From a virus: a stretch of DNA of 52,359 bases. The stretch lies in the IMG/VR virus record IMGVR_UViG_3300007734_000723, positions 1 to 52,359 of that record. The stretch is one strand, 5' to 3'. How positions within the stretch are numbered: the stretch's first letter is position 1; each line of letters begins with the position of its first letter. Both the position numbers and the translations under genes were made by a program. Under the pieces are notes generated by a model that saw nothing but the letters and a program-made list of their open reading frames with translations, searched no databases and was not told the DNA's origin. Shown here one piece after another: positions 1 through 52,359 of this stretch.

Positions 1-359
1 CAAATAAAGCAAGTTTTGAGCAGATGTTCTCAAAAGACGCGAAGAGGCTCTATAGGGACACAGAGAACGGGCGTGAGTGCTACGTTATCAAGAAGCCGAC
101 TCTAGGACAACAGCTCGCGGAAGCACGTATTCTTGACAATATGTTAGCGCGTGGTCAGACTATGGAGTCTATGTTTCTGTACAACGTTGACAAGGTACAA
201 TTGATACTTGAGATAGAGGATTCAGAGGGCAAGAGAACACCCATAACGGCGGCTCAGATTTATGAGCGTTTCCTTGCAGAAGACCTTTCAGAAATCATAG
301 AGGCAAATTCTGCTAAGGTAACGGAGGGTGAGGAAGGCGCAAACCCTCCGACCCCGTAG
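1..359 (+). CDS. Tail assembly chaperone, first tail operon (5' end cut by window)
   Basis: The frame is open from the window edge and stops at 357-359, so the N-terminus is missing. Similarity to the complete chaperone at 40352-40870 is weak overall, but order, acidic C-terminus (…EEGANPPTP against …QGENPPA) and position just before a tape measure are the same. In siphoviruses this protein (lambda gpG type) coats the tape measure during tail assembly. Seven codons before the end the message has A AAC CCT at 341-347, which allows a -1 shift into a longer product. Function is inferred from position and from the frameshift signal rather than from a motif. Confidence 0.7.
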   Translation, partial: NKASFEQMFSKDAKRLYRDTENGRECYVIKKPTLGQQLAEARILDNMLARGQTMESMFLYNVDKVQLILEIEDSEGKRTPITAAQIYERFLAEDLSEIIEANSAKVTEGEEGANPPTP

Positions 360-505
360 ATTGGGCAGTAGTGTGTGATGTGATGTATAGGCGGTATCCC
401 GGACTAGGACGCGAAGGGATACTTGCCATGACGGTAGAAGAGTTTAAGCACTTGTGGCGGGTGATAATGAAAGACCCAATACAAGCAGTCCGTCTTGTGG
501 AGTAG
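341..505 (+). CDS. -1 frameshift extension of the tail assembly chaperone (gpT-like)
   Basis: The slippery heptamer A AAC CCT lies at 341-347 in the zero frame of the chaperone. Slipping back one base gives an open frame of about 50 codons that bypasses the TAG at 357-359, starts DWAVVCDVMYRRYPG and ends with TAG at 503-505, seven bases before the tape-measure ATG. It has no start codon of its own at the junction, as expected for a read-through product. The second tail operon has the same heptamer and a related DWAEVCDVFMSRY extension at 40855-41025. In lambda the shifted product gpGT recruits tail tube subunits to the tape-measure complex; the same role is inferred here. Confidence 0.72.
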   Translation, partial: KPSDPVDWAVVCDVMYRRYPGLGREGILAMTVEEFKHLWRVIMKDPIQAVRLVE

Positions 506-511
506 TAGATA

Positions 512-3500
512 ATGAGCGAACTCGGCAGCATACAAGTAGGCATAGAACTCAGACTGCAAGAACTGGCTAACCAGATGGCGCAGGTAGTTTCCATGTTTGA
601 CGCGGCGTTTAAGAAGGTTGATACCGAAACCAAACAGACGGCACGGGAATACGAACGTCAGTGGGCAAAAGCCAACAAAGAGGTAGAGGATTCGGTAAAG
701 AAAAGCGCGGCTGAGTTCGCCAAAGCAGAAGCGTCTAAGGCGGCGGTTGCTAAGAAGACTTCTGCTGAAGTGGAGAAAGAAGCAACAAAGCGTATTGCGA
801 TAGAGGATACCGCCAACAAAGCACACGTTGAGTCCGTGCTGAAAGCGGAGTCGCAAAAGAAGGCGATACGCACCAAAGCGGAATCCGATTACGATGGTAC
901 GATGGCTCGGCATACTGCGGCGTTTAAGGCGGCTATGTTGGAAGAGGTGGAAGCGTCTAAGGCGGCGGCTATGTCGGAAGAGCGAGACCGCGCAACGGCG
1001 GCAAAGGCACGTATGTCTTCTCTACCGGGTGCGGCTGGTACGGTGTCACGTGCAGGGTTTGCGGTAGGTTTGCCTATAGCGGCTGAATTTATCATGGCTA
1101 CTAAGACAGCGGCGGACTTCGACCAAGCGATGCGAAACGTGAACTCTATCGCTCATCTCACAGAACAGCAGCTCGCATCTCTCCGAAACGAAACCTTGAA
1201 ACTCGCACAGGATAAGAGCATCCGGCAGACCCCGAAAGATTTGGCGGAGGGGCTGTATCAAGTGTATTCGGCAGGTAAATCTGGCAAAGAGGGGCTTGAG
1301 ATACTAGAGTGGGGCGCGAAGGGCGCAAGCGCGGGCATGACCGACACGGCAACCTCTACGAAGGTTTTGCTGGCGGTGCTGAACTCTGGAATATCTGGGG
1401 TGAACAACGCCCGTGAAGCGATGAATGTTCTCTTTCAAGAGGTGAACTTAGGTGTAAACTCCTTCCCTGAACTCGCGAACTCGATAGGCAATGTCCTACC
1501 CACTGCGAAGGTCGTAGGCGTTTCTATTCAGGAGGTCGCGGCGGCGATGGCGCAGATGACACGTAACGGTATCAACGCCGACGAGTCTGTTACCTCTCTG
1601 AACCAGATGCTGACGCATATTTGGAAGCCTGGCAAGGAAGCCGAGAAACTGATGACCTCTCTAGGTATCAGTTTTGGGGCGGCGGCACTTGAGGGCAAGG
1701 GGTTGGGCGGCTGGCTCAAAGAGGTAATGGAGAAAACGCACGGGAACCGTGACCAGTTGGCGCACCTGATACCTGAAATACGCGGCGCAAAGGGCGAGTT
1801 CTCTCTGCTCTCGGATGGATTGAAGGGTTACAACGAACTTTTAGGCAGCATGAAAAAGGCGAGTGAGGGCGTAGGGCAGACAACGGAAACACTCACTCGA
1901 CAGAATAAAGGTTCAGTCTCGCAGTTTGAACTCCTAAAAAAAGAGGTAGACCTTACCAAAATCGCGATAGGCGACGGGCTTCTCCCGACAGTGAATCAAG
2001 CGATGAAAGGGTTTCGTGAATGGCTCGAGGAGTGGAATAAGCAACCGAAAGCGGCAAGAGACGCGCAGACAGGAATAGCAACGCTTGCGGCAGAGGTGGG
2101 GTTAAGCATTGGTGTTATATCTAGCCTAGTAGGCTGGCTTGCGAAACTCAAGACGGGACTAGCTACGCTGGGAGGATCAGGCGCGGCAGGATTGGCGGCG
2201 ACGGGAGTCGGAACGGCTGTCGCAGGCATCGGGCTTATGGTGAGCGAGCGAGCGAGTATGATAGACGCGATAGAGTCAGGCAATAAGGCGGCGTGGGAAG
2301 GTGCGCCCAACGCAAAAAGGAACCGTCCAGCACTTGAAGCCGAGCGTAAACGCATCGAGCAGGGGTTGAAAGAGTATGCCGGAATACCCGCCAAACTAGC
2401 AGAGCTGCAGAAGCGCAAATCGGAGGTCGGGGCAGCTCTGTCGGCTCTTGACATTGAAGGCGCGGCGGCAGACGATGCACGAAAAGGACACCTCACGGAT
2501 ACGAAACCTAAACCCCCTTGGGGCGCAGGTGGCTACGAAAGAAACGCAGGGAAAGCGGGGGCAAAGGCGGCGAAAGACGCGGCGCGGGAACGTGCGAGAG
2601 AGATAAAAGACGCTATCAAGGATACGGAAGACGAAACGCGACTGACTCGTGACGATATAGCGGCACGGAAGGAGCTACTGTTGGCGGGGCGTGAGTTGGC
2701 AGTATTTAAGGCACAACAGGGCTTCGACGCAACGATGGCGAACGCTAAGACCCCTGCACGGCGTGGGGCGGCAGCTCTCCTGTATCAAGTCCAGGTTTGG
2801 AAAGCGCAAGAGTCAGAAGCACTTGAGGCTATGCGTAAGAGTGTCGCGATTTACAAAGAGCAGACAAAAGTCCCTGAAGGCGTGAAAGACGACTCAAAGG
2901 AAAAGGGTTGGGCGGCACTCTCTGGCGGCATGGCGAACGCCTACGCGGTTCAGCAGTACGGGGCATCTGTAGCGGAAGCGATTGCGAAAGAGGTAGAGGA
3001 GCAGAAACGCGCCCAAGATGAGATTATGGAGTATCGGCGGCGCATGGGTGAGATGACGAACGCGCAGTATATCAAGTTTTTGGAGCAGAGAGTGCTGGCA
3101 GAGCGGACGTTTGGGTTTGGCGGCAAAGAGACCAGCGAGCAGAACCCTGCTTTCAGGGATAAGAACCTCGAACTGCGCCAACACTACACGGACGCGATGG
3201 AGAGCATCTTTGGAAGCAAGGGCAGAAAAGGCGGCAAAGAGGGGGCAAAAGAGATTGCAGAGGGGATTTCGCAGGGTGATAAGTATATGAAACGCGCTAT
3301 GGAAGACCTGAGCGGCGGGGCGTTGGGTTCGTTGCAGAAGGCACTTCACAAAGGCATGAAGGGCGGATTTGGGGATATTCTTGCACACACGCTCACCGAC
3401 CTGCTCTCTAACGTGCTTGAGAACGCTATTACCTCCGCTTTTAAGAAGAAAAAGAAGAAGGGCGGTGGGGCAGGAGACGTATTCGGCGGCGGCGGGTTGT

Positions 3501-3811
3501 TGGGTGACTTCCTATCGCCAATCTCTAGCCTGTTCGGCGGCGGGTTCGATAATGCCTCTAACGACAGGATGGCGCAAGGGTGGGGCTTCGACTTCGCGAA
3601 GCATTTTAGCAGGGGCACTGCTCAGTTTGACAACCAGATGAGGGCGGTAGTACCCGCAGGGGGTGGCGTCGGTGTCGGCTCGCGAAGTGTGAGCATCAAC
3701 CTGCACGGCGACAACCATTTCCATACTGCGATAGATGTTCAGGAGTTCGGGCGCTCGTTGGCGTGGCAGGTGCAGAGCGAACTCAACCGAACCGTAGGAG
3801 GGGGTTACTAA
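512..3811 (+). CDS. Tail tape measure protein, first copy (1099 aa)
   Basis: This protein sets tail length and is threaded into the tail tube. Residues 1-180 are Ala/Lys/Glu-rich and look like a long coiled coil. From about residue 200 comes the conserved tape-measure core (TAADFDQAMRNVNSIAHL). Hydrophobic Ala/Gly-rich stretches follow around 540-575, then a Lys-rich patch with six consecutive lysines and a Gly-rich C-terminus. The ATG at 512 follows the frameshift product. From about residue 205 the protein is almost the same as the copy at 41022-44093, while the first 200 residues are a different, longer allele. By the common rule of about 0.15 nm per residue the tail would be near 165 nm (inference). 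Confidence 0.93.
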   Translation: MSELGSIQVGIELRLQELANQMAQVVSMFDAAFKKVDTETKQTAREYERQWAKANKEVEDSVKKSAAEFAKAEASKAAVAKKTSAEVEKEATKRIAIEDTANKAHVESVLKAESQKKAIRTKAESDYDGTMARHTAAFKAAMLEEVEASKAAAMSEERDRATAAKARMSSLPGAAGTVSRAGFAVGLPIAAEFIMATKTAADFDQAMRNVNSIAHLTEQQLASLRNETLKLAQDKSIRQTPKDLAEGLYQVYSAGKSGKEGLEILEWGAKGASAGMTDTATSTKVLLAVLNSGISGVNNAREAMNVLFQEVNLGVNSFPELANSIGNVLPTAKVVGVSIQEVAAAMAQMTRNGINADESVTSLNQMLTHIWKPGKEAEKLMTSLGISFGAAALEGKGLGGWLKEVMEKTHGNRDQLAHLIPEIRGAKGEFSLLSDGLKGYNELLGSMKKASEGVGQTTETLTRQNKGSVSQFELLKKEVDLTKIAIGDGLLPTVNQAMKGFREWLEEWNKQPKAARDAQTGIATLAAEVGLSIGVISSLVGWLAKLKTGLATLGGSGAAGLAATGVGTAVAGIGLMVSERASMIDAIESGNKAAWEGAPNAKRNRPALEAERKRIEQGLKEYAGIPAKLAELQKRKSEVGAALSALDIEGAAADDARKGHLTDTKPKPPWGAGGYERNAGKAGAKAAKDAARERAREIKDAIKDTEDETRLTRDDIAARKELLLAGRELAVFKAQQGFDATMANAKTPARRGAAALLYQVQVWKAQESEALEAMRKSVAIYKEQTKVPEGVKDDSKEKGWAALSGGMANAYAVQQYGASVAEAIAKEVEEQKRAQDEIMEYRRRMGEMTNAQYIKFLEQRVLAERTFGFGGKETSEQNPAFRDKNLELRQHYTDAMESIFGSKGRKGGKEGAKEIAEGISQGDKYMKRAMEDLSGGALGSLQKALHKGMKGGFGDILAHTLTDLLSNVLENAITSAFKKKKKKGGGAGDVFGGGGLLGDFLSPISSLFGGGFDNASNDRMAQGWGFDFAKHFSRGTAQFDNQMRAVVPAGGGVGVGSRSVSINLHGDNHFHTAIDVQEFGRSLAWQVQSELNRTVGGGY

Positions 3812-4569
3812 TGGCTTACGCACTCAAGTTCGGCTCGTACACATTCCCAACCACCTTCGCGCCCGTGAGCGACCCTGTTGACGTGAGTGTGCCGCTCTCG
3901 AAGATACCCCGCTCTGATGGTGACGTAGCCTCTACAGGTTATCGTAAGGGCAAGGTAGTGCAGATAGACGGCGGGTTGACGAACGGGGTAGGGAGCTACT
4001 CAGAGACAGGGGTAAGGACGCTTATAGACGCGTTTCGGGCTGGCATTGCGGGGAAGCAGAACCTCTACTTTTTCGACGATAGGTACTATCGAAATGCTCA
4101 AATGACCCATGCCGAGTTTGCCAACGAGGTAGGGACATTCCTCAAGATACAGAAAGTGCGGCTTACGTTCGTTGCGGGCGACTCGTATCAGTACGCGGTC
4201 ACGCCTACCGTCACGGCGCGAAGCATTAGCGCGAGTGGGCAGACGCTCTCTGTGACTGCAGGAGGGACGGCAGACGCGATCCCTGTGATTAGCTTGACGG
4301 TGGGGGGAAGCGGGGCGAAGACGCTGGCGGCGACGATAACCAACTCCACGACAGGGAAGGCGTTCACGCTGGCGGGGGCTTGTACAGGCGGGGACGTGAT
4401 TATCGTGGACTGCCTGAACAAAACTGTGACGATAAGCGGGGTGGACAAAACGGCACTGTTTGACGGTCTCTTCTGGAGCCTCGCGAACGGAGCCAACACC
4501 GTGACGGTTGCTTACACCACGGCGACGATAACCAATCTGAGTGTTTCGGCACAGGATAGGTGGTACTGA
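3811..4569 (+). CDS. Distal tail protein (Dit-like), copy 1
   Basis: A 252-residue protein directly after the tape measure. The ATG overlaps the tape-measure stop (TAATG). The N-terminal part (MAYALKFGSYTFPTTFAPVS) resembles siphovirus distal-tail proteins that form the hub joining tube and tip. Residues after about 150 are Thr/Ala/Gly-rich beta-structure, like an added Ig-type or carbohydrate-binding domain. The second copy at 44093-44851 appears identical. The Dit role rests mainly on gene order, tape measure then Dit then tail-tip protein. Confidence 0.75.
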   Translation: MAYALKFGSYTFPTTFAPVSDPVDVSVPLSKIPRSDGDVASTGYRKGKVVQIDGGLTNGVGSYSETGVRTLIDAFRAGIAGKQNLYFFDDRYYRNAQMTHAEFANEVGTFLKIQKVRLTFVAGDSYQYAVTPTVTARSISASGQTLSVTAGGTADAIPVISLTVGGSGAKTLAATITNSTTGKAFTLAGACTGGDVIIVDCLNKTVTISGVDKTALFDGLFWSLANGANTVTVAYTTATITNLSVSAQDRWY

Positions 4570-6887
4570 TGGATTACGACGTAAGGATGTACACCAGCGC
4601 GGGGGTTCGGAAGGCGTTTAATCCTGACTGGATAACCTCTGTTGACTTCGAGTTGGCAGAGCAGGGAGGCTTTCAGAACGGCAGTATCACAGTGCAGTGC
4701 GCTTGGGATGACCTCTCGCTCGATGGCACGGAGTACGTTGACATACGGTGCTTTGACGCTACGACAGTCACGTACAGGGGCTACGTTATGCGCCCAGAGC
4801 AGACGCTGGCTGACCCTGAGACGTGGACGCTCTCGCTGTTTGGGATGATGGAGAGGGCGAACGGCTACCTTGTGCGGAAGTGCTACTGCTATGCGGATTA
4901 TACCGACGTTGGCACGATTTTTCAAGCGATAGTGACCGACTGGGTTGCGCCCAACATTGCGGGGCTGGTGGTGGACGTGACGGGCATCTCTGCACTCAAT
5001 ATTAAGTTGCTTGAGTTTTGTGCGACAGGCAAGACGGCTTCGCAGGCGTTTAATCAGCTGGTAGAGTCCGCACCGCTTACTATGATTTGGGGCTTTGACG
5101 TGACTAGCGGTGGTGTGAACCAGATATATCTACGCCCTCGCTCTGCTACGGTGCAGGATACCTATATTGTGGGTAAGGACGTGACGGCACTGACCTACCC
5201 TCGCGACGTGACTCAGGTGGTGAACAAGGGGTACTTTACAGGGGGGACGGCAGACCTGCCCAACCTCGCGCCAAACGCCTCTTTTGAGAACTGCGTGAGC
5301 GTGACCAGTGCGGACGCGAATCTCCTCTTGAACGGTAGCTTCGAGACGCAAACCCCTTCGAGCAGTCGGCAGAACGCGGCGTACTGGAACCGGGACAACT
5401 CCGCGGTGCGGCGGCAGTTTCCAGACGATAACCCGGGGGCGAACCTCTCTCGAACAGGCAACTGCTATATTGAGATGACGAACGCGACCGCGATATTCTA
5501 CCAGACGGTACAGGTGGGGTACGCACAGCCTATAAACGTCTCGATATGGGCGCGACAGAACACCAACGGCGACACGGAGAATTTTCGGTTCAGGGTGCAA
5601 GAACTGGACTCGGTGGGCACAGTGCTGGCGACTCAGGTCTCTGGGAACCTCACTCCTGCGACTTCGACGTATGAGCAGTTCAGCTACACCTTCACGTTGA
5701 CACAGCCTACCTGCACACAGGCAGTATTCGTGTTTGAGATGATGAGTGCAGGCGGCACAGCGCACGGGATTATCTACGATGACGCGGTAGTGACGCTCTC
5801 CACGCCGCAGGCGGCTGACTGGACGATCGGCACGAACAGCGACAAGACATTCGCGACTCTCGACTGGGCATCCACGGGGTGGGCGAAAGACGGCTTGCAG
5901 AGTGTAGAGGTGATACCTAGTGCGGCAGGTGCGGGGTATGTAGAGCTGGTGACGCGAGCGGAATCGAATGTGAGTGTTGCGCCGGGCAAGACGCACTACT
6001 TCTCGTTGTGGGCGTATGGGGTCGCGGGCACGATTGTACTAGGTTGGCGTGAGTATGCGGACGGGGTGCTGACCTCAACGCAGGGCATGAGCGTGGCAGA
6101 GGTTGTTGTAGGGGTGACAGGCAGCCGCCACACCTTCAGCTCCACGACGGGAACCACTACCAACACGATACAGCCGTTCATTCGGATTTATGACAGCAGT
6201 AGCAACCCTGTGTATGTGGATGCGGTGATGATAACGGTAGGGGCGGCTCCCCCTCTGGGCGACTTCTACAAGGGCAGTAACTACGAGGCAGTACGTTCGG
6301 TGACGGACTACACAGTAGGGCAGATAGGGACGGCACAGTCGGCATCTATAGCGAGCTACGGGCTGAGGGAGAAGGCAGAGTCGGTAGACCTCATTACCAA
6401 CAGCACATTACTGGATACGTTCGTGGTTCCCTATCTGGCAGCGTTCGCGGTTCCTGCGGTGCAGGGGAAACTAGAGATAAAGGGCGCGGTGAAGAATGTG
6501 GGGCTGACCGGAACCCTGCGCGTGGTGAATTTGCCTTCCGCCCCGCCTGCACTGTTTCCGTCGCGTGTTCGCTATCGGATAGGGGATTCGTTCGATATTT
6601 CAGTAGACCTGAATAACCAACGTCCCGACATGGCGCAGCTCTTGCGGAAGGTCGCGAATCAGGCAGTAAAGAACGCGGTGGCTTCGGGGCAGGTCAGCGC
6701 AGGGGGCACAGGGGGCGGTGGCGGTGGAGGTTCGTACCCTTCCAGTGCGGGGGTGACGAGTTTTCAGTCGGACTCGAATACGGCGTTGACGGGGGCGGTA
6801 GTGCTTGTGAGCGGCATTGGTACGGCATTAGCAGAGTCTGGTCAGAACATCACAGTCAATAATCTATGGAGTAGAAAGTTTTTATAA
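4569..6887 (+). CDS. Tail-tip / baseplate protein with carbohydrate-binding modules, copy 1
   Basis: A 772-residue protein starting at ATG 4569 in a TGATG overlap with the Dit stop. The first 230 residues resemble the N-terminal hub domain of Tal/Gp37-type tail proteins. Around 245-400 is a segment of CBM_4_9 type (LLLNGSFETQTPSS with a following beta-sandwich), and a second jelly-roll-like segment covers about 410-560. The C-terminus has a Gly-rich linker (GGTGGGGGGGSYP) followed by a short trimerisation-like tail (GVTSFQSDSN). It probably contacts host surface polysaccharide. No peptidase or lysozyme motif is visible. It is the same as the product of 44851-47169. Confidence 0.72.
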   Translation: MDYDVRMYTSAGVRKAFNPDWITSVDFELAEQGGFQNGSITVQCAWDDLSLDGTEYVDIRCFDATTVTYRGYVMRPEQTLADPETWTLSLFGMMERANGYLVRKCYCYADYTDVGTIFQAIVTDWVAPNIAGLVVDVTGISALNIKLLEFCATGKTASQAFNQLVESAPLTMIWGFDVTSGGVNQIYLRPRSATVQDTYIVGKDVTALTYPRDVTQVVNKGYFTGGTADLPNLAPNASFENCVSVTSADANLLLNGSFETQTPSSSRQNAAYWNRDNSAVRRQFPDDNPGANLSRTGNCYIEMTNATAIFYQTVQVGYAQPINVSIWARQNTNGDTENFRFRVQELDSVGTVLATQVSGNLTPATSTYEQFSYTFTLTQPTCTQAVFVFEMMSAGGTAHGIIYDDAVVTLSTPQAADWTIGTNSDKTFATLDWASTGWAKDGLQSVEVIPSAAGAGYVELVTRAESNVSVAPGKTHYFSLWAYGVAGTIVLGWREYADGVLTSTQGMSVAEVVVGVTGSRHTFSSTTGTTTNTIQPFIRIYDSSSNPVYVDAVMITVGAAPPLGDFYKGSNYEAVRSVTDYTVGQIGTAQSASIASYGLREKAESVDLITNSTLLDTFVVPYLAAFAVPAVQGKLEIKGAVKNVGLTGTLRVVNLPSAPPALFPSRVRYRIGDSFDISVDLNNQRPDMAQLLRKVANQAVKNAVASGQVSAGGTGGGGGGGSYPSSAGVTSFQSDSNTALTGAVVLVSGIGTALAESGQNITVNNLWSRKFL

Positions 6888-7229
6888 ATGGCTACAGAGA
6901 CACCTGGAGAACTAGGAACATCCTACCCTGCCGCGTCAACATGGACGGAGGTATACACAGTCCCCGACGTGGCGGGTAACTACGCCGTCACATCGCTTTT
7001 GACTGTCTGCAATGAGGGGTGTAGCACTGATTATTTCAGCATAGCGACGGTGACGCATAGTGCTGGGAATCCAACGACGCAACAGTATAAAGCGTATCTT
7101 ATACCTGTAGACCCGAACTGCACATATCTGTTAAAAATAGCGTTGACGCTAGGGCAGAACAAGGCAATAAGCGTCTACTCGCAAAATGGGACACTCGCGT
7201 TTTCAGCACAGGGGGTGCAGAATGTCTGA
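6888..7229 (+). CDS. Small virion-associated beta-rich protein, copy 1 (unknown)
   Basis: A 113-residue protein that begins one base after the tail-tip stop. It is rich in Thr, Ser, Val and Tyr, with alternating hydrophobic residues suggesting a beta-sandwich. It lies between tail-tip and fibre-like genes and shares an 8-base overlap with the next gene. I do not recognise a family; position suggests a small tail appendage or trimeric spike component. It has an identical copy at 47170-47511. Confidence 0.6.
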   Translation: MATETPGELGTSYPAASTWTEVYTVPDVAGNYAVTSLLTVCNEGCSTDYFSIATVTHSAGNPTTQQYKAYLIPVDPNCTYLLKIALTLGQNKAISVYSQNGTLAFSAQGVQNV

Positions 7230-8175
7230 TTTTCTGATTGGTAACTCTCTCAACGCTCTTGCTCCTCCTGCTACGGAGGCATCGGACTGGTACAATCGAA
7301 ACACTATAGCCCGCGTCATGTCCTCTATGAAACTAGGCTTCCCATATGGGCGCAGCGTCTATACCGTCAACAGTACTAACAACGCTTTCAACTATCAGGG
7401 TAGTACCACTGCAACGGCACAAAATACGGATTTCGCTATGAGATGGCAACTAGACTGCGGGTATCCCGGTACGCCTCAGTGGTTTGGCTTCCCATTCGAG
7501 GGCGATTCTATAGGGCTGGTATACGATATTGATACAGGCTCGAAAACCAGTACCACTGCCGCGTATTATCAACCATTCGGGGCGCGTATAGACGGACGAT
7601 CTTATCGTATTACTCCCTCATTTGCCTCGATTGAAGGTAACGGAAACATTACGCCGGCATCATATATCTATCGCTCTGGTAATAACCGTACACAAGCACG
7701 GTGGGTAATTCACGGGCTAGGGAGCGGTATGCACTATGCGCGGTTCACTGTGAGCGGCGACCCTGCGTGGGTAGGCGATGAGGCGACAGGTGCTGGCTCT
7801 AATCAACGTGTGGGCATTTACGGGGTACTCCTTCCCTCCGACTCTTGGGATAGTATGGCAAAAGAGAGTTCGACTTTCACTGTACGGTATAGTAGTGTCT
7901 CAACGTCAATGACAACACTCTCCTCTTTCTCCAATGGAACCACACCGCTGCGTATATCGCGACTGCGGGCATACAACAAACACGCGACAACTGCGACATC
8001 TATAGTGGCACAACTGGACGGTAGCAACACTGAGATGGGGGTTGTGGCACTCGCGGCAGGTGCGTCTATAGATTTACTTGCCGCAGGTGCGCCGCGTTCG
8101 TTCACGTCAATTAGGGCGCAGGCGGGCGCGGCTTCCTCTATCGACCTATATGCAGATTACATAGCGGGGATATAG
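7222..8175 (+). CDS. Putative tail fibre / receptor-binding protein, copy 1
   Basis: A 317-residue protein starting at ATG 7222 inside the end of the previous gene. It is rich in Ser, Thr, Gly and aromatic residues, without charged coiled coils, and has beta-type periodicity. Its position between the tail-tip protein and an SGNH hydrolase fits a receptor-binding or head-fibre-like protein. No specific domain was recognised. The second copy (47504-48457) is the same. Confidence 0.6.
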   Translation: MSDFLIGNSLNALAPPATEASDWYNRNTIARVMSSMKLGFPYGRSVYTVNSTNNAFNYQGSTTATAQNTDFAMRWQLDCGYPGTPQWFGFPFEGDSIGLVYDIDTGSKTSTTAAYYQPFGARIDGRSYRITPSFASIEGNGNITPASYIYRSGNNRTQARWVIHGLGSGMHYARFTVSGDPAWVGDEATGAGSNQRVGIYGVLLPSDSWDSMAKESSTFTVRYSSVSTSMTTLSSFSNGTTPLRISRLRAYNKHATTATSIVAQLDGSNTEMGVVALAAGASIDLLAAGAPRSFTSIRAQAGAASSIDLYADYIAGI

Positions 8176-8179
8176 CCAA

Positions 8180-9322
8180 ATGTCAGTAAGTTTAGCGATA
8201 CGTGGTATTGATGATATTGCAGTGACGGGGGATTCGTCAGGTGAGGCGAAATTCATACCGGAAGGGTATGGATTTGTGAACCTCATAGCAGAGTACCTCC
8301 GCGCCCCTGTAGCGCAAGGGGGGTACAACCTCTCTGTAGACGCAGTAAACTACTGCCTCAGCGGTGACTGTAGCGAAGCATCTAATAGCGGCGCTTCGCT
8401 AGCCTTCCCTCAAGCGACTGGCTCTACGCCGGGTACTCTCAATAGGTGTTTACGCATGACGGGAGAGATATTCGGCAATCAGGTGGCGCGAGTCCCTAAG
8501 ATTTGCGGGTTTTCGATAGGCACTAACGACACGGCGAACTACCTCCCCAACTCTGCTTCTCTCGTCTCTACCAAAACTACTGAGAATATAAAGACAAGCA
8601 TAAGGGCAATAAGAAACGGGTGTTACAGCGGATATTACACGGGATTATGGGTTAATGGCATCGTTGACAACCCTAGCCTGTTACCTGCCAATATGCCTGT
8701 AGGCGCGAAGTTTCTAGTTAGGAATGATAACAATGCCACGTATGGCGACGGCATATCGCATAACATCTTAGGCGCGTCTATATCCACAAGCGCGGGCGAC
8801 GGTAACAGGTGCGTCCTTGCCAGTGGCGCACAGACTAACGAGGTTTGGGTTTGCGTAAATGGGTATAGCGGTATCTTAGGATGGTGCAGGACGTATAGCG
8901 AGGAGAGGCTGGTCGCCGCAAGCGTAGCGTTCACTCCAAAAGTGAAATACTTTTTCGTGGTGGGCATCTATATCTACCAATCGGAGTCAGGTGGACCCAA
9001 CGCTGGACTACAGGCGGTTAGAGCGAGGCAACAAGCGGCGGTGACTGACCTCATAGCACTGGGTGCGCCGTATACGACTGGTGGAAATAATATCATATAC
9101 GTTGACACCTATACACCTGCCGCATTGATGGTAACGGACGGAGTGCCTATAACTGCTTTTTCCTACTTTCCAGGTGCTAGTGGTGGGGCAGACAATCATC
9201 AGGGGATTCTTGGGAACGCAGTAATCGCAAAAAACGTGGTTGCGGGCATGGAGTCTGCTGGCTGGATTACTCGTACAGCAACGAGTAGCCGATCACTGAT
9301 GTTTCAACAACTTACAGGATAG
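8180..9322 (+). CDS. SGNH/GDSL-type hydrolase in the tail operon, copy 1
   Basis: A 380-residue protein. A GDSS motif at residues 17-20 supplies the nucleophile serine, GTND at 114-117 fits block III (Asn), and a C-terminal ADNHQG (Asp338, His340) fits the Asp/His dyad. SGNH hydrolases remove acyl groups from carbohydrates, so in a tail operon it probably deacylates host surface glycans during adsorption (inference). It starts at ATG 8180, four bases after the previous stop. The second copy is at 48462-49604. Confidence 0.8.
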   Translation: MSVSLAIRGIDDIAVTGDSSGEAKFIPEGYGFVNLIAEYLRAPVAQGGYNLSVDAVNYCLSGDCSEASNSGASLAFPQATGSTPGTLNRCLRMTGEIFGNQVARVPKICGFSIGTNDTANYLPNSASLVSTKTTENIKTSIRAIRNGCYSGYYTGLWVNGIVDNPSLLPANMPVGAKFLVRNDNNATYGDGISHNILGASISTSAGDGNRCVLASGAQTNEVWVCVNGYSGILGWCRTYSEERLVAASVAFTPKVKYFFVVGIYIYQSESGGPNAGLQAVRARQQAAVTDLIALGAPYTTGGNNIIYVDTYTPAALMVTDGVPITAFSYFPGASGGADNHQGILGNAVIAKNVVAGMESAGWITRTATSSRSLMFQQLTG

Positions 9323-9330
9323 GAGATATA

Positions 9331-9648
9331 ATGGCACTTTCTACGGTAGAGGCAACTTTCAAAACATCTGATTTGTTGAGATTGATACAGGCGCGAATAG
9401 AGCGGGCTGAAAATACTATGTCGAAAATTGAGGCTAAGATGGCTCCTTTGCGCGGCACTACGGCGATGCACGAAGAATCGTTCACTCTGCTCAGGGATGC
9501 TTACGATAAGGCGCGAGGGGTGGCAGAACATAAATTTTGGATACCAATACTAGCGAACTGCAAAGATGAAACAGTAACGGTACTACATTCTGAATTGCAG
9601 TGGTTACGGATTGACTCTCTGGACGTACAGACCACGTTGAAGAAGTAA
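9331..9648 (+). CDS. Small coiled-coil protein after the SGNH hydrolase, copy 1 (unknown)
   Basis: A 105-residue, mostly helical and charged protein with a good ribosome site (AGGAGATATA) before ATG 9331. Heptad-like stretches (LLRLIQARIERAENTMSKI) suggest a coiled coil. It resembles small proteins at the end of siphovirus tail operons whose role is unknown. It differs from copy 2 (49613-49930) by one residue, Ser31 to Thr, caused by base 9421. Confidence 0.65.
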   Translation: MALSTVEATFKTSDLLRLIQARIERAENTMSKIEAKMAPLRGTTAMHEESFTLLRDAYDKARGVAEHKFWIPILANCKDETVTVLHSELQWLRIDSLDVQTTLKK

Positions 9649-9713
9649 GACGCTGGCGAACGTTGGCGACTGGATTCTACTATTCGGGAGTCCCTACTAG
9701 ATAAGGAGAAGAT

Positions 9714-9827
9714 ATGAACGAGAATCAAGAGGTAGAGCGTGCGGCTCTGGGTCATGCCTACCGCGTAGACATATCGGCAAAACGTGTCTATTTTGGCGCG
9801 TTTTATGGACATATTGGAGGTGAAAGC
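9714..9827 (+). other. Hybrid 5' fragment of the gene found whole at 49996
   Basis: A strong ribosome site (AAGGAG at 9702-9707) precedes ATG 9714. The first 13 codons (MNENQEVERAALG) match the gene at 49996-50247 except for one residue, and then homology stops at 9752. The frame stays open and runs into the DUF6527-like gene that follows, so a fused product is possible. More likely this is the leftover start of an exchanged gene at a recombination junction. Confidence 0.6.
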
Positions 9828-10190
9828 GTGAAACTATCCGAGTTGAAAGCGCACTTGATTGTGCGAACAGGGGAATTAGACCACCCTACCCTCTCCAATT
9901 TTCGCTATACGGAAGATTTCAGCGAAGCGGAAGGCGTTTGGTTCGCGTGCCCCGCCTGTTTTGCGAAGAATGGCGGACTTGCGGGGACGCATTACATTTG
10001 TTGCTGGTCTCCGAAAGTTCCGCTCGGCGTATCGCCGGGACCTGGCAGGTGGGAGATGCACGGAACGGGGATTCACGACCTGACGCTCGAAGGCGACTCG
10101 GCTCGGCAGAAATCGCGCTCTGTGCATCTAACTGGCGCAGGTTGCGGGGCGCATTTCTACGTAACGAATGGCGAGATACAGATGTGCTAA
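9828..10190 (+). CDS. DUF6527-like small metal-binding protein
   Basis: I chose GTG 9828 because GGAGG lies at 9816-9820 with a seven-base gap; the same frame is open back to ATG 9714. The product has about 120 residues with a CPAC motif, a Trp-rich middle, a hydrophobic LTLEGDSAR stretch and a C-terminal CGAHFYVTNGEI. This order matches small phage and mobile-element proteins of the DUF6527 group, whose function is unknown. The Cys/His residues suggest zinc binding. It is the last rightward gene before the terminator. Confidence 0.65.
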   Translation: MKLSELKAHLIVRTGELDHPTLSNFRYTEDFSEAEGVWFACPACFAKNGGLAGTHYICCWSPKVPLGVSPGPGRWEMHGTGIHDLTLEGDSARQKSRSVHLTGAGCGAHFYVTNGEIQMC

Positions 10191-10195
10191 TGTCA

Positions 10196-10237
10196 TTTCG
10201 TGAATCGTCGAATTGTAGAAAATCAGGATTCACGAAA
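10196..10237. repeat. 11-bp perfect inverted repeat after the DUF6527 gene
   Basis: TTTCGTGAATC at 10196-10206 is exactly complementary to GATTCACGAAA at 10227-10237, with a 20-base loop. It lies three bases before a second, GC-rich hairpin that is the likely terminator. It has no T-tract, so it may be a processing hairpin or protein-binding site. Confidence 0.6.
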
Positions 10238-10239
10238 AC

Positions 10240-10270
10240 AAGCCCCCTCCGAACTGGCAGGGGGCTTTCG
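10240..10270. terminator. Rho-independent terminator closing the first tail operon
   Basis: AAGCCCCCT at 10240-10248 pairs with AGGGGGCTT at 10259-10267 (9 bp, 10-base loop), followed by TCGCTT. Because the arms end in AA/TT it can work in both directions between the rightward operon and the converging leftward genes. An almost identical element closes the second operon at 50654-50684. Confidence 0.8.
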
Positions 10271-10280
10271 CTTACGAGGG

Positions 10281-10556
10281 TTAGTATCGAATCCAGCAAT
10301 AGGGAGTAGCGCCTCCAAATTCCGCCCAATTTAGCCAGACGCTACCATCTGAATCTATGTGGCTTCGGCGGTTCGCTTTTTCGATGAGTTCGGCGCTATT
10401 CTCTACCGGAATCCAGCCCTCACTTTCCTCCGTTGGCGGCGCGGATGTTGCAAGGAATATGTTTGTCGTAGGCGGAAACCACTTCGCAAGGGACTCCAGC
10501 GCCAGAACCGAAATGAACCCGTTCAACTCTTCCGCCGTCATGTTGATAACCCTCAT
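10281..10556 (-). CDS. Hypothetical protein (91 aa)
   Basis: A leftward gene converging on the terminator; its ATG overlaps the stop of the upstream DUF2958 gene. The sequence is Trp- and Ser-rich (WIPVENSAELIEKANRR, SVWLNWAEFGG). I recognise no family. Close packing with the three genes upstream suggests one accessory operon. Confidence 0.5.
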   Translation of the reverse strand: MRVINMTAEELNGFISVLALESLAKWFPPTTNIFLATSAPPTEESEGWIPVENSAELIEKANRRSHIDSDGSVWLNWAEFGGATPYCWIRY

Positions 10557-10873
10557 AACACCAGCCCCCTGAGACTACGCCCTAACTCCCCTACTGGAGT
10601 CGGCTTGAACCACAGGTCGCGCTCTACAGGAAGCCCCAGCCGCCCCCTCACGCTCTTTAAGTCCTCAAGCGAGAAATAGCCCCACTCTACTTCTAATCCG
10701 TCTACGATGCCGAAGAAAGTATTCTCTTCGGGGTCGAATTCCAGCGCGTACCATGTCCAGCCCGCGTCGGGGGTGAAGAATTTGCAGATAGCCTTCTTCT
10801 CGCCTCGCGGTAGTTTCTCGGTGGCGTGCATCGGCGGTAGTTGTTCGCGAATCTCTTTGGGTAGCAGTTCCAT
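10553..10873 (-). CDS. DUF2958 family protein
   Basis: I placed the start at 10873 (MELLPKEIREQLPP) behind a GAGGAAAA ribosome site; the longer upstream frame is an unrelated, Arg-rich overlap. The 106-residue product has the family landmarks in order: LLPKEIREQLPP, FFTPDAGWTWYALEFD, FFGIVDGLEVEWGYFS and LGLPVERDLWF. DUF2958 proteins are common on plasmids and phages; their function is unknown. Confidence 0.85.
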   Translation of the reverse strand: MELLPKEIREQLPPMHATEKLPRGEKKAICKFFTPDAGWTWYALEFDPEENTFFGIVDGLEVEWGYFSLEDLKSVRGRLGLPVERDLWFKPTPVGELGRSLRGLVL

Positions 10874-10887
10874 TGTCGTTTTCCTCT

Positions 10888-11175
10888 CTATTCGTTCATT
10901 TTGCGCGTAAAGGCGGCGCAGGATAGGGTGTAGGCTGGATTCACGGTTACGATGTTCTGTATCGTGTTGACGTTTTCGGCTTTGCAGACTCTGTATTCGT
11001 GGCAGATGCCGGGCGCGGTGTAAAGGCTTTCGCGGAAGGCTATCCATTTGACGGCTTGCTCAGGGTTTGCGAAGGGCGCGTAGTTGGCGGTCAGGGTCTC
11101 TCCGTCGCTGGCGTAGGTAGTTTTACACTCTACGTAAAAGCAGGAATTCGGCTCAGGTTTGGTTAATGTAGGCAT
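10888..11175 (-). CDS. Hypothetical protein (95 aa)
   Basis: A leftward gene between a SWIM-finger gene and DUF2958, with AAGGAGTATC in front of its ATG. It contains three scattered cysteines and a central YAPFANPEQAVKWIAFRES segment. No family was recognised. Strong ribosome site and tight packing support it as real. Confidence 0.5.
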   Translation of the reverse strand: MPTLTKPEPNSCFYVECKTTYASDGETLTANYAPFANPEQAVKWIAFRESLYTAPGICHEYRVCKAENVNTIQNIVTVNPAYTLSCAAFTRKMNE

Positions 11176-11199
11176 TGCTTGATACTCCTTCGGGGGTGA

Positions 11200-11237
11200 G
11201 GGGATAGAGGAGGTAACGACTCCCCTATCCCCTTTTT
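11200..11237 (+). terminator. Hairpin with T-tract between leftward genes
   Basis: GGGGATAG-A-GGAG at 11200-11212 pairs with CTCC-C-CTATCCCC at 11220-11232 across one mismatch, followed by TTTTTG. The T-tract is on the plus strand, opposite to the neighbouring leftward genes, so it would stop rightward read-through entering this accessory block. On the minus strand it may only slow transcription. Confidence 0.55.
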
Positions 11238-11242
11238 GTTGC

Positions 11243-11650
11243 CTATCTTACGAACGGCTCTTCTGAAAGTTCTTTCCATCTCAGGTAACTCTCTAGGCTC
11301 ATTTCGCAAGATTCCGCTTCGAGTTCGTCTTCTCGTTGGACTAACCTCTTCTCTTCCGCCCTCTCCTCCGCTTTGAGCGTCTCATAAGCGAGAATGTGCT
11401 TGCAGTACTCTCCTCTGTTCTGGTAGTCGGGGCAAGAGCAGCCTTCCGAGAAAACAGCGTCCGTGTCGCTCAGATTTATGAAGTATGTGGCGTAGGGCTG
11501 ATTGGGCTTGCAGACCGTGACAACCTTTATTTCAGGGTGCAACTCGAAGGTGTACCCTTCGGTGAGTATCGCTTTCGCTTTCTCATTGGTTCGGGCTAGT
11601 CTAAGGGCTTCGGTTGCGTTGGTAGGGATGATTTCGGATAGGTTTTTCAT
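11243..11650 (-). CDS. SWIM zinc-finger protein
   Basis: A 135-residue protein. The SWIM signature CSCPDYQNRGEYCKHILA (CxC then CxH) lies at about residues 72-89, followed by a Glu/Arg-rich helical tail. SWIM fingers bind DNA or proteins and are common in phage accessory and recombination genes. It is transcribed divergently from the gene at 11786. A second, unrelated SWIM protein is encoded at 17966-18571. Confidence 0.75.
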   Translation of the reverse strand: MKNLSEIIPTNATEALRLARTNEKAKAILTEGYTFELHPEIKVVTVCKPNQPYATYFINLSDTDAVFSEGCSCPDYQNRGEYCKHILAYETLKAEERAEEKRLVQREDELEAESCEMSLESYLRWKELSEEPFVR

Positions 11651-11691
11651 TAGGAACTCCTTGTTGGTTTGTTACTTATATACTACCCTGA

Positions 11692-11766
11692 AACATTACA
11701 AATAGGAAGGTATGAAGGGAAGTTTTTCAAGTATTTTACATTATTTTTTGTAATGTATGGTACAAT
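11692..11766. promoter_or_regulatory. Divergent control region with ACATTA repeats
   Basis: TACATTA at 11737-11743 and TAATGTA at 11751-11757 form a perfect inverted repeat with a 7-base T-rich spacer. Another ACATTAC lies at about 11693-11699. TACAAT at 11761-11766 fits a -10 box for the gene at 11786, so the palindrome covers the -35 and spacer. This looks like an operator for a regulator of the 11.2-12.3 kb genes; the encoded DNA-binding protein at 11786 is a natural candidate (inference). Confidence 0.5.
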
Positions 11767-11785
11767 GAATTTGGAGGTAACGAAT

Positions 11786-11998
11786 ATGGAGTACTTAACG
11801 GTTCCAGAGGCGGCAAAGGAGGCGGATGTCACGCCTAACGCGCTCTATAACGCCATGCGAGAGGGGCGTTTGAAGCACACTGAAAAATACGGAAAACGGC
11901 TTATCCCGCGCCCTGCGCTTGAGGATTACAAGACACGAACGGCGGGCGTAGGCAAAACAGGCGGAAAGCCTAGAAAGGCGGTAGGGGGCAATGAATAG
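11786..11998 (+). CDS. Excisionase-type winged-helix DNA-binding protein
   Basis: I chose ATG 11786, which has GGAGGT seven bases upstream. The 70-residue protein begins MEYLTVPEAAKEADVTPNAL and continues YNAMREGRLKHTEKYGKRLI, the layout of the HTH_17/MerR-like excisionase fold, with a basic C-terminal tail. It lies next to the candidate attachment site and integrase, so it could be the recombination directionality factor or an autoregulator. Confidence 0.75.
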   Translation: MEYLTVPEAAKEADVTPNALYNAMREGRLKHTEKYGKRLIPRPALEDYKTRTAGVGKTGGKPRKAVGGNE

Positions 11999-12245
11999 CG
12001 AGATGAACAACCTGCTAAACAGCATCAAGCGGGATATGTGGGCGGTTATCGGCGGACTGAACGCGGGCGACTCGCAGGGGGCGAAGGAGTTGGCGGCGGG
12101 GGTCTGTACGAAAATAGCGGACTATCAGGCGGCGATACGGATGGCAGAGGAGGTGGCGAACCCCAACCGTTACGCACTGGCGGGGCTGACCGCGCCCAAC
12201 TACGCCCACGACGGGGAGGATGGGGACGAGGGGGAGGGGGTATAG
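11991..12245 (+). CDS. Hypothetical helical protein (84 aa)
   Basis: It overlaps the end of the HTH gene by eight bases and is probably translated with it. The N-terminus is amphipathic helix (MNNLLNSIKRDMWAVIGGLN) and the C-terminus is very acidic (DGEDGDEGEGV). The start could be 11991 or the in-frame ATG at 12003. No family was recognised. Confidence 0.5.
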   Translation: MNSEMNNLLNSIKRDMWAVIGGLNAGDSQGAKELAAGVCTKIADYQAAIRMAEEVANPNRYALAGLTAPNYAHDGEDGDEGEGV

Positions 12246-12297
12246 ATTTCAAAATACGGCAGGAAGTATGTGGTGTAATATGATGTAAGAATGGGAT

Positions 12298-12355
12298 TTA
12301 ATACTTACCTTCTGTACAGTCTTTCCCGAACGTCTATCCAAAAAGTAAGTGTTAA
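12298..12355. other. Candidate serine-integrase attachment site (58-bp imperfect palindrome)
   Basis: TTAATACTTAC at 12298-12308 and GTAAGTGTTAA at 12345-12355 are inverted repeats matching at 10 of 11 positions. The inner 17 bases of each half still match at 11 of 17, centred on the dinucleotide CC at 12326-12327. Size, dyad symmetry, central dinucleotide and contact with the integrase 3' end are what is known for large serine recombinase attP sites. If both halves are P-type the site is an uncut attP, which fits a junction between tandem prophages. Confidence 0.5.
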
Positions 12356-14001
12356 TCTTTGTGCTTGTAGGTCCCGCGAGGCTTACCTAATCTCGAATGC
12401 GCGATTTCCACACGCTCCGTGCGCTCGCCTTCGGGGGCGTAAAATACCACATCGAGCCACTGTATTTGCTGGCGGTCGCTGTCGGGAGAGGGTATGCTAA
12501 TTCGCTTGACAAGCAGTCGCAGAAGGTCGTGCTGGGCTTCTACAGAAGCGGAGGCTATAAATGCCTCCATGCCCCCAAGTGTTTCGATTTGACGCAAGAG
12601 AGGGGCAGAGAGGCGGATTTCGGGGCGTTCCAATTTTGCGGAGAGCGTTTCGATTTTCGCCTGTAGTTTCTGAATGTCGACTCCAAGCGTCTCAAGCGTT
12701 TTGTCATAGAGGCTCTTGCCATTTTTGTCACGTGTTCCGTAGTGCGGGAGTTGCAGGTAGAACGAAGCTCTCCCCACTAGCTCCTCCAGTGTGCTTCGCT
12801 TTTCTCTCAACTCTCGCTCCGCAGTCCGCTTCTCCATCACTGCCTTTGCTGAATCGTCCTGAACGCGCTTCTTAGGCGGCTTGAGGGATTGAGTTGGCAA
12901 ACTCTCCATAAACGCCGCTACGCCTCGCCAGACCGCAGGCTCGACTAAATGACGCATGACGGTATGCAGACGATGCGGCTCCCCTGTTTCGGCGCATCCG
13001 CAGCTGTAAAATTTGTAGTGGCGGTGCATCTTGCCGCCTTTGACACAGTAGAGAAGCCCTGTGAGTAGCCCTTTTGTGGGCGGGGCTTTCCTGCGTTCGT
13101 GCACAGCCTCTTGCAGTGCCTCCCACTCCTCGACAGTGATTGGGTGGGGCAGGGGGACGGTCTCGCCCTCGACTCGCGTGACAAGCGGCTCCTCGCTCCA
13201 TATCCAGCGTGCGGAGGGCTGTTGGACGCTGTTGCCTTCACGGTCTACGCTTTTGGTTTTGACAAGGTAGCCTGTATAGAAGGGGTTGCGAATGATGTTT
13301 CCGATAGAGCCTTTAAGCCACTTGGAAGAGGCGTGGGCAGCCTTACCTTCTCCGGGCGGGGTAATGCCTCTCTCGCTCAACTCCTGCGCGACGCTGTAGC
13401 ACCCGACGCGCCGGATACGCTGGAATATCTCCTCCACGATAGGGTATTCGGCGGGGTGGGTGACATAACACGCCAATTCCTTATCCCACCTGTAGCCATA
13501 AGGCGCGTACCCCTGCGAAAGCTTGCCAGAGCGGGCGCGTTGCTCGTTGGCGGCTTTACGGCGATACGAGAAGGATCGGCGCTCTTTTTCGCCCAGAACG
13601 GCAAGGATTTGCAGGAGGGTGGTGTCGAAATGCTCGTTGAAGTGGTAGGTTCCGCGTTGGGTGATGAGGCGCACTTCGCCCTTAAAAAAGGCGTTGGAGA
13701 TGGTTTTAAGGTCGGCTACGTCACGTGTCAGGCGGTCAACATCGAAGGCGATGACGGTATGCACCTCCTTGCGCCGGCAACGTTCCAGCAGGGCGAGGAT
13801 TTCGGGGCGTTCGTTCAGGCTCCCGCCGCTGGCGAGTTCGACTACGACCTGAGAGGGCGCGAGGTCAATGTTGTGGTGCTTCGCGATGGTGAGGAGGATG
13901 TCGCGGCGTAGGGCTATCTTGTCTTCCATGCTCACACCCCGCTCTTTCTCTTCATCGCGAGAGAGGCGTAGGTAAGCAATTATGGCGGGGTCTTGGGGCA
14001 T
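12352..14001 (-). CDS. int: Large serine recombinase (phage integrase)
   Basis: A 549-residue protein. The N-terminal resolvase domain has AYLRLSRDE with catalytic Ser14 and Arg12, Arg65 and FDVDRLTRD at 87-94. The recombinase domain (about 150-300) contains GYAPYGY and IIRNPFYTGYL. A zinc-ribbon region at 316-350 keeps Cys318, Cys333 and Cys335, but the expected second cysteine is Gly321. A helical coiled-coil region covers about 390-500. It would integrate the phage by attP x attB recombination. The stop codon lies inside the palindrome at 12298-12355. Confidence 0.95.
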   Translation of the reverse strand: MPQDPAIIAYLRLSRDEEKERGVSMEDKIALRRDILLTIAKHHNIDLAPSQVVVELASGGSLNERPEILALLERCRRKEVHTVIAFDVDRLTRDVADLKTISNAFFKGEVRLITQRGTYHFNEHFDTTLLQILAVLGEKERRSFSYRRKAANEQRARSGKLSQGYAPYGYRWDKELACYVTHPAEYPIVEEIFQRIRRVGCYSVAQELSERGITPPGEGKAAHASSKWLKGSIGNIIRNPFYTGYLVKTKSVDREGNSVQQPSARWIWSEEPLVTRVEGETVPLPHPITVEEWEALQEAVHERRKAPPTKGLLTGLLYCVKGGKMHRHYKFYSCGCAETGEPHRLHTVMRHLVEPAVWRGVAAFMESLPTQSLKPPKKRVQDDSAKAVMEKRTAERELREKRSTLEELVGRASFYLQLPHYGTRDKNGKSLYDKTLETLGVDIQKLQAKIETLSAKLERPEIRLSAPLLRQIETLGGMEAFIASASVEAQHDLLRLLVKRISIPSPDSDRQQIQWLDVVFYAPEGERTERVEIAHSRLGKPRGTYKHKD

Positions 14002-14004
14002 GGG

Positions 14005-14208
14005 CTAACGCTTGTGGGGCTTTGGCGATGGCTTAGGCTTACATACCCCGCAGGTTCCTCCGTTTTTAGCGCAGTTCTTACAATACTTGCAGTTCTTGCA
14101 GGCGTTGCAAGGGGTATCGCCGTAGCAGGTAGCAGCGTGTTTATGCTTGTGCGCCAGTGTGGGCGTGAGAGTTAGGGCGAGGCAGATGGTGATAGCGCGG
14201 TATTTCAT
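14005..14208 (-). CDS. Small secreted cysteine-rich peptide
   Basis: A 67-residue product. Residues 1-19 (MKYRAITICLALTLTPTLA) form a signal peptide with an Ala cleavage site. The mature part starts HKHKHAATC and has eight cysteines in CxxC-like spacing (CNACKNCKYCKNCAKNGG, then TCGVC) and a Pro/Lys tail. It is probably exported and either disulfide-bonded or metal-loaded. It lies three bases upstream of the integrase in the lysogenic operon, so it may be expressed in the lysogen. Function unknown. Confidence 0.7.
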   Translation of the reverse strand: MKYRAITICLALTLTPTLAHKHKHAATCYGDTPCNACKNCKYCKNCAKNGGTCGVCKPKPSPKPHKR

Positions 14209-14211
14209 GGG

Positions 14212-14667
14212 TTAGTTCCTTTCGAGTTCCGCCCTGTCGCAAAAACCAATATCTCCCTTGCGCTCTCCGGTCGCAAACCTAAATTTCACACCTCCATACC
14301 CAGCATATTCCAAAATAAGAACAGAAGTCTCATTGGGGACAAAAAACTGCTGTTGGGAGTCTAGTAGCTCTTTTTCGCCTACAGCGTCGTTAGCCAGAGC
14401 GCATTGTACGCCTTTTTCCATTGCCTCGCGGGAGGCACTGACTAGGGATTTACCATTGTCGCCGTGCAGTTTTGTCACATCGCCAATGTGGGGAATGGCA
14501 AACGACGTTGAGGCAGAAGGTGGTGAACTTGAGGCTACGGGTGATGAGGTGGAGGCGTTCTTGTTCGTCGAAAACATCGCCGAGATTGAGGGGAACAAGA
14601 AGAATAGTGCTAGCACGAAGGCGGCGAAGACCATCAGTTGCTCTCTTGTCGAGGGCGTTTTGTTCAT
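14212..14667 (-). CDS. Membrane-anchored protein with extracytoplasmic domain
   Basis: Start chosen at 14667, where the ATG overlaps the stop of the upstream gene and has GGGAGGG in front. The 151-residue product has one transmembrane helix (MVFAAFVLALFFLFPSIS) near residues 12-29, a Ser/Ala/Pro-rich linker to about 60, then a compact domain of about 85 residues resembling an SH3-like fold (FVPNETSVLILEYAGYGGVK). Placement with the repressor suggests a lysogen-surface protein; superinfection exclusion is one possibility, not shown. Confidence 0.6.
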   Translation of the reverse strand: MNKTPSTREQLMVFAAFVLALFFLFPSISAMFSTNKNASTSSPVASSSPPSASTSFAIPHIGDVTKLHGDNGKSLVSASREAMEKGVQCALANDAVGEKELLDSQQQFFVPNETSVLILEYAGYGGVKFRFATGERKGDIGFCDRAELERN

Positions 14668-15038
14668 GCAATCCCTCCCTGCTGGCACTCGTTGGTATAA
14701 AAAAGTCGGTATTGCTCCCCAACCCGTTGTGCTAGTCGCTCGATGAACGCCTCTCTATCGTAGCGCCAGCCTTCGATTTCGTGATTCAGATAGGAGTACC
14801 AATCTCCGTCCGCCAGTGCGTGTACGACCTCGTGGGGGATGCTCTCCATGAGTTCAAAGATGTTCAGGCGCGTTGCATACGTGATAGCCTCTCCGTTCCA
14901 CTGGGCGGCACTGAGGGTCGAGTCTGGGAGGCACTTGACATTGAATCGGAGGGCGAGACCGCGCAACTCGGCGAAATTGCGAGCTGGGGGCATATCGGAA
15001 AGCAGCGTATCGTAACACAAAGACAGGTCAGACTTCAT
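14664..15038 (-). CDS. Zinc metallopeptidase-like protein with HEVVH motif
   Basis: Start chosen at 15038 (MKSDLSLCYDTLL) with an AGGAA site; an upstream in-frame start would run into the preceding gene. The 124-residue protein has IPHEVVHALA at about residues 68-77, an HExxH zinc site, followed by YLNHEIEGWRYDREAF with a possible third ligand. Size and position in the leftward operon recall ImmA/IrrE-like (M78) proteases that cleave phage repressors, but the sequence is divergent and its substrate is unknown. Confidence 0.6.
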   Translation of the reverse strand: MKSDLSLCYDTLLSDMPPARNFAELRGLALRFNVKCLPDSTLSAAQWNGEAITYATRLNIFELMESIPHEVVHALADGDWYSYLNHEIEGWRYDREAFIERLAQRVGEQYRLFYTNECQQGGIA

Positions 15039-15064
15039 TGGGATTCCTATCTGGTTGGTTTTCG

Positions 15065-15499
15065 CTATTCCGTCAGGGGAGGAGCGGGGCGGGGTACTAA
15101 GAGCTGGTCGCAATTCGAAGCGATACGGGAAAGGAACTTTGCAATATCTTCTGCCAATTGCTTGTTTTCAGAGCGAAGGGGAGTCCCCATAATGTTTCCG
15201 TGGTCAGTTCGGTCTTGAATTACCTCCAACCCAAACGCAGAAACTATTTCGAGAGATTGCAGGTAGGCGCATCCCTTAATATCTAGTGGTTGTGCCCTCG
15301 CTCGCGCTTTGGCGGCATCACAATCCTGAATAACGCCCAGCATTACTGAAATACCTACTTCTGTCTCCGGTTTTGCTTCTGTCGCCTCTCTTCGGAAAAA
15401 GGCATCTGGTTTAATTTCGCCTGATTGTGTATTGCGCCAAGCCCCTGACCGCAAAGCCCTGAAAACGGTTCCCTGAAAATGGGCAGGCAGGTGCGTCAT
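15065..15499 (-). CDS. Hypothetical protein of a three-gene lysogenic cassette (144 aa)
   Basis: The ATG at 15499 overlaps the stop of the upstream gene (ATGA). The N-terminal part (HFQGTVFRALRSGAW, then KPDAFFRREATEAKPETEV) resembles small cyanobacterial and mobile-element proteins of unknown role; the C-terminal half is helical. It is translationally coupled to 15496-16038, so the two products probably act together. I cannot assign a function. Confidence 0.5.
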   Translation of the reverse strand: MTHLPAHFQGTVFRALRSGAWRNTQSGEIKPDAFFRREATEAKPETEVGISVMLGVIQDCDAAKARARAQPLDIKGCAYLQSLEIVSAFGLEVIQDRTDHGNIMGTPLRSENKQLAEDIAKFLSRIASNCDQLLVPRPAPPLTE

Positions 15500-16038
15500 T
15501 GCAAGAGCCACTCCAATTTATGCGACAAATTGAACACGCTAATATTGTCCACAATACTACTAGAGTGTGTGGTTGCCATATATATGTGGATATAGGACGG
15601 GACTGCCGAATCTCCTTGTAAAACGAGACTGACATCCTTATCTTTGTGCCGCCAATCAATCCGTACGGCTCCATCTTCCATTATGCCGGGGCTACCATAC
15701 GGAAGCGAAAATTTCAATACTGAATATGTTTTTATTAGAAGCACCTTCGCCTTATCAAGCCATTGCGACAATGAAGGTTCTTCCGATCGCAATAATGCTA
15801 AATCTTCCAGCATAAGCCCTAATTCTTTTGTGCTTTTCCGTGCAGTCATCTCTATTTCCCCTTCCCGTAACGACTTTGTATGGTCCTTATACGGATTGGG
15901 GGAGGTTCGGGCACTACTTTTATTAGGATACGCAACGGTTTTTTTATATTGCGGAGACAGAGAGGTAATTATCTGGATGCGTCCTTCTCTGGGCTTCACA
16001 TGGATTTTTGCACGCATAGAGTCGGTAGTAATAGCCAT
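15496..16038 (-). CDS. Hypothetical protein of the lysogenic cassette (180 aa)
   Basis: The start at 16038 overlaps the previous stop (TAATG), and the end overlaps the next start, so it sits in a coupled operon. The first 60 residues are basic and low in complexity; an alternative start is the internal Met of MTARKSTKELGL. The rest is a mixed alpha/beta domain with SLPYGSPGIMEDGAVRIDW and SYIHIYMATTHSSS. Base composition is more AT-rich than in the early genes. No family recognised. Confidence 0.5.
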   Translation of the reverse strand: MAITTDSMRAKIHVKPREGRIQIITSLSPQYKKTVAYPNKSSARTSPNPYKDHTKSLREGEIEMTARKSTKELGLMLEDLALLRSEEPSLSQWLDKAKVLLIKTYSVLKFSLPYGSPGIMEDGAVRIDWRHKDKDVSLVLQGDSAVPSYIHIYMATTHSSSIVDNISVFNLSHKLEWLLQ

Positions 16039-16448
16039 TATTCTGCCTCACCTTCCGGCACTAAAACAGCTGATAGGGTGCGCGAACCAATATCAATGCC
16101 ATTGACGGAAAGAAATAATATGTAGTCGCCAGCGCTTGGTAAGTAGAAAGGTTCTATCACCAGTACCGATTGATGTTTGCCGACTCCTTTGAGGTCATCG
16201 AGGGTTTTTTCAGAAAGAACCTCGCGGGCAATATCAGGAGGAGTAATAGATATTTGAACTACATCGTTTTCGTAAACATTATCTATTCGCACAAATAGAC
16301 ATATCTTGGGGTATACGACAGGGTATTCAGCACTTATAACCCCATCAATGACATTGATGAGGGAAATAATACCTTTGTCAGAGCGAACCGCTAAATCGCA
16401 GAGCAACATTGTCTCGCAGGCTGGAGTCAGTTTTGTCTCTTCGCTCAT
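16038..16448 (-). CDS. DUF6941-like beta-sandwich protein
   Basis: A 136-residue protein whose ATG overlaps the repressor stop. It carries CETMLLCDLAVRSDKGIISL near the start and then alternating beta strands (ICLFVRIDNVYENDV and YILFLSVNGIDIGSR). The CD-A…G-k-s-l pattern followed by an Ig-like fold fits DUF6941, a family of unknown function. It is the first gene after the repressor in the lysogenic operon and heads the coupled set down to 14212. Confidence 0.55.
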   Translation of the reverse strand: MSEETKLTPACETMLLCDLAVRSDKGIISLINVIDGVISAEYPVVYPKICLFVRIDNVYENDVVQISITPPDIAREVLSEKTLDDLKGVGKHQSVLVIEPFYLPSAGDYILFLSVNGIDIGSRTLSAVLVPEGEAE

Positions 16449-16888
16449 TCCTTCTTCCTCGCCTCTTCTTCCCTCTGCAACCGTTCTTCGATACGCGCTA
16501 TCTCGAACTCGGCTTCCGCCTCCAGCCGCTTGATGTAGGCATCTCGTTCACGACCCGGCGCGAGAGCCTTCGCCACCTTGCCATGTAGCCCCCAGACGCG
16601 CTGTAGTTCGGGCGGGAGGTCGTCTAGCGTTTCCTCGTAGGTCAGTTCGGTGGGCGCGAATCCTGCGGCGCGAACAACGACGGAAGCAGGCTCCCCTAGC
16701 GCTTTGGCTATACGCTCACACGTCTCATAACTGGGGCGCGAAGGTTTCCCATCGCTTCGACGCGAGCGGTCATTTTCGTAGTTTCCCCATTGCTGAGGCG
16801 ACATACTTGCAATGCCCGCGCATCGGGTAATACTCCAACCCTTCGCCTCGCGAACTTCTCTAACATATTCCCCAAAAGTTGCCATCAT
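16445..16888 (-). CDS. Phage repressor (XRE-type helix-turn-helix)
   Basis: A 147-residue protein. Residues 5-70 hold a Cro/C1-type HTH (VREVREAKGWSITRCAG, then MSPQQWGNYENDRS). The C-terminal half is a charged helix (RLEAEAEFEIARIEERLQ), probably for oligomerisation. It lacks the LexA-type peptidase domain of lambda CI, so induction may depend on another protein such as the HEVVH protein encoded downstream. I chose 16888 rather than 16900 because the predicted -10 box overlaps the upstream ATG, giving a nearly leaderless message. Confidence 0.85.
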   Translation of the reverse strand: MMATFGEYVREVREAKGWSITRCAGIASMSPQQWGNYENDRSRRSDGKPSRPSYETCERIAKALGEPASVVVRAAGFAPTELTYEETLDDLPPELQRVWGLHGKVAKALAPGRERDAYIKRLEAEAEFEIARIEERLQREEEARKKE

Positions 16889-16898
16889 TAGTATACTC

Positions 16899-16928
16899 AT
16901 TATAAGCCTATTGACTTATATTGTACAA
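16899..16928 (-). promoter_or_regulatory. Repressor promoter with overlapping operator
   Basis: On the minus strand TTGTAC (16928-16923) and TATAAT (16904-16899) are 18 bp apart. Transcription should start one to four bases before ATG 16888. The interval 16900-16921 (TTATAAGCCTATTGACTTAT plus two) matches the palindromic operator at 17296-17317 at 18 of 22 positions, so a bound regulator would block this promoter (autorepression). Confidence 0.65.
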
Positions 16929-16961
16929 CACAGGTTTCACAATCTGCAATATGTATTTTTT

Positions 16962-17002
16962 AAGTCAAATGACTTGCTTAATTTATTAAGACATGATACA
17001 AT
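16962..17002 (+). promoter_or_regulatory. cro promoter and operator
   Basis: AAGTCA-AA-TGACTT at 16962-16975 is a perfect palindrome and the core of the shared operator. Its last two bases begin the -35 box TTGCTT (16974-16979). TACAAT at 16997-17002 lies 17 bp further on. The start point would fall at about 17009, next to ATG 17010, so the cro message is also predicted to be leaderless. Confidence 0.7.
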
Positions 17003-17009
17003 GATAGGT

Positions 17010-17279
17010 ATGAGAACTCTAACCACACCTAAAAAAGACAATCGCCGCACCCTGCGGGCTGACGCTATGCCAAACAGTTTAATGTTCTTGAGAGAGGGAA
17101 AGGGAATCTCAAGACAGGATTTTGCTGATAAGTATGGTGTACCCTCTCAGCAGGTCTATGATTGGGAAACAGGTCGCCGACCTATACCGCGAAAAATGCT
17201 TTTTACGCTAGCAGAATTCTTTGGCGTATCCCCTCAATCGCTCGATGCTCCCCCTTCAAAAAAATTTGCAGAAAACTAA
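17010..17279 (+). CDS. Cro-like helix-turn-helix regulator
   Basis: An 89-residue protein transcribed divergently from the repressor. The XRE HTH is LREGKGISRQDFADKYGV followed by PSQQVYDWETGRRPIP and a hydrophobic LAEFFGVSP helix. I chose ATG 17010 because the -10 box ends at 17002; the in-frame ATG at 17001 overlaps that box. It should compete with the repressor for the AAGTCA operators and favour lytic growth. Confidence 0.82.
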   Translation: MRTLTTPKKDNRRTLRADAMPNSLMFLREGKGISRQDFADKYGVPSQQVYDWETGRRPIPRKMLFTLAEFFGVSPQSLDAPPSKKFAEN

Positions 17280-17280
17280 G

Positions 17281-17318
17281 TCAAAAGACTTGACATTATA
17301 AGTCAAATGACTTATAAT
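17281..17318 (+). promoter_or_regulatory. Main early promoter with perfect operator
   Basis: TTGACA at 17290-17295 and TATAAT at 17313-17318 are both full consensus, with a 17-bp spacer. A perfect palindrome, TTATAAGTCA-AA-TGACTTATAA, occupies 17296-17317, so the operator fills the spacer and the -10 box. A further half-related AAGTC…GACTT lies just upstream, from about 17279. This is a strong promoter switched off by steric block and drives the early operon from 17351. Confidence 0.85.
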
Positions 17319-17350
17319 GGAGGTATAGAACTTGAAGGGAGATACCTCAG

Positions 17351-17689
17351 ATGATTACGATGACGAAAGAGATGTTGAGAGCGGTAGGTCAGACGAGCGG
17401 CGGCGTGACGGCTCAGTTCGTGAATGACGCGGTGGATGTGGCTGTGACATTGAAGCACGTACCCGCCTACGGTTATCGGCTCTTTAATGAGGCTGGCAAG
17501 ATGGGGAACCTCGATGCGACTTCTTATTTGGACTTCGTTTTTGTGACGGAGGAGGTTGCGGAGAAGCTGAACGAGACCCACGCACGTATTCTGGCGGTCT
17601 TGGAGGAAGCTCGGATAGCGGCGAACCACAGACCCACGCGGTGGGCGAACGGAACCTATCGAACGCAGGGCGCGACGGGTAGACGGTAA
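17351..17689 (+). CDS. First gene of the early operon (unknown, 112 aa)
   Basis: It follows the early promoter with GGGAG nine bases before ATG 17351. The product is a soluble alpha/beta protein (AQFVNDAVDVAVTLKHVP, FVFVTEEVAEKLNETH). As the first gene under direct repressor control it may act early against the host, but no family is recognised. Confidence 0.6.
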   Translation: MITMTKEMLRAVGQTSGGVTAQFVNDAVDVAVTLKHVPAYGYRLFNEAGKMGNLDATSYLDFVFVTEEVAEKLNETHARILAVLEEARIAANHRPTRWANGTYRTQGATGRR

Positions 17690-17712
17690 CGAAAACAGAA
17701 AGGAGAGCGAGA

Positions 17713-17994
17713 TTGAATGAAACGACTACTGAAACTGAGTTGGGCGATACACCTCATCGCCTTCATGGGCGCGAGAGCGTACTGGGGTTAGATGTTCTTT
17801 CGCGGTATCAGCGTGAGTACGTGATAGACGCGCCGACCGAGGCGGGAAGACGGTTTCAGTCCGCGATGGCGATACTGCAAGAGGAAGTTGAGAGACAAAT
17901 TAAAACCGCCCCCTGTGTTGGAAGCACAGAGAGCGGCACACCAAACAGAAAGGTTATCCAAAACCATGAACACAATGAGTATAGCACAGTTTGA
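17713..17994 (+). CDS. Possible small early protein with TTG start
   Basis: The frame begins with TTG 17713 after an AGGAGAG ribosome site and reads MNETTTETELGDTPHRLHGR. It overlaps the next gene by 29 bases. The Shine-Dalgarno site is good and there is no other gene in this 276-base gap, but the C-terminal part has no clear coding character. Treated as tentative. Confidence 0.4.
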   Translation: MNETTTETELGDTPHRLHGRESVLGLDVLSRYQREYVIDAPTEAGRRFQSAMAILQEEVERQIKTAPCVGSTESGTPNRKVIQNHEHNEYSTV

Positions 17995-18571
17995 AACCCA
18001 AAACAAGCCCTCTAGCGCGGCTTACGGCAAAAAGCGGAATGGCGGGGTTGTGACGGAGGGGAGACTGACCACGACCCGCACTGGCGAGACGTTTGAGAAG
18101 AGCGTGCTTCTCTCCTACGAGTCGGCTTTGGCACTACAGCGCATACTGAACGCGAACCCCGACATCGAGAGCGCGGAACTGAAGCGCGACCACCACAGCC
18201 CCAACACCTACTACGTGCGTTACCGCGTGACGCTCTCCGCCGACGCTGGCAGGTTGACGGGCGACCTGAACCTACGACGTAGCTTGCACCGGTCCGGGGA
18301 GTTTCGTTCGGAGCCTCTGCCTGATAACCCCGGCGCGTTTCTGGTGGTTCATGTTTTCCCCGCGCATCTTGGCGGCGGTTGCACGATTTACACCGCGAAC
18401 CGTGAAGGCTCCTGTACCTGCCCTCAGAGCAGGATACGGCGCGAGACCTGCAAGCACGTTCTGCACCTCCGTGCAACCTACCCCTTGACGGCAGATAGGG
18501 GCGATGTGAAGACCCCGCGCAAGCGAACGGAAAGCGAAATCACGGCAGATTTCGACAGTGACTACCCCTAA
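17966..18571 (+). CDS. SWIM zinc-finger protein of the early operon
   Basis: Start chosen at ATG 17966 (MNTMSIAQFETQ). The 201-residue product has a basic N-terminal half and a SWIM finger, SCTCPQSRIRRETCKHVLHL, at about residues 150-170. SWIM proteins bind nucleic acid or act as adaptors. It is followed without a gap by the DUF488 gene (TAATG). It shares only the finger with the protein at 11243-11650. Confidence 0.72.
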   Translation: MNTMSIAQFETQNKPSSAAYGKKRNGGVVTEGRLTTTRTGETFEKSVLLSYESALALQRILNANPDIESAELKRDHHSPNTYYVRYRVTLSADAGRLTGDLNLRRSLHRSGEFRSEPLPDNPGAFLVVHVFPAHLGGGCTIYTANREGSCTCPQSRIRRETCKHVLHLRATYPLTADRGDVKTPRKRTESEITADFDSDYP

Positions 18572-18963
18572 TGAAAATCTACACCTTCGGATACAAGAAA
18601 TACAAGCCTAATGCTCTCCTGCTGAAATTGCAGGAGTTGGGGGCGACTCTGATAGACGTTCGGTTCTGTGCGACAGGGGGAAACCCTGCGTGGGCACAGG
18701 GGGAGCTGATGCGGAAGTGCAGAGAGTACGCGGTTCGGTATCTGTACTACAAAGCGTGGGGCAATAAGCACTACAACCGCGACGCGGATATTTTGATAGC
18801 GGACTTTGACGCGGGACTTGAGAGCCTGAAACAGCTTGAGAGCAGTGGGGTAAAGGCGGCGGTCTTGCTGTGCGCGTGCGAGTGCTATGCGACGTGCCAC
18901 CGTGCGGTACTGGCGGAGCGACTACGATTAGAGGGCTACGAAGTGGAGGAGCTAGGGCTATGA
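18571..18963 (+). CDS. DUF488 family protein
   Basis: A 130-residue protein beginning MKIYTFGYKKYKPNALL, with IDVRFCATGGNPAW and the diagnostic Cys/His cluster LLCACECYATCHRAVLAE (Cys101, Cys103, Cys105, Cys109, His110). DUF488 proteins are short, probably metal-binding and nucleic-acid-linked; the biochemical role is unresolved. The start overlaps the stop of the SWIM gene. Confidence 0.85.
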   Translation: MKIYTFGYKKYKPNALLLKLQELGATLIDVRFCATGGNPAWAQGELMRKCREYAVRYLYYKAWGNKHYNRDADILIADFDAGLESLKQLESSGVKAAVLLCACECYATCHRAVLAERLRLEGYEVEELGL

Positions 18964-19505
18964 GAAAAGAGTTTTTGCTAGACATGAAGGGCGGCAAGAA
19001 GGCGGTTTTGTTTGCAGGACTGCTCGATCTTGCCCACCAGAACGGGCTGAAATCTATTCGCACGGAGCTGTTGCAGTTGCCGACTGCGGACAATAGTCAT
19101 ACCGCGATATGTTTCGCGACGGTGACGCTTGAGAAAGAGGGGCGCGAACTGGTGTTTACAGGGATTGGCGATGCGAACCCCGCTAACGTGAAGCCTACGA
19201 TGCAGACTTGCCTTTTGAGGATGGCTGAGACTCGTGCCAAAGCCCGTGCCCTCCGTGACGCGGTGAATGTGGGGGTGGTGGCATTTGAGGAGTTGGGCGA
19301 GGAAGAGGAGGCTACGCAACCCACCAAAGCCCCGATGGTGCAGAAGGAGGGCGGAATCCTGCCTAGCCAAAAGAGCCGTCTGGAATTTCTGTACAAGGGA
19401 TTGGGGGAGGCTGTGCCGGGTGGATTAGAGAATCTGACACGGATTCGGGCGGAGCAGATAATCAACGAGAAGCAGAAGCTACTCAGCGAAGGGAGGGCGG
19501 CGTGA
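18960..19505 (+). CDS. Probable single-strand annealing / recombination protein
   Basis: A 181-residue protein starting at ATG 18960 in overlap with DUF488. It has LDLAHQNGLKSIRTELLQLP, a conserved FTGIGDANPANV segment and a helical RMAETRAKARALRDAVNVGV, the pattern of a phage/bacterial family placed near Rad52/ERF-type annealing proteins. After about residue 125 come an acidic linker and a C-terminal helical segment. Its place ahead of nuclease and replication genes fits recombination. The family link is from memory of the motif only. Confidence 0.55.
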   Translation: MRKEFLLDMKGGKKAVLFAGLLDLAHQNGLKSIRTELLQLPTADNSHTAICFATVTLEKEGRELVFTGIGDANPANVKPTMQTCLLRMAETRAKARALRDAVNVGVVAFEELGEEEEATQPTKAPMVQKEGGILPSQKSRLEFLYKGLGEAVPGGLENLTRIRAEQIINEKQKLLSEGRAA

Positions 19506-19834
19506 TGTGCAAACCTTCCTGCGCGGTTTGGGGCTTGCCGAAAGAGGAGGTTTGCCCCGACTGCCTTTTGGATTTTCTGCCAAACGCTACTGACAATTTG
19601 GCAGGTCGGATATTGCTGATGTGTCAGAGACTGTGCCCTCCTTTCCGATTTTTAAGACTACGTTTGTCTGCGCTTATGCGGGATGATGTTACGACTGTAC
19701 CCGGTATCGTGGACTGGGTGCGCGAGATGCGAGAGTTCTACCCGCCCTGCTCTTACGAGGGTGGGGTAGCGCATAGTTTCAGGATAGACCCGCAATTTGT
19801 GGAGATAGGAGGGCGAACCAATGGGGCAAGATAG
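19505..19834 (+). CDS. Cys-rich hypothetical protein (109 aa)
   Basis: ATG 19505 is preferred over the overlapping GTG 19502. The first 25 residues contain CKPSC and CPDC, which fit a zinc site. The rest is a helical, Arg-rich segment (RFLRLRLSALMRDD). It overlaps the DUF5131 start by 14 bases, which suggests translational coupling. Function unknown. Confidence 0.5.
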   Translation: MCKPSCAVWGLPKEEVCPDCLLDFLPNATDNLAGRILLMCQRLCPPFRFLRLRLSALMRDDVTTVPGIVDWVREMREFYPPCSYEGGVAHSFRIDPQFVEIGGRTNGAR

Positions 19835-20744
19835 CAAAATCGAGTGGACAAAACACACGTTCAACCCTTGGCGCGGTTGCACTAAGGTTTCAGAGGGATG
19901 CAAGTTTTGCTACGCTGAAACGCTCTCCAACAGAAATCACGGAACGCTGGGAGTGTGGGGACCCAAAGGGTCTCGTGTTATCGCTTCCGAAACGATGTGG
20001 GCGCAACCCGTCAAGTGGAACCGAGAAGCGGAAGCGGCTGGGGAGCGTCATCGGGTGTTTTGCGCGTCGTTGGCGGATGTGTTTGAGGGCGATGATACGA
20101 TGCCCTCCGAATCATGGAAGAGCGTTGACGATGCGCGTGAGAGGTTGACGTGGCTAATCATAAACACTCCTCATTTAGACTGGTTACTACTCACGAAACG
20201 CCCCCAAAACGTGATGGAAATGCTTCCTGAAGACTGGATGAGCGGGTTGCCGCCCAATGTCTGGATTGGAACCAGTGTCGAGAATCAGGCGATGGCGGAG
20301 GAGCGCATTCCTCATCTGCTACAGATACCCGCGAAGGTGCGTTTCCTCTCCTGTGAGCCTCTCCTGGGGGCGGTGGATTTGAGCGGTTGGGCTACAGATA
20401 CGGGGGTGTGGAAGTGCCCGAACTGCCGATACACGCTCCAAAAATGCTACCTGCGGGCTTCCGATGGCGCGGTAGGGTTGAACACGGAGCAGGTTCGCGA
20501 GGTCTGCCCGAACGATGGCGCAACGCTTCGCCCTCTCTCGCTGATTGATTGGGTCATTGTCGGCGGGGAGTCCGGCGCGAACGCGAGACCGATGCACCCC
20601 GATTGGGCGCGGGGCTTGAGAGACCAGTGCGTTGAGGCAGGGGTAGCCTACTTTTTTAAGCAGTGGGGCGGCACGACCGCGAAAGCGGGCGGGCGACTCT
20701 TGGACGGGCGCGAGTGGAGTGAATACCCGGAGGTGTCGAAATGA
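19821..20744 (+). CDS. DUF5131 (phage Gp37/Gp68) family protein
   Basis: A 307-residue protein. Cys20, Cys27 and Cys30 in RGCTKVSEGCKFCYAE form a CxxxxxxCxxC cluster, as in radical-SAM-like phage proteins of the Gp37/Gp68 group. Other landmarks are WLLLTKRPQNV, NVWIGTSVENQ and WVIVGGESGANARPMHPDW, all typical of this family. An inserted zinc-ribbon-like segment (CPNCRY…CPNDG) lies near residues 197-235. The reaction is unknown; an Fe-S cluster is likely. Confidence 0.9.
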   Translation: MGQDSKIEWTKHTFNPWRGCTKVSEGCKFCYAETLSNRNHGTLGVWGPKGSRVIASETMWAQPVKWNREAEAAGERHRVFCASLADVFEGDDTMPSESWKSVDDARERLTWLIINTPHLDWLLLTKRPQNVMEMLPEDWMSGLPPNVWIGTSVENQAMAEERIPHLLQIPAKVRFLSCEPLLGAVDLSGWATDTGVWKCPNCRYTLQKCYLRASDGAVGLNTEQVREVCPNDGATLRPLSLIDWVIVGGESGANARPMHPDWARGLRDQCVEAGVAYFFKQWGGTTAKAGGRLLDGREWSEYPEVSK

Positions 20745-20953
20745 TAACAAAAGGTCAAGTCCTGCTAGAGATAGCGGGACACTGCGACAGGATACGCATT
20801 AAGCCCATGCAGTCGGTTTCCATCATCGCGAAATTGCAGGAGCTACTGCCTGATTGGGGCGCGGATTTCGGGAACGACCTGCCTGACCTACTACTCGACA
20901 ACAACTCTGACGACATGGCGGCTCTACTACAGAGCGCGGAGGATAGACGATGA
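20741..20953 (+). CDS. Hypothetical protein (70 aa)
   Basis: It starts at ATG 20741, four bases before the end of the DUF5131 gene (ATGA), and ends over the next ATG. Acidic and helical, with an N-terminal MITKGQVLLEIAGHCDRIRI. No family recognised; the overlaps on both sides support expression. Confidence 0.5.
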   Translation: MITKGQVLLEIAGHCDRIRIKPMQSVSIIAKLQELLPDWGADFGNDLPDLLLDNNSDDMAALLQSAEDRR

Positions 20954-21303
20954 GCGACACAAATGAGACTAGAGAAACAGAGACATGGGCGCAAATGCAC
21001 GCACCTCGCGGGGGTTGGCGACCGCTTCGCCGTGACGGGCAGGAGTACGAGCAGACCTGCCGTCGCGGGCACAAGTACGAGAGCGACAGCCCCGAACCTC
21101 AGTGCCCCACCTGTGCGGCGGTGTTTACGGAGGTTGACATAGAGGCAGAGATGTCGGCATTTCGAGCGCAGAACAGGAGCATCGATGCCGCCTTTGGGAT
21201 GGTTATAGTTCTGGCAATTCTCTCCGTGTTCGCATGGTGCTTGTGGAGTGGCATAGAGGCTCAGGGGAGGATTGACGACGCTCAGGAGGTGCAGAGATGG
21301 TGA
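20950..21303 (+). CDS. Zinc-ribbon protein with one membrane helix
   Basis: A 117-residue protein. A zinc ribbon (CRRGHKYE…CPTC) lies at residues 36-56 and a transmembrane helix (FGMVIVLAILSVFAWCLW) at about 82-99, followed by a short tail. It could tether a nucleic-acid-binding domain to the membrane. It is followed by two very small membrane peptides. Confidence 0.55.
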   Translation: MSDTNETRETETWAQMHAPRGGWRPLRRDGQEYEQTCRRGHKYESDSPEPQCPTCAAVFTEVDIEAEMSAFRAQNRSIDAAFGMVIVLAILSVFAWCLWSGIEAQGRIDDAQEVQRW

Positions 21304-21407
21304 TGTTATTTTTAACAGGAGTGGCGACACTGGCAGTAGGGGGGCTGATTGCAGTCGTGTGCGTGTTGAAAGCGCCTGTTCATTGGCGAGGCGATGACGA
21401 TGAGTAA
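21297..21407 (+). CDS. Small membrane peptide (36 aa)
   Basis: The frame MVMLFLTGVATLAVGGLIAV continues VCVLKAPVHWRGDDDE and then stops. It is one hydrophobic helix of about 23 residues with an acidic tail. It overlaps both neighbours and sits behind AGGAGGTG. Its hydrophobicity is unlikely to arise by chance in a shadow frame. A toxic or holin-like peptide is possible. Confidence 0.45.
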   Translation: MVMLFLTGVATLAVGGLIAVVCVLKAPVHWRGDDDE

Positions 21408-21492
21408 ACATAAAGACGCGCTGTATATGGGCTATGCGTGCTTTGTTCTGCCGTTCGCGGGGTTCGTGTTGCATTTGATGTTTGGGAGGTAG
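21394..21492 (+). CDS. Second small membrane peptide (32 aa)
   Basis: MTMSKHKDALYMGYACFVLP continues with FAGFVLHLMFGR. It has one membrane helix with basic ends. The start (ATG 21394 or 21400) lies inside the end of the previous peptide gene, giving three overlapping membrane-protein genes in a row. Function unknown. Confidence 0.42.
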   Translation: MTMSKHKDALYMGYACFVLPFAGFVLHLMFGR

Positions 21493-21555
21493 GTGGATGC
21501 GAGTCTCCTCCTCCCCCTAAATGCCAGAAGGGAGGAGGCTTGTGCAAAAGTCTCT

Positions 21556-21613
21556 TGCGTAGAGGCTCCTTCGTCGTCAATGTTGGATTGGTTGCATGAG
21601 GAGCCTCTACGCA
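21556..21613. repeat. Perfect 15-bp inverted repeat in an early-operon gap
   Basis: TGCGTAGAGGCTCCT at 21556-21570 is exactly complementary to AGGAGCCTCTACGCA at 21599-21613, with a 28-base loop. A smaller CAAT…ATTG lies inside the loop. There is no T-tract. It fills the only sizeable gap (21493-21646) in this part of the operon. Confidence 0.75.
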
Positions 21614-21646
21614 GCGGATTCACTGCTGCTGGAAGGATAGGACAGA

Positions 21647-21940
21647 ATGAAATTCAGGGAACTGTTAGAACTAATTGACGATGGCAACGTAGAGCAGAGG
21701 CTGGACGAGTCTCTCGCGGAACTGATTCTAGACGTGCAGAAGACCGTTAAGCCCGGCACGCTCACCGTCACGCTCACGCTCAAGCCGGACAACGCCGAAC
21801 TGCTGAGCGCGATAATGACGGTCGCCTCTAAAAACCCGCAACCGGGCGCGTACCCTACCAAGTTCTTTGTGACGGAGGAGGGCGAACTCTCGACTCGCAA
21901 CCCTCGACAGAAAACGTTTGACTTTAAGAGGAGCGAATAA
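21647..21940 (+). CDS. Hypothetical phage protein (97 aa)
   Basis: A short protein: helical MKFRELLELIDDGNVEQRL, then a beta segment TLTVTLTLKPDNAELL and a Lys/Arg-rich end. It ends over the start of the DUF2303 gene (TAATG). Proteins of this layout commonly precede DUF2303 in phages; function unknown. Confidence 0.6.
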   Translation: MKFRELLELIDDGNVEQRLDESLAELILDVQKTVKPGTLTVTLTLKPDNAELLSAIMTVASKNPQPGAYPTKFFVTEEGELSTRNPRQKTFDFKRSE

Positions 21941-22734
21941 TGCTACCGGAAACACCTACTACCGAAACAGAATACGAGTCCGCGTTCCAGCACGGAGCCG
22001 CCTCGTTCGCAAACCTGCAACTCAGCGAGATGAGAGCCGTCGTGATACCGGACGGCTACAAACTCGAAAACACTGAGTCGCTACTCGAAACCCCGAACCG
22101 CATCCGCGAGAATGTGAAACTGACACGCGCCGAGTCGTTCTGGGGCTATGTGAACGACTTCAAGAACGACGGCTCGCTCATATTCGCCAACGCCGCGACA
22201 CGGACATTCATCGCCGTTCTGGACTACCACAGAAGCGACACGGAGCCTCGTTGGGGGTCTCATGTCGCGACGCTCTCCCTGCCGTTTTCAGCCGAGTTTA
22301 CAGCGTGGGGCAAAAACGACAGAAAGCCCCTCTCTCAACAGGACTTTGCGGAGTGGCTGGAAGACCGGCTAATCGACGTGACGGAGCCGGAGGGCGCGAA
22401 ACTGCTGACGATTGCCTCCGCGCTTGAGGCGACAAAGACCCTCAAATTCAAGAGCGCGACTCGGTTGGACAATGGGGACTCGGCTCTCAGTTTTGAGGAG
22501 ACCACGAGCGGCGCTGTTAAAATACCTGCGACATTCACGCTCGGCATCCCTGTTTTCGAGGGGGAGGAGCCTATCGAAATTCAGTGCCGACTACGCTACA
22601 GGATTGACGGGGGGCTGAAATTTACCTACCTGATGGAAGACCCCAGCGAGATAGTTCGCAAGCGGTTTATTGAGATTGGGAAGCGCATCGAGAGCGAGAC
22701 GGAGTGCCAACTCGTGTTCGGGTCTCGCAGTTAG
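21940..22734 (+). CDS. DUF2303 (YfdQ-like) family protein
   Basis: A 264-residue protein with the family course: MRAVVIPDGYKLENTESL, then RAESFWGYVNDFK, TRTFIAVLDYH, HVATLSLPFSAEFTAW, LSQQDFAEWLEDR, and a C-terminal beta region (LGIPVFEGEEPIEIQCRLRY). DUF2303 proteins occur in many temperate-phage early operons; their function is not known. It overlaps the next gene by one base (TAGTG). Confidence 0.88.
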   Translation: MLPETPTTETEYESAFQHGAASFANLQLSEMRAVVIPDGYKLENTESLLETPNRIRENVKLTRAESFWGYVNDFKNDGSLIFANAATRTFIAVLDYHRSDTEPRWGSHVATLSLPFSAEFTAWGKNDRKPLSQQDFAEWLEDRLIDVTEPEGAKLLTIASALEATKTLKFKSATRLDNGDSALSFEETTSGAVKIPATFTLGIPVFEGEEPIEIQCRLRYRIDGGLKFTYLMEDPSEIVRKRFIEIGKRIESETECQLVFGSRS

Positions 22735-23177
22735 TGGTCTGCCCTGTCTGCAATACCCCGCTCATGTCCGCCAGTGACGGCAAGGAGTTATTTTGCCGCG
22801 TGTGTTACAAGGTCATCGAGCGGGGCGGCAGAGAGACCAATCGCGGAAAGCCCACTCCGCCCCCGCGACCTACTGAAACCTACAGGAATGAACCCGAACT
22901 GGTGAAGGCTATCTGTGCGGCTCTCAAGGCGGCGGGCGTGAAGTACAAGCGTATCGGACAGCACGTTGTAAAAAACAGTGGTTCAGACGCGGGCGTTCCT
23001 GATTTGATGTGGTGGCTTCCGCGAACAGGCCACTACCCTGCGCGGGTCGGCTTCTTGGAGGCGAAGGTGCATCCTAACAAGCCGACCCCAGAACAACAGG
23101 AACTCATAGACGACGGGGTTTCCGTGGCGGTCTACAGTGTAGCGGAGGCGCTTGAGGCGCTGGGAGAGATATTTTGA
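22734..23177 (+). CDS. VRR-NUC domain nuclease with zinc ribbon
   Basis: I chose GTG 22734, which overlaps the previous stop. The 147-residue protein starts with a zinc ribbon (CPVC…CRVC). The VRR-NUC domain at about 55-147 has GSDAGVPDLMWW, then VGFLEAKVHPNKPTPEQQ, giving the D…ExK catalytic set. These nucleases are linked to Holliday-junction or flap processing in phages. Confidence 0.85.
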   Translation: MVCPVCNTPLMSASDGKELFCRVCYKVIERGGRETNRGKPTPPPRPTETYRNEPELVKAICAALKAAGVKYKRIGQHVVKNSGSDAGVPDLMWWLPRTGHYPARVGFLEAKVHPNKPTPEQQELIDDGVSVAVYSVAEALEALGEIF

Positions 23178-23848
23178 GCCTGTTTCCCGAACTCGACAAC
23201 CCGAAAACGAGAGCGGTACTCCGCAGTCGCGAGTCGAAGCCCTTCACGCGCACGCTCGCGAAATGCGATGAAATCTATACGCCGCCCTACGCGCTTCTGC
23301 CCGAACTGGTTGCGATGTTGCGGGCGTTCGTGGGAGACGGCTACGTATGGGAGCCGTGCGCGGGACAGGGACACCTGAGCGGGTATCTGCGTGAGGCTGG
23401 GTTCAACGTGGTGGCTACGACGCTAGGTAACGAGGTGAGGGACATTCCCGCCGCGTGGGAGTGTGAGGAGTTGGAGGCATGGGACGGGGATTTCCTGAAC
23501 GCGCCGAACTGTTTGCGATGCAGAAACGAGATTCGCGCCATCGTGACGAACCCGCCGTTTTCGATTAGCGACAGGATTATTCAGGATGCGCTCGTGTTCA
23601 AGGGTGCGGTGGCGTTGCTACTGCCCAACTCTCGCCTGAACGGGGTAGCGCGACATGAGACGTATGACAGATGCGGGTATCCCTACGTGCTAATACCCAA
23701 CAGGCGAATCAACTACATCACGCCCCGAAACGGCAAGAGCGCCCAGCAGGATACCTACTGGTTTTGTTGGGGCATGGGCGAAGAGGGGCGGTATAAATCT
23801 GTGAAAATGGACAGGCGAATGAGACCTAGAATGTTGAGGGGGAGATGA
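23174..23848 (+). CDS. DNA adenine methyltransferase-like protein
   Basis: A 224-residue protein with a TTG start at 23174 overlapping the previous TGA. The SAM-binding motif EPCAGQGHLS lies at residues 60-69 and the catalytic NPPF motif at 126-129. No target-recognition domain is obvious, so it is a compact enzyme as in other phages. It probably protects phage DNA from restriction or alters regulation. Sequence specificity cannot be read from the sequence. Confidence 0.82.
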   Translation: MSLFPELDNPKTRAVLRSRESKPFTRTLAKCDEIYTPPYALLPELVAMLRAFVGDGYVWEPCAGQGHLSGYLREAGFNVVATTLGNEVRDIPAAWECEELEAWDGDFLNAPNCLRCRNEIRAIVTNPPFSISDRIIQDALVFKGAVALLLPNSRLNGVARHETYDRCGYPYVLIPNRRINYITPRNGKSAQQDTYWFCWGMGEEGRYKSVKMDRRMRPRMLRGR

Positions 23849-24591
23849 GCAGTACTCCTAAATTCTCTACGACTCGCGAGGTGCGGAACCTCTCAGGACT
23901 CCTGCGCCAGTTTATGCTGACCTCTAACGAATTCGAGGATGTGGGCAAAACGACAGGCGAGCAGGCGCGCGAGTTCATTACCCGATTCGTGGCGACGGAG
24001 GGGAACTACCACGTTCTGAAAGCGCAGTGGGGCAAGGCGACGGAGGCGACTCGCGAGCGGCTTATCTCCGAGTGGGAGTTCCTGCGGGGCAAAACAGAGG
24101 AGGCGAGGGCGGAGGAGTATACGCTTCGCCATAACCAGCGCGTCGCCAAGTCCGCCCCTCTGTTCGCCGCTATGGGGGCTTTGGAAGAGGTGGAGACGCT
24201 GACCACGCCAGAGCGCGTTATTCAGAACTGGAAAAACGACCATATCCGATTGCAGGAGATACTGGTAAAAGGGCGCGAGATTGACGCAAAGCGAGCGGAG
24301 AAGAAGGCTCTCAATATCAACGAGGCGACAACCGGAAGTCTCTCTATAAATCAGTGCCGGGTCTGGGCGCAACTGTTTAGGATTCACGGTGAAACCCCTA
24401 ATTTAGCAGGGGCGTGGGAGATGCTACGCGCTACTGGGGACGCAGGACTGCAACGCGAGATAATGACAGCGATAGTCCGCCACTTCATGGCAAACCCGCG
24501 CCGCGAACGGAAAACCGAGTTTGTTCAACAACTGTACAGACAGTCGTACCGCGCCTTGTGTGCGGCGCAACTCATAGAGCGAGGACTCTGA
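23845..24591 (+). CDS. Hypothetical protein of the replication region (248 aa)
   Basis: A soluble, helical, charged protein (TREVRNLSGLLRQFML and IDAKRAEKKALNINEA). It is coupled to its neighbours by ATGA and GATG overlaps between the methyltransferase and HNH genes. No recognised domain. Confidence 0.6.
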   Translation: MSSTPKFSTTREVRNLSGLLRQFMLTSNEFEDVGKTTGEQAREFITRFVATEGNYHVLKAQWGKATEATRERLISEWEFLRGKTEEARAEEYTLRHNQRVAKSAPLFAAMGALEEVETLTTPERVIQNWKNDHIRLQEILVKGREIDAKRAEKKALNINEATTGSLSINQCRVWAQLFRIHGETPNLAGAWEMLRATGDAGLQREIMTAIVRHFMANPRRERKTEFVQQLYRQSYRALCAAQLIERGL

Positions 24592-24965
24592 TGGAACCCT
24601 GCTACACCCGTACACGCCCTTACGAACCCACGCAACGCGCCGCAGATGGCAATTACTACTGCAAGCAGTGCAACGCCCTCCTGAGCGGCAGACGGACGGC
24701 GTACTGCTCTCGCGCCTGTGAAGACCTCTACCGAATCCCTCGCGACTGGAATTTTGCCAGACATTTAGCGCGGCGGCGCGACAAATACAAGTGCGTGCGA
24801 TGCGCGGCGCGGGGCACTCACGAGGTTGACCACATCCTGCCTGTTTCGGAGGGCGGAGGGGGTTGCGGGTTGGATAATTTGCGGACTCTCTGTGTCTGTT
24901 GCCATAGACACGAAACGAGGAAACTGGCGGCGCGACGGGCGGAACAACGGAAAGGGGCGCGATAG
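24591..24965 (+). CDS. HNH endonuclease
   Basis: Start chosen at ATG 24591, adjoining the previous stop. The 124-residue protein has an N-terminal zinc finger (CKQC…CSRAC) and a C-terminal HNH domain: CVRC, HEVDHILPVSEGG (Asp80, His81), LDNLRTLCVCCHRHET (Asn96, His105). It could be a replication or homing-type nuclease. It lies directly before the replication initiator. Confidence 0.88.
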   Translation: MEPCYTRTRPYEPTQRAADGNYYCKQCNALLSGRRTAYCSRACEDLYRIPRDWNFARHLARRRDKYKCVRCAARGTHEVDHILPVSEGGGGCGLDNLRTLCVCCHRHETRKLAARRAEQRKGAR

Positions 24966-25958
24966 ATGGCTAGAATACGCTCAATACGACCTGAGTTTTG
25001 GTCAGATAGCAAAATGTGTCACCTCCCTCCGCTGGGGCGGCTCTTCTATATCTCGCTGTGGAATTTCGCTGATGATTTCGGGCGCGGGCGGGCGTTGCCG
25101 AAGGAGCTTGTAGGGTTCGCGTTCCCTGCCGACGAGGACATTGAAGCGTCTCATGTCAAGCAGTGGCTTAAACTGCTCTCCGATATGGGTTGCATAACGC
25201 TCTATGATTTCGAGGGGTTGCCCTGTTTCCAGATAAATAATTGGGGAGACCACCAGAAGACCGAGAAGCCTACGCCATCGCGATTCCCCGCCCCGATGGG
25301 TTACAGGCAAAGCCTCCCCGAAGCCTCCCCGAATAAGTCGGGGACTACTCCCCAAAGCCTCCCCGAAGCCTCCCCGAATGAGTCGGGGACTTATGGGGGG
25401 GTAGGAAATAGGAATCAGGAAATAGGAAATAGGAATCAGGAAATAGGGGGGGAGTCGCGCACAGGCGCAAGGGGTGACGAACCCGCCAACGACATCCCCC
25501 CATCCGCCCCTTTGAAGATTTCAGCGGAGGCAGAGGCTCGGCAGACATTTGGCTTCACGCCGAACTTGGAGACCCCTTCGCCGAAACCAGCGCACCCCGA
25601 CCCTGCGAGTCCCTACCCGCTCAAGCTCTACCAGCAGGGTGCGGCGCAGGGCTACTCGTTGGCTGAGATACGAGAGGCGGGGCGTATCGCTCACGAAGAG
25701 CGTGGGGTGTCTCTGGGCGGAACATTCGCCTCTTACGCCTCGAAATGCCTGCCGAAAGCGCGGGAGAACCTCGCCAACAAGCCAACCATGCCGCCGCCGA
25801 TTGACCCCGAAGAGGCGAAACGAGCGAAGGCTCTCCGAGAGGCGGAACGCGCCGCGTGGGAGGCGGAACAACTCGCGGACTTAGACCGCAAAATCGAAAA
25901 CGGGCGACGAAAACGGGAGGAGAGGGAGCGAAATGAACAAGCAACTGCCACCGCGTAG
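24966..25958 (+). CDS. Phage replication initiator / replisome organiser
   Basis: A 330-residue protein. The N-terminal 100 residues (MARIRSIRPEFWSDSKM, then GRLFYISLWNFADDFGR) form the winged-helix domain typical of phage replisome organisers. A Pro/Ser-rich linker with exact repeats (QSLPEASPN twice, GNRNQEI twice) follows at 115-160. The C-terminal part (about 200-265) contains YPLKLYQQGAAQGYSLAEIR, and the end is a highly charged helix. The linker DNA carries iteron-like repeats, as in lambda gene O. Confidence 0.78.
   Translation: MARIRSIRPEFWSDSKMCHLPPLGRLFYISLWNFADDFGRGRALPKELVGFAFPADEDIEASHVKQWLKLLSDMGCITLYDFEGLPCFQINNWGDHQKTEKPTPSRFPAPMGYRQSLPEASPNKSGTTPQSLPEASPNESGTYGGVGNRNQEIGNRNQEIGGESRTGARGDEPANDIPPSAPLKISAEAEARQTFGFTPNLETPSPKPAHPDPASPYPLKLYQQGAAQGYSLAEIREAGRIAHEERGVSLGGTFASYASKCLPKARENLANKPTMPPPIDPEEAKRAKALREAERAAWEAEQLADLDRKIENGRRKREERERNEQATATA
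25308..25391 (+). repeat. Two 39-bp iterons with palindromes inside the initiator gene
   Basis: 25308-25346 and 25353-25391 are the same 39 bases with one difference (AATAAG or AATGAG), at a 45-bp period. Each holds two AAGCCTCCCCGA motifs and ends with CCCCGA-5 nt-TCGGGG. This is the expected place and form for initiator-binding sites of a phage origin. Confidence 0.75.
25404..25445 (+). repeat. Two exact 21-bp AT-richer repeats
   Basis: GGAAATAGGAATCAGGAAAT plus A is repeated head to tail at 25404-25424 and 25425-25445. It is purine-biased and AT-richer than its surroundings, and so could be the unwinding element beside the iterons. It encodes GNRNQEI twice. Confidence 0.7.
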
Positions 25959-26535
25959 TTGGCGCGGGCTTCGGAGCGTTGAGAGTATGATTGAGAGAGC
26001 GGAAAATCTGCTTGACGAGGGGCAGAACCTGCCGACCGACCTCTGGCTGGCTCTTGTTTGGGAGCGCACAGACCTGCCGACGCGGTTTTATTGCTGGGGA
26101 GAGGGCGGGGGTAGGCAGCGTCCGGGATGGTTTTTCGGCGAATCGTGGTGGACTCCGCGAGATGTTTGCGACCCGCAAGGCGTTTGGGTACGCAAAAGCG
26201 CGGCGACGGTTGAGCGACTGATTCCGTTTTTGCTGGACGCAGAACAGCACTCGCTGGCGCACAACACGTTTCACGGATTCGCCGAGAGGGCGGAGGACAC
26301 TCTGGCGGCGTTACGAGAGGTGCGGAGGCGTATCGGGCGACTCTCGGACGGCATGAGCGTTGCGCCTCTGGTCGCGATAGAGCGCAAGGGGGCGGGAAGA
26401 AAAGCGAAGTCTCTTTTTGCCTCCGACCCGACTCCAATCTCTGAGCGAGAGGTGCGGGAACTGGCGGAACGCAACGCAGATAATGGGAGAGTGGTTCCTG
26501 ATATTGGCTTTTTGGACTATGAGGGCGCGGCGTGA
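25933..26535 (+). CDS. Hypothetical protein (200 aa)
   Basis: Its ATG lies inside the end of the initiator gene. N-terminal half has Trp-rich segments (LPTDLWLALVWERTD and PGWFFGESWWTPRDV); the C-terminal half is helical and charged. No family known. The overlap with the initiator suggests a linked replication role. Confidence 0.5.
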   Translation: MNKQLPPRSWRGLRSVESMIERAENLLDEGQNLPTDLWLALVWERTDLPTRFYCWGEGGGRQRPGWFFGESWWTPRDVCDPQGVWVRKSAATVERLIPFLLDAEQHSLAHNTFHGFAERAEDTLAALREVRRRIGRLSDGMSVAPLVAIERKGAGRKAKSLFASDPTPISEREVRELAERNADNGRVVPDIGFLDYEGAA

Positions 26536-26708
26536 ATGATGACTCGCCAACCGACTTTGAGACCGCGAAGGAACGCTGGCACAGGGCGGTGCGCTACGCT
26601 GAGAGCGTGAGGTACGGCAAAGCGTCCGAGTATGCACTGGCGAGAGCGGAAGCGGAGCGGTTGGCGAGAGAGGCGGTGAAACGGATGGAAGGAGGGGGCG
26701 AAGTGTGA
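26532..26708 (+). CDS. Small helical protein (58 aa, GTG start)
   Basis: GTG 26532 overlaps the previous stop (GTGA). The product is almost wholly charged helix: FETAKERWHRAVRYAESVRY, then an Ala/Arg/Glu segment. It ends over the next gene's start. No family known. Confidence 0.5.
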   Translation: MNDDSPTDFETAKERWHRAVRYAESVRYGKASEYALARAEAERLAREAVKRMEGGGEV

Positions 26709-26884
26709 TACTGACGTTCGGGAAACACAAGGGGCTTGACATTGAGGAGGTGGACTCGGACTACCTGCGCTGGATGCTTCGCGCTATCCCGCAACTTGAC
26801 GAGGAGTACAAAAAAGAGATTATCAAGGAACTGGATGAGCGCGTCCACAGGGATGTAGGTACATTCGATTTTGACAAGGAGTAG
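26705..26884 (+). CDS. DUF3820-like small protein (59 aa)
   Basis: GTG 26705 overlaps the previous stop. The sequence MILTFGKHKGLDIEEVDSDY is followed by LRWMLRAIPQLDEEYKKEI. The FGKHKG…YL-WM pattern is that of the short domain (DUF3820, exonuclease X C-terminal type) found in phages and nucleases. Function unknown. Confidence 0.68.
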   Translation: MILTFGKHKGLDIEEVDSDYLRWMLRAIPQLDEEYKKEIIKELDERVHRDVGTFDFDKE

Positions 26885-26887
26885 AGC

Positions 26888-27091
26888 ATGAGAATATCAA
26901 GATACGCCTCGATACTGACACTGGGCATGATGGAGATGGGCAGAATGGCCCCTATCGAGAGTCGGACTCGCGTGGAGCCGCTACGCCCCGAATACGCCTA
27001 TATCTGCCCCACAGTTCGGGAGGATCCGCGCAAGCGTGAGAAGCGCATGAGGGCGAGACGGGCGCAACGATTACGGAAACGGAGGATGTGA
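26888..27091 (+). CDS. Small very basic protein (67 aa)
   Basis: The C-terminal 25 residues are nearly all Arg/Lys (REDPRKREKRMRARRAQRLR), suggesting nucleic-acid binding. The start follows the previous stop by three bases. No family known. Confidence 0.5.
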   Translation: MRISRYASILTLGMMEMGRMAPIESRTRVEPLRPEYAYICPTVREDPRKREKRMRARRAQRLRKRRM

Positions 27092-27342
27092 TGAGCAGGT
27101 ATCACAGTCATCAGCAACTTTTGAGACCTCTCCCGTATATGCCGCTAGGACTGAACCTCTACGACCTCTCGGCGGATTACCACTATCGCCAGAGGACAGA
27201 ACACGCTCTCACTCGCACGCAACCGCTTTGCTGTACTTGTGCCCAGCATGGGGCGTGGCGAACGGTAGGGGAGGGTAAGCGCGGGTTCTGCGACTCGTGT
27301 TGGGAGAGTTATGTACGTTTTCAGAAAGGCGAAACAGCATGA
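27091..27342 (+). CDS. Small zinc-finger protein (83 aa)
   Basis: ATG 27091 is used; GTG 27088 is an alternative. The C-terminal half has CCTCAQHG and CDSCWESY, a probable four-cysteine zinc site; the N-terminus is His/Tyr-rich. It is one of several small zinc-finger genes in 27-28.3 kb. Confidence 0.52.
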   Translation: MSRYHSHQQLLRPLPYMPLGLNLYDLSADYHYRQRTEHALTRTQPLCCTCAQHGAWRTVGEGKRGFCDSCWESYVRFQKGETA

Positions 27343-27761
27343 GCAAGCACACACCCGCCCCGTGGGTCGGCGACAATCACGGCTACGTTTGGGCGGAAAA
27401 CGGACAGATGACGATATGCACGATTCGAGGTTGGGGACACCTGACGGGCGTAGGGGCTATGAACCTCTTCGTCACCGATGCGATAGAGATTCAAGACGCG
27501 AACCAACGCCTGATATGCGCCGCGCCGGAGCTGCTGGAGGCGTTGCAGTGTCAGGCGGATTATGAGATGTATATGCGCGTCAATTTGGGGTCTCAGATTG
27601 AGATATGCGCGAAATGGCTACCTCGCATAGAAGAGTTGTTTCCGAAAAACGAGAGTCCGCGACAAGCCTGTTCTGCATGGGCTAGGCACGAGTTTGCGAT
27701 GTTACCAGAACTGCTGAGGCGCAAGGCACTCGCGAAGGCGCTGGGGGAGGATGTAGGATGA
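27339..27761 (+). CDS. Conserved phage protein of the HTPAPW type (140 aa)
   Basis: I chose ATG 27339 (overlap with previous stop). It starts MSKHTPAPWVGDNHGYVW and has IQDANQRLICAAPELLEALQ, a pattern very common in small phage accessory proteins (HTPGPW…ANA-LI-AAPELLEAL). Function unknown. Overlaps the next gene (ATGA). Confidence 0.75.
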   Translation: MSKHTPAPWVGDNHGYVWAENGQMTICTIRGWGHLTGVGAMNLFVTDAIEIQDANQRLICAAPELLEALQCQADYEMYMRVNLGSQIEICAKWLPRIEELFPKNESPRQACSAWARHEFAMLPELLRRKALAKALGEDVG

Positions 27762-28093
27762 GCGATAAATTCTGCCTAGTGTGTGGGAACAGGCTCGTAA
27801 GGCGCGAGGATGAGCAAAAATGCAATTTCCAAGACCGCACCACCTGCTCTAAACAGTGCGCCATCCGTAAAATGGTGCAAACCCGTAATGGGGTAAATCC
27901 TCCGCCAGCCTCGCCGCGAATCAAATACTGCCACTACTGCCAAGCGTTGCCTGTGCAGGAGAGTAGTGACTTCTGCTCTGACGAGTGCCTGAATGCCCAC
28001 TTTAAGCCCGTGAGAACGCCTGCCGCCGTAACGTGTCCGAAATGCTCCCGAATGGCGACGCATGGCAAATACTGTTCCCGACATGGAGATTAA
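27758..28093 (+). CDS. Multi-zinc-finger protein (111 aa)
   Basis: It has four Cys pairs (CLVCGN, CSKQC, CHYCQ/CSDEC, CPKC and a final CSRHG), fitting two or three zinc knuckles. Possibly a nucleic-acid binding or translational regulator. No assigned family. Confidence 0.55.
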   Translation: MSDKFCLVCGNRLVRREDEQKCNFQDRTTCSKQCAIRKMVQTRNGVNPPPASPRIKYCHYCQALPVQESSDFCSDECLNAHFKPVRTPAAVTCPKCSRMATHGKYCSRHGD

Positions 28094-28096
28094 GAC

Positions 28097-28306
28097 GTGA
28101 CAGCCAACCTCCCGAAACTGACCGCCGTCTACTGCCCGATACATCGCCGCTATGTGGGGTCTATCGAACCCGACTCAGGCGCGGTCTATCTATGCCCCAA
28201 GTGCAAGCGGGCGAACATCGCAGCGCGACTCAGAGAGGGGCGGCTGGAAATCATCCTCACCCAAGAAATTGTGACAAAAAAAGAGGAGGTATTGACAACT
28301 CCCTAG
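28097..28306 (+). CDS. Zinc-ribbon protein, last gene of the early operon (69 aa)
   Basis: GTG 28097 start. It contains AVYCPIHRRYVG and YLCPKCKRANIAARL, a small ribbon similar in layout to Com-type phage regulators. The next promoter (28292) lies inside its last codons, so this is where early transcription hands over to late. Confidence 0.5.
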   Translation: MTANLPKLTAVYCPIHRRYVGSIEPDSGAVYLCPKCKRANIAARLREGRLEIILTQEIVTKKEEVLTTP

Positions 28307-28321
28307 AATACTTCGTATACT
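28292..28321 (+). promoter_or_regulatory. Promoter upstream of tRNA and late genes
   Basis: TTGACA at 28292-28297 and TATACT at 28316-28321 with an 18-bp spacer form a strong sigma70-type promoter inside the end of the preceding gene. It would transcribe the 28.3-28.45 kb leader, the tRNA and possibly the late operon. Confidence 0.68.
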
Positions 28322-28353
28322 GTAAGTAATTCAATACTTTTAAGGGATGCCTA

Positions 28354-28403
28354 GTCGCTTTAGCGACGCTATGCCCGTCATTTCGCTCTTACCGTTCGCG
28401 GTA
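28354..28403 (+). other. Leader region with two small hairpins
   Basis: The gap 28307-28444 holds no gene. GTCGC-TTTA-GCGAC (28354-28367, slightly overlapping arms) and TACCG-TTCG-CGGTA (28390-28403, stable TTCG loop) lie between the promoter and the tRNA. They may be processing or antitermination structures. Confidence 0.45.
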
Positions 28404-28444
28404 GGGGTGATTTGGCGGGCTTTTCTGTTTTCTGTGTGTTTTAT

Positions 28445-28520
28445 TGCGGGGTGGAGCAGATGGCGGCTCGCCAGTCTCATAATCTGGAGGTCGAAGGTTC
28501 GAGTCCTTCCCCCGCTCCCA
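28445..28520 (+). tRNA. tRNA-Met or tRNA-Ile2, anticodon CAT, with encoded CCA
   Basis: The cloverleaf folds: acceptor TGCGGGG/CCCCGCT, D-stem GAGC/GCTC, anticodon stem CCAGT/TCTGG with loop CTCATAA, and T-arm GAAGG-TTCGAGT-CCTTC, then C and CCA. Position 1-72 is T·T and 31-39 is T·T, both unpaired. An unpaired 1-72 is a hallmark of initiator tRNA, but the GGG/CCC anticodon-stem pairs of initiators are absent. It lies between early and late operons. Confidence 0.82.
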
Positions 28521-28542
28521 ATTTTATCTCGGAGGTCGGCGA

Positions 28543-28821
28543 ATGTCAGACGAGCGAGGCGGGTTCCAAGAGCCTGCAAGCAAACTAAACTTAATGCTCT
28601 CCGTCGTGGGGCTTGCGATAACGTTGCTGGGCGCGTTGTCTGTGAGTGTCGCTAAATCTCAGGACACGCAAAACAGGGTGACGGAACTCCTCTCCGCACG
28701 TGCAGACCACGAGTCGCGCATACGGGGCGTGGAAGCCACCTGCGGGGTTGTGCAGACCGCCCTCACGGACATTAAAGACCGGCTCCAACGCATCGAGCGA
28801 AAACTGGACGGCTCGAAATGA
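28543..28821 (+). CDS. Membrane protein with coiled coil (possible lysis accessory)
   Basis: A 92-residue protein: a membrane helix at about 17-36 (LMLSVVGLAITLLGALSVSV), then a coiled coil to the end (LTDIKDRLQRIERKLDG). This is the mirror image of XhlA, which has the coiled coil first. With the next small membrane protein it could form a holin/accessory pair. Not proven. Confidence 0.5.
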   Translation: MSDERGGFQEPASKLNLMLSVVGLAITLLGALSVSVAKSQDTQNRVTELLSARADHESRIRGVEATCGVVQTALTDIKDRLQRIERKLDGSK

Positions 28822-29036
28822 CCAAACGTGACTTAGGTACCCTCCGCGCTCAGTACGAGGCGCAAAAGAGACAGGTAGACCGGAAGCGGCAGGGGATAAC
28901 CACGCTGACCGCCCTCGCGTTGTATGTGGTGGCTCATGCGGACGCTATTAGGCAACTCGTGCCGACTCAGTGGGCTGGCGCGGTGGTGGTGGTGATTGCG
29001 GTAGCCCATGCGTTCGCGCAAGAGCCGGGGAAGTGA
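28818..29036 (+). CDS. Holin-like small membrane protein (72 aa)
   Basis: The ATG overlaps the previous stop (ATGA). A charged N-terminal helix is followed by two hydrophobic segments (ITTLTALALYVVAHA and WAGAVVVVIAVAHAFA). This suits a small holin. No endolysin gene was recognised nearby, so the assignment is tentative. Confidence 0.45.
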   Translation: MTKRDLGTLRAQYEAQKRQVDRKRQGITTLTALALYVVAHADAIRQLVPTQWAGAVVVVIAVAHAFAQEPGK

Positions 29037-29089
29037 GGTTTGAGATATTTTTGAGCAGTTTTTGAGCGCTTTTTGAATAGGGTAATTCG

Positions 29090-29497
29090 ATGGTAAATCC
29101 TGATACAGAGGCGGAGGTTGTAGGCTCGATTGTCGCAGGGTTGAGTCTTAATGCTATCGCCAAGAAATACAAACTAGCGCGGAATACCGTTATGGCGATT
29201 CGCGCTCGCCACTTCAAAGAGGGGGAGATTCCCGCTCGTCAGTCGGAAGCGAAGCAAGAGCAGGTAGAGCAGGCGATTGAGCGGCAGAAGTCTACGATGG
29301 ACGAAAAGTTGGCGGACGCTGTAGACAGCGGGTTGGACTATCTGAAGCGAATCCCTGTGAGAACATCACGAGATGCTTATATCGACAGTCAAACGGGGCG
29401 GGATAACGCGGCATTGTACCGAGAGATTAAAGACTTCACGCTTCAAATTCTCGAAGCCGCAGGGGGCGCAGAAGAAGAGTTCACCGAACCGGATTAA
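29090..29497 (+). CDS. Terminase small subunit
   Basis: A 135-residue protein with an N-terminal HTH (VAGLSLNAIAKKYKLARNTV) and helical, charged rest, directly before the large terminase. TerS binds the packaging site and recruits TerL. The overlap with the large subunit is unusually long in the annotated frame. Confidence 0.75.
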   Translation: MVNPDTEAEVVGSIVAGLSLNAIAKKYKLARNTVMAIRARHFKEGEIPARQSEAKQEQVEQAIERQKSTMDEKLADAVDSGLDYLKRIPVRTSRDAYIDSQTGRDNAALYREIKDFTLQILEAAGGAEEEFTEPD

Positions 29498-30926
29498 CCT
29501 CTTTGAAAACTTCATATCGAAAGTACGTCCGACCTACCAGATGTATCGCCACTGCGAGGAACTGATTTCGGTTTTGCAGAGAGTCGCGGACGGAGAACTC
29601 AAGCGCGTCATGGTGTTCATGCCACCCCGCCACTCCAAAAGCGAGACGGTAAGCAGATTGTTTCCCGCTTACTACCTGCAACGCTATCCGGAGCGGAGCG
29701 TGGGGCTTACCTCCTACTCGATAGACTTGGCGCGAACTCTAAGCAGAGCGGCGCGTAGCAACTTCATCGAAGCGGGGGGCGAACTCTCGAAGACCGCGAC
29801 AGCAGTGACGCACTGGGAGACCAAGCAGGGCGGCGCGATGTGGAGCGCGGGAGTCGGCGGCGCGATAACAGGCAAGGGCGGTCATTTACTCATTGTTGAC
29901 GACCCTGTGAAAAACGCGGCGGACGCGGACTCGGAGCAGCTGCGCGAGAAGGTCAAGGACTGGTACGACTCCACGTTCTACACCAGATTGGAGCCAGAGG
30001 GCGCGATTGTGATAGTTCAGACGCGCTGGCATGAGGACGATTTGAGCGGGTGGTTGCTCTCGCAGGAGGGCGACGAAGAGGAGGACGCGGAGGGCTGGTA
30101 CATTGTCAACCTGCCCGGACTGGCGGAGGAGCCTGTCGCATTTCCGTCCTCATGCACGGTTCACCCCGACTGGCGGGAGGTTGGCGAGGCGTTGTGCGAG
30201 GAGCGTTATCCGAAAGCCCGACTCGCGAGAGTGGCGCGAAAAATCGGAGAGTACTGGTTCAACGCACTCTTCCAGCAACGACCCCGCGCCCGTGAAGGCA
30301 ACATCTTCAAGCGCATCTGGTTCGAGAGTCGGTATAAGTCGCTCCCGGACTTCAAAGCGGTTTATACGATGTGGGATACCGCGCTTAAAGCGCAGGAGAA
30401 GAACGACGAAACCGCGTGCGCTGTGTGGGGCGAAGGGGTAGACGGCCTTCTCTATCTCTTGAGAGTCGCGCATGGACGATGGGAGACGCCCGACGTTGCG
30501 GATTTTCTCATTGAGCAAGCCTATTGGTTGCGCGAACTGTATGGCGACCTCTACGTTGGGGATTTTGTGGAGGATAAGGTTTCCGGCACGACACTCATGC
30601 AGTATCTTCGCCGCCACGAAGACCCCGATACAGAGCGCGGGTATGACGGGAAGCGGCTTGTGGTGACGGCGGTGCAGGTCGAAGCCGACAAGGTGTCGCG
30701 GGCGCACGGCGTGACCCCGCTCTGCGAATCGGAGCGTGTGCGGTTGCCAGACAGCGGCATCTTCCCCGATACGCGGGGATGGGTCGCCAAGTTTATTGAC
30801 CAGTTGCTGGGCTTCCCCGGCAAGCATGACGACATGGTGGACGTGTTTGTCTACGGCATAAAGCGATTTATGGGGACGCTCGGTAAAAAGAGCGCAAAAC
30901 GGACGAAGGCAAAGGGATACGTTTAG
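29373..30926 (+). CDS. Terminase large subunit
   Basis: The packaging ATPase/nuclease. The Walker-A-like MPPRHSKSET lies at residues 83-92, Walker B LLIVDD at 172-177, and the nuclease acidic residues at YTMWDTA, GDFVEDKVSG and KHDDMVD. The start is uncertain: ATG 29373 gives a 125-base overlap with TerS, and the first 40 residues do not look like the family. Conserved sequence starts near NRINLFENFISK, where no ATG, GTG or TTG exists before 29540. A rare ATT start near 29493 or a +1 frameshift from TerS is possible. Confidence 0.9.
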   Translation: MLISTVKRGGITRHCTERLKTSRFKFSKPQGAQKKSSPNRINLFENFISKVRPTYQMYRHCEELISVLQRVADGELKRVMVFMPPRHSKSETVSRLFPAYYLQRYPERSVGLTSYSIDLARTLSRAARSNFIEAGGELSKTATAVTHWETKQGGAMWSAGVGGAITGKGGHLLIVDDPVKNAADADSEQLREKVKDWYDSTFYTRLEPEGAIVIVQTRWHEDDLSGWLLSQEGDEEEDAEGWYIVNLPGLAEEPVAFPSSCTVHPDWREVGEALCEERYPKARLARVARKIGEYWFNALFQQRPRAREGNIFKRIWFESRYKSLPDFKAVYTMWDTALKAQEKNDETACAVWGEGVDGLLYLLRVAHGRWETPDVADFLIEQAYWLRELYGDLYVGDFVEDKVSGTTLMQYLRRHEDPDTERGYDGKRLVVTAVQVEADKVSRAHGVTPLCESERVRLPDSGIFPDTRGWVAKFIDQLLGFPGKHDDMVDVFVYGIKRFMGTLGKKSAKRTKAKGYV

Positions 30927-32410
30927 TGATATTTAGCGATGCACAGTACGCCGCACAACTCATAAACACCAAATCGTTACCGCCCGGTCTCACGCATATA
31001 CAGACACTGGCGGCGCAAGCCCGCGCCTACGACGCTATGAAGCCGTACCCGCTCTTCTGGTTCAAAAACTGGAAAGAGGAGGACAGGGGGCCACTGCCGC
31101 GCTGTATGCCTATCGCGAAATCTATCGTGAAGCGCGGGTCTCGTTGGCTGTTCGGGAAGCCTGTAGAGTTGAGGTGCCCCGGCAACGAGGCTCTGGAAGA
31201 AGCGATTGAAAAGGTCTGGAAGCAGAACCGTCTCGATAGCCGACTTGTCGCTATAGCGCGTAGAGGGGCGATAGAGGGGGGCGTTGTTCTCAAGTTCGCG
31301 TATGACGAGTCCGCGTTTCCGAATGTCACCGTGCAGTCGTTATCGCTGGTGACGCAGGTGAGGCTCTTCTACCACCCGCACAACCGCGAAAAGTTGTTGA
31401 TGGCGCGGATACAGTACCCTTACTACGATGGCGTAGAGGCTTGCGCGTACTGGTATCGGGAGGAGTGGACGGCGGAGCAGGAGACTCACTACTACCCCGT
31501 CAAGGACGAATCTCTGCAACGCGCTAACCCTGACACTTACGAGAGTTGGGAGATAGACACAGACGCGACGATTCCGAACCCGTTCAAGTTGATTCCGCTT
31601 CATGTCATCAAAAACATTGAGACCGACGATGTGTGGGGCGCAGGCGACCTGTGGGAACCGGACGACGAACAGGACGGCGGACTCTACCGTGTTTTGGACA
31701 GGGTGCATCTGACATATCACTTGATGGACAAATCCAACCAGTTCGATAGTCAGGTCAACCCGATTTTCATGGACATTGATGTTGACCAAGACGACATCAA
31801 TAAGCCGCAACAGCCCGGAGAGCCGCTTAACCTTGAGTCCGCGAACCCTGACGGACACCCGGGTCGCGTTGCGTTCCCGCCTTCTGGCAATGCGCTTCGC
31901 CCTGCGATGATGGAGTACGCTCGCGACCTGCGAAAGCAGATATTGGCGGCGGCTTCGAGCGTAGAGGTAGACCAAGCCGAAATCTCGAACATGGGCAACC
32001 TTACGAACGCGGTTCTGGCGCAACTCTATCTGCCTCTGATAGAGTTGACGGAAGACAAGCGCAAAACCTACGGGCAGGATGGAATCGCGCCGTTCCTCGC
32101 TAAAATGGCGATAGGGCTACAACGCGCCGGCGTGCCGATGGGCGTGAACGAGTCGGACGAGTCGACCTATACGGTCGAGATTGGCTGGAGTCCCTACTTC
32201 CCCTTCACGGAAGACGAAAAGACCGCCATTGTGACGCGCATACAGCAGGAGGAGGGGGCGGGCTATCTCACCCGCGACCGCGCCATTGAAGAGGTCTCGG
32301 AGATGGAGGGGCGCACGGAGATTGAGGAGATGAAGGCGGAACTCGCAACCCAAGCCGACTTGGAACCGCCCGTAGGAGGAGACCCGAACGATGAAAACGC
32401 AGGGACGTAA
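30926..32410 (+). CDS. Portal protein (SPP1 Gp6 type)
   Basis: A 494-residue protein with GTG start overlapping the TerL stop (TAGTG). IAKSIVKRGSRWLFGKPVEL, RGAIEGGVVLKFAYDE and LLMARIQYPYY fit the SPP1-type portal family; the acidic C-terminus (EIEEMKAELATQADLE) also fits. The dodecameric ring is the DNA gate of the head. Confidence 0.88.
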   Translation: MIFSDAQYAAQLINTKSLPPGLTHIQTLAAQARAYDAMKPYPLFWFKNWKEEDRGPLPRCMPIAKSIVKRGSRWLFGKPVELRCPGNEALEEAIEKVWKQNRLDSRLVAIARRGAIEGGVVLKFAYDESAFPNVTVQSLSLVTQVRLFYHPHNREKLLMARIQYPYYDGVEACAYWYREEWTAEQETHYYPVKDESLQRANPDTYESWEIDTDATIPNPFKLIPLHVIKNIETDDVWGAGDLWEPDDEQDGGLYRVLDRVHLTYHLMDKSNQFDSQVNPIFMDIDVDQDDINKPQQPGEPLNLESANPDGHPGRVAFPPSGNALRPAMMEYARDLRKQILAAASSVEVDQAEISNMGNLTNAVLAQLYLPLIELTEDKRKTYGQDGIAPFLAKMAIGLQRAGVPMGVNESDESTYTVEIGWSPYFPFTEDEKTAIVTRIQQEEGAGYLTRDRAIEEVSEMEGRTEIEEMKAELATQADLEPPVGGDPNDENAGT

Positions 32411-32558
32411 AGAGGTCTTTGAAGCCGCGCTTATCGCCGCCCTGTGCGCGTTCGTGACAGGCGTTGTGAATTGGGGCGTGGAAGAAGCGCGTCGCAAGGC
32501 GGAAGAAGCCCGCGTAAAAGCGGAACAGGCGAAGAAGAAAGGCAAGAAATCGAAATGA
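32391..32558 (+). CDS. Small membrane protein with Lys-rich tail (55 aa)
   Basis: ATG 32391 lies inside the end of the portal gene behind GGAGGA. MKTQGRKEVFEAALIAALCA is followed by FVTGVVNWGVE, a membrane helix, and a strongly basic helical tail. It ends over the next ATG. Unknown function. Confidence 0.5.
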   Translation: MKTQGRKEVFEAALIAALCAFVTGVVNWGVEEARRKAEEARVKAEQAKKKGKKSK

Positions 32559-32767
32559 AGCATACCGCCGTCCGCTCTTCCAATATCGCCTCTATCGGCT
32601 ACGACATTGCGACACAGGAGCTGGAGGTCACGTTCAAAAACGGCTCCACTTATGTTTATGAGGGCGTTCCCTCTGAACTTCACGCGATGCTACTGATAGC
32701 CCCAAGCGTGGGAAAGCACCTTGACCAGCACGTCAAGGGCAAATTCAACTACCGAAAGAAAGGTTGA
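32555..32767 (+). CDS. KTSC domain protein
   Basis: A 70-residue protein starting at ATG 32555. It has SSNIASIGYDIATQELEVTF, then YVYEGVPSELHAMLL and SVGKHLDQHVKGKFNYRKK, the full KTSC domain. KTSC domains are widespread in phages with unknown role. Confidence 0.9.
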   Translation: MKHTAVRSSNIASIGYDIATQELEVTFKNGSTYVYEGVPSELHAMLLIAPSVGKHLDQHVKGKFNYRKKG

Positions 32768-32769
32768 TT

Positions 32770-33141
32770 ATGCGAGAGATAACGGATCACAAACTGAGCG
32801 ACCTGAACAACGCGGTGGATATAACTGCCGACGAGCGTGATTCCGCGTGTGGAAACGCTTCGCACGAATACGCGATACACCTCCACAAGTCGGAGACCGA
32901 GGGGCATATAACCCTTTTGAATTTCCAGCATGGCGCGGTCAAAGAGGTCGGGCTGAACGGAATCAGCGACGAAGTCCTAATAGCGATTGTGATAGACCGC
33001 TTGCAGGGCTTTCAGGCTGGCGATTTCCGCTCTCGCGAGAACGCTCTTGCGATTACCCATCTGGAGGAGGCTATGCACTGGCTGAATCATCGCACGCTTG
33101 ACCGTATGCGTCGCGGCGTGGAAGGCGTAAGCAAAGCCTAG
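32770..33141 (+). CDS. Acb2/Tad1-like domain protein (candidate anti-CBASS/anti-Thoeris sponge)
   Basis: Start chosen at ATG 32770 with AAGAAAGG in front. The 123-residue protein shows GNASHEYAIH near residue 28, VKEVGLNGISDEVLIAIVID at about 57-76, LQGFQAGDFRSRENALAI at 78-95 and a helical hairpin EEAMHWLNHRTLDRMRRGVE at 99-118. This order matches a large phage family now linked to the Acb2/Tad1 hairpin fold, whose studied members bind cyclic oligonucleotide or cADPR-type signals. Ligand binding is inferred; many members are untested. Confidence 0.7.
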   Translation: MREITDHKLSDLNNAVDITADERDSACGNASHEYAIHLHKSETEGHITLLNFQHGAVKEVGLNGISDEVLIAIVIDRLQGFQAGDFRSRENALAITHLEEAMHWLNHRTLDRMRRGVEGVSKA

Positions 33142-33217
33142 AATTTCAATCTGAATCGATACCTTACCTGCGCGGCGCAGAGCAAACGCCGACACCCTGA
33201 ACAGGAGAAACAACCGA

Positions 33218-33763
33218 ATGTCTGACCAAGACCCGAAAACCCCGCCCGTCCCGCCTGTGGTTCCACCCGCAGACCCGCCGTCCGCCGACCCTAAGCCCGG
33301 CGCGAACGATGAAAACAAGTTCCGCAGGCTACACGAGAAAGCGGAGGGCGACAACGCGGCGCTGAAAACCCGACTCGCAGAACTGGAAGCCGCCGAGAAA
33401 GCCCGTAAAGAGGGCGAGATGACGGAACTTCAGAAGGCGCAGGCGGAAGCCGCCGAGCTGAAAGCGAAGACCGCCGCACTGGAAGCCGAAAACCTGCGCC
33501 GCAAGATAGCCGCCGAAAAGGGACTCGCGCCTGACATGCTGGACTTTTTGAGCGGAGACGAAGCGCAGATGACAGCGCAAGCGGAGAGACTCGCGGGGCT
33601 TGCGAATCGCCCTCCTGCGAAAGCGGGAACCACCACACTACCGGGAGGAGGGCAGACTCCTACGGTTGACGAGCAGATAGCCGCCGCGCAAAAGGCTAAC
33701 AACACGCACGAGGCGATACGACTCAAGCGCGAACGCGCAGGGTTTGGAAACAACGCGCAATAA
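33218..33763 (+). CDS. Head scaffolding protein
   Basis: A 181-residue protein: a Pro-rich N-terminus (PPVPPVVPPADPPSADPKPG), a long Glu/Ala/Lys coiled coil at about 40-100, and a C-terminal QIAAAQKANNTHEAIRLKRE segment. This is the usual build of DUF4355-like scaffolds found directly before the major capsid gene. Confidence 0.82.
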   Translation: MSDQDPKTPPVPPVVPPADPPSADPKPGANDENKFRRLHEKAEGDNAALKTRLAELEAAEKARKEGEMTELQKAQAEAAELKAKTAALEAENLRRKIAAEKGLAPDMLDFLSGDEAQMTAQAERLAGLANRPPAKAGTTTLPGGGQTPTVDEQIAAAQKANNTHEAIRLKRERAGFGNNAQ

Positions 33764-33806
33764 CCGCCCGCCCATGTAGGGGATGGGGCAAAAAGGAAAA
33801 ACAACG

Positions 33807-34790
33807 ATGGCTACAGGACAGGTAACGACATATACTGTCGTCGATTATTTGGGCGAACTGTTTCAAACGTCCAAGCGCCCCAACACGCTCTTGAAACTAC
33901 TGGGCAGTATCCATGGTTCGGTGCTACGCACTAACTCGAAAGAGTTCCCAGTCGGAACCTTCTACGACCTCCGCTCCCCGGCGCAACCCGCGATTCTGGA
34001 AGGCGCGGCGGCTCCTGCGGCGCAGTATCGCGCTCTGACGCAGGCGACCAACGTGGTGCAACTCTTTCACGAGAAGGTGAGCCTATCTTACCTCGCCCAG
34101 AGCGATCAGACGGTTACGGGTATTGTTCCGATTCCGCAGGCGAAGCTCAATGGTCCTGTGCAGAACCCGCGTTCGGAGGCGTTTCAGGTTATGCGGGCGT
34201 TGGAGACTGTCGCGCAGGACGCGAACTACAGTTTCCTGAACGGAACCTACGCAAATCCTGCTAACCCCGCTTCGACGGCTCTCAAGACTCGCGGGATCCT
34301 TACCGCAATTACCACGAACCTCGTAGACCATAGTGGAAGCACCATCAATACCGCCGCGCTCTATCGCGCCGAGGTGCAGTCCCTCATGGCGCTGCTTGTT
34401 GCTTCGACGGGCTACATTCCGGACGATACGTGGACAATCATAGCGGACACGACGCAGTTCGGGAACATTCAGGCGGCTTACGAAGGCTCTACCACGCCGC
34501 CGTATGACCGCGAGGTTGCGGGTTTTAAACTACGTCAAATCTATACCCGCTACGGCATTCTGAACCTCGCGCTCGACCCCGATATGCCCGCAAACTACTT
34601 CGCGATTCTCAATCTCGGAGTGGCAGGGATTGCAGGGCTGGAAGTTCCCAATAAGGGGATTCTGTTTGAGGAGCCGCTCTACAAGCAGGGTTCGTCGGAC
34701 GAAACCCAGATTTACGGGCAACTCGGAATTGACCACGGTCCCGAATGGATGCACGCGATGGTGAAACTGCCGTCTGGCATCTCCCTTTAG
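33807..34790 (+). CDS. Major capsid protein (SU10 / DUF5309 type)
   Basis: Start chosen at ATG 33807 with AAAGGAAA before it. The 327-residue protein lacks an HK97 delta domain and resembles SU10-type capsid proteins: VVDYLGELFQTSKRPNTLLK, EFPVGTFYDLRSPAQPAILE, RALETVAQDANYSFLNGTYA. Position after scaffold supports the call. Confidence 0.85.
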   Translation: MATGQVTTYTVVDYLGELFQTSKRPNTLLKLLGSIHGSVLRTNSKEFPVGTFYDLRSPAQPAILEGAAAPAAQYRALTQATNVVQLFHEKVSLSYLAQSDQTVTGIVPIPQAKLNGPVQNPRSEAFQVMRALETVAQDANYSFLNGTYANPANPASTALKTRGILTAITTNLVDHSGSTINTAALYRAEVQSLMALLVASTGYIPDDTWTIIADTTQFGNIQAAYEGSTTPPYDREVAGFKLRQIYTRYGILNLALDPDMPANYFAILNLGVAGIAGLEVPNKGILFEEPLYKQGSSDETQIYGQLGIDHGPEWMHAMVKLPSGISL

Positions 34791-34801
34791 TCGCTAACCG
34801 T

Positions 34802-34828
34802 TGAGAGGGGGCTAATCTCCCCCTCTCA
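34802..34828 (+). other. 10-bp perfect hairpin after the capsid gene
   Basis: TGAGAGGGGG (34802-34811) pairs with CCCCCTCTCA (34819-34828), loop CTAATCT. There is no T-tract and the next ribosome site follows at once, so it is more likely to protect the capsid mRNA or attenuate transcription than to terminate. Confidence 0.6.
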
Positions 34829-34840
34829 GGAGAAACAGAA

Positions 34841-35296
34841 ATGCCTCTTTTTGAGATCATCAATGACGGCGTGAGCAATGCGCTTAATGACGCAGGGGAT
34901 GTTTCGCGATTTGGAAGCGGGTACCGCCACAACAATATCGCGAAAGTAGCGCTCGCGGCACTGGATACGGGCGGCGGCGTTCTGGCATGGCAGAACCCTG
35001 AGTCGGTCTCCATTATCATCAGCCGCATTGAGATGGATGTCACTACTGCCGCGACAGCTGCGGCGACTATCGACGTTGGAACCACTGCGACGAGTGCGGC
35101 AACCAGTATTGACAACCTGATAGACGGGCTGGACGTAAATGCCGCGACGGGAGTGTTTGACAACATTACCGACAAAGGCACGAACGGTAAATCGAAGCAG
35201 AAACTTGCTTCCGGCAAGTGGGTGACGGGTAGCAAGGCGAGCGGTGCCTGTGCGGGTCTCGCTGGCTACGCCTACATTCACTACCACATTCTGTAA
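34841..35296 (+). CDS. Capsid-associated (decoration-like) protein
   Basis: A 151-residue protein, Ala/Thr/Gly-rich (DVTTAATAAATIDVGTTATS), with beta character, directly downstream of the capsid gene. The size and place fit a head decoration or minor capsid protein. No family confirmed. Confidence 0.6.
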   Translation: MPLFEIINDGVSNALNDAGDVSRFGSGYRHNNIAKVALAALDTGGGVLAWQNPESVSIIISRIEMDVTTAATAAATIDVGTTATSAATSIDNLIDGLDVNAATGVFDNITDKGTNGKSKQKLASGKWVTGSKASGACAGLAGYAYIHYHIL

Positions 35297-35305
35297 GGAG
35301 GCGTT

Positions 35306-35620
35306 ATGCCTAAAGTTCTGATAAACAACCACAGTACGTTTTACGACGGTAGAACGAAAACGCAGTTCGACCCTGTTCTGAACAGAATTTCGGGCTGTTA
35401 CGTCGGCATAGCGGACGTAGACGCAGAGACGGCGGACTCGTATGAGGGGCATTCTCGCTTTCAGGTCTTGACGGACGAAGAGTACCTCGCGATGGTGACG
35501 ACTCCTCGCGCCCCTCAACCTACGGAGGCGAATACGGGCGACCCGTTGACGGATGCGGCGGCGAAACCTGCCAGAGCGAAACAGGTTCTCGCTCCTCCCG
35601 CCCCGCCGAAATCCAACTAG
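35306..35620 (+). CDS. Hypothetical head-region protein (104 aa)
   Basis: A compact N-terminal domain (VLINNHSTFYDGRTKTQFDP) is followed by a Pro/Ala-rich C-terminus (KQVLAPPAPPKSN). It lies between capsid and connector genes with AAGGAGG before its ATG. Function unknown. Confidence 0.55.
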   Translation: MPKVLINNHSTFYDGRTKTQFDPVLNRISGCYVGIADVDAETADSYEGHSRFQVLTDEEYLAMVTTPRAPQPTEANTGDPLTDAAAKPARAKQVLAPPAPPKSN

Positions 35621-35631
35621 GAGACTGAGCA

Positions 35632-36327
35632 ATGCCCTCTTATGCAGACTGGTGTGTAGAAGCCGACGCGCAACTTCTTTTGAACTCTTGCGGATTAACG
35701 ACTCGCCTGAGTTCGGGAGATTTTACAACACGCTTCGGCAGACTGCGCTCGCGGGTTATCGCTCAGATTTCGGTATCTACACACCGCCAGTTTGTCGCCG
35801 ATACGGTAGACACGAGCCGCTACTACGACGGAACTGGAGCGGCGGAGCAAGAGGTTGACGAGATGGTAAGCCTGACATCCGTGCAGGTGATTGGCTTACA
35901 GTCCGACCCCGGATACACTCTCGACAACGCGACTCTCTGCACGGAGCAAGCGATAGGGCGAACTCGAATCGTTGTGGCGCAGGGGAGCCTTCCCGCGTAT
36001 GCCTCAACCGCCGCGTTTCTGCCCTATCGAACGATTTTCCCCGTTGGGAGACAGAACCTTATCGTAACGGGTAAATTTGGGTTCGCCGCTACTATCCCCG
36101 CCGACCTGTGGGAAGCCGCCTGCGGAGAGATATGCTACCTGATAGGGCAGGAGGCGACTTTTGCGCCTACAGGACTAGCGGAATGGCGCGAGGGCGACGT
36201 AATGGAGAAGGTGAAGTCTGACACAGCGGACGCGAATCGCTGGCACGCTAATTTTGTGCAGGCGTTGAAAGACTATAAGCGACCTGCGGGGAGACGGTTG
36301 CGGATGCTAAAAGGCAGAATGATATGA
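35632..36327 (+). CDS. Head-tail connector protein
   Basis: A 231-residue protein with YADWCVEADAQLLLNSCGLT at the start and Trp/Tyr-containing C-terminal helices (DLWEAACGEICYLIGQEATF). This resembles the adaptor proteins that bind below the portal. Assigned largely by order. Confidence 0.6.
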   Translation: MPSYADWCVEADAQLLLNSCGLTTRLSSGDFTTRFGRLRSRVIAQISVSTHRQFVADTVDTSRYYDGTGAAEQEVDEMVSLTSVQVIGLQSDPGYTLDNATLCTEQAIGRTRIVVAQGSLPAYASTAAFLPYRTIFPVGRQNLIVTGKFGFAATIPADLWEAACGEICYLIGQEATFAPTGLAEWREGDVMEKVKSDTADANRWHANFVQALKDYKRPAGRRLRMLKGRMI

Positions 36328-36653
36328 GCGTCCCAATTAACACCACAATCTCACTCCAACGCGCCACGCGAACCAGCGACGGGGCGGGGGGCAAAACGGA
36401 GTCGTGGGCGAACATCGCGACAGGACTTGCGGCAGGTCGGCAGTTTTACAAAGGGCACGAGTCTACGCTTAACCGCGAGGAGGGCGGGAAGGGTGTTTCT
36501 ACCGAATACGACACGCTTTTCGTGTTGACGGCAGGCGCGGCGACGGTGCAGGTGAATGACAGGGTAGTGGATGCAGACGGCGTGATTTACACAGTGAAAT
36601 ATGTGCGTCCCTACCCCAGAAGCCTGCAACTCGATACTCGGAGGATGCAATGA
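36324..36653 (+). CDS. Head closure / head-tail adaptor protein
   Basis: A 109-residue beta-barrel-like protein: ISLQRATRTSDGAGGKTESW, then NDRVVDADGVIYTVKYV. The pattern (I-LQR…D-GG…W, later G-IY-V) fits SPP1 gp16-type head-closure proteins. ATGA overlaps at both ends. Confidence 0.78.
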   Translation: MSVPINTTISLQRATRTSDGAGGKTESWANIATGLAAGRQFYKGHESTLNREEGGKGVSTEYDTLFVLTAGAATVQVNDRVVDADGVIYTVKYVRPYPRSLQLDTRRMQ

Positions 36654-37048
36654 GCGTCACTGGCGTTCGGGAAGTGTGTGTGAACCTAGTCGCCCACGTT
36701 GAGGTTGTTCACGTTCGCGTGTTGGCGGCTTCTCACGAGATAGCGGCACTCCTGCAAGCCTATGCGAAGAGCCACCATCCTTTTCAGAACCAGTCAGGCA
36801 AAACGGAGCAGACTACGACCTGCACGGTACATGAGACGAGCGGCGTGATACGTATTATCCTCTCCTCGAAAACGCCTTACGCGCAGTATCTGGAACTCTC
36901 GCGGGCTGGTAAGTGGGCATGGTTGAGGGATGCAGTGACGGCGAACAAAGACCAAATAAACCACATTTTGGAGAGTTATCTGGGGATGCGGGGCGCGTTT
37001 GAAGGAGCCTACACCGTGACAGCGGAGGATAAGAGGCTACACCCATGA
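36650..37048 (+). CDS. HK97 gp10-like minor tail/connector protein
   Basis: A 132-residue protein with LLQAYAKSHHPFQNQSGKTE, then SSKTPYAQYLELSRAGKWAW and a helical tail. The P-Y-YLE segment fits the HK97-gp10-like family next to the head-closure gene. Confidence 0.65.
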   Translation: MSVTGVREVCVNLVAHVEVVHVRVLAASHEIAALLQAYAKSHHPFQNQSGKTEQTTTCTVHETSGVIRIILSSKTPYAQYLELSRAGKWAWLRDAVTANKDQINHILESYLGMRGAFEGAYTVTAEDKRLHP

Positions 37049-37311
37049 GCGATATTTGTAAGAAGTGCGGTTTTGATTATGGCAAATGGGAGAGAGATAT
37101 AACGCCTGACTGTAGCAGGAGCCATAGCCAGATAGTGATTGAGGCGGTGCGAGATAACAAAAGCGATTTGAGGAAGTTTGGCTACGACCCTGAAAAGCCT
37201 CTTCATCTCGGCGGGTTTTGCCAGAAATGCGTTCCGCAAGCGATGCAACGAAAACAGAAACTCGCGCAGATTATCGCTCTTATGACGGAACTGCTAGAGG
37301 AGCTTGAGTAA
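37045..37311 (+). CDS. Small zinc-finger protein inside the late operon (88 aa)
   Basis: CKKCGFDYG near the N-terminus and FCQKC near residue 66 give a possible Cys4 site, followed by a helical tail (LIALMTELLEELE at the end, preceded by KLAQI). It overlaps both neighbours. Unusual in a connector block; function unknown. Confidence 0.5.
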   Translation: MSDICKKCGFDYGKWERDITPDCSRSHSQIVIEAVRDNKSDLRKFGYDPEKPLHLGGFCQKCVPQAMQRKQKLAQIIALMTELLEELE

Positions 37312-37820
37312 TGAGCGCCGAACTCGACACAGCGATATACAACCGATTGACGGGCATTGAGACGCTTACAGGCGCGGCGGCTACGGCTCAGGCGGCTCTA
37401 ATCGCGTTTCTAGCTACCGACCCCGACACAGGGAAGCCGGCTGTCTACAATATGAACCTCAACGACGCGCAGGGGACGGACGGGAGCGGGAACAGGGTAG
37501 CGCTCTACCCCTGTTTGACGTTTCGGCAGTCGGCGGGAACCCCTAACCATCAGATACGAAACTCTAGCACTCTCGCAGAAAAGGTTTACTACGACGTTGA
37601 GATTTGGAGCGATAAGCGGACGAACCTGCCCGTCAAACAGGCATCCGAGAACGTTGACCGTCTTTTAGATTACAATTTTGGCGCGGTCAGCACGCTACCT
37701 CTCACGAACGGGTTGGTAGACAAGAGCGAAACTGTAATCACCCTCGACACTCACTACGACAGAAACATACACGCATGGGCGGGGCTAGTCCGCTATGCAA
37801 TTACAATGCGCCGCTGGTAG
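37311..37820 (+). CDS. Tail terminator / completion protein
   Basis: A 169-residue protein, MSAELDTAIYNRLTGIETLT and later VYYDVEIWSDKRTNLP, resembling siphovirus tail-terminator (gp17/DUF3168-like) proteins that cap the tail tube. It precedes the major tail protein as expected. Confidence 0.65.
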   Translation: MSAELDTAIYNRLTGIETLTGAAATAQAALIAFLATDPDTGKPAVYNMNLNDAQGTDGSGNRVALYPCLTFRQSAGTPNHQIRNSSTLAEKVYYDVEIWSDKRTNLPVKQASENVDRLLDYNFGAVSTLPLTNGLVDKSETVITLDTHYDRNIHAWAGLVRYAITMRRW

Positions 37821-37841
37821 GCGCGAAGGAGTTAAAACATC

Positions 37842-38375
37842 ATGGCACAGCCAGTACCCGGCGTAAACACCGTATTTTCTAAGATGCTCGCGTATCTCAC
37901 CGTAGCGGGCGGAGGCGCGGACGGCGTGGCGATGGGCGAGGTTCAGGGGTTCACATTCGATAACGCGAATGAACTCGAAGAGCTACGAAGCCCCACCGGA
38001 CATTTCCCTACCGCCGTCGCGATTAAGGCGAAAAAGGTGACAGGAACGCTGAAAACCGCAACGCTCAACGCACGCGGCATTCAGCAGATGATAGGCGGAA
38101 CGGCGGCGGTGGCAACCAGTATCTCCACTGTGTCGCAGGGTCTTAACGACGATACGCCTAAGTGGGACCTTCACGGCTACACGGGACCCGGCAACATCGC
38201 GGGCGCGACGGTAGCCAACGCAATAGACGTGAAAATCAAGGGGTGCGTCTGTACGTCGTTTAAGTTCGACGGGAACCTCGACACCTACATAATGAACGAC
38301 ATCAACTTCAACGCTTATGGCGACGGAACCAACGTTATCATCATCAAGTCCAACGGAGACACCACCGGAACGTAA
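37842..38375 (+). CDS. Major tail tube protein
   Basis: A 177-residue protein: PGVNTVFSKMLAYLTVAGGG, MGEVQGFTFDNANELEELRS and VTGTLKTATLNARGIQQMIG. Its size, beta-rich pattern, position and the strong terminator just after it all fit the highly expressed tube subunit. Confidence 0.75.
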   Translation: MAQPVPGVNTVFSKMLAYLTVAGGGADGVAMGEVQGFTFDNANELEELRSPTGHFPTAVAIKAKKVTGTLKTATLNARGIQQMIGGTAAVATSISTVSQGLNDDTPKWDLHGYTGPGNIAGATVANAIDVKIKGCVCTSFKFDGNLDTYIMNDINFNAYGDGTNVIIIKSNGDTTGT

Positions 38376-38405
38376 TCTCCGAACCGATGCGCCTCGGCGC
38401 GCAAA

Positions 38406-38448
38406 GCAGAGAGGCTCATCGGGGTAAGCCTCTCTGCTCCCCCTTTTT
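38406..38448 (+). terminator. Terminator after the major tail protein
   Basis: GCAGAGAGGCT (38406-38416) and AGCCTCTCTGC (38427-38437) form a perfect 11-bp stem with a 10-base loop, followed by TCCCCCTTTTT. It should reduce transcription into the glycosyltransferase and tail-assembly genes. Confidence 0.8.
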
Positions 38449-38477
38449 CGGGAACCCGCTTCGGGAGGGCGGGAACG

Positions 38478-40355
38478 ATGCAAAAAGAAGTACGGTTGAT
38501 AGCCCCTCTTCACAGCAATTCAGGTTATGGCAAGGCGGGAAGAGGGCTTTTGGCGGCGCTTTTAACACAGGGCTACACGGTGGAGGCGATAGAGAAAGAG
38601 GCGGACACGGAGACCTGTATCCGCACAGACGGAAGCGTGGTCACGACTCGAACGCCGATGCGGTCGCGCCCCATGCGCCACTCCCAGCAGGTAGAACTCG
38701 ATGCCGCACTGGCTACGCAGGTCTCTCACGACGCGCCGACGATTCTGCTCGGAACGCCTGACGATTTGACACTCTTTCCTGAGTACCCCAACAAGCGAAT
38801 CGGCTTCACGATGTGGGAGGTGAACGAAATACCTTCGCGGTGGGAGCGTCGCCTTAGTTGCGTTGACCGCGTAGTTGTCCCGTCGCAGTGGAACGCCGCG
38901 CAGATACCCGCGCACAACCCTGCCGTGATTCCCCTCTGCGTTGACGAAAGATGCTGGTCTACCGAGGGCGCGGTCTACCCTATAGGCGAGCAGTGGAAGC
39001 CCGATTTCCTCTTTTTGAGCGTGTTTTACGTGAGCGAACGCAAGAACTGGCAGGAGATGCTGGGCGCGTTTGCGGAGGAGTTTCTGGGCGAAAGCGTAGG
39101 GCTTTTGATACGAGCGTCGGGAGAGAATGAGTATCTGAGAGAGTGCGTGAGGCATTACCAGCGAATCGGCGTGAAGGTAGAGGTCTTAACGGAAGAACTC
39201 TCGGAAGAGGAACTCGCGGGGCTGTATCGGCTTGCGGACTGCTTCGTATTGCCCTCTACGGAGGGGTTCGGGATGCCTTACGTGGAGGCGGCGCTGTGCG
39301 GTACTCCGAGTATTGGGCTATTTGGGCAGGCGGGTGGTGAAACCGTTGAGGCATTAGGGGGTGTGCAGGTAGCTTCTCGCCCCGCGCAAGCGTTCAGTCG
39401 CATACCTCATCTCTACTCGCCGCAGATGACGCACCTGAAGCCCCATTATGAGGCGTTACGAAGGGCGATGCGCGACGCGGCGGAGAATGGCATAAAAGGC
39501 GCGTTGATTTCGGAGAGAGTAAAGCGCTTCTCTTGTGAACGCATAGGGGCGCAACTCGCGGCGGTAATTGAAGAGGTACGCGCCGCTGAAACTGTGATAC
39601 CTGAACCGAAAGAGATTCCGCTGGGCGTGGCGATAATGCTCACGCGCAACCACCTCGATAAGACGAAAATCGCGATAGAGAGCCTGAAGCGCACTGCGCC
39701 GGAGACGGCGATACTGGTAGTGGATGACGGGAGCGAAGACGAAACCGTAGAGTGGCTACGCAGTGAGGGCGTGACGGTGATTGAAAGCCCGACTCGCAAC
39801 ATCGCCACGAACTGGAATACTGGAGTCGAATGGCTACTCTCGCAGGGGTTCGCTTACCTCAACGAGATAGGTTGGGATGGTCCCATTGTGTTCTCCGACA
39901 ACGATATTGAGTATCAGGAGGGCTGGTTTGAGGGGCTTTGGCGCGTGATGGAGAGCGATTCGACTATCGGGATAGTTGCGCCGGCGAAGTGGAAGCCTAG
40001 TTCGTGGTTTGAGGGGCAGACGGTTTTGCAGAACTGCGGGAACTGGCTCTCAGAGTGTTTTGAGGGCAGGGACGGCAAACTGTTACGAGCCTACGAACCC
40101 GACTACGTGGAGACCGCTTGCATGATGGTTCGCTCTGAGGTTTGGCGACGGATTCGGATGGATGAGCGGTTCCCTATCTTTTATAACGACGTGGACTACT
40201 GCTTTGAGGCGCGAAAACTCGGTTACAGGGTGGTGGCGACCCCTCTCGCCAACGTGAAACACACGCCGAATACTACGAGCGCAGCGCGGGGCGGTGAGAG
40301 TGCCACACTGCGAAGCGTCTTCTTACAGAAACGAAAAGGAGAGTTACGAGGATGA
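38478..40355 (+). CDS. Two-domain glycosyltransferase (GT4-like plus GT2-like)
   Basis: A 625-residue protein. Residues 1-375 look like a GT-B enzyme: SGYGKAGRG at 15-23 and the retaining-GT signature EGFGMPYVE at 262-270. Residues 380-625 look like a GT-A/GT2 domain: VVDDGSEDET at 414-423 and SDND at 473-476 as metal-binding motif. It sits between the major tail and chaperone genes. Known phage cases glycosylate virion proteins, which is the likely role; host surface modification is the alternative. Confidence 0.87.
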   Translation: MQKEVRLIAPLHSNSGYGKAGRGLLAALLTQGYTVEAIEKEADTETCIRTDGSVVTTRTPMRSRPMRHSQQVELDAALATQVSHDAPTILLGTPDDLTLFPEYPNKRIGFTMWEVNEIPSRWERRLSCVDRVVVPSQWNAAQIPAHNPAVIPLCVDERCWSTEGAVYPIGEQWKPDFLFLSVFYVSERKNWQEMLGAFAEEFLGESVGLLIRASGENEYLRECVRHYQRIGVKVEVLTEELSEEELAGLYRLADCFVLPSTEGFGMPYVEAALCGTPSIGLFGQAGGETVEALGGVQVASRPAQAFSRIPHLYSPQMTHLKPHYEALRRAMRDAAENGIKGALISERVKRFSCERIGAQLAAVIEEVRAAETVIPEPKEIPLGVAIMLTRNHLDKTKIAIESLKRTAPETAILVVDDGSEDETVEWLRSEGVTVIESPTRNIATNWNTGVEWLLSQGFAYLNEIGWDGPIVFSDNDIEYQEGWFEGLWRVMESDSTIGIVAPAKWKPSSWFEGQTVLQNCGNWLSECFEGRDGKLLRAYEPDYVETACMMVRSEVWRRIRMDERFPIFYNDVDYCFEARKLGYRVVATPLANVKHTPNTTSAARGGESATLRSVFLQKRKGELRG

Positions 40356-40870
40356 CAGAGACTACTGAAACCTACGATTTGAGAGAGCTAGACAACTACG
40401 TCATACCGCAGGAGGATAGGGACAACCTAACCTATCTGGAGCTGAGGGCGAAATACCCGCATTTGCAACGCCTGAGCGCGTTTGCAGAGGAGGCGCGGGG
40501 AGAATCGAGGCAGAAGGAAGACGCGGCGAAAGTTCCTCACCACGTCATGGCGAGTGACGGGTATCTGCGCTGTTTCGAGAAAAAGGGCAAAACGTATTTT
40601 CTGGTGGACATTACCGCGAATCAGGAGATAGCGATTTCCAAGATGTGGATAGCGGAAGGCAATAAGCCGGAGCAGTCTCAACTCTCGAATGGGGAGATGT
40701 TGGCAGAGGTGTGTGGAACCTTCTACTTAGAGGTTTACGACCCTGAAACTATGGCGACGCGCCCTGTGACGAGAGTTGAGGTGCTGAAGACCTTCAAAAT
40801 CAAGGAGATAAATCGGCTTATTTCTGAAGCGAACGGGGAGGATGAGCAAGGCGAAAACCCTCCGGCGTGA
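40352..40870 (+). CDS. Tail assembly chaperone, second tail operon
   Basis: A complete 172-residue protein; ATG overlaps the glycosyltransferase stop. It has YDLRELDNYVIPQEDRDNLT, a central KGKTYFLVDITANQEIAISK and a Glu/Asn/Pro-rich end. It precedes the tape measure and carries the slippery A AAC CCT at 40855-40861. Diverged from the first copy at 1-359. Confidence 0.78.
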   Translation: MTETTETYDLRELDNYVIPQEDRDNLTYLELRAKYPHLQRLSAFAEEARGESRQKEDAAKVPHHVMASDGYLRCFEKKGKTYFLVDITANQEIAISKMWIAEGNKPEQSQLSNGEMLAEVCGTFYLEVYDPETMATRPVTRVEVLKTFKIKEINRLISEANGEDEQGENPPA

Positions 40871-41025
40871 CGGATTGGGCGGAGGTGTGCGACGTGTTTA
40901 TGTCGCGGTACGGAGGGTGGACGATTGAGACGGTGATGAACCTCCGCCGCTCCCAACTGAATGCGCTCTATAGACAGATAGCGAAGCGTCCCGTCAAGGA
41001 CGTGCGAATGGTGGAATACAGATGA
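40855..41025 (+). CDS. -1 frameshift extension of the second chaperone
   Basis: Slippage on A AAC CCT (40855-40861) continues SGVTDWAEVCDVFMSRYGG… and stops at TGA 41023-41025, overlapping the tape-measure ATG at 41022. The zero frame stops at 40868-40870. About 56 extra codons are gained. The product parallels the extension at 341-505, with the same DWA-VCDV start. Confidence 0.78.
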   Translation, partial: KPSGVTDWAEVCDVFMSRYGGWTIETVMNLRRSQLNALYRQIAKRPVKDVRMVEYR

Positions 41026-44000
41026 ACCCCTCACATGGCGACTTAGGCTCTATACAGGTAGGTATTGATATTGGGATTGCGAACCTGCAACGGCAGATGG
41101 TGCAGGTCGTGGGCGAATTCAACAGGTTTGGTCAGAAGATAGACGACTCTGTTGCGAAGACGCAAGCCTCCATCTTGCGCTCGTACACGACCTCTATAGA
41201 GCGTCAGAACAAACTGATTGAGCAGCAGTCTACGAAGCGTATTCGGGAGGAGCAGAGGGTACTTGCCGCGATAGAGCGCGAGCGAGCAAAGCACTCTCGC
41301 GCCGCGCTACGTGTGGCAGGTATGGCAGGAGATGCGGGGTTTGCGGTCGGGGTTCCCCTTGCGGCAGGGCTTGCGGCGGCGGCTAAGACGGCGGCGGAGT
41401 TTGATCAGTCTATGCGGAACGTCGACTCTATCGCTCATCTCACCGAACAGCAGCTCGCTTCTCTCCGTAACGAAACCTTGAAACTCGCGCAGGATAAGAG
41501 CATCCGTCAGACACCCAAAGACCTTGCGGAGGGGCTGTATCAGGTGTATTCGGCGGGTAAATCTGGCAAAGAGGGGCTTGAGATACTAGAGTGGGGCGCT
41601 AAAGGGGCCTCGGCGGGTATGACAGATACCGCGACCTCTACGAAGGTTTTGCTTGCGGTTCTCAATTCAGGCATTAGCGGGGTGAACAACGCCCGCGAAG
41701 CGATGGATGTGCTTTTTCAAGAGGTGAATCTGGGCGTTAACACCTTCCACGAACTCGCGAACTCTATAGGCAACGTGCTACCTACTGCGAAAGTGGTAGG
41801 CGTTTCGATTCAGGAGGTGGCGGCGGCGATGGCGGCGATGACGCGAAACGGAATCAACGCCGACGAGTCTGTTACCTCGCTGAACCAGATGCTGACGCAC
41901 ATCTGGAAGCCGGGCAAGGAAGCGGAAAAACTGATGACCTCGCTTGGTATCAGTTTTGGGGCGGCGGCACTTGAGGGTAAGGGGTTGGGCGGATGGCTCA
42001 AAGAGGTAATGGAGAAAACGCACGGGAACCGTGACCAGTTGGCGCACCTGATACCTGAAATACGCGGCGCAAAGGGCGAGTTCTCTCTGCTCTCGGATGG
42101 ATTGAAGGGTTACAACGAACTTTTAGGCAGCATGAAAAAGGCGAGTGAGGGCGCAGGTCAAACGACGGAAGCACTCACTCGACAGAATAAAGGTTCAGTC
42201 TCGCAGTTTGAACTCCTAAAAAAAGAGGTAGACCTTACCAAAATCGCGATAGGCGACGGGCTTCTCCCGACAGTGAATCAAGCGATGAAAGGGTTTCGTG
42301 AATGGCTCGAGGAGTGGAATAAGCAACCGAAAGCGGCAAGAGACGCGCAGACAGGAATAGCAACGCTTGCGGCAGAGGTGGGGTTAAGCATTGGTGTTAT
42401 ATCTAGCCTAGTAGGCTGGCTTGCGAAACTCAAGACGGGACTAGCTACGCTGGGAGTATCAGGCGCGGCAGGATTAGCGGCGACGGGAGTCGGAACGGCT
42501 GTCGCAGGAATCGGGCTTATGGTGAGCGAGCGAGCGAGTATGATAGACGCGATAGAGTCAGGCAATAAGGCGGCGTGGGAAGGTGCGCCCAACGCAAAAA
42601 GGAACCGTCCAGCACTTGAAGCCGAGCGTAAACGCATCGAGCAGGGGTTGAAAGAGTATGCCGGAATACCCGCCAAACTAGCAGAGCTGCAGAAGCGCAA
42701 ATCGGAGGTCGGGGCAGCTCTGTCGGCTCTTGACATTGAAGGCGCGGCGGCAGACGATGCACGAAAAGGACACCTCACGGATACGAAACCTAAACCCCCT
42801 TGGGGCGCAGGTGGCTACGAAAGAAACGCAGGGAAAGCGGGGGCAAAGGCGGCGAAAGACGCGGCGCGGGAACGTGCGAGAGAGATAAAAGACGCTATCA
42901 AGGATACGGAAGACGAAACGCGACTGACTCGTGACGATATAGCGGCACGGAAGGAGCTACTGTTGGCGGGGCGTGAGTTGGCAGTATTTAAGGCACAACA
43001 GGGCTTCGACGCAACGATGGCGAACGCTAAGACCCCTGCACGGCGTGGGGCGGCAGCTCTCCTGTATCAAGTCCAGGTTTGGAAAGCGCAAGAGTCAGAA
43101 GCACTTGAGGCTATGCGTAAGAGTGTCGCGATTTACAAAGAGCAGACAAAAGTCCCTGAAGGCGTGAAAGACGACTCAAAGGAAAAGGGTTGGGCGGCAC
43201 TCTCTGGCGGCATGGCGAACGCCTACGCGGTTCAGCAGTACGGGGCATCTGTAGCGGAAGCGATTGCGAAAGAGGTAGAGGAGCAGAAACGCGCCCAAGA
43301 TGAGATTATGGAGTATCGGCGGCGCATGGGTGAGATGACGAACGCGCAGTATATCAAGTTTTTGGAGCAGAGAGTGCTGGCAGAGCGGACGTTTGGGTTT
43401 GGCGGCAAAGAGACCAGCGAGCAGAACCCTGCTTTCAGGGATAAGAACCTCGAACTGCGCCAACACTACACGGACGCGATGGAGAGCATCTTTGGAAGCA
43501 AGGGCAGAAAAGGCGGCAAAGAGGGGGCAAAAGAGATTGCAGAGGGGATTTCGCAGGGTGATAAGTATATGAAACGCGCTATGGAAGACCTGAGCGGCGG
43601 GGCGTTGGGTTCGTTGCAGAAGGCACTTCACAAAGGCATGAAGGGCGGATTTGGGGATATTCTTGCACACACGCTCACCGACCTGCTCTCTAACGTGCTT
43701 GAGAACGCTATTACCTCCGCTTTTAAGAAGAAAAAGAAGAAGGGCGGTGGGGCAGGAGACGTATTCGGCGGCGGCGGGTTGTTGGGTGACTTCCTATCGC
43801 CAATCTCTAGCCTGTTCGGCGGCGGGTTCGATAATGCCTCTAACGACAGGATGGCGCAAGGGTGGGGCTTCGACTTCGCGAAGCATTTTAGCAGGGGCAC
43901 TGCTCAGTTTGACAACCAGATGAGGGCGGTAGTACCCGCAGGGGGTGGCGTCGGTGTCGGCTCGCGAAGTGTGAGCATCAACCTGCACGGCGACAACCAT

Positions 44001-44093
44001 TTCCATACTGCGATAGATGTTCAGGAGTTCGGGCGCTCGTTGGCGTGGCAGGTGCAGAGCGAACTCAACCGAACCGTAGGAGGGGGTTACTAA
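41022..44093 (+). CDS. Tail tape measure protein, second copy (1023 aa)
   Basis: The N-terminal 130 residues (LGSIQVGIDIGIANLQRQMV then coiled coil) are a shorter allele than in the first copy; only the opening LGSIQVGI is shared. From AKTAAEFDQSMRNVDSIAHL on the two proteins are almost the same. The difference of 76 residues would change tail length by about 11 nm (rule-of-thumb inference). Confidence 0.93.
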   Translation: MNPSHGDLGSIQVGIDIGIANLQRQMVQVVGEFNRFGQKIDDSVAKTQASILRSYTTSIERQNKLIEQQSTKRIREEQRVLAAIERERAKHSRAALRVAGMAGDAGFAVGVPLAAGLAAAAKTAAEFDQSMRNVDSIAHLTEQQLASLRNETLKLAQDKSIRQTPKDLAEGLYQVYSAGKSGKEGLEILEWGAKGASAGMTDTATSTKVLLAVLNSGISGVNNAREAMDVLFQEVNLGVNTFHELANSIGNVLPTAKVVGVSIQEVAAAMAAMTRNGINADESVTSLNQMLTHIWKPGKEAEKLMTSLGISFGAAALEGKGLGGWLKEVMEKTHGNRDQLAHLIPEIRGAKGEFSLLSDGLKGYNELLGSMKKASEGAGQTTEALTRQNKGSVSQFELLKKEVDLTKIAIGDGLLPTVNQAMKGFREWLEEWNKQPKAARDAQTGIATLAAEVGLSIGVISSLVGWLAKLKTGLATLGVSGAAGLAATGVGTAVAGIGLMVSERASMIDAIESGNKAAWEGAPNAKRNRPALEAERKRIEQGLKEYAGIPAKLAELQKRKSEVGAALSALDIEGAAADDARKGHLTDTKPKPPWGAGGYERNAGKAGAKAAKDAARERAREIKDAIKDTEDETRLTRDDIAARKELLLAGRELAVFKAQQGFDATMANAKTPARRGAAALLYQVQVWKAQESEALEAMRKSVAIYKEQTKVPEGVKDDSKEKGWAALSGGMANAYAVQQYGASVAEAIAKEVEEQKRAQDEIMEYRRRMGEMTNAQYIKFLEQRVLAERTFGFGGKETSEQNPAFRDKNLELRQHYTDAMESIFGSKGRKGGKEGAKEIAEGISQGDKYMKRAMEDLSGGALGSLQKALHKGMKGGFGDILAHTLTDLLSNVLENAITSAFKKKKKKGGGAGDVFGGGGLLGDFLSPISSLFGGGFDNASNDRMAQGWGFDFAKHFSRGTAQFDNQMRAVVPAGGGVGVGSRSVSINLHGDNHFHTAIDVQEFGRSLAWQVQSELNRTVGGGY

Positions 44094-44851
44094 TGGCTTA
44101 CGCACTCAAGTTCGGCTCGTACACATTCCCAACCACCTTCGCGCCCGTGAGCGACCCTGTTGACGTGAGTGTGCCGCTCTCGAAGATACCCCGCTCTGAT
44201 GGTGACGTAGCCTCTACAGGTTATCGTAAGGGCAAGGTAGTGCAGATAGACGGCGGGTTGACGAACGGGGTAGGGAGCTACTCAGAGACAGGGGTAAGGA
44301 CGCTTATAGACGCGTTTCGGGCTGGCATTGCGGGGAAGCAGAACCTCTACTTTTTCGACGATAGGTACTATCGAAATGCTCAAATGACCCATGCCGAGTT
44401 TGCCAACGAGGTAGGGACATTCCTCAAGATACAGAAAGTGCGGCTTACGTTCGTTGCGGGCGACTCGTATCAGTACGCGGTCACGCCTACCGTCACGGCG
44501 CGAAGCATTAGCGCGAGTGGGCAGACGCTCTCTGTGACTGCAGGAGGGACGGCAGACGCGATCCCTGTGATTAGCTTGACGGTGGGGGGAAGCGGGGCGA
44601 AGACGCTGGCGGCGACGATAACCAACTCCACGACAGGGAAGGCGTTCACGCTGGCGGGGGCTTGTACAGGCGGGGACGTGATTATCGTGGACTGCCTGAA
44701 CAAAACTGTGACGATAAGCGGGGTGGACAAAACGGCACTGTTTGACGGTCTCTTCTGGAGCCTCGCGAACGGAGCCAACACCGTGACGGTTGCTTACACC
44801 ACGGCGACGATAACCAATCTGAGTGTTTCGGCACAGGATAGGTGGTACTGA
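44093..44851 (+). CDS. Distal tail protein (Dit-like), copy 2
   Basis: Same 252-residue protein as at 3811-4569, with the same TAATG overlap with the tape measure. I found no residue difference. The complete preservation between two otherwise diverged operons points to recent exchange rather than strong selection alone, because synonymous sites match as well. Confidence 0.75.
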   Translation: MAYALKFGSYTFPTTFAPVSDPVDVSVPLSKIPRSDGDVASTGYRKGKVVQIDGGLTNGVGSYSETGVRTLIDAFRAGIAGKQNLYFFDDRYYRNAQMTHAEFANEVGTFLKIQKVRLTFVAGDSYQYAVTPTVTARSISASGQTLSVTAGGTADAIPVISLTVGGSGAKTLAATITNSTTGKAFTLAGACTGGDVIIVDCLNKTVTISGVDKTALFDGLFWSLANGANTVTVAYTTATITNLSVSAQDRWY

Positions 44852-47169
44852 TGGATTACGACGTAAGGATGTACACCAGCGCGGGGGTTCGGAAGGCGTT
44901 TAATCCTGACTGGATAACCTCTGTTGACTTCGAGTTGGCAGAGCAGGGAGGCTTTCAGAACGGCAGTATCACAGTGCAGTGCGCTTGGGATGACCTCTCG
45001 CTCGATGGCACGGAGTACGTTGACATACGGTGCTTTGACGCTACGACAGTCACGTACAGGGGCTACGTTATGCGCCCAGAGCAGACGCTGGCTGACCCTG
45101 AGACGTGGACGCTCTCGCTGTTTGGGATGATGGAGAGGGCGAACGGCTACCTTGTGCGGAAGTGCTACTGCTATGCGGATTATACCGACGTTGGCACGAT
45201 TTTTCAAGCGATAGTGACCGACTGGGTTGCGCCCAACATTGCGGGGCTGGTGGTGGACGTGACGGGCATCTCTGCACTCAATATTAAGTTGCTTGAGTTT
45301 TGTGCGACAGGCAAGACGGCTTCGCAGGCGTTTAATCAGCTGGTAGAGTCCGCACCGCTTACTATGATTTGGGGCTTTGACGTGACTAGCGGTGGTGTGA
45401 ACCAGATATATCTACGCCCTCGCTCTGCTACGGTGCAGGATACCTATATTGTGGGTAAGGACGTGACGGCACTGACCTACCCTCGCGACGTGACTCAGGT
45501 GGTGAACAAGGGGTACTTTACAGGGGGGACGGCAGACCTGCCCAACCTCGCGCCAAACGCCTCTTTTGAGAACTGCGTGAGCGTGACCAGTGCGGACGCG
45601 AATCTCCTCTTGAACGGTAGCTTCGAGACGCAAACCCCTTCGAGCAGTCGGCAGAACGCGGCGTACTGGAACCGGGACAACTCCGCGGTGCGGCGGCAGT
45701 TTCCAGACGATAACCCGGGGGCGAACCTCTCTCGAACAGGCAACTGCTATATTGAGATGACGAACGCGACCGCGATATTCTACCAGACGGTACAGGTGGG
45801 GTACGCACAGCCTATAAACGTCTCGATATGGGCGCGACAGAACACCAACGGCGACACGGAGAATTTTCGGTTCAGGGTGCAAGAACTGGACTCGGTGGGC
45901 ACAGTGCTGGCGACTCAGGTCTCTGGGAACCTCACTCCTGCGACTTCGACGTATGAGCAGTTCAGCTACACCTTCACGTTGACACAGCCTACCTGCACAC
46001 AGGCAGTATTCGTGTTTGAGATGATGAGTGCAGGCGGCACAGCGCACGGGATTATCTACGATGACGCGGTAGTGACGCTCTCCACGCCGCAGGCGGCTGA
46101 CTGGACGATCGGCACGAACAGCGACAAGACATTCGCGACTCTCGACTGGGCATCCACGGGGTGGGCGAAAGACGGCTTGCAGAGTGTAGAGGTGATACCT
46201 AGTGCGGCAGGTGCGGGGTATGTAGAGCTGGTGACGCGAGCGGAATCGAATGTGAGTGTTGCGCCGGGCAAGACGCACTACTTCTCGTTGTGGGCGTATG
46301 GGGTCGCGGGCACGATTGTACTAGGTTGGCGTGAGTATGCGGACGGGGTGCTGACCTCAACGCAGGGCATGAGCGTGGCAGAGGTTGTTGTAGGGGTGAC
46401 AGGCAGCCGCCACACCTTCAGCTCCACGACGGGAACCACTACCAACACGATACAGCCGTTCATTCGGATTTATGACAGCAGTAGCAACCCTGTGTATGTG
46501 GATGCGGTGATGATAACGGTAGGGGCGGCTCCCCCTCTGGGCGACTTCTACAAGGGCAGTAACTACGAGGCAGTACGTTCGGTGACGGACTACACAGTAG
46601 GGCAGATAGGGACGGCACAGTCGGCATCTATAGCGAGCTACGGGCTGAGGGAGAAGGCAGAGTCGGTAGACCTCATTACCAACAGCACATTACTGGATAC
46701 GTTCGTGGTTCCCTATCTGGCAGCGTTCGCGGTTCCTGCGGTGCAGGGGAAACTAGAGATAAAGGGCGCGGTGAAGAATGTGGGGCTGACCGGAACCCTG
46801 CGCGTGGTGAATTTGCCTTCCGCCCCGCCTGCACTGTTTCCGTCGCGTGTTCGCTATCGGATAGGGGATTCGTTCGATATTTCAGTAGACCTGAATAACC
46901 AACGTCCCGACATGGCGCAGCTCTTGCGGAAGGTCGCGAATCAGGCAGTAAAGAACGCGGTGGCTTCGGGGCAGGTCAGCGCAGGGGGCACAGGGGGCGG
47001 TGGCGGTGGAGGTTCGTACCCTTCCAGTGCGGGGGTGACGAGTTTTCAGTCGGACTCGAATACGGCGTTGACGGGGGCGGTAGTGCTTGTGAGCGGCATT
47101 GGTACGGCATTAGCAGAGTCTGGTCAGAACATCACAGTCAATAATCTATGGAGTAGAAAGTTTTTATAA
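44851..47169 (+). CDS. Tail-tip / baseplate protein with carbohydrate-binding modules, copy 2
   Basis: Same 772-residue protein as at 4569-6887: hub-type N-terminus, two jelly-roll-like carbohydrate-binding segments, Gly-rich linker and short C-terminal trimer-like tail. No difference was seen, so both phages should recognise the same receptor. Confidence 0.72.
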   Translation: MDYDVRMYTSAGVRKAFNPDWITSVDFELAEQGGFQNGSITVQCAWDDLSLDGTEYVDIRCFDATTVTYRGYVMRPEQTLADPETWTLSLFGMMERANGYLVRKCYCYADYTDVGTIFQAIVTDWVAPNIAGLVVDVTGISALNIKLLEFCATGKTASQAFNQLVESAPLTMIWGFDVTSGGVNQIYLRPRSATVQDTYIVGKDVTALTYPRDVTQVVNKGYFTGGTADLPNLAPNASFENCVSVTSADANLLLNGSFETQTPSSSRQNAAYWNRDNSAVRRQFPDDNPGANLSRTGNCYIEMTNATAIFYQTVQVGYAQPINVSIWARQNTNGDTENFRFRVQELDSVGTVLATQVSGNLTPATSTYEQFSYTFTLTQPTCTQAVFVFEMMSAGGTAHGIIYDDAVVTLSTPQAADWTIGTNSDKTFATLDWASTGWAKDGLQSVEVIPSAAGAGYVELVTRAESNVSVAPGKTHYFSLWAYGVAGTIVLGWREYADGVLTSTQGMSVAEVVVGVTGSRHTFSSTTGTTTNTIQPFIRIYDSSSNPVYVDAVMITVGAAPPLGDFYKGSNYEAVRSVTDYTVGQIGTAQSASIASYGLREKAESVDLITNSTLLDTFVVPYLAAFAVPAVQGKLEIKGAVKNVGLTGTLRVVNLPSAPPALFPSRVRYRIGDSFDISVDLNNQRPDMAQLLRKVANQAVKNAVASGQVSAGGTGGGGGGGSYPSSAGVTSFQSDSNTALTGAVVLVSGIGTALAESGQNITVNNLWSRKFL

Positions 47170-47511
47170 ATGGCTACAGAGACACCTGGAGAACTAGGAA
47201 CATCCTACCCTGCCGCGTCAACATGGACGGAGGTATACACAGTCCCCGACGTGGCGGGTAACTACGCCGTCACATCGCTTTTGACTGTCTGCAATGAGGG
47301 GTGTAGCACTGATTATTTCAGCATAGCGACGGTGACGCATAGTGCTGGGAATCCAACGACGCAACAGTATAAAGCGTATCTTATACCTGTAGACCCGAAC
47401 TGCACATATCTGTTAAAAATAGCGTTGACGCTAGGGCAGAACAAGGCAATAAGCGTCTACTCGCAAAATGGGACACTCGCGTTTTCAGCACAGGGGGTGC
47501 AGAATGTCTGA
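47170..47511 (+). CDS. Small virion-associated beta-rich protein, copy 2
   Basis: Identical in reading to the 113-residue product at 6888-7229, again starting one base after the tail-tip stop. Unknown function; tail appendage by position. Confidence 0.6.
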   Translation: MATETPGELGTSYPAASTWTEVYTVPDVAGNYAVTSLLTVCNEGCSTDYFSIATVTHSAGNPTTQQYKAYLIPVDPNCTYLLKIALTLGQNKAISVYSQNGTLAFSAQGVQNV

Positions 47512-48457
47512 TTTTCTGATTGGTAACTCTCTCAACGCTCTTGCTCCTCCTGCTACGGAGGCATCGGACTGGTACAATCGAAACACTATAGCCCGCGTCA
47601 TGTCCTCTATGAAACTAGGCTTCCCATATGGGCGCAGCGTCTATACCGTCAACAGTACTAACAACGCTTTCAACTATCAGGGTAGTACCACTGCAACGGC
47701 ACAAAATACGGATTTCGCTATGAGATGGCAACTAGACTGCGGGTATCCCGGTACGCCTCAGTGGTTTGGCTTCCCATTCGAGGGCGATTCTATAGGGCTG
47801 GTATACGATATTGATACAGGCTCGAAAACCAGTACCACTGCCGCGTATTATCAACCATTCGGGGCGCGTATAGACGGACGATCTTATCGTATTACTCCCT
47901 CATTTGCCTCGATTGAAGGTAACGGAAACATTACGCCGGCATCATATATCTATCGCTCTGGTAATAACCGTACACAAGCACGGTGGGTAATTCACGGGCT
48001 AGGGAGCGGTATGCACTATGCGCGGTTCACTGTGAGCGGCGACCCTGCGTGGGTAGGCGATGAGGCGACAGGTGCTGGCTCTAATCAACGTGTGGGCATT
48101 TACGGGGTACTCCTTCCCTCCGACTCTTGGGATAGTATGGCAAAAGAGAGTTCGACTTTCACTGTACGGTATAGTAGTGTCTCAACGTCAATGACAACAC
48201 TCTCCTCTTTCTCCAATGGAACCACACCGCTGCGTATATCGCGACTGCGGGCATACAACAAACACGCGACAACTGCGACATCTATAGTGGCACAACTGGA
48301 CGGTAGCAACACTGAGATGGGGGTTGTGGCACTCGCGGCAGGTGCGTCTATAGATTTACTTGCCGCAGGTGCGCCGCGTTCGTTCACGTCAATTAGGGCG
48401 CAGGCGGGCGCGGCTTCCTCTATCGACCTATATGCAGATTACATAGCGGGGATATAG
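47504..48457 (+). CDS. Putative tail fibre / receptor-binding protein, copy 2
   Basis: Same 317-residue protein as at 7222-8175, with the ATG inside the previous gene. Ser/Thr/Gly-rich beta-type composition; receptor-binding role by position. Confidence 0.6.
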   Translation: MSDFLIGNSLNALAPPATEASDWYNRNTIARVMSSMKLGFPYGRSVYTVNSTNNAFNYQGSTTATAQNTDFAMRWQLDCGYPGTPQWFGFPFEGDSIGLVYDIDTGSKTSTTAAYYQPFGARIDGRSYRITPSFASIEGNGNITPASYIYRSGNNRTQARWVIHGLGSGMHYARFTVSGDPAWVGDEATGAGSNQRVGIYGVLLPSDSWDSMAKESSTFTVRYSSVSTSMTTLSSFSNGTTPLRISRLRAYNKHATTATSIVAQLDGSNTEMGVVALAAGASIDLLAAGAPRSFTSIRAQAGAASSIDLYADYIAGI

Positions 48458-48461
48458 CCAA

Positions 48462-49604
48462 ATGTCAGTAAGTTTAGCGATACGTGGTATTGATGATATT
48501 GCAGTGACGGGGGATTCGTCAGGTGAGGCGAAATTCATACCGGAAGGGTATGGATTTGTGAACCTCATAGCAGAGTACCTCCGCGCCCCTGTAGCGCAAG
48601 GGGGGTACAACCTCTCTGTAGACGCAGTAAACTACTGCCTCAGCGGTGACTGTAGCGAAGCATCTAATAGCGGCGCTTCGCTAGCCTTCCCTCAAGCGAC
48701 TGGCTCTACGCCGGGTACTCTCAATAGGTGTTTACGCATGACGGGAGAGATATTCGGCAATCAGGTGGCGCGAGTCCCTAAGATTTGCGGGTTTTCGATA
48801 GGCACTAACGACACGGCGAACTACCTCCCCAACTCTGCTTCTCTCGTCTCTACCAAAACTACTGAGAATATAAAGACAAGCATAAGGGCAATAAGAAACG
48901 GGTGTTACAGCGGATATTACACGGGATTATGGGTTAATGGCATCGTTGACAACCCTAGCCTGTTACCTGCCAATATGCCTGTAGGCGCGAAGTTTCTAGT
49001 TAGGAATGATAACAATGCCACGTATGGCGACGGCATATCGCATAACATCTTAGGCGCGTCTATATCCACAAGCGCGGGCGACGGTAACAGGTGCGTCCTT
49101 GCCAGTGGCGCACAGACTAACGAGGTTTGGGTTTGCGTAAATGGGTATAGCGGTATCTTAGGATGGTGCAGGACGTATAGCGAGGAGAGGCTGGTCGCCG
49201 CAAGCGTAGCGTTCACTCCAAAAGTGAAATACTTTTTCGTGGTGGGCATCTATATCTACCAATCGGAGTCAGGTGGACCCAACGCTGGACTACAGGCGGT
49301 TAGAGCGAGGCAACAAGCGGCGGTGACTGACCTCATAGCACTGGGTGCGCCGTATACGACTGGTGGAAATAATATCATATACGTTGACACCTATACACCT
49401 GCCGCATTGATGGTAACGGACGGAGTGCCTATAACTGCTTTTTCCTACTTTCCAGGTGCTAGTGGTGGGGCAGACAATCATCAGGGGATTCTTGGGAACG
49501 CAGTAATCGCAAAAAACGTGGTTGCGGGCATGGAGTCTGCTGGCTGGATTACTCGTACAGCAACGAGTAGCCGATCACTGATGTTTCAACAACTTACAGG
49601 ATAG
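48462..49604 (+). CDS. SGNH/GDSL-type hydrolase, copy 2
   Basis: Same 380-residue protein as at 8180-9322, with GDSS (17-20), GTND (114-117) and DNH (338-340) intact, so both copies should be active. Confidence 0.8.
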   Translation: MSVSLAIRGIDDIAVTGDSSGEAKFIPEGYGFVNLIAEYLRAPVAQGGYNLSVDAVNYCLSGDCSEASNSGASLAFPQATGSTPGTLNRCLRMTGEIFGNQVARVPKICGFSIGTNDTANYLPNSASLVSTKTTENIKTSIRAIRNGCYSGYYTGLWVNGIVDNPSLLPANMPVGAKFLVRNDNNATYGDGISHNILGASISTSAGDGNRCVLASGAQTNEVWVCVNGYSGILGWCRTYSEERLVAASVAFTPKVKYFFVVGIYIYQSESGGPNAGLQAVRARQQAAVTDLIALGAPYTTGGNNIIYVDTYTPAALMVTDGVPITAFSYFPGASGGADNHQGILGNAVIAKNVVAGMESAGWITRTATSSRSLMFQQLTG

Positions 49605-49612
49605 GAGATATA

Positions 49613-49930
49613 ATGGCACTTTCTACGGTAGAGGCAACTTTCAAAACATCTGATTTGTTGAGATTGATACAGGCGCGAATAGAGCGGGCTGAAAATACTA
49701 TGACGAAAATTGAGGCTAAGATGGCTCCTTTGCGCGGCACTACGGCGATGCACGAAGAATCGTTCACTCTGCTCAGGGATGCTTACGATAAGGCGCGAGG
49801 GGTGGCAGAACATAAATTTTGGATACCAATACTAGCGAACTGCAAAGATGAAACAGTAACGGTACTACATTCTGAATTGCAGTGGTTACGGATTGACTCT
49901 CTGGACGTACAGACCACGTTGAAGAAGTAA
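49613..49930 (+). CDS. Small coiled-coil protein, copy 2
   Basis: Matches the 105-residue product at 9331-9648 apart from Thr instead of Ser at residue 31. Last complete gene shared by both tail operons. Confidence 0.65.
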   Translation: MALSTVEATFKTSDLLRLIQARIERAENTMTKIEAKMAPLRGTTAMHEESFTLLRDAYDKARGVAEHKFWIPILANCKDETVTVLHSELQWLRIDSLDVQTTLKK

Positions 49931-49995
49931 GACGCTGGCGAACGTTGGCGACTGGATTCTACTATTCGGGAGTCCCTACTAGATAAGGAGAAGAT

Positions 49996-50247
49996 ATGAA
50001 CGAGAATCAAGAGGTAGAGCGTGTGGCTCTGGGTGTAGATTGGAATAACCTGAACTGGAAGGGACTCACGACCCACAGCGCGGTCACAGGGGTACTTGCA
50101 GGGCTGGGCGCGAAGCAGTCGGGAACATCTGACTTGTCGGCAGGGCTTATAGGACTGTTCACGGCACTAGGTACAGCGAAGGCGTACTCGAAGCCGCCGA
50201 CTAAGGTATTGACAAGCAAAGCGAAACGTGATACACTAAAAAAGTAA
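49996..50247 (+). CDS. Small protein with hydrophobic helices (possible holin)
   Basis: An 83-residue protein behind AAGGAG. The middle (THSAVTGVLAGLGAKQSG and LSAGLIGLFTALGTAKAY) contains two weakly hydrophobic Gly/Ala helices and the end is Lys-rich. Size, place at the end of the tail operon and basic tail fit a small holin, but hydrophobicity is low. Only its first 13 codons are present in the first operon (9714-9752). Confidence 0.45.
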   Translation: MNENQEVERVALGVDWNNLNWKGLTTHSAVTGVLAGLGAKQSGTSDLSAGLIGLFTALGTAKAYSKPPTKVLTSKAKRDTLKK

Positions 50248-50269
50248 GAGTTTCTCCTTGTTTGTTGTT

Positions 50270-50290
50270 CCCCCGACTTGTCATCGGGGG
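50270..50290 (+). other. 7-bp GC hairpin before the tRNA
   Basis: CCCCCGA (50270-50276) pairs with TCGGGGG (50284-50290) over a 7-base loop and ends four bases before the tRNA acceptor stem. No T-tract, so a tRNA 5'-processing guide is more likely than a terminator. Confidence 0.5.
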
Positions 50291-50294
50291 GTAT

Positions 50295-50368
50295 AACGGG
50301 GTGGGGAAGTCCGGTATCCCGATGGTCTCATAAACCATAGAGCGTAAGTTCAAATCTTACCCCCGTTC
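50295..50368 (+). tRNA. tRNA-Met or tRNA-Ile2, anticodon CAT
   Basis: All stems pair: acceptor AACGGGG/CCCCGTT, D-stem GGGA/TCCC, anticodon stem ATGGT/ACCAT with loop CTCATAA (CAT at 50329-50331), T-arm GTAAG-TTCAAAT-CTTAC, discriminator C. CCA is not encoded. The sequence differs from the tRNA at 28445. Met versus lysidine-modified Ile cannot be decided here. Confidence 0.9.
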
Positions 50369-50409
50369 TTGCATCGTGATGGTGGATTGCTCCTGTATGT
50401 AGGCACACT

Positions 50410-50446
50410 GCCTCCTTGAGAAGAGAGAACTTAGGGAGGCTTTTTT
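50410..50446 (+). terminator. Rho-independent terminator between the two tRNA-like genes
   Basis: GCCTCCTTGAG (50410-50420) pairs with CTTAGGGAGGC (50430-50440) over 11 bp with two G·T pairs, followed by TTTTTT. The next tRNA-like gene begins at the very next base, which is unusually tight. Confidence 0.82.
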
Positions 50447-50517
50447 GACCAGATAGTTCAGTGGTAGAACACCAGCCTTCGGGTTGGAGGTGGTTGGTTC
50501 GATTCCAACTCTAGTTA
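50447..50517 (+). tRNA. Non-canonical tRNA-Gly-like gene with 6-nt anticodon loop
   Basis: D-arm GTTC-AGTGGTA-GAAC and the following ACCAGCCTTC are as in bacterial tRNA-Gly. T-arm GTTGG-TTCGATT-CCAAC is intact and the variable loop has five bases. The anticodon stem CCAGC/GTTGG closes only six bases, CTTCGG, so no normal anticodon exists; it can even close further to a TTCG tetraloop. The acceptor stem has one C·A mismatch and a G·T pair. Either a decayed tRNA or a specialised tRNA-like RNA. Confidence 0.6.
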
Positions 50518-50653
50518 TTAGCGTTGAGGTGTTAGCGGCACGTAATCCGTGAAAAGGGACAAGTCATGGGGTAGCGACCATGCAACGCGAACATAGTAGT
50601 CTCTGAGCCATTCCTATCATGGTGTCCGCCATTGACGAATTCAGAGTTTAGTG

Positions 50654-50684
50654 AAGCCCCCTCCGTAACTGGCAGGGGGCTTTT
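50654..50684. terminator. Rho-independent terminator closing the second operon
   Basis: AAGCCCCCT (50654-50662) and AGGGGGCTT (50674-50682) form a 9-bp stem, followed by TTGCTT. It matches the element at 10240-10270 almost base for base, although the flanking DNA is unrelated. 50518-50653 has no gene or other structure that I can name. Confidence 0.8.
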
Positions 50685-50686
50685 GC

Positions 50687-51490
50687 TTAGGGTAGGGTAT
50701 CGCAATACTTATCGGTGAACTCGGTGTATCGGTTCAGCATATCGCGCCACTCTTTTTGCTTCTCATACATCTCCCTACTTGATTCTGATAGTCTGTTTAT
50801 CTCCTCCGCAATCTCCTGCATATCTTCATCAAGTTGGGCTATCTCTTGTTTCAGTTTGTCTTTGAAGGTGTCTGTCACAGTCTCCTCTTTGGGTTTCTCT
50901 TCACACAATCGGGTGAATGTTTCCGAAAAAGTTTCCTGTTTCCCTTGAAACGTATAGTAAAACCGTTTCCAATCGGTGTTGTTCTCTAGTGCGCTCGCTC
51001 GTTCCTGTGTAATCGCCTTCTCGATTGCGCCTGTTGTGTTGTGTCTGTAGTATCGTGGTTCAAACATGGGTGCTTTCTCCTCTTTGGGTTTACCGCCTTG
51101 CGCTACCCAGCACTTTTCTGCGTATTCTCCCCACTCTTTCATTGAGAGCGGTGGTTCCTCTTTTGGCGCGTCCTCAACCTTGCGGTAGTTCAGCATAAAC
51201 CAATCGAGGTTATCCTGAGTAGTGTTCAGCCCTGTTATCGTTTCAACCTCTTCCGACGCTATCTTTTGCCACTTCTCGCCAACCTGCGGAGTAGGGAGGG
51301 GTTCGAAGAACGTTTCGAGGAAATAGTCCCATCCTTGAAGCGGCGCATCCCTGCGAATGTCCCTTGTTACTATCGAAGTAAGCGTTTTGTTTTTACAATG
51401 CCCTGCTGAACTGGTTCGTCCGTCTGCACTGTCAAGTCGGCATACGCCCCCCATCTCCTTGTGCTTCCAATACGTGGGTTGTTCACTCAT
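50687..51490 (-). CDS. Hypothetical charged coiled-coil protein (267 aa)
   Basis: Start set at 51490 (MSEQPTYWKHKEMGG). The N-terminal 60 residues contain two Cys and a compact segment; from about residue 190 the protein is Glu/Lys/Arg coiled coil (QLDEDMQEIAEEINRLSESS). AT-richer than the structural genes. It is the leftward gene that converges on the terminator, as 10281-10556 does in the first arm. No family recognised. Confidence 0.55.
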   Translation of the reverse strand: MSEQPTYWKHKEMGGVCRLDSADGRTSSAGHCKNKTLTSIVTRDIRRDAPLQGWDYFLETFFEPLPTPQVGEKWQKIASEEVETITGLNTTQDNLDWFMLNYRKVEDAPKEEPPLSMKEWGEYAEKCWVAQGGKPKEEKAPMFEPRYYRHNTTGAIEKAITQERASALENNTDWKRFYYTFQGKQETFSETFTRLCEEKPKEETVTDTFKDKLKQEIAQLDEDMQEIAEEINRLSESSREMYEKQKEWRDMLNRYTEFTDKYCDTLP

Positions 51491-51564
51491 TCCGATTTGC
51501 CCTCCTGCGCTTTCAGCCATTCTTGGATTATTGTATCCGATATATTACCCGTTGTCAAGATATA

Positions 51565-51573
51565 TGGTATAAT
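51565..51573 (+). promoter_or_regulatory. Extended -10 promoter for the last rightward genes
   Basis: TGG-TATAAT at 51565-51573 is an extended -10 element in an AT-rich divergent gap (51491-51604), with repeated GATATAT motifs just upstream. The -35 is weak, as usual for TGn promoters. It would serve the gene at 51605. Confidence 0.55.
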
Positions 51574-51604
51574 ATAGAAACTATGTTTTAATAGGAGGGA
51601 TAGA

Positions 51605-51895
51605 GTGAATCTACCATTCACAAAAGAGGTTAGCGGGGCTGTCCTGCACATTGAACAGTCTTCCATTGAAGGGATGATTAGGGTAGGAGTTGCATGGCGC
51701 GACGAAACAAGGGCGAAACGCATTGCGGAAGCAGATGTAAATCCCGATATGATAACAGGAAGCAGTATAGGCGTTCGCGGGATGTGGGAGTTTGCGTTAG
51801 TTCGCCCAGTCAACACACACTACCCGCACTGGCAACCTGTATTAGGCGCTCTTGAGGGATGGAGCGCGACGAACTTACAGAAAGAGGTGATATGA
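51605..51895 (+). CDS. Hypothetical protein (96 aa, GTG start)
   Basis: GTG 51605 follows AGGAGGG. The product (MNLPFTKEVSGAVLHIEQSS, later WHYPHW-like HYPHWQPVLGALEG) is a small mixed alpha/beta protein without recognised family. It overlaps the next ATG. Confidence 0.5.
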   Translation: MNLPFTKEVSGAVLHIEQSSIEGMIRVGVAWRDETRAKRIAEADVNPDMITGSSIGVRGMWEFALVRPVNTHYPHWQPVLGALEGWSATNLQKEVI

Positions 51896-52140
51896 GCGAC
51901 GAACACGGATTCACGGTAGGAGAGTACAATACCTACTCACCCGAAGAAGCTGGACTGAACAACGATGATGATGATGAACTACCCGACACGACGTATGAGG
52001 TCATAGCATTTGATGATAAGTCGTTTACGTATAGAATTAAGGACTCGAAAACCGATTTGCTTATTACGACTGAAAATGACTGTATACCTGTTCCGTGCGG
52101 AACATTAGCATTGGTGTATCCCATCGGCACGAGGGTATAG
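51892..52140 (+). CDS. Small acidic protein (82 aa)
   Basis: ATG 51892 overlaps the previous stop. The N-terminal half is strongly acidic (AGLNNDDDDELPD); the C-terminal half is beta-type with CIPVPCGTLALVYP. It could be a DNA-mimic-like or regulatory protein by charge only. No family known. Confidence 0.5.
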   Translation: MSDEHGFTVGEYNTYSPEEAGLNNDDDDELPDTTYEVIAFDDKSFTYRIKDSKTDLLITTENDCIPVPCGTLALVYPIGTRV

Positions 52141-52157
52141 AGGAAGGACAAACCAGA

Positions 52158-52359
52158 ATGAGCGTACCAACCGAATTGATTGAGGCGATAAACAAAAAAA
52201 GTTTGTGTATGTATGACGAATTTGGGGGGAACACGGACTGGGCTATCACGATTGACACACTCCTGCCCATACTCGAAGCGCACTTCGCGGAGCCTGTGAC
52301 TGTGAAGATTGCGGAAAGAACGCCTAGCGCAGATTACAAAACGATTAAGGTATCTTGCT
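52158..52359 (+). CDS. Hypothetical protein, cut by window end
   Basis: ATG 52158 with AGGAAGG upstream; the frame (MSVPTELIEAINKKSLCMYD) is open to the last base. About 67 residues are visible. Unknown function; same operon as the two genes before. Confidence 0.5.
   Translation, partial: MSVPTELIEAINKKSLCMYDEFGGNTDWAITIDTLLPILEAHFAEPVTVKIAERTPSADYKTIKVSC

Follow-up and report, generated by a model that had tools for sequence, protein, structure and literature searches.

The DNA analysed here in its entire length of 52,359 nt, and referred to as the window, is the viral record IMGVR_UViG_3300007734_000723, in which a block of tail genes is found twice on the plus strand, at positions 1712-9752 and 41994-50034. 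The unit that runs from the end of the first copy to the end of the second (9753-50034) holds one temperate-siphophage gene set, with single copies of each of the following: a large serine integrase (minus strand, 12352-14001; PF00239 and PF07508, phrog_95), a repressor-like HTH protein (minus strand, 16445-16900; PF13560), a replication initiation protein (plus strand, 24966-25958; phrog_2149 at 1.4e-35, without a Pfam match), TerL (plus strand, 29373-30926; phrog_38), portal, scaffold and major capsid proteins (plus strand, 30926-34790; phrog_64, phrog_233 and phrog_1328), and a tape measure protein. The presence of one full gene set between the two copies, as given in an earlier first-pass annotation of this DNA, is thus upheld by the family matches. 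The phage to which the unit is assigned, hereafter phage B, is predicted to be a temperate siphophage with a large serine integrase, since Resolvase and Recombinase domains, an HTH repressor-like protein, a terminase, a capsid and a tape measure are all present; a scan of its proteins, as far as it extended, brought up no recognisable lysis gene. Within the replication initiation gene, at 25308-25391, lie two 39-nt direct copies that are 97% identical at an offset of 45, and which are possibly origin iterons.

Annotated relatives of phage B are distant. Its TerL is 39.7% identical to the best of them, which belongs to a Synechococcus phage, its capsid protein about 33% identical to relatives among which a mycobacteriophage tops the list, and its integrase 24% identical to an annotated relative, while identities for the tape measure are 22-26% among the annotated matches listed. 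The DUF5131 protein reaches 53% with an annotated relative; in genome contigs, the best 80 of at least 586 confirmed relatives of this protein, 34-49% identical, are spread over many phyla and point to no host.

At the 3' end of the integrase gene lies a candidate attP (12298-12355), a dyad with 28-nt arms, complementary at 21 of 28 positions, and a 2-nt core; it has the top score of its shape in the window, the runner-up reaching 18/28. This candidate site looks complete, as expected of unintegrated DNA, and an internal site in a tandem could look alike. The tRNA genes at 50295 and 50446 were also considered as an integration target and set aside, the dyad at the integrase gene looking the better attP candidate.

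The two copies of the tail block are alike at 8031 of 8041 positions upon direct comparison at an offset of 40,282, which bears out the near-identical 8-kb module that had been described, and BLASTN gives 98.98% identity for the longer pair 1101-9752 and 41383-50034; the match is far beyond chance. In coordinates of the first copy, the ten mismatches fall at 1872, 1876, 1879, 1882, 1889, 2175, 2194, 2227, 9421 and 9742, leaving an exact identity of 7193 nt (2228-9420). The first copy encompasses the remainder of a tape measure gene (within 512-3811), a Dit-like tail gene recognised by family match (3763-4569), a tail gene with a CBM_4_9 match (4560-6887) and further genes up to 9648, and reading frames are intact in both copies, on one contig. 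The tail genes suggest that the block probably includes the receptor-binding part.

The borders of the block differ in nature. The right one is abrupt, at 9752, and falls inside an ORF: the first 13 codons of ORFs 9714-10190 and 49996-50247 are common except for one residue, after which the two diverge. In the first copy, the 13 initial codons of what is an 83-aa ORF in the second thus lead into different sequence, and the gene may actually begin at a GTG (9828) that has a ribosome-binding-like sequence; the ORF with this start has a weak DUF6527 match, below the cut-off. The left border is gradual, with the identity of the tape measure gene dropping stepwise upstream of 1712. Between 1029 and 2227, 83 of the 115 mismatches with the partner segment affect the third base of a codon, and of the 97 codons that differ, 75 are synonymous, a pattern that points to natural divergence and not to sequencing error. 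Farther out, 332-502 and 40846-41022 are 45% identical over 56 aa, and the truncated gene 3-359 matches 40352-40870 at 28% over 97 columns (shuffle z 9.4). The N-terminus of the left-flank tape measure is a diverged homologue of that of phage B, and the two genes ahead of it can still be recognised as homologues of phage B genes.

At the level of nucleotides, positions 1-1000 and 9753-12077 show identity at or near chance with their partners at an offset of 40,282. Terminal redundancy of one genome is rejected, since the flanks differ on both sides; the first-pass annotation had excluded a simple terminal redundancy on the same grounds, and it is corrected here in that the left flank, for all its difference, is related to phage B. 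Between the right outer flank and its inner counterpart, the sole BLASTN match is a 36-nt hairpin (10240-10274, plus strand, and 50654-50689; 94%). This match was tried as an att site and rejected, because a GC-rich hairpin with a T-rich tail, placed after tail genes, reads as a terminator; consensus terminator scans do not list the hairpin at 10240-10274, the label of which comes from a reading of the sequence.

Four arms adjoin the two copies. The left outer arm, X (1-2227, plus strand), contains a truncated tail gene (3-359), a small gene (371-505) and the N-terminal part of a tape measure (gene 512-3811). Its inner counterpart, Z (38478-41993, plus strand), belongs to phage B and contains a glycosyltransferase, a tail gene (40352-40870), a small gene and the N-terminal part of the tape measure of phage B (41022-44093). 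To the right of the first copy, arm Y (9753-12351) carries the plus-strand ORF with the GTG at 9828, the hairpin, minus-strand accessory ORFs and an HTH_17 protein (11669-11998). The right outer arm, W (50035-52359), comprises the rest of ORF 49996-50247, two tRNA genes, the hairpin, a minus-strand ORF (50687-51520) and plus-strand ORFs, the last of which is open at the contig end. The gene at 50295 is a tRNA-Met(CAT), as is another at 28445; the second tRNA gene of the arm (50446-50518) receives no assignment from ARAGORN (two-base anticodon), scores 54.6 bits with the Rfam tRNA model, and has by our reading a 6-nt anticodon loop. No protein scanned from arm W has a family match above the cut-off, and the view that this arm is phage DNA rests on the shared hairpin, the ORF that enters from the repeat, and composition. 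Neither Y nor W matched any of the other loci collected. No host gene, for which the first-pass annotation had suggested that the flanks be searched, was recognised in the window; its left end truncates a phage tail gene and its right end an ORF without family assignment, so that the true flanks lie outside the contig.

The identity of the left outer arm is provided by another record. Scanning of IMG/VR with the tape measure of arm X led to IMGVR_UViG_3300011115_000599, an 11,899-nt fragment whose end corresponds to window positions 1-1007 with three mismatches (970, 994 and 997), 1-969 being identical. From there it runs outward into a terminase of its own and then tail-side genes that are 27-67% identical to those of phage B. 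The two TerL proteins are 27% identical over 308 columns, and the 22 rows compared yield no convincing homologue of the phage B portal or capsid on the fragment. Nine of these rows, picked by hand, were counted as homologous pairs (phage B genes at 29373, 35632, 36324, 36650, 37045, 37311, 37842, 38478 and 40352), and the other 13 were left out as weak, chance or partial matches. Since the terminase and head genes reached on this contig are not those of phage B, arm X belongs to another phage, hereafter phage A, whose head module differs. A second genome thus occurs apart from the first, as a contig of its own, and of the tandem double lysogen of two related phages that had been put forward as the simplest reading, the two phages stand while the tandem has gained no direct support. 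A two-domain glycosyltransferase of 609-625 aa (38478-40355 in the window) lies between tail genes in both phages and is 55% identical between them.

The phage A contig comes from a virome of Lake Soyang sampled in May 2016, prepared from 0.2-um filtered, nuclease-treated and CsCl-purified particles and assembled from 2x300 MiSeq reads with SPAdes at k up to 127 (PMC7553992). Given the 969 exact bases within the 1007-nt overlap, the window, too, may stem from Lake Soyang. The phage A contig stops at window position 1007, a little ahead of the point where A and B grow similar, as a contig would at a branch in the graph, although the first 41-mer common to both copies begins only at 1274 and the first common 51-mer at 1712. 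A contig joining X, repeat and W was not found in searches from which near-identical records may be hidden.

The question of which arms go together was addressed through composition, by GC3 of genes hand-picked from the ORF list and by a Markov comparison trained on phage A (without X) and on phage B. GC3 amounts to 186/351 codons in X (0.53 for the genes in 3-1072), 314/596 in W (0.53) and 458/707 in Y (0.65), the genes of Z having 0.66; there is no difference between X and W (p 0.95), and Y differs from both X (p 2e-4) and W (Fisher 1e-5). Phage A is lower in GC3 than phage B in nine of nine homologous pairs counted, and among the 13 rows left out it is lower in 11 and higher in two (32444 and 35306). 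The low GC3 of W is only suggestive of phage A, because the immunity genes of phage B also have a GC3 of 0.52. In the Markov comparison, X and both halves of W score towards A, the first half of Y scores towards B, and its second half scores near zero. When the context length is 2 or 3, the scores of X and W exceed those of all held-out windows of phage B; with length 4 they come just inside the highest one. Composition is thus suggestive of an association of the outer arms X and W with each other, and of the first half of Y with phage B; the placing of W with phage A is based on composition alone.

Composition also varies within the shared block, which scores B-like or near zero from 2228 to 7227 and A-like from 7228 to 9420, where GC3 is about 0.5. 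The stretch 1001-2227 of phage A also scores B-like, which may reflect exchange.

For phage B, a complete map that closes into a circle of 40,282 nt and is made up of Y, the core, Z and the repeat is plausible. When the window (52,359 nt) is compared with this circle together with a linear piece of 12,077 nt that consists of X, the repeat and W, the same k-mers result at all eight values of k tested between 127 and 7193, both included; the equality holds for three cut points, and the sets differ at k=7200 and k=8000. Since the sets are equal up to 7193, reads shorter than about 7.2 kb cannot alone separate a tandem from two phages. In a graph at k=127 the block is not one clean node and consists of four shared segments (from 1712, 1890, 2228 and 9422) with small bubbles between them, each segment having two entries and two exits. 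A graph of this shape makes the window one legal walk, coming from A, going once round B, and leaving again into A.

These observations lead us to favour, with some reserve, the interpretation that the contig is an assembly path through a recently exchanged tail block common to two co-occurring temperate siphophages, and not a real tandem. Two different phages, A and B, would share the block at about 1712-9752; B would be a complete circle of 40,282 nt and A would supply the outer arms X and, as composition suggests, W. The path would enter the block from A, round the circle of B once, pass the block again and exit into A. A single turn of B between two arms of A would explain both the one-genome spacing and the differing outer flanks. 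A and B would then not be physically joined, and the tandem itself is probably not genuine. A path through a mixed population had been named as the main alternative to a double lysogen, and with the k-mers and the phage A contig it fits better than the tandem.

Confidence in this interpretation is kept in check by the behaviour of assemblers. Repeats of 7.2 kb normally bring a short-read assembler to a halt, although SPAdes unrolls simple loops of this kind. According to the rnaSPAdes paper (PMC6736328), exSPAnder removes overlaps aggressively, so as to avoid duplicated sequence. This overlap removal and the graph of four segments count against an assembly path and lower our confidence in it. 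The order of the parts could be real if long reads underlie the window.

Through lysogeny, a real order could have arisen in two ways, both of which appear improbable. In the first, prophage A, ending in Y, would be followed by prophage B in a tandem double lysogen at one attachment site, with the attP-like dyad at 12298-12355 as the junction. The exact spacing of one gene set and the position of the candidate attP next to the integrase speak for such an arrangement, and the internal site of a prophage tandem can be a complete attP. However, a tandem formed at att predicts that X goes with Y and Z with W, whereas composition, an indirect guide, pairs X with W and at least the first half of Y with B; neither a host gene nor another att-like dyad as good as the candidate attP is recognised in the window. 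Recombination of attP with attL or attR by a serine integrase normally calls for a directionality factor. In addition, the contig holds just one complete unit (40,282 nt) and 12,077 nt more, and is too short for two prophages.

The second, to which we likewise give little credence, is a nested arrangement, in which one crossover within the tail block would have inserted circular B into a prophage of A, generating X, repeat, B, repeat and W on one chromosome. It fits the pairing of the arms as well as an assembly path does, and near-identity over 8 kb amply suffices for homologous recombination. It requires a lysogen, however, while the known phage A contig comes from a particle-enriched virome, and no host flank is seen. 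That the contig represents a true nested double prophage or a packaged hybrid, with a complete B inside the tail region of A through homologous recombination in the freshly shared 8-kb block, is doubtful; if true, two phages with different heads would be kept together with one receptor-binding module.

A real recombinant concatemer of A and B, or an oversized packaged molecule from a mixed infection, is very improbable: many tailed phages do replicate as concatemers, but rare recombinants are unlikely to dominate an assembly, and 52 kb exceeds one unit of 40.3 kb. A single larger phage genome with a duplicated tail module, for which the presence of both copies with intact frames on one contig could be cited, is rejected as scarcely credible, because arm X leads upstream, in the phage A contig, into a second, different terminase and head module, which speaks for two whole phages.

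If the contig is read as an assembly path, a plausible complete temperate phage genome of 40,282 nt is gained, and two phages emerge that have strongly different terminase and head genes, yet an almost identical tail block; a contig of this kind would otherwise be miscounted as a 52-kb phage or a double lysogen. The juxtaposition of a near-identical block and strongly diverged genes points to a recent exchange under every reading except duplication. The exchange, presumably by recombination, would be ordinary phage mosaicism, caught very recently; no recombinase for module exchange was identified in this analysis. Searches for close relatives, in which the records most similar to the window may be missing, gave no match in phage records for megablast of 1000-11000, none in phage records or viral contigs for the tail gene 4560-6887, and none in viral contigs for the integrase, the arm W protein 50687-51520 or the tail gene 8180-9322. 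The integrase also had no match in five individual records (0 of 5), a kind of search in which an empty outcome is uninformative. The remaining related loci examined are too distant to bear on the junctions.

Polylysogens with tandem prophages exist, and the window resembles them in the repetition of a phage block at the spacing of one genome; it differs in that no host junction is seen, that only one complete unit is present, and that the composition of the arms pairs wrongly for a tandem at an att site. A parallel to the assembly path proposed here is offered by chimeric metagenome contigs, for which sequence common to related genomes is a stated cause (PMC7299287); as in such contigs, two genomes, a shared block and k-mers that are ambiguous between one and two molecules are found. 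What sets the window apart is that its path would go once round a circular genome and then run into the block a second time. The exchange itself has its counterpart in the mosaic temperate phages of De Paepe et al., whose study deals with the exchange of modules by homologous recombination (PMC3945230). Different terminase and head genes, a shared tail block, and a left border along which identity goes from 28% (aa) to 100% are features in keeping with such mosaics, from which the present pair differs by 7193 nt of exact identity and by an abrupt right border inside an ORF.

Follow-up and report, generated by a model that had tools for sequence, protein, structure and literature searches.

A Tad1 homologue encoded between the portal and scaffold genes of a phage capsid operon

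The Tad1 (Thoeris anti-defense 1) protomer was described to consist of an N-terminal antiparallel beta-sheet and two long C-terminal helices, and Tad1 was reported to bind gcADPR and cyclic oligonucleotides (PMC12043709). Structures are available for CbTad1 and CmTad1 (PDB 7uav/7uaw/8smd/8kbb-8kbh), which resemble the protein described here in length and two-part architecture, share the core FQAG...SREN...EEA.W.N.R..DR with it and are its top sequence and fold matches. Acb2 (PaMx33-type proteins, T4 Vs.4 and 'Acb2 homolog 43', 9ptq) has the C-terminal helical hairpin of family PF24729 in common with our protein, but is short (<100 aa) and all helical, whereas the protein described here adds the Tad1 beta region. 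A further described relative, phiKZ gp184 (PDB 8y6v chain I), is a virion Tad1 of 230 aa, which possesses the same C-terminal Tad1-like domain but carries an N-terminal part that our protein is lacking. As regards gene context, the characterised tad1 of SBSphiJ7 has no annotated head genes on either side, and in the related Bacillus phage P59 tad1 adjoins a recombinase gene and lies near the DNA polymerase gene, while the gene reported here resides in a capsid operon. A literature search, with most subscription papers being outside its reach, found neither sponges in late or head operons nor an exchangeable slot for sponges in a capsid operon.

The tad1 gene and its operon

The window (i.e., the whole analysed stretch of 52,359 nucleotides from an IMG/VR virus record) contains the capsid operon with the following features:

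29373..30926, plus strand: terminase large subunit (TerL; profile matches)
30926..32410, plus strand: portal protein, SPP1 Gp6-like (profile matches)
32555..32767, plus strand: KTSC-domain protein, 70 aa, directly upstream of tad1 and found in the same place in relative L022 (profile and comparison)
32759..32763, plus strand: AAAGG, resembling a ribosome-binding site, 6 nt upstream of the ATG of tad1 and partly within the end of the KTSC gene (sequence)
32770..33141, plus strand: Tad1-family sponge, 123 aa (homology, predicted fold)
32989..33087, plus strand: stretch matched by the PF24729 hairpin profile, residues 74-106 (Pfam profile)
33218..33763, plus strand: capsid scaffolding protein, DUF4355 / Gp46-like (profile matches)
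33783..34790, plus strand: major capsid protein (MCP), SU10_MCP, likelier start ATG 33807 (profile matches)

An ORF check placed the ATG of tad1 at 32770 and the end of its stop codon at 33141, and the 123-residue product begins with MREITDHKLSDLNNAVDI. All motifs quoted for this ORF by the first-pass annotation are present in its translation, namely GNASHEY (residues 28-34), VGLNGISDEVL (60-70), FQAGDFRSRENALAI (81-95) and EEAMHWLNHRTLDR (99-112). The position between the portal and scaffold genes claimed there was likewise borne out, and the flanking genes were now identified as those of an SPP1-type portal, a DUF4355/Gp46-type scaffold and an SU10-type MCP; the KTSC gene and a 55-aa ORF, both located between portal and tad1, had not been mentioned. 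The start of tad1 follows the stop codon of the KTSC gene by 2 nt, a gap of 76 bases separates tad1 from the scaffold gene, and a promoter scan revealed nothing above shuffle expectation. Based on the gene spacing, tad1 would hence be co-transcribed with the capsid operon. The composition of tad1 is not distinctive (GC3 0.65 as compared to 0.65-0.72 for its neighbours).

Further features of the window were recorded. A tail module of about 8.7 kb is present twice (900-9700 and 41180-49980, offset 40,282 bp), the copies being 98-100% identical over most of their length, with an identity that fades at the left and ends sharply at the right. The copies differ in their flanking sequence at either end, which gives the impression of two closely related phages having been assembled into a chimeric or permuted sequence; the head operon lies outside the repeat. 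Positions 38478-40355, which precede the tape-measure gene within the tail region, encode a 625-aa fusion of a GT4-type and a GT2-type glycosyltransferase. The early region encodes a DUF5131 protein (19821-20744, 2.9e-82) with a DUF488 protein (18571-18963) nearby. A large serine recombinase with Resolvase and Recombinase domains (12352-14001, minus strand) suggests that the phage is probably temperate.

Family identity and predicted fold

The ORF encodes a full-length Tad1 homologue. With phmmer, the nearest solved structures were identified to be Tad1 chains, spanning E-values from 1.6e-22 to 8e-21 (8kbb E=1.6e-22, over residues 18-122; CbTad1, 7uav, E=6.4e-21), and phiKZ gp184 was matched as well (8y6v chain I, E=1.7e-10). 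A profile built from 19 sequences and searched against the PDB yielded the same ranking (8kbb 4.5e-40, 7uav 4.4e-31, gp184 3.5e-18). The Pfam family PF24729 (Acb2_Tad1_hairpin) scores 31.6 bits and hence passes its gathering cut-off of 27, phrog_2428 matches at 5e-33, and tblastn at E<=1 identified homologues in 131 phage records. PADLOC and NCBIfam, both of which apparently do not contain this family, yielded no match.

The AlphaFold2 model, whose monomer confidence is modest (mean pLDDT 73.4), contains strands at residues 2-4, 16-20, 33-39 and 45-51 and helices at residues 67-83 and 89-115, so that both the beta-sheet and the two helices of the Tad1 protomer are predicted. A comparison of the predicted structure with Acb2 and Tad1 was one of the checks proposed by the first-pass annotation: the helical hairpin is present, and the 20 Foldseek matches with E<=0.001 are, without exception, Tad1 chains (best E about 1e-7). 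With VIA-align, eight Tad1 entries rank first (Z 5.5-6.0, <=57% identity over the helices). Superposition of the whole chain on Tad1 is poor (rmsd about 17 A), that of the helical hairpin alone gives 0.9-3.1 A, and considering the former together with the modest pLDDT, the position of the beta domain relative to the helices is not fixed by the model. The combination of an N-terminal beta region with a two-helix hairpin argues for the Tad1 type and not for the Acb2 type, and an Acb2 identity was ruled out by this architecture (123 aa, predicted N-terminal strands). The earlier, broader assignment as Acb2/Tad1-like therefore stands and is sharpened to Tad1 by phmmer, fold and architecture, the protein being a new, ordinary member of an already known sponge family.

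Alignment of 19 homologues identified F52, Q53, G55, N63, G64, R77, Q82, R108 and T109 as invariant and F81 and N91 as nearly invariant; a further locus, L038, came from scans by the KTSC protein or the Acb2-type protein of relative L022, which added few loci, and served as an alignment row only. CbTad1 has the segments 81-FQAG and 89-RENA unchanged. Residues F81, N91 and R108, all conserved in the homologues, are identical to their CbTad1 equivalents F82, N92 and R109, which we take to be residues of the gcADPR pocket. CbTad1 has R57, and our protein has V at position 57.

The slot in relatives and in unrelated phages

Relatives of the capsid module were found in the IMG/VR records L022 (portal 69%, MCP 76%), L026 (portal 67%, MCP 78%), L023 (portal 58%, MCP 61%) and L024 (portal 48%), the last being a more remote one. 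At the same slot, L022 and L026 as the two closest relatives encode an Acb2-type sponge instead of Tad1: in L022 a 72-aa PF24729 protein (2e-19) is encoded between the KTSC and the scaffold genes, and in L026 a 115-aa PF24729 protein between a MuF-like gene and the scaffold gene, both hairpin proteins being without a beta domain and hence of Acb2 architecture. The best PDB match of the L022 protein is 'Acb2 homolog 43' with a marginal E=0.001, and a fold search with its model, a mere hairpin of helices and too generic to be informative, matched nothing at E<=0.001; its family assignment thus rests on PF24729 and the marginal PDB match. In L023 and L024, MuF-type genes occupy the slot and a PF24729 gene was found nowhere in either record; the MuF call for L024 and L026 is based on resemblance to the L023 protein and not on a profile. 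The slot is empty in L032, a contig from the MAG of an Armatimonadetes member with a portal of 50% identity, as its portal and scaffold genes overlap. These differing occupants identify the slot as variable, with its three closest members holding two kinds of sponge.

The placement in the late head operon, as claimed by the first-pass annotation, is real at this locus and recurs in unrelated phages of IMG/VR. Tad1 is encoded just after TerL in L009 and L061, between TerL and the connector in L011, between TerL and the portal in L006 and L071, just after the portal in L014 and between portal and MCP in L124. In the whole records of 80 loci TerL was sought using phrog_2, phrog_38 and Terminase_6N, which allowed placing both genes in 57. 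Within these, tad1 lies <=2 kb from TerL in 19 and <=5 kb in 24, all 24 on the strand of TerL. The distance exceeds 5 kb in the other 33 of the 57, and most sampled tad1 genes are located outside head modules; this is what would be expected if tad1 were a cargo (moron) gene that came to rest at a random permissive spot, since small accessory genes land anywhere. Under this explanation, the sponge function would be the one proposed below and the position would be without meaning. After removal of four near-duplicates and of records <25 kb, 45 records were left, and in these tad1 is found within 2 kb of TerL in 12, where 4.0 would be expected (simulated P about 5e-4); in five, where 1.0 would be expected (P about 0.003), it lies on the same strand as TerL and downstream of it. 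The null, uniform placement, is a crude one, and the records used are fragments. In most of the near-TerL cases tad1 is located upstream of the terminase gene, which is not necessarily a late position, hence only the downstream group bears on head operons. The nine proteins that are encoded in head modules do not cluster in a tree of 57 Tad1 proteins but need nine changes, at least four of which are forced by well-supported branches, and the placement therefore arose repeatedly. The enrichment close to TerL and the Acb2-type protein in the same slot of relatives both speak against random placement, which is considered rather unlikely.

A second explanation, which takes up the virion-linked version raised by the first-pass annotation, assumes that the protein becomes part of the head at assembly and, upon injection, acts from the first minutes on, as phiKZ gp184 does. 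The C-terminal part of gp184 matches our protein, gp184 is a virion protein whose injection was validated (PMC10449902), and phiKZ was reviewed to inject Tad1, thereby blocking CBASS and Thoeris (PMC13282480). Furthermore, orf71 of Lactococcus phage 1706 (L017:7929-8282), a homologue of Tad1, is annotated as 'structural protein' despite residing in a helicase/regulator gene cluster, and the Tad1 that L124 encodes in its portal-to-MCP interval possesses an N-terminal domain of its own. In gp184, which is matched at chain residues 113-226, about 110 residues precede the Tad1 core, and likewise in L124, but our protein starts at the core and is without such an N-terminal extension, so that packaging would be possible but is unsupported; the location of most sampled tad1 genes outside head modules weighs against it as well. 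Taken together, delivery with the virion appears improbable for the protein described here. The 243-aa protein of L124 (L124:5653-6384, N-terminal phrog_2293 domain and C-terminal Tad1, from an unrelated phage) is a candidate virion-delivered sponge, and a better one than our protein.

Small genes between portal and scaffold genes often encode minor head proteins, and the position of tad1 might accordingly point to a capsid assembly or decoration factor with a structural role, which kept the Tad1 fold and lost ligand binding, but as the conserved Tad1 motif residues are retained, as the slot, other than expected for an assembly factor, holds Acb2-type, MuF-type or no genes in relatives, and as close homologues in other phages sit in replication modules, this is very improbable indeed.

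Proposed role and host

The likeliest role of the protein is that of a soluble sponge made alongside the capsid, and the reading of a Tad1-type sponge that is co-made with the capsid from the late operon and holds Thoeris and CBASS signals is given a probability of about 0.8. By analogy to characterised Tad1, an oligomer of the protein would bind and hold glycocyclic ADP-ribose, i.e., the Thoeris signal, as well as cyclic di- and trinucleotides, i.e., CBASS signals, and the signals being sequestered, the host effectors would stay inactive. Translation of tad1 is probably coupled to the KTSC gene and would proceed from the late capsid operon ahead of scaffold and MCP. The major head protein was reported to trigger Thoeris (PMC11312562), which would lend indirect support to a link between the head-operon placement and expression at the peak of effector signalling, as suggested by the first-pass annotation. 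Considering this and the signal binding of Tad1, a Tad1 encoded in the capsid operon would rise with its own trigger, since its synthesis would accompany that of the capsid protein sensed by some Thoeris systems. In extension, it is tentatively suggested, at less than even odds, that the locus represents an exchangeable counter-defence slot for Tad1- and Acb2-type sponges, which, being translated along with capsid proteins that trigger Thoeris or CBASS, would be tied in dose to their trigger, and that this arrangement arose several times in unrelated phages.

The host of the phage is perhaps a member of the Armatimonadota, as judged from the one 50% identical portal in MAG contig L032. Among 121 sampled genomes of this candidate host phylum, ThsB_TIR was found above cut-off in 15, one of them being the MAG to which L032 belongs, and a CD-NTase (SMODS) in six, hence candidate targets of the sponge exist there.

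With the protein described here, the Tad1 family is extended to a phage group tentatively linked to Armatimonadota. Sponges within capsid operons suggest an antidote that is produced together with its own trigger, and their placement provides a testable rule, namely that small ORFs of uncharacterised function located between the terminase, portal and capsid genes are a place to look for further counter-defence genes.
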